This document shows positions 1-34,812 of a DNA stretch of 34,812 bases, in pieces (the first letter of the stretch is position 1; each line of letters opens with the position of its first letter). Made by a program: the position numbers and the translations under genes. The stretch is from positions 15,568 to 50,379 of the forward strand of contig NZ_RSCL01000045.1 of NCBI RefSeq assembly GCF_003991905.1, given 5' to 3'. Source of the DNA: Dulcicalothrix desertica PCC 7102. GTDB taxonomy: Bacteria > Cyanobacteriota > Cyanobacteriia > Cyanobacteriales > Nostocaceae. The notes under the pieces were generated by a model that worked only from the letters and a program-made list of their open reading frames with translations, was not told the origin of the DNA and searched no databases.

Positions 1-2280
1 CACTTTCTCTTTACTCCACACTTGTAGTAGTGGCGCCAACCAATTAAGCGTAACTTCTTGTAACGCACTCTTGGTTAATTGATTATTTTCCTGACGGAAC
101 ATACGGTTAGCAAATTTAGCTGCTTTTTTGGCTCCACCTTCCAGACCTTCTATACTTACTTTATCCGCAGATTCACGCAAGAAATCAAGGTCAGGCGCCA
201 AATCTTCTTCTAATTCCTCAATGATTTCGTTGAGGTTAGTCAACGGCGCCTCTGGTAACAACTCCCATATGGCGCCTGAATCAAAGCCGTATCTGCTTGG
301 TGGTTTTAATTCTTGACTAAGTAATGATTTGATAACCGCTAATACTGGGCGCAGTTCGTCCAATGCTTCAGGGTTTTCGAGCGCTAACTTCCCAATTGTT
401 TGGTTAAAATCACTCAAGGTGACAGAGATAGATGTATGAGTTTTTAAAAGTGTTGAAGCTTCGTCCCAAAATATCCCACACTCGGAGTATTTATATTCAT
501 CCGCAGATGGCAAACTATCAGGATGCGCGCGGATTTGTGGAGCCGCTAACACATGGCATCTTTGATTACGAAAACCATAGCCATAACCACTTGAAGTTTG
601 ACAAGCCTTGAACAATGAACATCCCATGCATATAGGGGAATCACCACTTTCAATATGGGGTACATTTTTAGCCTTTAGCTCATTAAACAAATGGTGACGG
701 TGACAATTCCCAGGTGTCAATTTAACGTTTAATTTCTTTCTAGGATGTACTAAAAAAGGCTCTCCACAAGCTGTTTTACGAGTATCATCTATTTCTAACC
801 CATTGTGACGAATTACCAAATCTACGTAGTTTTGTTCTACTGTTTCTGTAGTTGGGTTACGATGATCAGCAGCTAAATAATACAAATGTTCAAGATTAAA
901 GTCTTCTGCGACGGTTAAACTCGCAGAGTATGATTTACCTAAACCAGGTGCCGATAAATCCAAGATATCGTGCCATTTCTTCTCAACAGCCTCCAACCAA
1001 ATTGATAAGCGCTGCTCGTTGGTGTATTGAATTTTTGGTAAACCCAAATCAACATATTCTTCGGGAGTTGGTAAGTTACCGAGTTTGTAGATAAATACAG
1101 GCGCCTGTTTAACAGGAGATATGAGTGGCGCCTCCCCAAAACCCTTAAACTGTTTGGATAAATATTTTCCAAGCTTGCTTAATTCGTGCTTAATATCTTC
1201 AAGATGATTTTGGGTACTACGGTGTATAGCCTCAAACTGTGACCATGTAATTATGGAAATGGCGCCATCATACTCATCAGGGTCAGGTGTATCTTTGGTA
1301 TATTGTCCCCACCAACCAATTTTTAATTCGTAGCCAAGTTTCTTCAACAATTGCTGAGTACGGCGATATTGACGCATTACTTGACGGTTAGCAACGGCGC
1401 CTGCGTCAACTTCAAGTACTAATTCCTCAATGCCTCCAAGTTCAATTGCTAATTGGTCTAGGTAAGACTCCAAGGTTTGAGGAGAGCCAGCGAAGTTACC
1501 ACCTGCGGCGCCTATAACAATCTCTCCACGTTTCTGTGCTGTAATCCAAGGTTTTAGAATACCTTCATTAAGACGTATACGTTTGGATGTTGTGCCACTA
1601 ATCGGACGGCAACAAGTAAGAGGTAACTCTCCATTGGTTAGGTGGGGTGTTGGTCCATTGGGACGGTTTTTAGTTTGGGACGATGCCCACTTGTATTTAC
1701 CCTGTTCGGCATCATCTGAATGAAGCTGCCAAGCTATGATTTCTCCATTTGGCGCCCATACTGGACAAAGATAACCAGCTTGGGTGATTAAAGAATCTCC
1801 GTTAATCGAAACGCCTGCGAGTTTGTAATTAACCTGAAAATCAAGTTTTTGCCACTGTACGACACTTCTAAACATCCCCTGGTTGATTTGCTCCTCGGTT
1901 AATCCGCGATGTTGCAAATCTTCACGATGGTTAGAAAATAAATTTAACTGGGACAAAATTTGATTAATGGCGCCATCACGTTCAGATGTACTTAACAATC
2001 TTGGAAATTGTTTGCGTTCTGTGTCTTTACGAGCGCGCGCAATTTGTTCTAGTTCTTGGCGCCGTGCATTCAATTCATCCGTATTTGATTGTCTTTCTAC
2101 ATACATTCCCCATGAACCATCTTTGGTGTTTCCAATGAACTGGAGACCTGGTTGGTTCTGAGTTCCGTCTGCTCCCTCCATACACATATGGAGGTCATCG
2201 ACTTCACGACATTTACCTGTTGTGTCGCCACATAATATACAGGGATTATGGCGCCTTGTTGGAATTGGTTTATTAGGCAT
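1..2280 (-). CDS. Large plasmid Toprim/helicase-like protein (DUF3854/CyRepA-like), 3' end outside window
   Basis: I translated this by hand as one open frame of at least 760 codons running off the left edge. ATG at 2280 has AGGAG five bases upstream. Residues about 13-23 hold a CxxC plus Cys, like a small zinc ribbon. Near residues 200-330 there is a Toprim-like region (NEGILKPWITAQ, then VDAGAVANRQVM), as in DUF3854. A SF2 motif I variant (SAPGLGKS) and a motif II-like FWDEAS follow, with a Cys-rich segment between them (CHRHH, ICMGCSLFKAC). This is the architecture of cyanobacterial plasmid primase-helicase proteins and resembles the replication protein at 18268, so it may be a second replication initiator or a conjugation/replication helper. 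GGCGCC is dense here. Family assignment is by motif only. Confidence 0.75.
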   Translation of the reverse strand, partial: MPNKPIPTRRHNPCILCGDTTGKCREVDDLHMCMEGADGTQNQPGLQFIGNTKDGSWGMYVERQSNTDELNARRQELEQIARARKDTERKQFPRLLSTSERDGAINQILSQLNLFSNHREDLQHRGLTEEQINQGMFRSVVQWQKLDFQVNYKLAGVSINGDSLITQAGYLCPVWAPNGEIIAWQLHSDDAEQGKYKWASSQTKNRPNGPTPHLTNGELPLTCCRPISGTTSKRIRLNEGILKPWITAQKRGEIVIGAAGGNFAGSPQTLESYLDQLAIELGGIEELVLEVDAGAVANRQVMRQYRRTQQLLKKLGYELKIGWWGQYTKDTPDPDEYDGAISIITWSQFEAIHRSTQNHLEDIKHELSKLGKYLSKQFKGFGEAPLISPVKQAPVFIYKLGNLPTPEEYVDLGLPKIQYTNEQRLSIWLEAVEKKWHDILDLSAPGLGKSYSASLTVAEDFNLEHLYYLAADHRNPTTETVEQNYVDLVIRHNGLEIDDTRKTACGEPFLVHPRKKLNVKLTPGNCHRHHLFNELKAKNVPHIESGDSPICMGCSLFKACQTSSGYGYGFRNQRCHVLAAPQIRAHPDSLPSADEYKYSECGIFWDEASTLLKTHTSISVTLSDFNQTIGKLALENPEALDELRPVLAVIKSLLSQELKPPSRYGFDSGAIWELLPEAPLTNLNEIIEELEEDLAPDLDFLRESADKVSIEGLEGGAKKAAKFANRMFRQENNQLTKSALQEVTLNWLAPLLQVWSKEKV

Positions 2281-4034
2281 AGAGACTCCTGATAGGTGGA
2301 GTCAGTTAGTGCGCTTCTAAAAAAATGCCATGCTTTATCACTTATACAGATGACTTTGAGCCTTAATTTTTGTTAACGTTTTAGAACCTTTTATTTTGTA
2401 TGTTGGCTCTGGCATTTGGCATCTTTTTACCCAAAGGGATTAAAGCTTTGGGATGGGAGGCGCCCGCTAACCGACTTTTTTTTGCTTATTTTGTCAAGTT
2501 GGCTTAAGTAAATTTGTGGGTGCTGTATGGGTTCTACAGGGGCGCAGTTACCTCCATTTACAAATCTTGTGTTAAAAGCGCTTTCTTATTGCTCTGATTG
2601 ATTAGCGCTCTTGTTTTCATACACGCTCATCTGAGTATCTGAGTGGCACCTAAAAGTCATGCGTTTTTACGGTAAATTAGTGCGAAACATAAATTTACAT
2701 AAATGTTTGCCCTATTCAACGGCAAAAAGGCAACTAGAAGTGACACCAAAGTACACAAAATTGTCCAATCTCTAGTAAGATGTTGGTGTATGGAACAGAA
2801 GAGCGAATACGCCTCTTGGATTTACTATTCAATCCGCCTCCAAGCAGAATTCGGTAAATCTTAGGGTAATTTGCGCTTACTTCACAATTCAATATTTAAT
2901 TCTTTAGCGATTTTACAGCCAAAGTGTCACTCGTAGAACATCAGAGTAGATATTTTTGGCTGTAAATTTTTGTGTAGTTACGTTGCCCTCCTTGCATCTG
3001 TAACAAAATCTTTGTCGCAAACTTGATATTTTTGCATTAATGTAAGTTTAAATCATTTGATACTATTTGTGTACAAATTTTATTTTTTAATCCATAGAAA
3101 AAGCATTACAAAATCTCATGTAGCCAATATTACTATATACTTAGTTAATTAATACTGAAAGTGTGCAACATATTTAACATGCGCTTAAAAATAGGATATT
3201 TTCTACTGTTAGTTGACAGTATGGCGCTTATCCTCGTATTGAGTTGATGCTTATTTGTTGCCAACCTCTCAAATCATAAATCTGTCTATTGGTTGATTAG
3301 AACAGTGGTATTCATGTGTAACAATATATAGTTAACTAATAGATACGCTTTAAACTTATTGCAGCAAAATCAGCAATATTGTCACTTGCACCATTGACAT
3401 ACAACAGCGTTGGTGTAATACTCCTATTTCCAAAAATACCCAAAATTTTATGGGAACCTTAAGACGGCGCCACCTCAGAACCCATACTAATCAATCGACT
3501 CTTTAATTCACATATATCGAATTTTGAATGCCTGTAGGTAATGTTGAGCCAACAACAAGTGCTGCTATCCTCCCACATCAAGCCGGTAATACAACTTGTG
3601 CTATTGTGTGCCTTCATTTTGCCATAAAGAGTGTCGCTTAACGTTTTGTATCGAGCTTGAAGCGGCGCCGAACAGTCTGTTATAAAATACGACTAATTCA
3701 TTAACGTGATAAAGTTTTGTAATTTTGTAGCGCTAATATGACCTGATTTTTTCTCGGACAACCATAGGCGCCATGCAAGGTTAGTGTTGAAATGGAGATA
3801 TATTTATTTTTTGCTTTAGTAACACAAACACGCTGCTTTTCATTTAATTGGCGCCTCCGTCATCGCTCGTATACACCCCAAACATAAGTAACGGCGCCTT
3901 CGGTAATAAAAATTTATATAAATATTGTGGTTAGCGGTAAAACGAGTTTAAATAATGGCGCCAAAATCAGAGACGCAAGTTAAAATATCAGATAATCAAT
4001 TATTTTGGCAAAAGTAAGAACACAAGGGTTAAAA
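2281..4034. other. Long non-coding stretch with a 12-bp inverted repeat
   Basis: No convincing gene is visible. Perfect 12-bp arms (TTTACAGCCAAA at 2912-2923 and its complement at 2955-2966) form a hairpin with a 31-base loop, followed by TTTTTGTG, which could be a rightward terminator of a lost gene. A shorter hairpin lies near 2798-2820 (GAAGAG/CCTCTT). GGCGCC is absent from about 2464 to 3465 and common again from 3466. A 37-codon ORF near 3529 has no supporting features. Confidence 0.5.
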
Positions 4035-4511
4035 ATGCCGCCTAGCATTGCTCCACTAAAAATAAGTATTCTTGAGAAGAGAGCGTTGGAGTACGTAATT
4101 AAAACAGGTTCTGATGTCACACGTACCAGAGCCAAGATTCTGCTTGCACTAGCGGTAGGAAAAAGCTTTGCAAAAATTAATAAAGAAATGGGGATAAGTG
4201 GGTCAGTCGTAAACCGATGGAGAAATAGGTGGTTGGCAAGTACACAGGCGCCTTCTAACTGGGATGATGCGATTGCCAAAGTCGAAGAAATTGTTGGTGT
4301 TGGGATGGGGAGACCCAAGAAGATTAAATCAGTCGAGGAAATTTCTGCAATTATTGAATTAAGCGAATGTAGTAAAGACCAAAAGCCTAGTAAATCAAAG
4401 CATCAGCACAACAAACAAGTAGCTGTTGCTGCTGCTCAGAGCGGTTTGCCAGAATTGTCACCAAGAACCATCGGGCGCCTTTTGGAAAAAAATAAACATA
4501 AAGAACAATGA
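4035..4511 (+). CDS. Orphan HTH domain of an IS630-type transposase (fragment)
   Basis: The product is 158 residues. It resembles the N-terminal DNA-binding part of IS630-family transposases: a first helix-turn-helix (RTRAKILLALAVGKS, then INKEMGISGSVVNRWRNRW), a linker with GRPKKI, and a second HTH ending in LSPRTIGRLLEKN. The DDE catalytic domain that should follow is missing; the frame stops and non-coding DNA rich in GGCGCC begins. I prefer ATG at 4035 over an upstream in-frame TTG at 4005. It could be a transposase relic or a domesticated DNA-binding protein. Four GGCGCC sites at 4247, 4473, 4514 and 4555 argue for long residence. Confidence 0.65.
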   Translation: MPPSIAPLKISILEKRALEYVIKTGSDVTRTRAKILLALAVGKSFAKINKEMGISGSVVNRWRNRWLASTQAPSNWDDAIAKVEEIVGVGMGRPKKIKSVEEISAIIELSECSKDQKPSKSKHQHNKQVAVAAAQSGLPELSPRTIGRLLEKNKHKEQ

Positions 4512-4588
4512 TTTGGCGCCTCTAATCAAGATAATTAAAAGCTCAACTAATATAGGCGCCATCGCTTGAATCTTGCTTTATAAATTAT

Positions 4589-5020
4589 TTAACTTTTCTC
4601 TGGGTTCTGCTCCAAGTAGCGAGAAATTGCATCTGCTATAGCTTCTTCGTTCAATTTGTAGAAAAGTCTGCGTGGCAAGCCATCATATTTAATAAATATG
4701 AGTTCTAAATCAACAAGGCGCCCAACAACTGTGTCAAGCTGGCGCCGAGTTAATCCGGTTTTATTAAACCAATCTTCCTTGGTCTTGCTGAACCAACCTT
4801 GAGAATCACCATCAGTTGACATCCAGTGATATGCCATTGAAAGAAAAATACCTGCTTTGACATCACCTGTAATTGCAGCCAATACAGGGCTATAAGCAAT
4901 AGCTGAACCTAACATGGCATCTAAATCATCCCAAGAAAAAGATTGCGTTTTGGCGCCTGTATCTTCGAGAGATGCCTTGGAGTGAGATAATTCAGTCGAG
5001 TTAGCAGAGGGAAGCAACAT
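4589..5020 (-). CDS. Winged-helix plasmid protein, hypothetical
   Basis: A 143-residue soluble protein. The first 30 residues are Ser/Thr-rich and probably disordered. Residues about 55-120 look like a winged helix: GDVKAGIFLSMAYHW, then WFSKTKEDWFNKTGLTRRQLDTVVGRL, then ELIFIKYDGLPRRLFYKLN as the wing. This arrangement (SKxxWxxxTGLTRxQ) is typical of phage and plasmid replication-associated or regulatory proteins. Transcription converges with the HTH fragment at 4511. No Shine-Dalgarno sequence is obvious before ATG 5020. The exact role is unknown. Confidence 0.65.
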   Translation of the reverse strand: MLLPSANSTELSHSKASLEDTGAKTQSFSWDDLDAMLGSAIAYSPVLAAITGDVKAGIFLSMAYHWMSTDGDSQGWFSKTKEDWFNKTGLTRRQLDTVVGRLVDLELIFIKYDGLPRRLFYKLNEEAIADAISRYLEQNPEKS

Positions 5021-5439
5021 AATAATAAAGCACTTTTATACTCGTTGATTTATATTTATAGCGCAGATTTTTGTTTAAGTCCGAACTACTAGTTAAAACT
5101 GGCGCCTATACACAAGCATATGTACTAAAAGTTTTTGTTGACAGTTAGTATTGCAATGATGGCGCCGTCAAACAAAAATTGACTTTTATCGTTCAAAGTT
5201 TGGTATCCACTCAACAATCATCGGTCAGTAGATTAAATAATTAGGCGCCTGTATTCACAACCAACTTATTGGCGCCGAGAAATAAAATATTGTTTGAAAA
5301 AGCAACTCAAACCGTGCCAATCAATAACTCAGCACTCTTTAAAAGCAATTAATGGAGCCTAAGCTTTTTCAGTATATTTGCGTAATTTAGCTTGAATTAA
5401 ATGTATTCTATTATGGTGTTATCTGAAAAGTGGGGAGCG
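5021..5439. other. Intergenic region without a recognised gene
   Basis: This holds four GGCGCC sites (5101, 5161, 5243, 5270) and AT-rich DNA. A TTGACA at 5138 has no good -10 partner. In-frame ATG at 5401 is an alternative start for the next gene but has no ribosome binding site. Confidence 0.4.
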
Positions 5440-6036
5440 ATGATAAAACTGTCACATATTCCGAGTATTTTAGTAGGGATGCGCTTTGCTATAGCCCCTT
5501 TACTAGTTTTCGATGCTTTAAACCATATAACCAGTTTTTGGTTCATCATCGGTTACGTTATTGCTGTGCTTTCAGACATTTTTGATGGTATTATTGCCCG
5601 TCGATTAAAAGTTAGTACAGCTAAACTTCGTCAAGCAGATAGCTGGGCTGATATTTGTTTGTATTTGTGTGTAGCAATTAGTACTTGGTTAGTATATCCC
5701 CAAATAATCATCGATTTTCGAGTACCTTTATTATCCGCGATTGCTATCCAGCTAATATTATTTGCGATTAATCTAATCAAGTTTCAGAAATTCCCAAGTT
5801 ACCACACCTACACTGCTAAAGCATGGGGATTAGCCCTACTTGCGGCGACATTGGGATTATTTGGTTTTAGTTACGCGAACACCCTTTGGTTAGCAATTAC
5901 GCTTTGTTGGCTCAATAGTTTAGAAGAAATTGCCATGACGCTGTTGTTACCAACTTGGCAATGTGATATTTTGAGTATCTTTCATGCAATAGAGTTACGT
6001 AAAATATTGATGCACTCGTCTGAGGATGGAGTATAA
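5440..6036 (+). CDS. CDP-alcohol phosphatidyltransferase family protein
   Basis: An integral membrane enzyme of the class that moves a phosphatidyl group from a CDP-linked donor to an alcohol in phospholipid synthesis. The signature D-x2-D-G-x2-A-R-x8-G-x3-D-x3-D is present as SDIFDGIIARR...LRQADSWAD, with all four Asp kept but the canonical Gly replaced by Leu. About five or six hydrophobic segments follow. I chose ATG 5440 because family members begin with a short stretch before the NxxR-type helix (here SHIPSILVGMR), and GGGGAG lies just upstream. Its stop overlaps the start of the next gene by 11 bases, suggesting an operon. The substrate cannot be deduced. The gene lies in a GGCGCC-free block. 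Confidence 0.82.
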   Translation: MIKLSHIPSILVGMRFAIAPLLVFDALNHITSFWFIIGYVIAVLSDIFDGIIARRLKVSTAKLRQADSWADICLYLCVAISTWLVYPQIIIDFRVPLLSAIAIQLILFAINLIKFQKFPSYHTYTAKAWGLALLAATLGLFGFSYANTLWLAITLCWLNSLEEIAMTLLLPTWQCDILSIFHAIELRKILMHSSEDGV

Positions 6037-6765
6037 TTCCGTGAGATTAAAGCGTTTACTCCGCAAACATTTCCCAATTTTATTACTACTGGGTGCAATC
6101 TTACTCTTTTTCACAACTCCCTTAAGGAATTTACGATTGGCAAGAGATTCTGTCCCAATGGTTGCAAAAATTAGGTATTTGGGCTGTTCCTTTATTTATC
6201 TCCACTTACGTATTGGTAACAATCTTAGGTTTGCCGATAACAATTCATACATTGACTGGAGGCGTGGTTTTTGGTTTGGGATGGGGAAACCTTTGGTCTA
6301 CATTAGGCGCCACACTGGGGGGAGTAGGAGCATTTTGTCTGACTCGGTATCCCCAATCGAGATTGGGCAGCAGCAAAATTCGGTCAACATAAATTGTTGA
6401 ATTCAGGGCATCAAGCACTCGAACGCAATCCCTTTTCCCTTGTTCTATCTTTACGCTTTGCCCCGATAGCTCCGTTTAATATTATTAACTTTCTATTGGC
6501 ACTTACCACAATCAACTTAAAGATTTATACGCTTGCAACCTTAATTGGAGTAATTCCAGGGACGATTGCTTATACCTGGTTGGGAGCTTCTGGAAAGACC
6601 GCTCTACAACGAAGAGATGCGTCCTCGTTTATATTCGCCTCAGTTTTTTTGGTATTGTTATCGGTATCACCTTGTTATTTTAACGCTGGTGGAAGTAGTA
6701 ACAAATTTAGTACGCGCTTTGTACGCAAGAGGCGCCTGCTTTCCTCATGCATAACTATCTATTAA
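6026..6765 (+). pseudogene. TVP38/TMEM64 (DedA-like) membrane protein, frameshifted
   Basis: Three frames together encode one TVP38/DedA-type membrane protein. Frame 1 (from ATG 6026) gives the basic N-terminus and first TM helix (LLRKHFPILLLLGAILLFF). After about 6152 the match moves to another frame (WLQKLGIWAVPLFISTYVL, then ITIHTLTGGVVFGLGWG). After about 6345 it moves to the third (RDWAAAKFGQHKLL, then NPFSLVLSLRFAPIAPFN, the conserved loop). Removing one C near 6152 restores the first junction. A third shift near 6640 is possible, since another frame reads FFGIVIGITLLF before a stop. Two or more lesions make sequencing error unlikely. It was probably co-transcribed with the phosphatidyltransferase. 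Confidence 0.8.
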
Positions 6766-7440
6766 TTTGACATATTCTTGAGCGACTTCTAATTGCTCTT
6801 GGTTAAGTAAAGCTAAATGTTTTTGATAAAATTTGGGTTTGTATTTCAATGCAGAATACACAGAGTCGGTAAATGCATAACCGCTGTTGTTGTTTAGGGA
6901 ATAAATCATAAAAACAGGTAAGTAGTAGCGAAATCCTTTTGAGTCGAGAAACCCAAAAGAATCTCCTAACTCTTCTAGAAAATATGACGGAATATCTTGC
7001 CATCTTTGTTCAAAAGTCATTTTTTGACTTATTTTCCTTGCTTCTTCTATGCTACACCAATCGTCGAGCGCTCTTGCCCCATACAAAGAAAGCCCGTCTT
7101 CAAGGCTGACACCATTAAAAGCTTGATTAATTTTTTCAATCAATTTTAGTTTCATATTTTCTAATAAACGTTCTACAGGTTGCCAGTTAGAGTCTCGAAT
7201 ATCTCGTTCATTGGCACGACGAACATAATTTAACCATTCCTGATCACAGGCGCCGAATTCAATAAAATTAAGTTGGGCTTGACGCAAAGAAAGGAAACGA
7301 TTACCTACCCAGTTAGAATTGTCTGCTTCATCAACCCAAAAACAAATTGGGCAGAATAGATTTGTACTCCTGTGTTGTGATTCCAGAGTCAAGTAACCAC
7401 AACAAGGACAAGGGTAAAGTTTGTTTGTTTTAATTTCCAT
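6745..7440 (-). CDS. CPCC zinc-finger plus DUF6714 protein
   Basis: A 231-residue protein. Residues 8-40 form a cysteine-rich CPCC-type domain (YPCPCCGYLTLE, then FCPICFWVDEAD) expected to bind zinc. The C-terminal half matches my memory of DUF6714: INQAFNGVSLEDGLSLYGARALDD, then W.DIPSYFLEELGDSFGFLDSKGFRYYLP, written here in parts. CPCC domains often occur in contact-dependent or polymorphic toxin immunity settings, but no toxin is visible next door, so that is only a possibility. ATG 7440 is chosen over an in-frame start at 7536 because the added N-terminus looks like translated AT-rich spacer. Its 3' end overlaps the decayed TVP38 gene by 21 bases. Confidence 0.72.
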   Translation of the reverse strand: MEIKTNKLYPCPCCGYLTLESQHRSTNLFCPICFWVDEADNSNWVGNRFLSLRQAQLNFIEFGACDQEWLNYVRRANERDIRDSNWQPVERLLENMKLKLIEKINQAFNGVSLEDGLSLYGARALDDWCSIEEARKISQKMTFEQRWQDIPSYFLEELGDSFGFLDSKGFRYYLPVFMIYSLNNNSGYAFTDSVYSALKYKPKFYQKHLALLNQEQLEVAQEYVKLIDSYA

Positions 7441-7539
7441 AATAAGTATATATATAAAATATAAATATACGCTCTGGGCGCCGTAATCGTTATATAAAAG
7501 ATAAATCCGCGCGCTTGTATATATATTTTTTATCATTGT

Positions 7540-7749
7540 GAGGCGCCTACTGATGCCAGCATTTGGAAGTCTGGAAATAATGAGCGAAATGTCATGCGTG
7601 GTGGTTCGTGGTTTTACAATCCACAGCTTTGCCGTTCAGCTTTTCGTTACTCCAACGACCTCAACAATTTTCTTGACGATATAGGTTTTCGTGTAGTATG
7701 TGATGTTGCAGTAAGAAATTCTCAGGCGCCTAATTCAAAGCTTGATTAA
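7540..7749 (+). pseudogene. C-terminal remnant of a formylglycine-generating-enzyme-like (FGE-sulfatase) protein
   Basis: The frame reads EAPTDASIWKSGNNERNVM then RGGSWFYNPQLCRSAFRYS and DDIGFRVVCDVA before a stop. This is the hallmark C-terminus of the FGE-sulfatase/SUMF1 fold (RGGSW, R.A.R, GFRVV), which in cyanobacteria is often fused to NACHT, caspase-like or kinase modules. There is no start codon or upstream domain: similarity begins at the GGCGCC at 7542. It is therefore a gene scrap. Its 3' end runs convergently into the 3' end of parB, overlapping it from 7730. Confidence 0.8.
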
Positions 7750-8845
7750 CAGCAGCCAATTTTTGTTCTAATAACTCCTTCAGTTCAGTTAACTGTTCTG
7801 TACTGGCGCCTTCTATAGTTCCCTGCGTGAGTACATTGATTTTTTGTATAACTACTTTAATCTCTTTCGATTCGGTCTTTTCTTTTTTGAGATACTTTGC
7901 TTTAATTTCCTTAATCAACGCGCGTGTTTCTGGTACAGTCAGATTTTTCTTTAAAACTTTATCAGTAGCCCACGCGCGTTCTTTTAATGCAGTATCTTCT
8001 AAAACCTTCAATGAAGTTGCAGTAAGTGTAGATAACGCTAATGCATGGGCGCCTTTCAATCCATTAGACCTAATTGCTTTTTTAAGGTCTTGGGGTAAAG
8101 ATAACATTGGCATTAAGTTAGTTCGGAAGGAAACGGGATTTAAACCGAGTTCGAGTAAAATTAGAAACATATCTTGTTCGGCACCTTCTACTTTCAACTC
8201 GCTTAAACCTTGTTGCTGCTCCTCACTACTAACATCAATTAATTTTGCTAGCTCCTTGACTTTACTATCACGCTCGATACGCTTAATTACGGTAGCAAGT
8301 GTTGTAGATATTTCCGACTCTTCAAAATCTGTAGTTTTGACTATTTCTTTGATAATAGCTTCTACTTTATCCAAGGGGTTCAAATCTTCAAAACCAAGAA
8401 ACGTTAATAGTGAAGATTGTTCTAAATCTTGTGGTTGGGGTACAATTACCGCACGTATTGTCTCCCATCCTAAAAAGCGCGCGGCTTCCCATCTCAGTTG
8501 CCCATCCAGCAACATATAACGATTATCTTTGTACGGTACTAAAATTACCGATGTTATTTGACCGTGCTTTTTGAGTAATCGTGCTTTATTTTGAATCGAG
8601 GCGCCTGTAATTGTTTGTCTTGGTTGGTTAGGGTTAGGGTCAATCAAATTCACATCAACTTCTACTTCCCCAGATGACTGTTGTATTTGACTACGTAACT
8701 TTTCTATTTCTGCTTCTAGTTCTGGCGCCGATACTGCACGTAATTGTTCAACTTCTGCTTGTAATTCGGCAATTTTCTTCTCCTGCTCGGTTTTTTGAAC
8801 CGCTCCCTTGAACTTGGTGTTTATTTGGGGTAAAGCGCGCGCCAT
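7730..8845 (-). CDS. parB: ParB-family plasmid partition protein
   Basis: A 371-residue ParB/RepB/Spo0J-type protein: the centromere-binding partner of ParA that sorts plasmid copies to daughter cells. Residues 17-57 are a coiled coil (EKKIAELQAEVEQL, then ELEAEIEKLRSQI). The ParB nuclease-like domain follows (DPNPNQPRQ at 69-77; box II as LLDGQLRWEAA at 112-122, replacing the usual GERRxRA). An all-helical, Lys-rich C-terminus ends in another coiled coil (LTELKELLEQKLAAVNQAL). It begins 12 bases after the parA stop, so the two form an operon. The 3' end has a degenerate second copy at 10733-10813. GGCGCC occurs at intervals through the gene. Confidence 0.88.
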   Translation of the reverse strand: MARALPQINTKFKGAVQKTEQEKKIAELQAEVEQLRAVSAPELEAEIEKLRSQIQQSSGEVEVDVNLIDPNPNQPRQTITGASIQNKARLLKKHGQITSVILVPYKDNRYMLLDGQLRWEAARFLGWETIRAVIVPQPQDLEQSSLLTFLGFEDLNPLDKVEAIIKEIVKTTDFEESEISTTLATVIKRIERDSKVKELAKLIDVSSEEQQQGLSELKVEGAEQDMFLILLELGLNPVSFRTNLMPMLSLPQDLKKAIRSNGLKGAHALALSTLTATSLKVLEDTALKERAWATDKVLKKNLTVPETRALIKEIKAKYLKKEKTESKEIKVVIQKINVLTQGTIEGASTEQLTELKELLEQKLAAVNQALN

Positions 8846-8857
8846 TATCTTCCACCT

Positions 8858-9643
8858 TTATTTTTGTTTGATTAATTTAACTACGTCTGATGCGATTTGG
8901 TCAAAGTCTTTACAAGCTGGATGTAACTGGCGCCATTTTTGGAGTGGGATACCATAAGCACTCGCATTCTTAAATTCGTTTGAACTCCTAACTGCTGGGA
9001 ACAGTTTGATTTCTAATTGTTCTGTGATACTGGGTAACTGTTCTAAATATTGACGGTGCATTGCTATTTTAGAATCATACATACTAGGTACAAATCCTAA
9101 AATTGGTGGTCGTGGTTCTAATTGTAATTCGTCTGCTGTTGTTACACACCACTCAACAAGTTCCGCTGAACCTGCAATCGCTTTCATCTCTAACTGAATA
9201 GGAACCAATACATGGGTTGCGGCTGCTAGAGCATTGACTGTTAACATGCCTAGTGTTGCTGGGCAATCAATAATAACTAAGTCGTGAGGTAAGGGATATT
9301 TTTTTAATCTATCGAAGAGTGTGTACTCTCCGCGCTTACGAATTACTAAGTCATTTGCTACTTCCGCTACTGTTGGATGTCCCTGGCAAACCTCAACTCC
9401 TGAGTCTTCCCAAACAGGCGCCAGTTTCCAATTTCCCTTAAAATCCTTGGATAATACTTGGGCAATTGTACTTGAAACATCGGCGCCTTCTAACCCACAA
9501 AAGACATCCAATGACCGTTGAGGGTCTAAATCTAAAAGTGCGACCGTTCGCTTACGACGACTTACTTCATACGCTAGATGCACACCAAGCGTTGTTTTAC
9601 CTACTCCACCTGCATTTGCGAGTATCGCTAATACTACTTGCAT
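8858..9643 (-). CDS. parA: ParA-family plasmid partition ATPase
   Basis: A 261-residue ParA/MinD-type ATPase. The Walker A loop at residues 10-18 is NAGGVGKTT, so the signature lysine of the usual KGGVGKT is Ala. Walker A' is DLDPQ at 38-42 and Walker B is VIIDCPA at 123-129. No N-terminal HTH is present, as in type Ib ParA proteins. ATG at 9643 (GGTGGA upstream) is preferred to a start at 9757 because the core fold begins MQVVLAILANAGG and the longer form would read through the palindrome at 9715-9736. It is first in the parAB operon. Expression is probably controlled at that palindrome. Confidence 0.88.
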   Translation of the reverse strand: MQVVLAILANAGGVGKTTLGVHLAYEVSRRKRTVALLDLDPQRSLDVFCGLEGADVSSTIAQVLSKDFKGNWKLAPVWEDSGVEVCQGHPTVAEVANDLVIRKRGEYTLFDRLKKYPLPHDLVIIDCPATLGMLTVNALAAATHVLVPIQLEMKAIAGSAELVEWCVTTADELQLEPRPPILGFVPSMYDSKIAMHRQYLEQLPSITEQLEIKLFPAVRSSNEFKNASAYGIPLQKWRQLHPACKDFDQIASDVVKLIKQK

Positions 9644-9714
9644 ATATTCAATATTCCACCTGCATGTAGCTTTATAAAGTACTACACTTTGGCGCAATTT
9701 GATATTATATTTTT

Positions 9715-9736
9715 TGTCGAATTTTAAAATTCGACA
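9715..9736. promoter_or_regulatory. Perfect 22-bp palindrome upstream of parA (operator or parS candidate)
   Basis: The half site TGTCGAATTTT is followed directly by its exact complement. It lies 72 bases before the parA start, where autoregulatory operators and centromere sites of plasmid par operons usually sit. A related core, GTCGAA joined to TTCGAC without spacer, occurs inside the ParB-like gene at 21805-21816. The binder is unknown; ParB or ParA would be the obvious test. Confidence 0.65.
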
Positions 9737-9795
9737 GGTGTATACCGAATTGCTCATACCACGTATACTATATGTTTCTCTAGTCTGATAATGTA

Positions 9796-10402
<607 letters not shown>

Positions 10403-10732
10403 GTGTAGCTAATCTTATTGGAAGCAAAAGAAAATTTGACCTAGCAATTCGCAATTTCCCGGTATAGGGACATAAACGCAATTGAAAATTATATTTGTGA
10501 ATTGCTTTACATGTGCGTTCACGCAGTGTTCCGCAGGAAAGCAAATTTATTAATTGTATGCTGGGTACAAGCCCACACCTTCATGTCCCTAAGCAGGGAA
10601 AATCGTAGATTTGGACGACCCTTTAACCAATTACTTAGATAACTTAATGCGGCGCCCCGCATTTATGCGCGCGGAGTCGCGATTTTTATGCCAAGGTTCA
10701 TAAAGCTTCATGAGGCTGTCGCATTTACAAAC
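10403..10732. other. Spacer without genes
   Basis: This holds GCAATTC-type repeats near 10444, an 8-bp inverted pair (AGGGACAT at 10466-10473 and its complement at 10583-10590), and a short hairpin around GGCGCC at 10651 (ATGCGG/CCGCAT). No coding signal is evident. Confidence 0.4.
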
Positions 10733-10813
10733 GGCGCCTAACCCAAAGCTTGATTAACAGCAGCTAATTAAAGTTCTAACAATTCCTTGAGTTCAGTTAG
10801 CTGTGTCGGCGCC
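10733..10813 (-). pseudogene. Duplicated scrap of the parB 3' end
   Basis: About 75 bases match the last 80 bases of parB (7725-7810): the shared run CAAAGCTTGATTAACAGCAG is followed by further matches with scattered differences and a 3-base gap. Both copies are bounded on both sides by GGCGCC (7725 and 7805; 10733 and 10808). It has no start codon and no upstream part, so it is a duplicated or left-behind segment. Confidence 0.8.
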
Positions 10814-10834
10814 AAATTTTATGTCATACACGAA

Positions 10835-11281
10835 TCAGATTCCAAACCAACCGCCTGTATCGCCACCAGCCCATCCGGCGCCTTTTGCTGTAGGAAATGT
10901 TTGATTACAAAGGTCTTTAAATTCTTGAGCAGCACTTATATCTTGAGCTTCATAACCAATTGGATGAAATATTCTTCCAATATATTTACCTTGGAGGCGA
11001 ATTTGACCCATTACATAAATATCACCACCTACAGAATAAATGCTTTCTTCTTTGTTTCGAGAATAGCAAGCAATGTAACCACCATCACTTCCTTGGTATT
11101 TATTAACCGTTGGCAGTACTCTTTCTTCGTACCCAGGAGCATTCCAATTAACTACACTACCTTCTGCTCCAACGTAAACTTTAAAATCCTCTGGCAACCA
11201 ATAGTTCATTTCTTCTGCCTTTGCAATTCCTGACAAACATAGCAACACTGTAGCTGTAATTGTAGTAATTTTCTTATACAT
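10835..11281 (-). CDS. Secreted hypothetical protein
   Basis: A 148-residue protein starting at ATG 11281 with a clear Sec signal peptide (KKITTITATVLLCLSGIAKA, cleavage after AKA). The mature part is Gly- and Tyr-rich with about three Cys, and ends GWAGGDTGGWFGI. No family recognised. The motifs suggest a small periplasmic or extracellular beta-rich protein. An in-frame TTG at 11293 is a weaker start. The next gene upstream (11344) runs the same way, about 60 bases away. Confidence 0.65.
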   Translation of the reverse strand: MYKKITTITATVLLCLSGIAKAEEMNYWLPEDFKVYVGAEGSVVNWNAPGYEERVLPTVNKYQGSDGGYIACYSRNKEESIYSVGGDIYVMGQIRLQGKYIGRIFHPIGYEAQDISAAQEFKDLCNQTFPTAKGAGWAGGDTGGWFGI

Positions 11282-11343
11282 GTGTTTAATCAAACATAAT
11301 CTTTTTATTTTATACTGAAAAATGCTGAAAGTTCAGGCGCCTA

Positions 11344-11670
11344 TCATTCATCACTCCACTCACAAGTTGGGCACATGAACTGTTCAGCTAAAAGTTCTTG
11401 ATTAGAAAACTTGTAATTACAATTCGGACAGGCGCCTGTAAATAGTGGGTGTTTATCAAGTAGTACTAGCTTTTCTTCAATAGTGCGATTTTGTAATGGT
11501 TGTTTGATAACTTGCCCGTTATAAAGGGCGCCGATTTCAGGAGCGTAATATATACATGAATTTCCCTTTACTCCATCAGGGAAAACTTCGCAAAAGAAGA
11601 AAGGATTGTTGCAATAAAAGCGGCAATTCGGACATTCGGGTAATTGGCGTACCGCACGGGGCTTAATCAT
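11344..11670 (-). CDS. Zinc-ribbon-like hypothetical protein
   Basis: A 108-residue protein if started at ATG 11670. A GTG at 11766 would add 32 residues that look non-conserved. It holds three Cys pairs: ECPNCRFYC near the N-terminus, ACPNCNYKF near residue 80, and MCPTCEWSDE at the C-terminus, plus two further Cys between. This suggests two zinc ribbons. Function is unknown. GGCGCC occurs inside it at 11431 and 11527. Confidence 0.6.
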   Translation of the reverse strand: MIKPRAVRQLPECPNCRFYCNNPFFFCEVFPDGVKGNSCIYYAPEIGALYNGQVIKQPLQNRTIEEKLVLLDKHPLFTGACPNCNYKFSNQELLAEQFMCPTCEWSDE

Positions 11671-11766
11671 AAGTAGTAGATGTGTTTTATCTACCGTAAC
11701 ATTTGAAACATCCAGATGTCTGTTGGTAGAAACACGCGAACACAGTTTTATAGAAGAACGCCGCAC

Positions 11767-12371
11767 GTGTTATGTTCAAAGCACTTATCAATTAAACGGC
11801 GCCCCTAATTTATTATCAATAATCATTGCTTATTGACATATGGTTCGATTCAAAATGACCCTACTTCGCATACCTTGTTAGGATATATGAACAAGCAGAG
11901 GAGCCTTGGTGCCGCAGGGGATGTTGAAATGAGGTCAAACGCAGTGCTAGAGGGAGATTAGCGCCGTAGTGAGGAGTATATCTGATAAGCGCGATATCCT
12001 ACAGTTAGATGTAACTAAGGTGTAAGTAAGGTTATACACGATTGACGCGCGCTAACTATATTGTGATAGTTAAATACTAAATTAAAATTATAATTTGGTT
12101 GACAAACATTTGGAATAGAGAAGCAAGTTTAAAGTTAGGTGTAACTAAGGTGCAACCTTAGTGTTATGTTGAGTAAAAGTAGTGTGGAATACAACCGCAA
12201 TACGGAAATATTGATTTTCAAGCAAGAATAATTTATAAGACGGTGCCAACTGTAAATCAAAACTAGCTGTTCTAATAATATAAGTAGAATGATTGGGAGC
12301 CTACTAATGTACTTGAACTATAATCAAAAGAGTTATTATTTTTATCATAGCAAGCGTGCGAATGGCGCCTA
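11767..12371. other. Intergenic region with a 20-bp direct repeat
   Basis: A 20-mer (AGTTAGrTGTAACTAAGGTG, r = A or G) occurs at 12003-12022 and 12133-12152, 130 bases apart. The second copy forms a hairpin, CTAAGGT/ACCTTAG. A TTGACA at 12099 has no convincing -10. A 24-codon ORF at about 11887 (starts MNKQRSLG) is not supported. Confidence 0.5.
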
Positions 12372-13010
12372 TTATAAGTATATTTTCATAAATTTATATT
12401 CTTGGCGCGTGCGATAAGAATTTGTTTGGTAACATGATTCAATGATAAGATTTTTTTTGACATTAATCTCTGCTACATAGTCTACTGTTCCAACAATACA
12501 ATCGATTGAAAATTTGACATTATTAACTTCATTATCTACTACATAATGACCACTAGAAGAATCTTCATAATCTTTTTCAAACCAGGCTAAAAATGGTTTT
12601 GGTGCATCAAATATACATACTTCAATGACAGTATAGTCAGGGTAGAATTTGATATAATGATAATAATTACCTGCTCGATGTTGATATGCACCGTCAAAAC
12701 GAATTAAATAATATTTTTCACAAAACTCCTTTAATTTAGCTTTAATCTTCGGCGCCTTAATATTGCCCAAAATCTTATAAGCCTGGGTTCTGACTAATAC
12801 ATCAGAATCATCTAAAGCTTGAATAACAAGGCTTAGTCCTTCACGCCCGTATTTAATAGCTTCAGTTAAAGCTGCAATTCGATGCTCAACAACTGGCGCC
12901 CATAACCGTTGCTTAACTCCTTGTATTCCACCTAAAACTACGGCGCCTGTATTAATATCCTCATTCCCTATAACTGCGTCGTATTTACCAGGCTGATTAA
13001 TATTGTTCAT
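12372..13010 (-). CDS. HEAT-repeat-type cyanobacterial protein
   Basis: A 212-residue protein. Residues 8-85 carry the cyanobacterial block YDAVIG...GAVVLGGIQGVKQRL, then RIAALTEAIKYGREGLSLV and IQALDDSDVLVRTQAYKIL, which forms HEAT-like helical pairs used for protein contacts. The C-terminal 120 residues are Tyr-rich and beta-like, ending YRTRQEYKFMKIYL, with no family recognised. In other cyanobacterial proteins this N-terminal block precedes variable sensor or effector parts. No ribosome binding site is obvious. Confidence 0.7.
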   Translation of the reverse strand: MNNINQPGKYDAVIGNEDINTGAVVLGGIQGVKQRLWAPVVEHRIAALTEAIKYGREGLSLVIQALDDSDVLVRTQAYKILGNIKAPKIKAKLKEFCEKYYLIRFDGAYQHRAGNYYHYIKFYPDYTVIEVCIFDAPKPFLAWFEKDYEDSSSGHYVVDNEVNNVKFSIDCIVGTVDYVAEINVKKNLIIESCYQTNSYRTRQEYKFMKIYL

Positions 13011-13215
13011 AACATAAATCTAATTATTATTTTTATATAATAACAGGTGACGAAAATAATTTTGTTATAAAATAATATAGCCTCATTGACAATCTAAATT
13101 ATATGTAAAATTATATATAAAAATAGTAGATTTTTTTGAATAAATGAGTAATAATATTATCTGTGAAGATAAAAATCCTCACATCAAATCTTGAACAATA
13201 AGGAGGTAATATAAA

Positions 13216-13434
13216 TTGACTTCTAAGGGCAACAATGGGCATCGTAAAGATGTCAAGCCCAACGACCTCGAAGTTTTTGAGCCTGCATTTATGCCTGGTG
13301 AAGAAGATGATGAGAAAGTTGGGTATTTCAAAGCTGACATCAAGGGAGAGGAAGGAGAGATTGTAGATAAACTCCCTACAGAGTTAACAAACGAACCTTC
13401 AACTCCCAACGACGAAAGCTCCGAAGACTCATAG
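13216..13434 (+). CDS. Small acidic protein with TTG start
   Basis: 72 residues, strongly acidic toward the C-terminus (GEEDDEK, KGEEGEIVDK, DESSEDS) and probably disordered. The start TTG 13216 is set by a perfect AGGAGG at 13201-13206, nine bases upstream, which is the best ribosome site in this part of the window. A strong terminator follows at 13465-13493. Function is unknown. High translation, small size and an isolated transcription unit suggest a regulator, antitoxin-like protein or chaperone substrate, but no family was recognised. Confidence 0.7.
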   Translation: MTSKGNNGHRKDVKPNDLEVFEPAFMPGEEDDEKVGYFKADIKGEEGEIVDKLPTELTNEPSTPNDESSEDS

Positions 13435-13464
13435 GAGTCGTTACTGGTAATCAAATATACGGTT

Positions 13465-13493
13465 CCTCAACTCTGACCAGTTGAGGTTTTCTT
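13465..13493 (+). terminator. Rho-independent terminator
   Basis: Perfect 8-bp arms CCTCAACT and AGTTGAGG with a 6-base loop are followed by TTTTCTT. It ends the transcript of the small acidic gene, 30 bases after its stop. Confidence 0.85.
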
Positions 13494-13514
13494 GATTCTA
13501 TAATTATTATAACG

Positions 13515-13838
13515 ATGAAAGATATTAACGATACGACGGTAGTTTTACCTGATTACATTCGCATAATCGAGCATAAGCCTTCAGGATGGCTATTCAAAGC
13601 GATGAAGCCATTTTCAACTTACAAGAATGTGGATATTAACAACTTTGAATTACTGTATGGGATTAATAAGCAGCAAATTTTGATTGAATTATTCCGTACA
13701 AGTGGTGGTAAACTTGGTTACTACATTGCTGACCTGCGCCGTAAAAAGTATTATTACTGCGGCGCCGAAGCAGAAATGGTTAAGCAAAAACTTTTAGAAA
13801 TCGGTATTGGTCGTGTTGACCCTATGGAAAATGCATAA
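13515..13838 (+). CDS. Hypothetical protein, 107 residues
   Basis: A soluble alpha/beta protein of 107 residues with an aromatic-rich middle (KPSGWLFKAMKPF, GKLGYYIADLRRKKYYYCG). No family recognised. It starts at ATG 13515, 22 bases after the terminator, so it needs its own promoter in the AT-rich gap or read-through. GGCGCC at 13761 encodes Gly-Ala. Confidence 0.6.
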   Translation: MKDINDTTVVLPDYIRIIEHKPSGWLFKAMKPFSTYKNVDINNFELLYGINKQQILIELFRTSGGKLGYYIADLRRKKYYYCGAEAEMVKQKLLEIGIGRVDPMENA

Positions 13839-13898
13839 AATATTAATAACTGTTAACTTTTAGATAGGTTGAAGTGGATTAAGGGTAGGCACCGTTTT

Positions 13899-14069
13899 CT
13901 ATACTACCATCAGGCGCCAGCCTCCATTACTTGTTGAAACTTCAGGATAATGTATTGTCCGTAATGATATCCACTCCTTGATAATTGCTTTTAAGCGCGC
14001 GTCTGCCAAAAGATAAGACAATCCTGTGTCCGCGAACGCTTCACCTGCATCGGCGCCGATATAAATCAT
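13899..14069 (-). CDS. Small protein, 56 residues
   Basis: ATG 14069 has AAGGTGA seven bases upstream, so I prefer it to an upstream in-frame start at 14132. The product begins MIYIGADAGEAFADTG and contains LLADARLKAIIKEWISLR, an amphipathic helix. No family recognised. It converges with the gene ending at 13838. Confidence 0.5.
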   Translation of the reverse strand: MIYIGADAGEAFADTGLSYLLADARLKAIIKEWISLRTIHYPEVSTSNGGWRLMVV

Positions 14070-14352
14070 GATTATCACCTTTACCGTAAATAATTTTGTA
14101 ATTCTACTATTTCTGCTGTTGAATATTAACAAGAAGGCGTCGATAATGCAGGCAAAAGAACCCTCAAAGTCCGCGACATTCGCCCAATGAATTTACGTGC
14201 AAAATAGCGATTATAAAATAATACTTGGCGCCATGAATCAAAATATAACAGGCTAATCCATAGCACTCACTTCGGAGGCGCCGATAAAAATATATAACAG
14301 TTAGGGGATATGAGGGGAGTTAATTCACCCCCATATACTAAAAACTTTTAAA

Positions 14353-14700
14353 TTAATTTAAATCTCTGTTGATTATATCAATCAATCTTAATAATATTGC
14401 TTCCAAGCTATTTAAAGCAGCGTTTGTAGTGCGTTGATGCTCTGTAAAATTTTGACGCATGGTTTCATGGCTATCGCGTAATTCCAGCAATACTTCGTCT
14501 AAAACTGCACTACGACCTAACACGCGCGTGACATCGTTTGATAGACTTCTTACTTCGTACTGCGTGTTTTCCAATTGCTCCTGAGTACGTTCTATCTGCG
14601 CTTGGGTGCGCTCGATTTGAGCGTCTGTTTGTAGCTGCCTGCGTGTCAATTCTGCTAATAAAGTGTAAACTTCCTGTGATGGATTACTTGCATCAGTCAT
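14353..14700 (-). CDS. Coiled-coil protein, 115 residues
   Basis: Almost entirely helical. Tandem heptad-like repeats (QIERTQAQIERTQEQLENTQ) lie at about residues 28-47, followed by VRSLSNDVTRVLGRSAVLDEVLLEL and a final LEAILLRLIDIINRDL. GGAGG lies six bases before ATG 14700. Proteins like this are common and uncharacterised in cyanobacteria. It lies in the GGCGCC-free block with IscB, 90 bases downstream of the nuclease, and could have arrived with it. Confidence 0.65.
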   Translation of the reverse strand: MTDASNPSQEVYTLLAELTRRQLQTDAQIERTQAQIERTQEQLENTQYEVRSLSNDVTRVLGRSAVLDEVLLELRDSHETMRQNFTEHQRTTNAALNSLEAILLRLIDIINRDLN

Positions 14701-14791
14701 CTAAAACCTCCGTGCGAGTTTGGATACCCGTAACTTCAGTTGGGGGAGGAAAAACGAGTCAGCAGAATAAATTCTGCTTATTATTTTGGCT

Positions 14792-16075
14792 TTAGTAAGC
14801 ATAAGAATAACCATCTTTCTTGTGGACACTTTTACAGTTTTTATAACTAACTCCTTGAACTAATCCTATTTTGGTCAAGATGTTGAAACTACCAGTAGTT
14901 CGGACTGCAACGCGACCTATATAGATACCGACCTTCTTACCTTTTGTTACAACTGCTTTAACAATATCGCCAGTTTGGAAACCATATACATACTTGTTTC
15001 TTGGCACATATCTTGATGGAAAACCATATTTATCTGTTCTACACATTTGGCGTGTACCATGCCCTTTTGCTGTAATAATTAATGGTTTGATTCCCTTAAT
15101 TATTAATTTAGGAGTTGATTCGCCAACACATGCAGCATCAACCCAGTGTGCTTTTTCTAGTCCCTGATTAGTCCGGTTAAATTGAGTTAATCCTCCACTG
15201 CCTGTTTCAACTGGTAAACCAGCTTTCTTCAGTGCATTCAATAATGTAAATCTAGTTGTATTTACTGCCGCTGCTGAAGCTAAAGGTTTTTTAGCTTGCT
15301 TTAATATTAATTCTAGTTTTTGAGGTTCTTTGTTCAAGAAATCCTTTATGTCTTTAGTTCCTTTTTTTAAGTTACATTTCTGACAAGTTAAGGTTAAATT
15401 CGATATTCTGTTACTACCTCCTTTTGCCTTGGCGTGAATGTGTTCTACTTGTAGGGGTACATGCTCTACACCACAATAAGCGCATTTTCTACCCCATTTT
15501 TCTAACAAGTATTGTCGTGTTTCGTAACCAGCTAGTGTTCCTTGTTGATATTCAATTCCAGATATTTCTGGATTCTCCATTTTCTGCATATCAAACCTTA
15601 CTAGCTCTTGACTAATGTCACTAATATTCGCAATTTTTTGTAATCGTTTTACCCAGGTAATTATGTTATCAATACGGCTCTGTAGGCTTGGTGGAATCCA
15701 ACCTTCTTTTCGTCTGCGGTTATTAAATCTTGGGGCACGATATCTTATTTTTCTATTTCTACGTCCTCTGCGTAATTGCCTCCTTGAAGTTAATGCTTCT
15801 CTAATTTGAAAGCCTCTATGTTGTATTTCTGCTGCAAAAACTACTTCGCCAGTCGTATCGTTTACCAATGTCAAACCAGTTGTTTTTGCACCGGGGTCAA
15901 GCTTCAAGCGCAAGGGTTGAACTTCTACTTCTGGTTTCGCTTCCTTTAAGATTAAAGTGAAAGGAAAGCGTCGCCATATTGCTGCTTTCTTGTTCTTTAA
16001 AAGTTGTCTTGCTTGTGCTGGATGTATTGGATTTAACGGTTGCTGATTCGTATCAAGTAAAAATATTTTGGACAT
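14792..16075 (-). CDS. iscB: IscB, RNA-guided HNH/RuvC endonuclease
   Basis: A 427-residue IscB, the family from which Cas9 arose; it uses an omega RNA to cut matching double-stranded DNA. The PLMP-type N-terminus is FLLDTNQQPLNPIHPAQA (5-22). RuvC-I has D60 (LKLDPGAKTTG). The Arg-rich bridge helix is at about 97-125. RuvC-II has E157 (SQELVRFD). The HNH domain spans about 195-245, with CxxC at 198/201, EHIH at 211-214 and CQKC at 231-234. RuvC-III has H310/D313 (KAHWVDAACVG). All key residues are present, so it looks functional. ATG 16075 is chosen over 16087 because GGAGGG ends four bases upstream of it. Confidence 0.93.
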   Translation of the reverse strand: MSKIFLLDTNQQPLNPIHPAQARQLLKNKKAAIWRRFPFTLILKEAKPEVEVQPLRLKLDPGAKTTGLTLVNDTTGEVVFAAEIQHRGFQIREALTSRRQLRRGRRNRKIRYRAPRFNNRRRKEGWIPPSLQSRIDNIITWVKRLQKIANISDISQELVRFDMQKMENPEISGIEYQQGTLAGYETRQYLLEKWGRKCAYCGVEHVPLQVEHIHAKAKGGSNRISNLTLTCQKCNLKKGTKDIKDFLNKEPQKLELILKQAKKPLASAAAVNTTRFTLLNALKKAGLPVETGSGGLTQFNRTNQGLEKAHWVDAACVGESTPKLIIKGIKPLIITAKGHGTRQMCRTDKYGFPSRYVPRNKYVYGFQTGDIVKAVVTKGKKVGIYIGRVAVRTTGSFNILTKIGLVQGVSYKNCKSVHKKDGYSYAY

Positions 16076-16087
16076 ATGTCCCTCCAT

Positions 16088-16345
16088 TACTGGGTGATGT
16101 TAGCTTCGTTAATGTTCTAAACGCTTGTTAGGTTAGCCACACTTCCTTAACCCGATAAAGATGTTTAATGACTAACGACATTGCTGAATGGATACCCACC
16201 TATAGTGGACGGACTAGCTACGCATCCGTAGGTGTCGTGACGATTAGAACGTAGTCAGTTAAGACTTAAACTGGTCAGCTATTCCTAAAGTCAAAAGGCT
16301 TCTAGCAAGCTAGATGCCCCGTCTCTTTAGAGCGGGGTTGCTGAC
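16088..16345 (-). ncRNA. Omega RNA (HEARO RNA) of IscB
   Basis: This region directly upstream of iscB, read on the minus strand, has the expected folded character. Near its 5' end is an AACCCCG...CGGGG hairpin (arms within 16317-16337). Then come a TCTAGC/GCTAGA hairpin (16301-16314), CTACG/CGTAG (16218-16231), and near the 3' end GGTTA/TAACC around AAGGAAGTGTGGC (16131-16152). HEARO RNAs are known to lie just upstream of IscB and carry the guide at their 5' end, so the guide would be read from about 16346-16362. The exact ends are inferred. Confidence 0.8.
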
Positions 16346-16476
16346 TAGACATCTCCTATTAAATTATTTGCTACTATAGAAAATTATATCATGTTAATGC
16401 ATAATTATTAATTATTTAATTGCTATTAATGTAATTTAAATATTAGCAAATATTATTTCATTTATATTGTTTTTTT

Positions 16477-16597
16477 CTAGAGCGGTAAAACTTGCTAGAT
16501 ATCGCCTGGAAGCATAGTAAACTCGTTTGATATTTTCTATGGCGCCTACGTAATTAAGCTTTTAATTTCACCTCTCAAGTTAGTTTTGCCGCTCTAG
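16477..16597. mobile_element. 120-bp inverted-repeat element (MITE-like)
   Basis: Left end CTAGAGCGGTAAAACTTG (16477-16494) is matched inverted by the right end at 16576-16597 (CAAGTTAGTTTTGCCGCTCTAG reads 22 bases; one substitution and a small insertion separate the arms). It encloses 80 bases with one GGCGCC and no ORF. T-runs flank both sides, so a large terminator hairpin is an alternative. No clear target duplication. Confidence 0.5.
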
Positions 16598-16605
16598 TTT
16601 TTTTT

Positions 16606-16646
16606 AAATATCCTATCTTACATATATATAATAAAGTAGGATATTT
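16606..16646. terminator. 10-bp inverted repeat between genes
   Basis: AAATATCCTA (16606-16615) pairs with TAGGATATTT (16637-16646) across 21 bases. It lies 18 bases past the stop of the gene ending at 16665 and next to an 8-T run, so it may serve as a terminator. The stem is AT-rich and weak. Confidence 0.45.
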
Positions 16647-16664
16647 AAGTGCTGCAATTTCTAA

Positions 16665-17120
16665 TTATTTACGATTTCTTAACTTGTAATCTAAAATAGA
16701 TTTATAATCTTCTTCTTCCTCTAATTCATCCATAGGCATCAACTTTAACGATACCCAACATTTTACGCCTGACTCACGCAGTTGATTTACATAATTGTTG
16801 ATGTCTAGCTTTTCTTCTTCGTTGGTAGCTTGGCTCATCTCTCTTGTCAAAAAATCGTCTAAGCTTTTTACATCTATAATTTGATAAGGCGCATCTACAT
16901 GTTTAGAGTAATAATAGTTTCCTACCGCAGGGTCTTTGATTTCTTCTACATCCCCGTCCACGAACTCATGGGCGCCACAGTATAATCTATAAACATATGA
17001 CTCCTCTTCATCACAATCATATGATTGGTCTATATCATCCAAAGTTAAAATACATTTTACCTTGGCTTCAGGTTTATTAACTTTCAAAGATTTAATTTCT
17101 TGAAGTATCTTCTTAGGCAT
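16665..17120 (-). CDS. Acidic hypothetical protein, 151 residues
   Basis: A soluble acidic protein with a basic N-terminus (PKKILQEIKSLKVNK). The middle carries YDCDEEESYVYRLYCGAHEF and VGNYYYSKHVDAPYQIIDV, and the end has DELEEEEDYKS. Secondary structure looks mixed alpha/beta. GGAGG lies ten bases before ATG 17120. No family recognised. It diverges from the replication module, with about 550 bases of hairpin-rich spacer between. Confidence 0.6.
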   Translation of the reverse strand: MPKKILQEIKSLKVNKPEAKVKCILTLDDIDQSYDCDEEESYVYRLYCGAHEFVDGDVEEIKDPAVGNYYYSKHVDAPYQIIDVKSLDDFLTREMSQATNEEEKLDINNYVNQLRESGVKCWVSLKLMPMDELEEEEDYKSILDYKLRNRK

Positions 17121-17669
17121 ATGAATGATTCCTCCAATTATTGACTACTTTATTTTAATACAGTAATTCAAAAAGTACGTTTATATTAATATACTTCGGC
17201 GGCATATTCAATATTTTGGGGAGTATCCATATAGAACCTTACTTTCGACGCTTTGAATACTGAGTAAATTGCTTTATTCAAGAAGAAGAGAATTTTTTTC
17301 AAAGTTCTAACTTTAACGGCGCTTGTGTAAGAGCGTAAAAAGCAGCAACCCTATTTATAGTTTGCTGCTGCTAGCTAAGAGTATACAAATAAACTAAAGG
17401 CTATAGACAAAGTGCTTCACTTCATTTATAGCTATAGCCTTTACACATAGAACAAGGTGGACAAACGCAAGCAAGTATTTTGGCATACCTTGCTTGCTTC
17501 AATGGAGCTACACCCGGAAAGCGTAGAATAACTGCTTACATTTCAGTAGTCTCAGTCCCGGCGCTCTTTTAATATGCTCATACAGAAGCCAATTGGTGCC
17601 TTGCCAGTCATACTTGAGATGTGTATTTTTATTAGCACTACTAATAATATTAGTGATTTCTAGTTTATC
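17121..17669. other. Hairpin-rich spacer upstream of the replication module
   Basis: Three separate inverted repeats occur in 160 bases (see next entry), plus operator-like repeats at its right end. AT-rich stretches surround them. I see no gene. This is a reasonable place for a replication origin or for antisense/terminator signals, but no iteron array is visible. Confidence 0.45.
17341..17497. repeat. Cluster of three inverted repeats
   Basis: Arms are AGCAGCAA/TTGCTGCT (17341-17348, 17362-17369), AAAGGCTATAG/CTATAGCCTTT (17396-17406, 17432-17442, with a smaller AAGTG/CACTT hairpin in its loop) and GCAAGCAAG/CTTGCTTGC (17467-17475, 17489-17497). All are perfect. Such a tandem set upstream of a rep gene may be terminators insulating the module, or structured origin DNA. 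Confidence 0.6.
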
Positions 17670-17692
17670 ATGATTGTTAACGGTATTAGTGA
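17636..17692. promoter_or_regulatory. Candidate operator of the XRE regulator
   Basis: The palindrome CTAATAATATTAG (17641-17653) overlaps the 9-mer TATTAGTGA (17648-17656), which recurs at 17684-17692, 36 bases on. The second copy is inside the first codons of the regulator gene. A related inverted pair ATTACTA/TAGTAAT lies after the gene at about 18011-18031. The layout suits self-repression. Confidence 0.45.
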
Positions 17693-18008
17693 GTCAAGCG
17701 AAGAATTAATAATTATTAACAAACAATTAATTAGTTCTATTCGATGGAATAAACAACTCGGCGCCAAGCTAAGAGCTATGCGTGGTAAGGAATCCATGCA
17801 ATCTCTAGCTGCCCGTGCGGGTTGTGCTTACCAGTTAATACAACATCTTGAACGTGGTGAATACCCTAGTTCCATTGAAAAAACTACACCTCCAAGCGTC
17901 TCGATGGAAAAACTGGAAGGGATATGCGGCGCCTTAAGTACGAGTGTTGAGGATTTTCTTGAATGCCCATCGGTTAAAATACCCCCCAAATTCCAAAATA
18001 TTACTTGA
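17670..18008 (+). CDS. XRE/Cro-type HTH transcriptional regulator
   Basis: 112 residues with an HTH_3 (Cro/C1) domain at about 30-98: LGAKLRAMRGKESMQSLAAR, then AGCAYQLIQHLERGEYPS (recognition helix) and MEKLEGICGALSTSVEDFL. It probably regulates the replication operon that follows on the same strand, and itself, through the TATTAGTGA repeats at its own start. ATG 17670 has no strong ribosome site. GGCGCC occurs twice inside. Confidence 0.82.
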   Translation: MIVNGISESSEELIIINKQLISSIRWNKQLGAKLRAMRGKESMQSLAARAGCAYQLIQHLERGEYPSSIEKTTPPSVSMEKLEGICGALSTSVEDFLECPSVKIPPKFQNIT

Positions 18009-18066
18009 TTTATTACTACTTATATTAGTAATATAGAACGAAGCACTCATACGAGTACTTAAAACA

Positions 18067-18098
18067 GAAACCCCAGTTGCTACAACAACCAGGGTTTC
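18067..18098 (+). terminator. Terminator-like hairpin after the XRE gene
   Basis: GAAACCC (18067-18073) pairs with GGGTTTC (18092-18098) across an 18-base loop. There is no T-run, so termination may be weak or act as attenuation ahead of the leader peptide. Confidence 0.45.
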
Positions 18099-18122
18099 CG
18101 GGTAGCAGCTTTGCTACAACAA
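18077..18122 (+). repeat. 12-bp direct repeat and hairpin in the rep leader
   Basis: TTGCTACAACAA occurs at 18077-18088 and 18111-18122. The second copy is the right arm of a GTAGCA/TGCTAC hairpin (18102-18117). The first copy lies in the loop of the GAAACCC hairpin and could pair instead with the left arm GTAGCA, giving two mutually exclusive folds, as in attenuators. Confidence 0.5.
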
Positions 18123-18184
18123 AGCACAAAACTACCAGTTGCGTTAAGGGGCATAAACCACCTCAACTCATATAAAGGATTAAT

Positions 18185-18268
18185 ATGAATTCTAGCGTAG
18201 TACACCCTGAAAGTACAATACGTACACCTGTTGCTGTTAGCTTAAAAAATGAAGGAGGCGCCATATAA
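18185..18268 (+). CDS. 27-residue leader peptide coupled to the replication gene
   Basis: ATG 18185, preceded by AAGGA, opens 27 codons (MNSSVVHPESTIRTPV...GGAI) whose stop TAA shares its last A with the ATG of the replication gene (TAATG). The replication gene's own ribosome site (AAGGAGG) lies inside this ORF, so ribosomes finishing the leader would re-initiate. Translational coupling through a leader is well known for plasmid rep genes such as repA of IncFII. Whether it is translated is not shown. Confidence 0.6.
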   Translation: MNSSVVHPESTIRTPVAVSLKNEGGAI

Positions 18269-21255
18269 TGCTAGCCGTCTCCCTTGAAAACCCAGTTAAT
18301 CAGGCTTTTTCAGTCAATCCTTACATTACCAAAGCTCACTTCAAAGAGTGGACAGAAAGTGGCGTTGACCCAGAAATAATCAAGCTGAACGTCAAATCCC
18401 TTGTAGGGGATGAGGTTTACCAATATTTGATCCCCGACCCCTCTTCCGTTACAAAGCGCGTCCACCCAGATGCTCAATGGCGAAGTATCCGCGCGCGTTA
18501 TGGTCATCTAGAAAATGGTGGCTGGTGGGTTGACGGCGCCGACCCGTTGAATGGTTACGTCATAAATCAATGGGGAAGCTTCAAACCAGATACTCCACGT
18601 AACAAGCACAACGGATTTAAAGCCGTTGAGAATAAAAAGATTAAATATGAACATCCGTTTGGTGTTCTTATGCGCGCGATTTTCCTCAACGTCCCCTTAC
18701 ATATTTGGGAGAAAATCAGTAAGCGTTATGATGTTCCACTGCCCCCGTCCATTAAGAGGGATGTATATAGTTATTCAGATTCAGTGGACGAGTATATTCC
18801 TTCCATCAGTTTTTGGGAGTGGGTACAAGTAAACAATATCCCTGTATCAATAGTGGAAGGGGCGAAAAAAGCAGGCGCCTTATTAACAGCGGGATATGTT
18901 GCAATCGCGTTACCTGGAATATTCGCAGGTTACAGAAAGTCGAGAATTTTAGAGAACGGGGAAATTAGTGAACGCGCGCTTATTCCCGAATTACAACACT
19001 TTTCCACACCTGGGCGGGAAATAAATATTTGTTTTGACTACGAAGATCGTCCTGTTCAAATCAGAAGTATGGATGCGGCCATTAACGGGTTGTACTTCCT
19101 ACTTTTAGAGAAGGGCTGCGATACTCGGATTACTTGCCTTCCTGGTAAAGAGAAAGGAGTGGACGATTTTATAGTGGCTCATGGAGTAGGCGCCTATGAC
19201 AAAATTCATGCTGCTTTAACTTATGACCAGTGGATAGCATGGGGTTTATCGAGGCTTACAGGCGTTTCTGTAACAATTAATCAAGAATTTTTGGGCGCCA
19301 TGCGGCTTCCAAATGGAGAAAAGTTAGTCGCTATCAAATCTCCAAAAGGCACAGGTAAAACAGAATTGTTGATTAGTATTGTCGCTCTACGAATCAGCTT
19401 GGGACTTCCTACCATACTAATTACCCATAGAATCCAGTTGGGTCAATCAATATGCGGGCGTATTGGGCTGGATTACGTTGCAGAAATCAACGACGGCAAT
19501 AGAACTTATTTTGGTTTTGGGTTGTGTGTTGATTCCTTACACCCTGAAAGTCAGGCACAGTTCAACGCCCAAAATTGGAAGGATGCTCTTGTGATAGTGG
19601 ACGAGTGCGAACAAGTGTTTTGGCACGCCCTTACCGCGTCCACAGAAATTAAAAAACACAGAACAGAAGTAATTGACCAATTAGGCGCCCTGTTTAGAAA
19701 CGCGCTCACTTCAAATGATGGAGGCGTGATTTTACTAGACGCTGACCTAAGCAACTTGTCCATTGATTTTGTATTGGGTCTTGCTGAGGTTGATATAAAA
19801 CCTTGGATAGTCCTTAATGCGTGGAGACCAATTAATGGGCGCCTGGTAATCTCGTATGAGAAAGCAACTCAAATGTTGGCTGTTTTGGAGGACGAAATCC
19901 ATGCTGGTAAAAAAGTATTCGTTATTACACAGTCCCAGAAAGCAAAATCTAAGTTTGGAACGATTAATTTAGAAGCGCGCTGGCGCCAGTTATTCCCCAA
20001 TTTAAAAATATTGCGTATTGATTCGGACTCTGTACGCGAACCAGGTCATCCGGCATTAGGATGTATATCAAAACTCAACCAAATCCTTACACAATACGAC
20101 ATTGTGATATGCTCGCCCACAATTGAAACAGGCGTAAGCATTGATATTCAAGGACATTTTGCTTCTGTTTGGGCATTTTTCCAAGGAGTTAGCCCTGTAA
20201 ATTCTGCTTGCCAAGCGGTTGCAAGATTGCGTGAACTTGTACCACTGCATGTCTACGCTGCGTCACGTGGTCTAAGTTTTGCTGGTAATCAATCCACCAG
20301 TTATAAATCCCTTATTTCTGGACAGAACAAGGTTTTCAAATTTTCTCTCAGCCTGATTGGTTTTGATGGAAATAACTATACCATCAACGGTACTGCTCTT
20401 ACAATTTGGGGAAACATGGGCGCCCGTGTCAACGCTGGTATGAAAGATTACAACACTTCAATTCTTGCAGCCCTGGAGTTAGAAGGGCATACAGTAATTG
20501 AGGCGCCAGAAGAAAATCTCCCTTCGGAGTCTACAGAAAAGCAAATCGCTGGTGAACTCAAAGCAATGAAGGAGAACAACTACATTGATTACTGTAACCA
20601 AGTATCAGAACAAGATATCGGTGAAATGACCATTTCTGAGTATGAAGCGCTACTTACAAAGAAGGCTAAGACTCAACAAGAACGTTACATAGAGAAGAAA
20701 TATGAATTGTCGCTGCGTTATTCAGTGGACGTTGACGCTGATTTGGTAGCTGCTGATGATGAGGGCTTTTACCCTGCAATAAGACTGCATTACTATCTAA
20801 CTGTCGGGCGCCCGTTCCTACTTGAGCGTGATAGAAAAGTTGTTGAGAAAATCCTCGCTGAAAGCTCAAACCGAGTATTCATACCCGATTTCAACCGTAG
20901 CACCTGGATTGCGAGTGTTGCAACACTGGAACTATTAGGTATTGGGGCAATACTTTCTCAAACTGACAGAGTATTCCGTGGAAATGATGAAGATATGCAA
21001 GTTTTATTGTCTAAAGCATTACAGTATCGCAGTGAGATTAAAGACTTATTAGGGATAACAATCTCTAAAAACGCCACACCCATACAAGTTCTAAGACAAA
21101 TCATCAAAAAACTTGGGCTAAAACTCAAAGCTGGTGGACGTGACGGCGCCGGAGATAGGCAGCGATTCTATACCATCAAAAACCCTAACGATGGGCGCCT
21201 AGAAATATTCTCCAAGTGGCTAGCCAAGGATGAGGCGAATGACAACGCTCATTAG
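18268..21255 (+). CDS. CyRepA1-type plasmid replication protein (DUF3854 Toprim plus SF2 helicase)
   Basis: A 995-residue replication initiator of the cyanobacterial CyRepA1 kind. A DUF3854/Toprim primase-like region holds VEGAKKAGALLTAG (Glu near 197), then ICFDYED and KGVDDFIVAHG. A SF2 helicase follows: motif I SPKGTGKT (358-365), motif II IVDECEQ (about 445), ETGVSIDIQGHF, and motif VI QAVARLREL. The C-terminal 250 residues are helical and uncharacterised. It probably melts and primes the origin. The start is fixed by AAGGAGG upstream and by overlap with the leader ORF. It is dense in GGCGCC (about 15 sites), so it is old in this replicon. The larger protein at 1-2280 shares its layout. 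Confidence 0.88.
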   Translation: MLAVSLENPVNQAFSVNPYITKAHFKEWTESGVDPEIIKLNVKSLVGDEVYQYLIPDPSSVTKRVHPDAQWRSIRARYGHLENGGWWVDGADPLNGYVINQWGSFKPDTPRNKHNGFKAVENKKIKYEHPFGVLMRAIFLNVPLHIWEKISKRYDVPLPPSIKRDVYSYSDSVDEYIPSISFWEWVQVNNIPVSIVEGAKKAGALLTAGYVAIALPGIFAGYRKSRILENGEISERALIPELQHFSTPGREINICFDYEDRPVQIRSMDAAINGLYFLLLEKGCDTRITCLPGKEKGVDDFIVAHGVGAYDKIHAALTYDQWIAWGLSRLTGVSVTINQEFLGAMRLPNGEKLVAIKSPKGTGKTELLISIVALRISLGLPTILITHRIQLGQSICGRIGLDYVAEINDGNRTYFGFGLCVDSLHPESQAQFNAQNWKDALVIVDECEQVFWHALTASTEIKKHRTEVIDQLGALFRNALTSNDGGVILLDADLSNLSIDFVLGLAEVDIKPWIVLNAWRPINGRLVISYEKATQMLAVLEDEIHAGKKVFVITQSQKAKSKFGTINLEARWRQLFPNLKILRIDSDSVREPGHPALGCISKLNQILTQYDIVICSPTIETGVSIDIQGHFASVWAFFQGVSPVNSACQAVARLRELVPLHVYAASRGLSFAGNQSTSYKSLISGQNKVFKFSLSLIGFDGNNYTINGTALTIWGNMGARVNAGMKDYNTSILAALELEGHTVIEAPEENLPSESTEKQIAGELKAMKENNYIDYCNQVSEQDIGEMTISEYEALLTKKAKTQQERYIEKKYELSLRYSVDVDADLVAADDEGFYPAIRLHYYLTVGRPFLLERDRKVVEKILAESSNRVFIPDFNRSTWIASVATLELLGIGAILSQTDRVFRGNDEDMQVLLSKALQYRSEIKDLLGITISKNATPIQVLRQIIKKLGLKLKAGGRDGAGDRQRFYTIKNPNDGRLEIFSKWLAKDEANDNAH

Positions 21256-21382
21256 TCCATCTGAACGGACATACACATGCTGTTAATCACACAGTTAAAT
21301 AACCGTACTTAGGCTGACTCACGGCGCCTCAAAATTTCAAGTTTTACTCACATTCCAATACATTTACATTCAAGGTGCGAAT

Positions 21383-22516
21383 ATGAACACTACCTCCGAA
21401 ACCAACATTTTTTATACTCATCCAGAAAGTTTGGTTGTGCATCCTAAACTCATCCAAATCTATGGAGAGAACGAAAGCAGACTTGATTTGGAGCAAGACA
21501 TAGCAAATCGAGGTGTTATTTTGACTCCCTTAGTTGTTTCATCACGAAGCAATGTGTTACTTTCTGGTAAGTGCCGACGCGCGATTGCAATAAAGTTAGG
21601 CTGGGACAGCGTACCAGTTCGGTACGTTGATTGTGCATCCGATGCTGAAGAAGAAGCTTGGGTGCTGTCGCTCAACCTTAACCGTGACGGTAAGACCAAC
21701 TACCAGAAAATGGTCGAGGCGCAACATTGGGAATCGCACTTAAGACCGTTGGCTTCTAAGAATCAGGCTGCAGGCGCCGAGTATATGAGACAATTCCTCC
21801 TTTTGTCGAATTCGACCGAAGGAGAATCGATAGATTTAGATATCAAATCAATCAATGTTCGGAACACCGTAGCAAAGAAAGTCAAGATGGGCGCCGGACC
21901 ATATTCCAACTCAAAGCAAGTCTACAAGGAGATTTTGGCATTACAGAAGGAAAATAAATTAGTAGCAGGCGCCGCACTAGAGAAGGAACTTAACCGCAGT
22001 ATTGACGCAGCGTACAAATTTATTCGCAATCCTAACTACTCAGAAGCTGTCTTCATCCTAGAATCAGGAAATGTGGGTACTGTAGGAGAAGCTATTGCCT
22101 GGGCAAATAGTGGAGAACGTAACCCTTTCCGTAAATACAAAGTATGGAATGTGTACATGTTTACAGAAGAAACGCGCGTAAAAGATTGCAGCCTGTGTGG
22201 TCGCGTAATCGACATAACCAACGAGTTCGTAGTATTTGGTTTTAGAAACATGACTAACTGGCGCCTCAAAGTTGTCCATCTACGACCACGAGATATACGC
22301 GCGGAACTGGTTGCTGACTCGGAAACACAAAGGCACCAGAGAATTTTTTCGTTGATGGAAAAGCATCACTTCATTGAACCTATTGCAAGTGGGTTATCTA
22401 GTTTACTTAAGCTTCCAGATTTGACTTATGAGGAAGAAGCTTTTCTACATAATATAGAATTTTATTATCAAAAGAGTCTTCAAGAAGTTAAACCAACCAT
22501 TACTATAGAGCCTTAA
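21383..22516 (+). CDS. ParB-domain protein with a duplicated C-terminal module
   Basis: 377 residues. A ParB/sulfiredoxin-like N-terminal domain spans about 12-110 (VVHPKLIQIYGEN, then GVILTPLVVS, LLSGKCRRAIAIKLGW as box II, and VLSLNLNRDGKTNYQ). A helical linker follows. From about 250, KYKVWNVYMF begins a module with GRVIDITNEFVVFGFRNMT and LLKLPDLTYEEEAFL. The same module alone forms the next gene. Following rep and lacking a ParA partner, it may be a plasmid copy-control or orphan partition regulator. No close ribosome site is evident; the start is the first ATG. Confidence 0.75.
   Translation: MNTTSETNIFYTHPESLVVHPKLIQIYGENESRLDLEQDIANRGVILTPLVVSSRSNVLLSGKCRRAIAIKLGWDSVPVRYVDCASDAEEEAWVLSLNLNRDGKTNYQKMVEAQHWESHLRPLASKNQAAGAEYMRQFLLLSNSTEGESIDLDIKSINVRNTVAKKVKMGAGPYSNSKQVYKEILALQKENKLVAGAALEKELNRSIDAAYKFIRNPNYSEAVFILESGNVGTVGEAIAWANSGERNPFRKYKVWNVYMFTEETRVKDCSLCGRVIDITNEFVVFGFRNMTNWRLKVVHLRPRDIRAELVADSETQRHQRIFSLMEKHHFIEPIASGLSSLLKLPDLTYEEEAFLHNIEFYYQKSLQEVKPTITIEP
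21797..21824. promoter_or_regulatory. 28-bp near-palindrome inside the ParB-like gene
   Basis: The centre GTCGAATTCGAC (21805-21816) is perfect, and flanks CTCCTT/AAGGAG extend it to 28 bp with 12 of 14 base pairs matching. The GTCGAA half site is also in the palindrome before parA (9715-9736). It may be a second binding site for the same protein. Confidence 0.45.
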
Positions 22517-22615
22517 CAAGTCATTGAGTGGCGCCTGACAAGGGCATATGAATGCGGCGAGCAGTTAAGTGCAATAAATATTACAATCAAGCAAAAAACT
22601 AGGAGTGTATTAATC

Positions 22616-23050
22616 GTGGGAAAAGTTATTGATTTGGTTAATAGTAAGCGCAAGCTTTTTGATAAATACAAGCTTTGGGATGTTTACAGCTTTAGCGCAT
22701 TCGCTATACCTTCAGATTGTGGTTCAATCGGTCGTGTAATAGACATTACAGATGATTACGTAGTATTTGGATTTAGAAATACAACATCGAGGCGCCTCAA
22801 GGTAGTAAATTTACATCCCAAGGATATACACGCGAAAAAAATTGTTGACCCAGATACACAAGTTCGCAAAAGAGTTTTTTCATTGTTGGAAAATTACTCT
22901 AGTGTTCAATGCGCTCAAATTGGACTCGAAAGTTTGCTCAAGCTGCCGGATTTAACTTGTGAAGATGTTGCGTTTTTAAATGCGACAGAATTCTTTTATA
23001 AAGAGTATCTCCCACAAGTTGAACGTTCTCGATTCACAGTACTTGAATAA
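22616..23050 (+). CDS. Stand-alone paralogue of the ParB-like protein's C-terminal module
   Basis: 144 residues from GTG 22616, which has AGGAG ten bases upstream. It aligns along its length with residues about 250-370 of the preceding protein: KYKLWDVYSF, GRVIDITDDYVVFGFRN, RRLKVVNLHPKDI, LLKLPDLTCEDVAFLN. Much of the Cys-containing stretch differs. It probably arose by duplication of that domain. The pair lie 100 bases apart in the same direction and may interact or compete. The domain's function is unknown; the VFGFRN block suggests a small beta-barrel or SH3-like fold, as inference only. Confidence 0.75.
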   Translation: MGKVIDLVNSKRKLFDKYKLWDVYSFSAFAIPSDCGSIGRVIDITDDYVVFGFRNTTSRRLKVVNLHPKDIHAKKIVDPDTQVRKRVFSLLENYSSVQCAQIGLESLLKLPDLTCEDVAFLNATEFFYKEYLPQVERSRFTVLE

Positions 23051-23310
23051 GCGTTTATAACCTGTATGTGCTACTTGTACTCATAATCCTCTGATTGGCG
23101 CCGAGCAACTTGATAGTAAACTTACAGGCGCCGTTTATCAGGGACTTTCACAAAACTGCATAAGTCTATAACCGCGATATCTATGACTATGTAACCAATA
23201 GAAAATAGATTACTATGAAAAGTTTCAATTAATCTCAAATCACAGATAAGCAATTCGATATTAAAGTATTTGCATTAGAAATTAGTTCTTGGCTAATTTA
23301 TGCAAATATT

Positions 23311-24072
23311 ATGCGTGCTATTGCTGCTATGGGATATACTTTCAGTGTATACAAAACACTCAACCTACCTCAAAATTATTTAGTATTTGCTCTTGTTTCT
23401 GCTCTGACATATATAATTTATAACTACAACTATGTGATAAATTATTCTCAAACTGATGATAAAGTGAATATGAAAGATAGATCAAATTGGATATTTCAAC
23501 ACTTATCTCAGCTAAAAATTTCGATAATTCTGGCTACAGTCATTAGTTTATTTATAATAACAATGATTCCAGCAGCTTTGCCACCTGTTTTATTCGGTAT
23601 AGCTCCAGCTTTAGGTTATACACTTAAGTTTTTACCAGAAGGAAAATCACCAAAACAACTTCCTGGAGTTAAAGCGTTTTACGTTGGTACTTTATGGACT
23701 GTATTAGTTGCTTGGATACCTTTAGCAGCTGTTGGTGGTGCTTGGACTCAAAAAGCGGTGTTGCTTGCGCTCGCCTGCTTTTGTTTTATAGCGTCTTCAA
23801 GTAACCTTAATGATATTCACGATATTGAAGGTGATAAATTAGTTGGTACGATGACTTTAGCTGTATTAGTGGGAGCAAAGAACGCTAAAATAATTTCTTT
23901 AATCTTGGCAATTTTGGGAGGTAGCATTTCTGTTTTGATTGGTAGTATTCCCTTTGTTATTGTCGCAACTTACGTTGTAATAATCGTTACTACATACAAT
24001 TCAGAAATTAAGACAATCGAAAAGCGAATTCCGCATGGAATTGTTGCAGGGTTAGCATCTCTGTGTATTTAG
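23311..24072 (+). CDS. UbiA-type prenyltransferase-like membrane protein, perhaps truncated
   Basis: 253 residues with about seven hydrophobic segments. The second Asp-rich motif of the UbiA family is clear: SNLNDIHDIEGDKLVGTMTL, followed by AVLVGAKNAKII. The first motif (NDxxDxxxD) is poorly kept in YNYNYVINYSQTDDK, so catalysis is doubtful. The frame is open without a stop back to 23233, so the start is uncertain. At the 3' end another frame reads ISVYLVAEQLCHFDLYG, which hints at a late frameshift. It lies in a GGCGCC-free block, a possible recent arrival. Confidence 0.65.
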   Translation: MRAIAAMGYTFSVYKTLNLPQNYLVFALVSALTYIIYNYNYVINYSQTDDKVNMKDRSNWIFQHLSQLKISIILATVISLFIITMIPAALPPVLFGIAPALGYTLKFLPEGKSPKQLPGVKAFYVGTLWTVLVAWIPLAAVGGAWTQKAVLLALACFCFIASSSNLNDIHDIEGDKLVGTMTLAVLVGAKNAKIISLILAILGGSISVLIGSIPFVIVATYVVIIVTTYNSEIKTIEKRIPHGIVAGLASLCI

Positions 24073-24551
24073 TTGCTGAACAATTGTGCCATTTTGATCT
24101 TTATGGTTACAAGCACATGATTACATATAATTAACAATGACAGGCGCCTATTACCTATAATTAAAGGCGCCTAAATTTTTTTAATAGGTGGAGCATTAAA
24201 ATGTAATCGTTAATACTTGTTACTGTCTCAATAATTGTTCTGCTCATACACCTACTAAAAAACCTGAAGGGCGTAGTTTGCCTTTATGGCGATAAAAACT
24301 GGTAATAACTTATAAAATCATTACCACCATCAGTTACGGAGCCACGGTGAATGCCCCATTACTCGTAATCCTTGCTCGTTCTCGTTCAAGTGGAACTTGA
24401 CCTTCAGGCGCCGTAACGTGATACATATATATAACCACAATGCTGCACAATATATAAAGACTGGCGCCTATAATTAGGTACTTTTGTATCTATGAGTAAT
24501 AGTGTCAATTGGTGTATATGATGGAACCGCTCCAATAAAACGAACAACAAT
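24073..24551. other. Intergenic region
   Basis: No gene found. It holds four GGCGCC sites and a GGTAAT/ATTACC hairpin near 24301-24326. Confidence 0.4.
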
Positions 24552-25475
24552 ATGGAAGTAGTATTAGACGAAAACACACCAGAAGAAGTTCTGCGAGAGT
24601 TAGCGTTAAAACAAAAATCAGAATATATATACTCGCTTTACGATGCTAATTTAAGCTCGGAAGAAATGCCGCCGCAATATAAGAAGTCAAAAAGTATTCT
24701 CTGTAAGATTGCTAAAAACCCTAATACGCCACCAGATATCTTAAAAGAATTATTTAATTTATTCCCTATTCAGGTGTTAAACAATATTAGTTTGAGTTTA
24801 ATACTTTTAGAACATCCGTACTTTCTTGAGGAAGCTTATAACACCAGTTTAGATAATTATACAATTTTTGGGATGGATAATGTTCCATTATTATTTGAAG
24901 AGTGGGGGGTAAATCATAATGATATATCAATTCGTAAATCTGCTGCTTATGGAATAAAATCATCATTTTTATTAGAACAATGTTTAAACGATGATAATCC
25001 TGGTGTGCGAGCTAATGTTGCAGCGAACGAAAATACACCTGCTCATATTTTAGAAAAATTAGCATTTGATGAAAATAATGAAGTGCGCGAAGCAACTGCT
25101 AGAAATATTAACACACCCAAGAATATTTTATCATTATTAGCTCAAGATAAAAACTCAAAAATTCGCATTAGTGTTGCTAGCAATACAAATACATCAGAAG
25201 AAACTTTAAACTCATTAGCTAAAAGCAAGTCTAGACATCTTAGAGAAGTGATTGCAGGAAACCCAAACGTTAACATAAAGACTTTAGAACTGTTAACAAA
25301 AGATGAATGTGAATCAGTTTTATCAATAATTGCTTCTAATAAAAAAACACCGTCACATATTCTTAGAGCTTTGGCTGCTAAAAATGATTACTTTATAAAT
25401 ATGGCTCTTACCGTAAATCCACAAACGCCTCGCGATATTTTAGAATTAATAGCATCTGAAAATGATTATAGTTAA
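24552..25475 (+). CDS. LRV (leucine-rich variant) repeat protein
   Basis: 307 residues. From about residue 125 there are six or seven LRV-type units of about 24 residues with the pattern VR.NVAAN.NTP..ILEKLA.D, e.g. NPGVRANVAANENTPAHIL, NNEVREATARNINTPKNIL, NSKIRISVASNTNTSEETL. N-terminal units are more divergent (SILCKIAKNPNTPPDILKEL). LRV repeats build a right-handed solenoid for protein binding. The family's N-terminal Fe-S cluster domain is absent. The binding partner is unknown. Its stop codon lies in a dispersed repeat (25474-25563), and the gene body has no GGCGCC. Confidence 0.75.
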   Translation: MEVVLDENTPEEVLRELALKQKSEYIYSLYDANLSSEEMPPQYKKSKSILCKIAKNPNTPPDILKELFNLFPIQVLNNISLSLILLEHPYFLEEAYNTSLDNYTIFGMDNVPLLFEEWGVNHNDISIRKSAAYGIKSSFLLEQCLNDDNPGVRANVAANENTPAHILEKLAFDENNEVREATARNINTPKNILSLLAQDKNSKIRISVASNTNTSEETLNSLAKSKSRHLREVIAGNPNVNIKTLELLTKDECESVLSIIASNKKTPSHILRALAAKNDYFINMALTVNPQTPRDILELIASENDYS

Positions 25476-25563
25476 CTTATATATTAATTAAATTGCTATA
25501 TAGTTATTAAACGCAGATAACATTTTATATTGTAAACGGAGTTTTCCCTGCTGAGTGGCGCCG
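25474..25563 (+). repeat. 90-bp dispersed repeat, copy 1
   Basis: About 90% identical by eye to 34341-34430, same orientation. The core TGTAAACGGAGTTTTCCCTG is identical, preceded by TTGCTATATAGTTATTAA. This copy ends in GGCGCC, the other in GGCACC. It starts at the stop codon of the LRV gene. No ORF. Confidence 0.85.
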
Positions 25564-25966
25564 GATTGAATATTAATTAGTTAAATCCTTTGGTTCAACC
25601 TCATAAATCCTATAGGAGTTTTGGTTTGGTTGGTAATGCTCACAGTGAATTGTCGTTTCTTTAATCCAAATAAATTTCCAATGCTCTAAACCTCGACCAT
25701 AGCGTTGCTTACGTAGATGCGACCGTATGCGTATGTGGTATTACGGTACAGTTATTTTCAACACTGGCGCCCATCTTTATGTGATTTAAGAGTACAGGCG
25801 CCGTTGATTCAAATCACCAACTAGCTACTACATTCAAGCTACTATGCTGCCACAAGTAAATATACGCATATAAAACACTATGAAAAGCACTCCTGCTCTC
25901 CACCTTTTATTACAATTTGCAGCAAACAAACATTAGTCCGTTAGTTAAGTAAGTAAGGATATATAT
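25564..25966. other. Spacer before the aquaporin relic
   Basis: This contains the left arm of a long inverted repeat (25780-25876) and nothing else recognisable. Confidence 0.5.
25780..25876 (-). repeat. Left arm of a ~95-bp inverted repeat
   Basis: Read on the minus strand it matches 27745-27842 over about 95 bases with roughly ten differences, including the identical run GGCAGCATAGTAGCTTGA and GATCAACGGCGCC-like ends. The two arms enclose the broken aquaporin and two secreted proteins (about 2 kb). A weaker third relative of the end part is at 32475-32520. Confidence 0.85.
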
Positions 25967-26751
25967 ATGGTATCACTTTTGACGCGATGTCTTGCAGAAT
26001 TTGTTGGGACATTTGTGCTAGTTTTCGGCGGATGCGGAAGTGCAGTTTTTGCAGCAGCATTTCCAGATGCGAAAGCCAATGAATTCGGAATTGGCTTTGT
26101 AGGTGTGGCTCTGGCTTTCGGTCTAACAGTGCTAATTATGGCCTATGCAGTTGGTCATATTTCTGGTGCCCATTTTAACCCAGCCGTATCATTTGGTCTT
26201 TGGTCAGGAAAGCGTTTTCCAGGTGGTGAATTGCTTCCATATATTATTGCTCAGGTATTAGGAGCAATCGTTGCCGCAGGTTTAGTTTATTTAATTGCCG
26301 CTGGCAAGCCAGGATTTACGCTTTCTGGCTCTAATCCATTAGCGACGAATGGTTTTGGGGTACATTCTCCAGGGGGCTATTCACTGGCTGCTAGTTTCAT
26401 TGCAGAAGTTATACTTACCTTCATTTTTTGATTGTGATTTTAGGTGCAACAGATGGTCGGGCGCCAAAGGGCTTTGCACCAATTGCTATTGGTTTGGCAC
26501 TGACACTGATTCATTTGATCAGCATACCTATAACGAATACATCGGTTAATCCTGCGCGTAGTACTGGTCCTGCACTTTTTGCTGGTGTAGAACTATTTAA
26601 ACAAGTATGGCTGTTTTGGGTAGCTCCGATTTTAGGTGCTTGCTTGGCAGGTCTATTTTATTCAAAAGTTTTAGGTGAATCAGGCGCCCAAGTTGCGGGT
26701 GAGGCAGGACATAAATTGTCACCCAATGCTGATGATTATTCGCGGCGATAA
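25967..26751 (+). pseudogene. aqpZ: Aquaporin Z, broken by a one-base frameshift in a T-run
   Basis: The two frames join into a complete AqpZ water channel. The first (25967-26431) has [19 protein letters not shown], the first NPA box in [10 protein letters not shown], and ends at a stop in LTFIF. The second continues [20 protein letters not shown] with the second NPA and selectivity Arg in [12 protein letters not shown]. The break is at six T's (26424-26429): one more T would restore LTFIFLIVILG. The protein is otherwise intact, so this is a very recent lesion, a phase-variable or slippage site, or a sequencing error. Confidence 0.88.
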
Positions 26752-27001
26752 CTTATAAATACTCAAGTACTTGAATATCTAGGATTTATTTGGAGTGAAG
26801 GGCGTTCAGTTGGGGACTGTTTACGTAGTATGCCTTTATGCGAAACCCCATCTGAACTTACATAAAAGCCCTCTGCCCTCTACCTCAGAAGCGCGCGTTC
26901 ATGAGTTTTGGCGCCTGTTTATATATGATGATGGAACGAGTGCCCATATTTAACCGACCGAGAAGAGACCTTCTATCAATTTTTCTCTTTATATGGATAT
27001 A
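26752..27001. other. Spacer after the aquaporin relic
   Basis: No gene or clear terminator found; one GGCGCC (26911) and one GCGCGC lie here. Confidence 0.35.
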
Positions 27002-27460
27002 TTATTTTTTGAATGAAATCAGGATTTTTTTGATTTTATTCACCTCTTGTTGAGTCGCTGTCTTTGTTTTGATGCCTAGTTTATAATTCACAGTTTTATC
27101 AATATCATTCCACCTTACTACAGGTTGTTCGTTACGCAAACCAGTGGAAACAAAATGGTCAACATATGAAATTTGCACTAATTTACCTTTTCTGAACTGA
27201 TAAAATGCATAAGTAATATCACCAGAACTAGCTCGTATAAATATTGGTCTACCTGAAACAGCACAAAGTTCATATTTGACTTTGTTATTATCTTCGGTTA
27301 CTTCAAGTTTTTTTAGCGGGCATTTCTGTGGTGCTTTATCACCACTAAACTCTTGGAATTGCGTTTTTTTGAATTGATTGTAAGCTGCGCTAGCATTCGC
27401 TACTAATGGCATACCTACAACTAAACTAATACTCATCAAACTGCAAATAATTTTACGCAT
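27002..27460 (-). CDS. Secreted hypothetical protein, 152 residues
   Basis: It has a clear Sec signal peptide (KIICSLMSISLVVGMPLVANASA). The mature basic protein has two Cys (KCPLKKLEV and YELCAVSGRP) that could form a disulphide, and a central beta-rich part (DITYAFYQFRKGKLVQISYVD). GAGGAG lies just before ATG 27460. No family recognised. It lies between the inverted-repeat arms and is free of GGCGCC. Confidence 0.65.
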   Translation of the reverse strand: MRKIICSLMSISLVVGMPLVANASAAYNQFKKTQFQEFSGDKAPQKCPLKKLEVTEDNNKVKYELCAVSGRPIFIRASSGDITYAFYQFRKGKLVQISYVDHFVSTGLRNEQPVVRWNDIDKTVNYKLGIKTKTATQQEVNKIKKILISFKK

Positions 27461-27521
27461 AGCTCCTCACTTGAATTATTACCCGTGTTATTAATTTGAT
27501 AGATACATTGGTTAAAACTTA

Positions 27522-27740
27522 CTACATGTCAGTAATTAGCAATTCCGCAAAAGTAAAATTATGAACAGGCGCCACTGCTGGAGTTGTGACTTGTGGAACT
27601 GGCACCGCAGCTTCTTGGACTTGAGATGTAGTCGTAGTTGCGGTTGTAGTTTCTGTACCTGTGGAATTTTGACTTATATCTTGGTTCGTTTGAGAGCAAG
27701 CAACTATAGCAAGCAGCCCTAACATTAATATATTTTTCAT
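27522..27740 (-). CDS. Small putative lipoprotein
   Basis: 72 residues with a lipoprotein signal (KNILMLGLLAIVAC; lipobox IVAC, modified Cys at 15). The rest is low-complexity: a Thr-rich run (TGTETTTATTTTS) then Val/Pro-rich (VPVPQVTTPAVAPV). Probably a membrane-anchored, disordered protein. It lies 60 bases upstream of the secreted gene at 27460, same strand. Confidence 0.6.
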   Translation of the reverse strand: MKNILMLGLLAIVACSQTNQDISQNSTGTETTTATTTTSQVQEAAVPVPQVTTPAVAPVHNFTFAELLITDM

Positions 27741-27744
27741 ATTA

Positions 27745-27842
27745 AATTTTATGCGTATATTTACTTATGGCAGCATAGTAGCTTGATATGTAGTGGCTAG
27801 TTGGTGATTTGGATCAACGGCGCCAGTGTTTATGAATCACAT
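27745..27842 (+). repeat. Right arm of the ~95-bp inverted repeat
   Basis: Complementary to 25780-25876 (see that entry). It starts just upstream of the lipoprotein gene, so it may hold its promoter; the corresponding left arm precedes aqpZ in the same relation, which would give both outward-flanked genes a similar promoter. Confidence 0.85.
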
Positions 27843-27866
27843 GATTGTTGGCTGACAAAAACTGGC

Positions 27867-27911
27867 ATAACTCAAAAAATTCAAAAATAGTTCTGTAGTT
27901 TCGTTTTGTAG
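27867..27911 (+). repeat. Dispersed 45-bp repeat, copy 1
   Basis: TAACTCAAAAAATTC followed by AAAATAGTTCTGTAGTTTCG. Near-identical copies are at 28057-28101 and, more diverged, 32374-32418. Confidence 0.75.
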
Positions 27912-28056
27912 GTATGAAGAAACTTGTGTGAGGGCGCCAATACTTCAAGTATCCAGATGTCTAAGTATCTGAGTATCTGAAGATTGGTACCATTACTTAT
28001 GACGGCGCCATTCATATCAAAGGTTAACAACCTGCATTTTTAATAGAACCAACTCG

Positions 28057-28101
28057 GTAACTCAAAAAATTCAGAAATAGTTCTGTAGTTTCGTCTTATA
28101 G
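28057..28101 (+). repeat. Dispersed 45-bp repeat, copy 2
   Basis: Same as copy 1 with AGAAATAGTTC in the middle; it is followed by TCTTATAGATAGA, also seen after copy 3. Confidence 0.75.
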
Positions 28102-28150
28102 ATAGAAAGCAATCAAAAGGGCGCCTGCCTAAAACCCCCTAGCCCCCCTT

Positions 28151-28172
28151 AATAAATAAAGCTTTATTTATT
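28151..28172. repeat. Perfect 22-bp AT-rich palindrome
   Basis: Half site AATAAATAAAG followed by its complement. It follows a C-rich run (AACCCCCTAGCCCCCCTT). It may be a terminator or a protein site. Confidence 0.5.
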
Positions 28173-28282
28173 ATTGTTCCCAAGATTAAAAGCTAATCAC
28201 GCTGCTCTACCCAACTTTTTGTAATGACTATATCAAAGCGGCGCCAGTACCAAGCTGCATTAATAACTATATAAACATCAAA

Positions 28283-28327
28283 CGCGAACAATGTGCTTCT
28301 TTGATTTTTGAAAGCTCATTGTTCGCG
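28283..28327. terminator. Hairpin with 11-bp perfect arms
   Basis: CGCGAACAATG (28283-28293) pairs with CATTGTTCGCG (28317-28327), extended by GCTT/AAGC near the loop. ATTGTTTTT follows on the plus strand. It lies 10 bases past the stop of the gene scrap on the minus strand and would suit a bidirectional terminator. Confidence 0.6.
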
Positions 28328-28337
28328 ATTGTTTTTA

Positions 28338-28502
28338 CTACTGCTCCACAGTAATCATTTTATCACGCTTTACAGTAACTTTATACCTAACTTTACTTGA
28401 GTTAAGTTGTCTGCTGCGAACAATAATATAGTAAGTTCCTGGCGCCACTACTCCCTGCTCATCTTGCTTACCTTTCTTGGTCAATCCATAATCGAAGGCG
28501 CC
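28338..28502 (-). pseudogene. C-terminal scrap of a secreted (PPC-like) protein
   Basis: The minus strand reads GAFDYGLTKKGKQDEQ, then GVVAPGTYYIIVRSRQLNSS and KVRYKVTVKRDKMITVEQ before a stop at 28338. The pattern G-x-Y-x-I-x-V...Y-x-V-x-V resembles the last strands of bacterial pre-peptidase C-terminal type domains. There is no start; the frame hits a stop just upstream, and similarity begins at the GGCGCC at 28497. Confidence 0.5.
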
Positions 28503-29097
28503 TATCTATCAACGAATTAAAATAGCATTTTTATGTATCAATAATGGCTAACTATAAATATATTGCTATACAAATAAATTAGATAGAATTTAACTCAATT
28601 TACTGTATTAAGCTAATTTTGGGGGTACAGTATTATAAAGCGAAAAACTCGAACTAATAAAACAATAGAAAAAGAGAACAAATTAATATATCATAGATTA
28701 CTTGTAAAACATAACTAGCTTAGGGGTGTTGTTAGTATACTCTTTTGGGAATAAATTTATATAAGCCAAAAAACAATAGCACTACTAATAAAAGCCCAAT
28801 CATGATTAAAATGAAATGTAAAAAATTAACGTACTCAATATAAAAACATTATATTGCTTGATTGATATATTTCTCTAAAACTGTATAAATACTGAGAAAA
28901 TAAAGTGTATGCAAAATTTATTTGAATATACGTAACCAAAAGTTTCCATTTAAGAATTGCTGGGATAGGATGTTAAGCATAATTACACAAATCAAAAAAG
29001 ATTTCTCATATATCGCTTTATTGTTTGAGCTAGATTATGTCTAGTTTTCAATCATTGCGTAATTTAGAATTTGCAAACATCATTATTGTTGTGGAAA
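28503..29097. other. AT-rich spacer before the amine oxidase
   Basis: About 600 bases with no gene and no GGCGCC. A TACTGTA/TACAGTA inverted pair near 28599-28632 is the only structure noted; it might be an operator. Confidence 0.4.
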
Positions 29098-31047
29098 ATG
29101 TCAATTTACAAAAATTTTAATACCATTGGGGCTGCATCTGAAGCTAGTGAGTTTAACGGTAGTTCGTGGCAATTCTCATTTCCTAACACTGCTGATTTTA
29201 ATTTCAATTACTATAAACTACTAGAGTTTGCACAAGGTAATGCAATAGCTCAAAACAATAATCCGAATGCTCGCATTGCTATTATTGGTGCAGGCGTAGC
29301 AGGACTCCTTGCTGCTAGAGAGCTTTTCCGCAGTGGCTATACAAATATTGATATTTATGAAGCAAGCAATCGAATCGGTGGTAGACTTTACTCAATTCCG
29401 GCGCCAAACCAATACACAACCTTTGAAATGGGCGCCATGAGAATGCCTTTTTTTATAGAACCAGGTAGTGGTAATTGTGTTCTAGATTACTATTGCACTT
29501 TATTTGGAATTACAACACAACCTTTTCCTAATCCTGGTTCTGAAGCAATTGCTAGCACTGGAATTTATATTAATAATGGTAATGGACCTGACTCAAAAAA
29601 CGAATATTTAGAACCACGCTTAGATATTTGGTTAAAAAATGAACAACCCCCTAACCCACTTTTACAGATAATCCATTCTAAGTGGACTCACTTTGCTGAT
29701 ATGCTCATAAGAGAAGCGAAGAAACTCTACAACACGGATTTGTGGGAAGTCTTTTGGCATAGACTTGTTAATTATTACGGAGCGATGAGCTTTCAAGACT
29801 TAGTTTATAAAGATGCAATCTCTGAATATGACTCCTCAATACCTGGATACTTTGGTGGTCTAGGAATGACCGAACAAGAAGCGTGGAATTTTGATGTTAT
29901 CGGCGCCGGAGATGGAGGTTGGGGCGCCTTTTACGATATCTCTTGCTTATATCCAATCAGAACACTTTTATTTGGCTTTGCCACTAATCATCAATTGATT
30001 CAAGGCAAATTTGATCATGATGGTAACTTTGCACCTGGGCAACAATGGAATCAGCCAACTAAGGATAATTTAGGTAATCAGTTAGAATCACCACATTATT
30101 TAGGTGTACAATCACTTCCTGAAAGCCTTTTTTATGAGCCAGTTACTAGTCCCTTCGTTGATAATATTTCTCTTTATCAAGCAACACAACTTTATCCAGG
30201 CATCAATCTTTATACATCAAACAAAGTTAACACAATTGAGTATTTAGGTAAAAATAGTATTCAGATTGTTTCAGATAATATCACATCACACTACAACGCT
30301 GTTATTGTAACCGTGCCGACGTGGGCGTTAGAAATGGGTTGTGTTTTTAAAAACTTTGACTCTACTATGCTGGCACCATCCGTATCACTGAGTATCAAGA
30401 AATCTCATTGGATTACTAGCTGCAAAGTATTTTATCCTTTGAAACAAAGATACTGGGAACAGCCAAATTTAAATCCTAACAATGACCCAATTCCACAAGT
30501 CATTAGTACAGATACTTTTATCCGAGATGTATATGGTCTAGCAGTTACCACTAAATCCCATAATGACCCAGGAGTATTACTAGTCAGTTATACATGGGAA
30601 GACGACACTGTTAAATTACAAGCCTACCAGGATGATGCAACTTTAGCCGAAAAATGTTTATTAGAATTAGACAATATTTTGACGAACTCTAAAAATATTC
30701 AAATGCCAATTTCCCCTTATGTTGATACAAGTAAACCAGTAGTTATTCATTGGGAAAGACAACCTACTTATCATGGTTGTGCAAAGCTTTATCGAAAAAG
30801 AAGCTGGAACTTAGATTATCCCTTGTTAACATACAACCAACAACATAGTGCTGCTTCTGGTATTTATTTTGCTGGTGAAGCTTACTCTGTTGAGGGGGGA
30901 TGGACTGAACCTGCCTTAAGACAAGCGTTAGACGCAGTAATCCATATTGTGAAAAATACTAATGGAACATTTTTAAACGGTTTTGATTACGATGCAAATT
31001 ATCCACAGTACCCACAATGGGCGCCTTCTTACAAAAACCTTGATTGA
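29098..31047 (+). CDS. Flavin amine oxidase (L-amino-acid oxidase / tryptophan 2-monooxygenase-like)
   Basis: 649 residues. A FAD-binding Rossmann motif is at 61-69 (IIGAGVAG), with the ribose-binding Glu in DIYEAS (E88) and GGR at 94-96. The FEMGAMRMP motif is typical of the tryptophan monooxygenase and L-amino-acid oxidase branch. The C-terminal FAD loop is YFAGEAYSVEGGWTEPAL (590-607). It probably oxidises an amino acid or amine; the substrate is unknown. There is no signal peptide. ATG 29098 is preferred to TTG 29071. It appears complete and single-gene, followed by two hairpin repeats. GGCGCC is absent from 29929 to 31019. Confidence 0.8.
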   Translation: MSIYKNFNTIGAASEASEFNGSSWQFSFPNTADFNFNYYKLLEFAQGNAIAQNNNPNARIAIIGAGVAGLLAARELFRSGYTNIDIYEASNRIGGRLYSIPAPNQYTTFEMGAMRMPFFIEPGSGNCVLDYYCTLFGITTQPFPNPGSEAIASTGIYINNGNGPDSKNEYLEPRLDIWLKNEQPPNPLLQIIHSKWTHFADMLIREAKKLYNTDLWEVFWHRLVNYYGAMSFQDLVYKDAISEYDSSIPGYFGGLGMTEQEAWNFDVIGAGDGGWGAFYDISCLYPIRTLLFGFATNHQLIQGKFDHDGNFAPGQQWNQPTKDNLGNQLESPHYLGVQSLPESLFYEPVTSPFVDNISLYQATQLYPGINLYTSNKVNTIEYLGKNSIQIVSDNITSHYNAVIVTVPTWALEMGCVFKNFDSTMLAPSVSLSIKKSHWITSCKVFYPLKQRYWEQPNLNPNNDPIPQVISTDTFIRDVYGLAVTTKSHNDPGVLLVSYTWEDDTVKLQAYQDDATLAEKCLLELDNILTNSKNIQMPISPYVDTSKPVVIHWERQPTYHGCAKLYRKRSWNLDYPLLTYNQQHSAASGIYFAGEAYSVEGGWTEPALRQALDAVIHIVKNTNGTFLNGFDYDANYPQYPQWAPSYKNLD

Positions 31048-31068
31048 ACCGGCTCCGAATTAAAAAGT

Positions 31069-31144
31069 ACTTATGTTCGCAGTACTCAGGCGCCATAAAT
31101 TAATTAGGGTATTTCGGGCATTTATAGGCACATAAACGCACCCT
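31069..31144 (+). repeat. Tandem hairpin repeat, unit 1
   Basis: The unit reads TACTTATGTTCGCAGTACTC, then GGCGCC, AAATTAATTAGGGT, a variable part and ACGCACCCTAA. TTAGGGT pairs with ACCCTAA. Unit 2 lies 114 bases on. Confidence 0.75.
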
Positions 31145-31182
31145 AACAAACTAACTAAGAGGCAGTACCAATAGTTTCAAGT

Positions 31183-31262
31183 ACTGATGTTCACAATTTC
31201 CAGGCGCCACAAATTAATTAGGGTGCATCCAAGGGCATTTATAAACACGTCAACGCACCCTA
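31183..31262 (+). repeat. Tandem hairpin repeat, unit 2
   Basis: The same layout as unit 1 with a longer stem (TTAGGGTGC/GCACCCTAA). The two may act as terminators for the oxidase gene. Confidence 0.75.
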
Positions 31263-31420
31263 ATACAACTCGATTTATTTGTTCAAACCCTTGATATAGT
31301 AACTCCGGTACTTACGTGAGTGGCGCCACTCAACAACGTAACAATATATTAATAGTCAGCAGTATATAAGTAATGCTACGATTAGTGCGACTATTTGATA
31401 CCGCAAATTAAATATCACGT

Positions 31421-31768
31421 ATGATTAACTTTAAGATTTGGTTAACAGCTTTACTTGTAATTAGTGGAGCGTGGGTAGCGTTTGAAAGCGGCGCCAAGGC
31501 TCAAAGTTCGGGAAGCATAACGATTGGGAACGCTAGCATTAGACAAAATGGAACTATCTCCAATGATTCAACTACCAACCCAATCATTCGTACTAATAAT
31601 ACTTCTGTTAATTCTACCAATTCAAACTCTAATGGTGGCAACATCATTGTTAACGCTGGCATCATATACCTCAATAGAGTATCTATCCCTGAGCCAAGTT
31701 TTGTAGGTGGCATATTCGCAATTGGTATTGCTGCTGCAGTTTCAAGACTCAAGCATAAACAAAAATAA
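31421..31768 (+). CDS. PEP-CTERM exported protein
   Basis: 115 residues with an N-terminal signal peptide (FKIWLTALLVISGAWVAF). The middle is Asn/Ser/Thr-rich, low-complexity and likely glycosylated or disordered. The C-terminal sorting signal is IPEPSFVGGIFAIGIAAAV followed by basic SRLKHKQK. PEP-CTERM proteins are processed by exosortase (XrtH/XrtA class), usually in exopolysaccharide-producing bacteria; the exosortase must be elsewhere. It stands alone. Confidence 0.82.
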   Translation: MINFKIWLTALLVISGAWVAFESGAKAQSSGSITIGNASIRQNGTISNDSTTNPIIRTNNTSVNSTNSNSNGGNIIVNAGIIYLNRVSIPEPSFVGGIFAIGIAAAVSRLKHKQK

Positions 31769-31893
31769 TGGATGTGCTAGTGCCTGAACTCTTATCTTGA
31801 ATAACAGAAGCTTCTATTATCGGCGCCTATAGTTTCCAAGTACTCAGGTATTTAAGTATCTAGATATTTGTTAGTGTTGGCGCCTGTAATCAG

Positions 31894-32241
31894 TTACATA
31901 CATCGACCTGTAATTTGTACAAAATCTATATCTAGCCTGGAGTACTTACGGTCAATGTAATTATGACGATGGAAGGTAGGCGCCAAAGCTATTAATTTAA
32001 CGGGTAAACTGTAATCTATCTGTTCCGCAAATGGTTTTAAGTCGAACAAATTATCATAGTAGCGGGTTAATTGTTGTACCACATACCTATCTTCGGTGTT
32101 CTTCAGTTCCAGTATAGACAATTGTTTATTGTATACAGCTAGGATATCGCAGAACTCCCCTTTAGCTGGATGTTGTCGCGCGACAGGTTTTAAATTAAAC
32201 AGTTGTTCTAAGTTTTCCCATACAAACTCATAAGCGTGCAT
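31894..32241 (-). CDS. PD-(D/E)XK-type nuclease-like protein, probably C-terminally truncated
   Basis: 115 residues from ATG 32241. MHAYEFVWENLEQLFNLKP, then RQHPAKGEFCDILAVYNK, LSILELKNTEDRYVVQQL and YYDNLFDLKPFAEQIDYSLP match a cyanobacterial family related to NucS/DUF91. The D...ELK spacing of a restriction-nuclease fold is kept (CDILAV...ILELK). Relatives, as I recall them, are longer, and this one ends soon after DFVQITGRCM, just before GGCGCC at 31879. It may be a truncated but still folded nuclease core. Confidence 0.68.
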   Translation of the reverse strand: MHAYEFVWENLEQLFNLKPVARQHPAKGEFCDILAVYNKQLSILELKNTEDRYVVQQLTRYYDNLFDLKPFAEQIDYSLPVKLIALAPTFHRHNYIDRKYSRLDIDFVQITGRCM

Positions 32242-32373
32242 ATTAGTCACGAGAACTCATAACCATTACCAGTTTTACGTAGAGCGGCGCCTGATAGCAT
32301 ATATATCATCACATAACTATATGTAAGTATAAGGGTGAAACGGGCGCCTACATTTTTTATCTTCCCAACCCCG

Positions 32374-32418
32374 TAACTCAAAAAATTCAGAAATTCTTCT
32401 CTAGAATCGTCTTATATA
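32374..32418 (+). repeat. Dispersed 45-bp repeat, copy 3
   Basis: GTAACTCAAAAAATTCAGAA as in copies 1 and 2, then TTCTTCTCTAGAATCGTCTT, more diverged. Confidence 0.65.
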
Positions 32419-32463
32419 TAGAGTGATACAGATGCTTGAGTACATAATGTATTGATAAGAGTT

Positions 32464-32520
32464 GGCGCCTATTGTTGGTTTGTGATTTTGATCAATGGTA
32501 TTTACGTTTGCAAATCACAT
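32464..32520 (+). repeat. Partial third relative of the inverted-repeat arm
   Basis: GTTGGTTTGTGATTTTGATC, then AATGG...AATCACAT aligns with GTTGGTGATTTGGATCAACG...AATCACAT at 27800-27842. It is diverged and lacks the left half. Confidence 0.5.
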
Positions 32521-32640
32521 ACTAATATCTACTTATATAAATTGAACAAAATGTAGAAAAATATGAGCGATTGTTTCCGTAACTGGAAAAACTTTGCATG
32601 TAGACATCGGTGTAAGCAACTACATTAAACAATTACAATT

Positions 32641-33153
32641 ATGCCTACTACATTTGCTACTCTTCAAGTTGGTTCTACAGGCGCCGCAGTTCGTGACTTA
32701 CAACAAGATTTAACAGTTCTCAAATATTATACAGGCGCCATTGATAGTGTGTTCGGCGCCAAAATGAAAGATGCTGTAGTTAAATTTCAACAACAAAGTG
32801 CAGTAAAAGTTGATGGTATTGTTGGTTATGAAACTGAAGCTGCAATTGAGCGTCAAGTATGGGTATTAAAGCGACCAGTGTTGAAGCAAGGTTCTACTGG
32901 ACAAGAAGTTAAAAATCTTCAGAATTTACTCAAAGAAGACCTTGAAATTGCTCATAGTGATTCTAGCTTTACCAACATTGATGGTATATTTGGTTCCAAT
33001 ACTAAAGCTGCTGTTATCAAATTTCAAAAAGACCGTCACCTAGCAGGTGATGGTGTAGTAGGCGCCGTTACTTGGATGGAATTGTCTTACGTTAAATCTT
33101 ATGATATGTCACCTGAGCAAATCGTTCTAAATGGTATCTTTACAAACGTTTAA
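32641..33153 (+). CDS. Protein with two peptidoglycan-binding domains
   Basis: 170 residues with two PG_binding_1 repeats: LQVGSTGAAVRDLQQDLTVL...IDSVFGAKMKDAVVKFQ...VDGIVG (8-64) and LKQGSTGQEVKNLQNLL...IDGIFGSNTKAAVIKFQ...GDGVVGAVTW (81-148). No catalytic domain and no signal peptide are present. In cyanobacteria such proteins can be exported by other means or attach to peptidoglycan as accessory factors. Four GGCGCC sites encode Gly-Ala in the repeats. Confidence 0.85.
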   Translation: MPTTFATLQVGSTGAAVRDLQQDLTVLKYYTGAIDSVFGAKMKDAVVKFQQQSAVKVDGIVGYETEAAIERQVWVLKRPVLKQGSTGQEVKNLQNLLKEDLEIAHSDSSFTNIDGIFGSNTKAAVIKFQKDRHLAGDGVVGAVTWMELSYVKSYDMSPEQIVLNGIFTNV

Positions 33154-33458
33154 TTTTTAATATATACGGTGTTACTAATCATATAATTAGTGGCGCCAAT
33201 TTTTAAACTTAGATTTTTGATAATTTTCATATTATTTGCACCTATATTAGGGGATGTGTAGTAATATACATCCTTTTTTTGTTGAGTACTCGAAGATATC
33301 GGCGCCTGTTCTTATGAATTCTGCTTACTCTATAATCACTTCTCCAACAAAAGTATGACCATGAATAGTTGGAGAAATAATCAATCACAATCCAAACTTT
33401 ATTCCGATGTATTCAACCAACCGAAATTCCTATTATGTACATATAGCAGCAAAACAAC

Positions 33459-33493
33459 ACTGCAATTCGCAGTTCGCAATTCGCAATTCGCAA
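33459..33493 (+). repeat. GCAATTC short tandem repeats
   Basis: About five heptamer units GCAATTC/GCAGTTC in tandem, a short tandemly repeated sequence type known from heterocystous cyanobacteria. An inverted, shorter set (TTGCGACTTGCGAATTG) lies just after the four-helix gene at 33952-33968, so the gene is flanked on both sides. Confidence 0.75.
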
Positions 33494-33572
33494 TTAAGAA
33501 ATAATTAAACAATTTATTAGTAAATTAGTTTTTTTTTGCGATATAATAATATTACGAGTTAGGTTGTTAATT

Positions 33573-33950
33573 ATGCAAAGAAATATTACTATTGCCGAAA
33601 AAACAAAATTATTTGCTATTAGAATAATCAAAGCTTGTGACTTTCTAGATGAAAAAGCAGGGGTCTGTAAAACATTATCAAAACAGTTGTTACGCAGCGG
33701 AACTAGTATTGGCGCTAATGTAAGAGAAGCACAATCCGTACAATCAGATAAAGATTTTCTCCATAAATTAGAAATTGCACTGAAGGAAGAAAGAGAAACA
33801 GAATACTGGTTAGAAATTTTGATAGAATCTGAATTAGTAGATAAAAATCTGTTTGAACCTCTTCTTCAAGAGAATAAAGAGATAGGAAAAATCTTAGTAA
33901 CTTCTACCCGCAAAATCAAAGAGAAAATTAATTCTAAAATTAGTAATTAA
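33573..33950 (+). CDS. Four-helix-bundle protein (23S rRNA intervening-sequence type)
   Basis: 125 residues from ATG 33573 (a TTG at 33564 is an alternative). It is wholly helical, with the family pattern KTKLFAIRIIKACDFLDEK, then LRSGTSIGANVREAQSVQS, LHKLEIALKEERETEYWLEI and a Lys-rich end. These proteins are encoded in 23S rRNA intervening sequences and as mobile-like cassettes in many bacteria; function is unknown. The flanking GCAATTC repeats in opposite orientation and the lack of GGCGCC (33307-34145) suggest an inserted cassette. Confidence 0.85.
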   Translation: MQRNITIAEKTKLFAIRIIKACDFLDEKAGVCKTLSKQLLRSGTSIGANVREAQSVQSDKDFLHKLEIALKEERETEYWLEILIESELVDKNLFEPLLQENKEIGKILVTSTRKIKEKINSKISN

Positions 33951-34133
33951 TTGCGACTTGCGAATTGTTGGGATGTCGGTGGGTTTACATCAGATGCAGG
34001 TAACAGCTTCTCTCAAAAGAACCTAGCTGTAGGTCAACAAACCTTCGCGGGTCCCGGTGGTAGCTATACTGCTTCTGTTACCAACCTTCAAGAAATATTC
34101 AGCAAAGCTGGTCAATCCATCGCTGCCAAATAA
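33951..34133 (+). pseudogene. C-terminal remnant of an unknown protein
   Basis: The frame opens inside the GCAATTC-type repeat and reads DVGGFTSDAGNSFSQKNLAV then GQQTFAGPGGSYTASVTNLQ and EIFSKAGQSIAAK. It looks like real protein but has no start codon of its own beyond a repeat-embedded TTG. It was probably cut by insertion of the four-helix cassette. No family recognised. Confidence 0.4.
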
Positions 34134-34340
34134 AAGTGAATTTAAGGCGCCCATCTAATATCTATTACATAGATGTACATAAAACTTATTGCTTGCTATT
34201 AAATAAATATCAGGCGCCTTGAATTTATTGAAAGTTGTGTGTTCTTTATTAACTAAAGGTGCTGTTCTAAAATTCAATACTAAAGTTAGGCGCCTGTTAT
34301 TATGTAGCTTGTGGTGAAGACTACATTTAGCAGGTGCCAA

Positions 34341-34430
34341 AACTTATATATTGACTAAATTGCTATATAGTTATTAAGCGCATAAAAGATTTTAAATTGT
34401 AAACGGAGTTTTCCCTGCTGAGTGGCACCA
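34341..34430 (+). repeat. 90-bp dispersed repeat, copy 2
   Basis: Matches 25474-25563 (see there). Ends in GGCACC instead of GGCGCC. Confidence 0.85.
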
Positions 34431-34464
34431 GTTCGTGTATCATTGTCACGGCGCCTTCCACTGT

Positions 34465-34555
34465 CAATACTGCTTGGTTAAGCTTTTTTTGGCATCATAA
34501 ACAACGACATTATAAGGGTTTCAGCCTATGCTATCTCTTTAACCGAGCAGTATTG
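34465..34555. mobile_element. 91-bp MITE-like element with 10-bp target duplication
   Basis: Terminal inverted repeats CAATACTGCTTGGTTAAG (34465-34482) and CTTTAACCGAGCAGTATTG (34537-34555) match except for one substitution and one extra base. The element is bracketed by exact direct repeats CTTCCACTGT at 34455-34464 and 34556-34565. There is no ORF. Target duplications of 9-12 bp occur in IS4-type elements, so a trans-acting transposase of that kind is possible. Confidence 0.75.
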
Positions 34556-34650
34556 CTTCCACTGTAACTGATTTGTTACTTATCATTTTTAGCACTATGA
34601 GGTACATGAGTACGACATTGTTTTAGGTTTGTAATTGCAAGAAAAACGTT

Positions 34651-34688
34651 CTGGGGTTGCCATGTTGCTTTGCCCCGTGCAACCCCAG
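34651..34688. terminator. Hairpin with perfect 10-bp GC-rich arms
   Basis: CTGGGGTTGC (34651-34660) pairs with GCAACCCCAG (34679-34688), 18-base loop. There is no T-run after it. It may be a terminator or a structured RNA. Confidence 0.45.
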
Positions 34689-34812
34689 CCGACTGAATCG
34701 CTGCGAGTGTGTCGGTGCCATTTTCAACTTTACGTTATATCCCATATTCCGCACTTCAGAATGTCGCATAAAATATTACATAAATACGTACTGGCATTAG
34801 TAAATAAACATA

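Follow-up and report, generated by a model that had tools for sequence, protein, structure and literature searches.

GGCGCC replaces HIP1 as the highly iterated palindrome of a Calothrix clade and is conserved on its deep branches

A whole Calothrix clade carries GGCGCC as an alternate highly iterated palindrome (HIP) in place of HIP1 (GCGATCGC), on chromosome and plasmids, and on the deep branches of the clade this word is conserved well beyond matched words and beyond codon and base bias. The basic exchange of HIP1 for GGCGCC is already in print (Elhai 2015, Life 5:921, PMC4390886). What is new here is its clade-wide extent, in seven species-level genomes and on plasmids, as against the single published strain, together with results on the conservation, turnover and spacing of the sites.

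Our starting point is a window of 34,812 bases (the whole stretch of DNA analysed; GC content 37.9%), part of a 50,379-bp plasmid contig from a Calothrix-type genome. An exact count gives 132 GGCGCC, where the earlier note on this DNA had counted about 130 by hand, and a composition model predicts 1.6, in line with the “fewer than 2” given there. The note was also right that HIP1 is missing: the count of GCGATCGC across the whole window is 0. The excess is not due to base or codon bias. The dinucleotide expectation is 3.0, and 100 dinucleotide-preserving shuffles of the window give a mean of 3.12 (s.d. 1.79, largest 7). A maximal-order Markov model predicts 92, a value absorbed by the motif itself because 132 of the 209 GCGC in the window sit inside GGCGCC. 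When synonymous codons are shuffled 200 times in the 24 window ORFs of at least 120 codons, 51 sites are seen against 3.6 (maximum 9); in 18 sampled 20-kb stretches of the large contigs, 471 are seen against 27.3 (maximum 40). Gene calls throughout are ORFs of at least 120 codons, not annotated genes. Apart from the self-absorbed Markov value, neither Markov expectation nor codon and dinucleotide bias, which the earlier note had named as what could undo its claim, accounts for the count. As that note had it, the sites lie in every frame (codon phases 43/15/22 on the plasmid contig) and in spacers. They do not derive from a single copied repeat, their flanks being about as similar as random places (identity 0.272 versus 0.262; above 0.7 in 1 of 8,646 pairs). 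Sequence context outside the six letters is weak only.

The 11.4-Mb genome of the window holds 19,393 GGCGCC (1.70 per kb) against one copy of the reversed control word, and 58 HIP1 against 62 of the control word. GGCGCC is a GC-rich palindrome far over Markov expectation genome-wide, as HIPs are, and as a word it differs from GCGATCGC. The claim that it stands in for HIP1 is borne out (132 sites against about 3 expected, with no HIP1). Its assignment to “this replicon” holds for the replicon of the window but is too narrow, since the word pervades the genome and all seven genus genomes examined.

The CyRepA1-family gene (Table 1) places the window on a plasmid, and its product has a homolog on plasmid2 of Calothrix sp. 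NIES-4105 that is 89% identical (tblastn, AP018292.1). GGCGCC density on the plasmid contig is 3.57 per kb, about twofold the 1.66 per kb found in 360 kb of large contigs, and the plasmids of two species lie at 2.7–3.6 per kb. This doubled plasmid density counts against the explanation that we favor below. The plasmid four-sequence alignment spans 3.8–4.8 kb, too small for counting gains and losses of the word.

Table 1. Plasmid genes and GGCGCC sites in the window
Feature	Position	Strand	Details
ParB-like plasmid partition protein	7730..8845	-	PF02195, 47.4 bits
ParA-like plasmid partition ATPase	8858..9757	-	PF13614, 99.5 bits; NF041546, 75.2 bits, below cut-off 180
CyRepA1-family plasmid replication protein	18268..21255	+	NF042913, 417.7 bits (cut-off 200)
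GGCGCC sites, n = 132	1..34812	.	5-kb bins 27, 17, 19, 12, 18, 18; last 4.8 kb 21; GCGATCGC 0

How far does the replacement extend? GGCGCC is a HIP in 7/7 Calothrix-genus genomes and in 0/210 others in the family. Counts within the genus range from 7,475 to 20,380 per genome; the highest among the 210 other genomes is 1,053, in a genome with 1,270 copies of the reversed control word. In all seven members HIP1 is low or nearly absent (31–163 per genome; control word 37–75), the setting in which alternate HIPs occur. Density across the seven genomes is about 1,150–1,710 per Mb, inside the 1,000–2,000 per Mb typical of HIPs, a range that the plasmid contig exceeds (3,570 per Mb). Around one homologous gene, among the best 80 of 138 loci, the 5 named genus loci contain 62 GGCGCC and 0 HIP1 in 35.6 kb, while the 75 other loci contain 14 GGCGCC and 376 HIP1 in 525 kb. 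In a phylum sample (n = 386), genome G420 is a candidate for an independent origin, with 2,493 GGCGCC versus 38 of the control word, and weaker excesses are seen elsewhere, e.g., 396–486 versus 34–85 in one genus (g57). Genome G284 (9,489 versus 2,450) is no clear case of an independent origin, with a GC content of 55% in 8 kb. Two contigs of G194, a genome low in HIP1, yielded no iterated GC palindrome over 40 kb. The word swap within one clade implies that the HIP-making process changed on the genus stem or before.

We examined the fate of individual sites in genus alignments of 12 anchor regions (80 stretches). We used aligned pieces of at least 300 bases in the majority orientation and counted columns and words only with at least four of five close species (three in one analysis, that of gains and losses on deep branches). 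On the stem of the five close species, GGCGCC was lost at 3/71 places, compared with 193/575 for other five-GC words; on the branch to NIES-4105 (G062) the figures are 3/71 and 149/531. Fourfold third positions behave likewise: on the G062 branch 6/149 changed inside GGCGCC versus 217/817 (p = 1e-11), and on terminal branches 93/2120 versus 1978/20038 (p = 3e-19). Single-step changes on the deep branches are few (three gains and no losses on the stem; one gain and three losses on the G062 branch). By presence pattern, 22 sites occur only in the five-species clade and 6 are absent only there; 4 occur only in G062 and 3 are absent only there. We dropped as evidence for selection the pairwise conservation between the window's genome and G060, which may be Calothrix PCC 7103 (84% of sites kept versus 71% of other GC words), because few gains raise identity even with neutral losses.

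The terminal branches, read alone, look like decaying sites; the deep branches say otherwise. Single-step losses outnumber gains 75:5 on terminal branches, the most extreme ratio of 718 words (median 1.0), and 124:8 in stricter windows. New sites number 8 against 1.3 expected. Overall terminal loss is mildly lower than that of matched words (126/1278 versus 2221/16279), and where G062 and G063 also retain the site it does not fall below that of controls (24/320 versus 113/1808, p = 0.39). The recent losses carry a signature: in 65 of 124 the inner C has become T (against an expected share of 0.32, p = 3e-6), and a looser count gives 47 of 82, with 6–14 in each of five genomes. This is the pattern that methylation at GGmCGCC would give. 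Ten losses are common to two species and 44 are singletons (against 274:658 for other five-GC words, p = 0.09), and shared losses fall on the three best-supported groupings in 2/10 cases versus 138/274 (p = 0.10). As a fraction of all losses, those shared on supported groupings are 2/54 versus 138/932 (p = 0.025), the two component comparisons each being non-significant; these figures hint that the recent losses are young. All ten two-against-three groupings of the five close species are found, through recombination or recurrent change, so the terminal branches are partly population-like.

What keeps the sites in place? The deep conservation fits the repair bias proposed in the earlier note, or a restoring bias more generally, and fits selection as well. 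We tentatively favor maintenance by methylation together with a site-local restoring bias. The inner C would be methylated (GGmCGCC) by a 5-methylcytosine (m5C) methyltransferase, and deamination would then strike the sites. Mismatch repair or biased gene conversion favoring the GmC strand, in the manner of Elhai's model, could remove most losses before fixation and favor rare new sites. A density set-point at around one site per kb, which Elhai's version has, is not something that we see. A fuller history is conceivable but more doubtful: a one-time switch from GCGATCGC to GGCGCC in one clade, followed by stable inheritance, with each site kept by GmC-reading restoration on GGmCGCC. If GmC-reading biased repair or gene conversion does operate, HIPs would arise as a side effect of a repair rule rather than serve as a code.

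Which enzyme might place the methyl group? There are 13 m5C methylase matches in the window's genome. Two of the products, L018 and L020, are predicted m5C methyltransferases by TIGR00675 and PF00145; L020 has the HaeIII and HhaI enzymes as its nearest solved relatives, and the L012 type has the HaeIII methylase. The L012 type is present in 7/7 genus genomes and widespread in other Nostocales. The L017 type, also common in other Nostocales, is apparently in all seven, judging by gene length and placement (five named members). The L020 type is present in 6/7 (it was not found in G061) and in 24/210 other family genomes, which lack the GGCGCC HIP; those 24 hold at most 326 GGCGCC, so this type is not a sufficient cause. 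Among the genes compared (37 of 89 PF00145 matches, some of them halves of one gene), no m5C methylase group is confined to the genus. The “different methylase” suggested earlier gains indirect support from the inner-C excess of C>T, and the m5C genes compared offer no methylase peculiar to the genus. A GRCGYC-specific m5C methyltransferase has been named for PCC 7103 (Elhai 2015, PMC4390886), and one might guess that L018 and L020 are related to Elhai's two GRCGYC enzymes of that strain.

The chief alternative is selection on the function of each site, as a protein-binding site or a signal for repair, recombination or uptake, with losses weakly deleterious, gains favored and no special repair. 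It draws on the same deep-branch data as the maintenance that we favor. It also draws on HIP1 itself: within a HIP1 genus that word stays conserved on the terminal branches too (4/225 departures versus about 16% for matched 8-mers), as if selected for a related role. However, the spacing of GGCGCC is nearly random in the window's genome and in the alignment anchors, and loss is independent of neighboring sites (11.8% with the nearest other site at <150 bp, 13.2% at 150–500 bp, 11.4% at ≥500 bp), which argues against any coverage-type function. The same observations leave the nucleoid code proposed in the earlier note with no support. The twofold difference in density between replicons and the weakness of context beyond six letters also speak against selection, and we consider it rather unlikely.

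Relic decay was the first reading of the turnover; after the deep-branch tests it was placed behind maintenance and stays as a rival, though an unlikely one. It holds that GGCGCC built up in the genus ancestor, that the process then stopped, and that erosion of the sites is now under way, in the five close species at least. The surplus of terminal losses over gains suits it, as does the terminal loss equal to controls at sites kept in both G062 and G063. Moreover, G062 still has the site at 38 of the 50 losses for which it is aligned. Imported DNA bears on it too. Defining an island as at least three HIP1 with gaps below 5 kb, we find five runs in nine stretches, and these five HIP1-bearing islands of the window's genome hold 3 GGCGCC in 22.9 kb, so that conversion of imported DNA is not rapid. 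The C19 stretches carry four HIP1 in 15 kb, fall short of this definition and have about 1 GGCGCC per kb. Since some islands stay unconverted, recent import of DNA can also be read from the densities of GGCGCC and HIP1. Against decay stand the deep-branch losses (3/71 and again 3/71), the presence patterns (22 versus 6; 4 versus 3), the small number of shared losses on supported groupings, and the fourfold third positions, which change less than half as often inside GGCGCC as elsewhere, even on terminal branches.

Elhai's ratchet exactly as published, in which GmC-directed mismatch repair builds sites up to about one per 1,000 bases and the bias then vanishes (Elhai 2015, PMC4390886), is very unlikely here. 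The genome density of 1.70 per kb is inside the published range, and the inner-C signature falls where the model needs methylation. In chromosomal samples (18 stretches less the 3 with GATC-rich islands), pairs less than 100 bp apart are somewhat scarcer than random (11.4% versus 15.5%; 9.4% versus 14.4%), and counts in the anchors are slightly under-dispersed (0.87–0.93). Already weakened by the lack of strong regularity and of any neighbor effect on loss, the ratchet also sits poorly with plasmids of two species well above its set-point. Very-short-patch repair by Vsr of T:G at the methylated site, as maker and keeper of the palindrome, is barely credible: more than half of the recent losses turn the inner C into T, and GGTGCC became GGCGCC four times at 11 places (0.5 expected), but the window's genome has no PF03852 match (a control search was positive in 5/14 known genomes) and the window shows no depletion of GGTGCC/GGCACC (14 versus 7.6 expected).

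HIP1 has been known for decades and, to our knowledge, has no agreed function. A clade with a swapped and retained word is a natural experiment, and it narrows the options: base and codon bias do not account for the excess, and sites are lost singly, regardless of their neighbors. Like GGCGCC, HIP1 is a GC-rich palindrome; most genomes of the family carry it roughly once per kb, and it is conserved in alignments, as was published earlier. The words differ, and so does their recent history. GGCGCC shows more recent losses than HIP1 at similar depth: departures between close species are 9.9% for GGCGCC and 1.8% for HIP1 (20 stretches, one genus), and in a HIP1 control of four anchors 47 sites showed two single-step losses and no gains.

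Other alternate HIPs, rCCGGy in Oscillatoria PCC 10802 and GCsGC in Cyanothece PCC 7822 (Elhai 2015, PMC4390886), are likewise GC-rich palindromes that become more frequent where HIP1 is scarce and have a predicted modifying methyltransferase, but they are other words in other hosts. Searches of open-licence PMC listings turned up no published tests of conservation, turnover or spacing of GGCGCC. The nearest known system is Elhai's own, which in its account of GGCGCC covers PCC 7103 and D253 (one genome plus 19 kb; PMC4390886). It shares with ours the word, the organism group, the near absence of HIP1, the genome-wide density of 1,000–2,000 per Mb and the rarity of GATC and of other GRCGYC words. 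Where that account deems alternate HIPs sporadic and not clade-wide, GGCGCC is here the HIP of 7/7 species-level genomes of the genus, and of plasmids.

Direct counting finds 132 copies of GGCGCC in the window and none of GCGATCGC (HIP1, the usual cyanobacterial highly iterated palindrome), bearing out an earlier note that put the sites at about 130 in 34.8 kb and reported HIP1 absent. In 100 dinucleotide shuffles of the window GGCGCC averages 3.12 copies (maximum 7), and synonymous-codon shuffles give 3.6 copies where 51 are seen in 24 window ORFs. Neither composition nor codon use, which the note had raised as a possible full explanation, therefore accounts for the excess, and the observation stands. 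Relative to first-order expectation in the window, the one-letter neighbours GACGCC, GTCGCC, GCCGCC, AGCGCC, TGCGCC and CGCGCC stand at 0.2–0.6, GGGGCC at 0, GGAGCC at 1.1 and GGTGCC/GGCACC at 1.85. Sequence context around the hexamer is weak, G being rarer as the preceding base (31 of 264, versus 100 for A), and the flanks of the window sites compared are no more alike than random places. Other words also depart from composition in the window. GATC (10 copies versus 121 expected) and GGCC (2 versus 45) are strongly avoided, and CGCGCG is a second overrepresented palindrome (21 versus 1.6 from composition or 5.0 at maximal order); it is commonest in the anchors (aligned homologous regions) of Calothrix sp. 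NIES-4105, at 809 per Mb. CCGCGG occurs once in the entire 11.4-Mb genome and two to eight times in each of the other six genus genomes.

GGCGCC as an alternate HIP, a word in HIP1's place, is confirmed, and the phenomenon has been known since 2015. Passages of Elhai 2015 (PMC4390886) already describe it in kind, for Calothrix PCC 7103 and for strain D253 (19 kb); among the 97 genomes of that study, GGCGCC in PCC 7103 is given as the most overrepresented six-letter word. By title, the open-licence PMC literature yielded no further paper on GGCGCC in cyanobacteria or Calothrix. What we add is that the alternate HIP spans a whole clade and its plasmids, that sites are conserved on deep branches, and that there is an inner-C footprint and near-random spacing.

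The window (contig C45:15568-50379) forms the last stretch of a 50,379-bp contig, a plasmid judging by its CyRepA1 replication protein and ParA/ParB. GGCGCC is indeed iterated on this replicon (3.57/kb), as the earlier note had it, but is not confined there: the 11.42-Mb genome (109 contigs) holds 19,393 copies (1.70/kb), with 58 HIP1 versus 62 of the reversed control word. Eighteen sampled 20-kb stretches of large contigs have 1.66/kb. In Calothrix sp. NIES-4105, two 50-kb stretches of the related plasmid2 have 2.7 and 3.0/kb, one 50-kb stretch of plasmid1 has 1.1/kb and chromosome-type anchors have 1.5/kb. The doubled density on the window's plasmid family is found in two species.

Features of the window and HIP1-bearing islands of the same genome (C, contig)
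Feature	Location	Strand	Evidence
IscB RNA-guided nuclease gene	window 14792-16087	-	NF040563, 454.6 bits
HEARO (omega) RNA, directly upstream of the IscB gene	window 16094-16345	-	Rfam RF02033, 130.8 bits
Dispersed repeat, ~117 bp	window 24291-24407		copies 81-90% identical in many places, in at least 3 genus genomes (G000, the window's; G062, NIES-4105; G065)
Second dispersed repeat	window, about 16469-16607		
Island	C7:24674-35253		HIP1 and GATC, almost without GGCGCC
Island	C25:97606-101749		HIP1 and GATC, almost without GGCGCC
Island	C13:285511-287774		HIP1 and GATC, almost without GGCGCC
Island	C6:16028-21088		HIP1 and GATC, almost without GGCGCC
Island	C12:140888-141781		HIP1 and GATC, almost without GGCGCC

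The five islands (22.9 kb in total) have many GATC and 3 GGCGCC (0.13/kb), so they are unconverted; they are apparently DNA imported from HIP1 cyanobacteria, and word density may serve as a marker of provenance. Stretches of contig C19 differ from them, with four HIP1 in 15 kb and about 1 GGCGCC/kb.

We examined 217 genomes of the family. All seven of the window's genus carry 7,475–20,380 GGCGCC and 31–163 HIP1; the 210 others carry 0–1,053 GGCGCC (the highest has 1,270 of the control word) and much higher HIP1, the lowest counts being 30 (G182), 535 (G194), 574 (G191) and 990 (G184). A GTDB genome scan names as genus members Calothrix sp. HK-06, FI2-JRJ7, PCC 7716, C42_A2020_038 and NIES-4105. 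Among the best 80 of 138 loci around one homologous gene, the loci of these five named members total 62 GGCGCC with HIP1 absent over 35.6 kb, versus 14 GGCGCC and 376 HIP1 over 525 kb for the 75 others. The most distant genus genomes are about 78–84% identical in aligned stretches. The GGCGCC alternate HIP has persisted in a clade of seven species-level genomes, contrary to the argument, in passages of Elhai 2015 (PMC4390886), that alternate HIPs arise sporadically and fail to last within clades. Two genomes outside the genus deserve mention. G194, low in HIP1, has 326 GGCGCC versus 9 for the control word, and could represent either an intermediate or a further instance of an alternate HIP; G420, from a different family of the same order, has 2,493 versus 38 in 6.2 Mb, possibly an independent, weaker GGCGCC HIP.

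In chromosomal samples (15 of the 18 stretches and 80 anchors), site counts in bins of 1, 2 and 5 kb come close to Poisson (variance/mean 0.87–1.15), with a modest deficit of pairs less than 100 bp apart. Loss is independent of the nearest neighbour's distance (55/465 below 150 bp, 93/705 at 150–500 bp, 21/185 at 500 bp or more). Both results disfavour a spacing code, and with it the nucleoid code once suggested, as well as selection for coverage and a density set-point at one site per kb, which leaves a process acting on each site locally.

How do sites turn over? We aligned 12 anchor regions (80 stretches) across the genus. Its five close species are 94–96% identical to one another, NIES-4105 and G063 being more distant, and every one of the ten two-against-three groupings occurs among them, which makes the five partly population-like. 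Single-step changes confined to one of the five comprise 75 GGCGCC losses versus 5 gains (124 versus 8 in stricter windows), the most extreme ratio among the 718 words having 60 or more sites and 20 or more events (median 1.0). The polarity is right, since NIES-4105 has the site at 38 of 50 losses where it aligns. On deep branches GGCGCC is lost at 3/71 sites along the stem leading to the five close species, where other five-GC words are lost at 34%, and at 3/71 along the NIES-4105 branch, where those words are lost at 28%; on the latter branch, fourfold-degenerate third positions changed at 6/149 inside GGCGCC versus 217/817 outside (Fisher p=1e-11). Presence patterns on the stem fit gain more often than loss (22 versus 6, though the 22 may contain double losses) and are balanced for NIES-4105 (4 versus 3); strictly single-step events are few (3 gains, no losses on the stem; 1 gain, 3 losses for NIES-4105). 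On terminal branches protection is about twofold at fourfold third positions (93/2120 versus 1978/20038), mild for whole sites (126/1278 versus 2221/16279 lost) and absent for sites kept also in NIES-4105 and G063 (24/320 versus 113/1808). Losses common to two species are slightly rarer than among controls, 10 versus 44 singletons (274 versus 658 for other five-GC words; p=0.09), and 2/10 versus 138/274 fall on the three best-supported groupings (p=0.10); combined, 2/54 versus 138/932 (p=0.025). We prefer a reading in which losses occur at close to the usual rate or faster and are purged or reverted while still young, mutation being checked by selection or biased repair. Possibly, maintenance was recently lost in the five close species.

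The young losses carry a signature: in 65 of 124 the inner C has become T (share test p=3e-6; 47/82 in a looser count), 1.38 times expectation for context and codon position, all other changes standing at 0.59. Error in one assembly is disfavoured, since inner C>T occurs in all five genomes (6–14 each) and losses per genome are even relative to ordinary singletons (0.9–1.5%; chi-square p=0.67). The excess is, indirectly and from sequence, suggestive of methylation, and the inner C is the position required by Elhai's model (PMC4390886), which he could not test. Passages of that paper propose GmC-directed mismatch repair as the source of HIP and predict two GRCGYC methyltransferases in PCC 7103. 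PF00145 matches number 13 in the window's genome and 89 in the genus (some being halves of one gene), of which 37 entered our methylase clustering. Relatives of the m5C methylase gene L012 occur in all seven genus genomes; those of L017 occur in five named members and, by gene length and placement, appear to be in all seven; both types are common in other Nostocales. L020 relatives occur in six of the seven, the window's genome having two copies, and also in 24 of the 210 family genomes outside the genus; since GGCGCC is a HIP in none of these 24, L020 is rejected as a sufficient cause. Given these distributions, a methylase may be needed, yet none of those compared suffices or is peculiar to the clade; the different methylase envisaged earlier gains indirect support from the C>T excess. 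A profile search found no Vsr gene in the window's genome.

We tentatively rank first, at somewhat under even chances, methylation of GGCGCC with site-local restoration, in which lost sites would be restored locally before becoming old. Selection on each site comes second and is rather unlikely; the few deep losses favour it, while the near-random spacing and neighbour-independent loss oppose its coverage form. An eroding relic, as the excess of losses over gains among the five species was first read, is improbable in view of the deep branches, where other five-GC words were lost so much more often.

Conservation of HIP1 above expectation is already published. Across five similarly related species from a genus that bears HIP1, this word departs in 4/225 cells versus 16% for matched words, in a small sample (four anchors and 20 stretches; 47 sites with 2 single-step losses and without gains), whereas GGCGCC in its own genus departs in 126/1,278 versus 13–15%. 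At such a depth HIP1 is tightly conserved and GGCGCC only mildly so.
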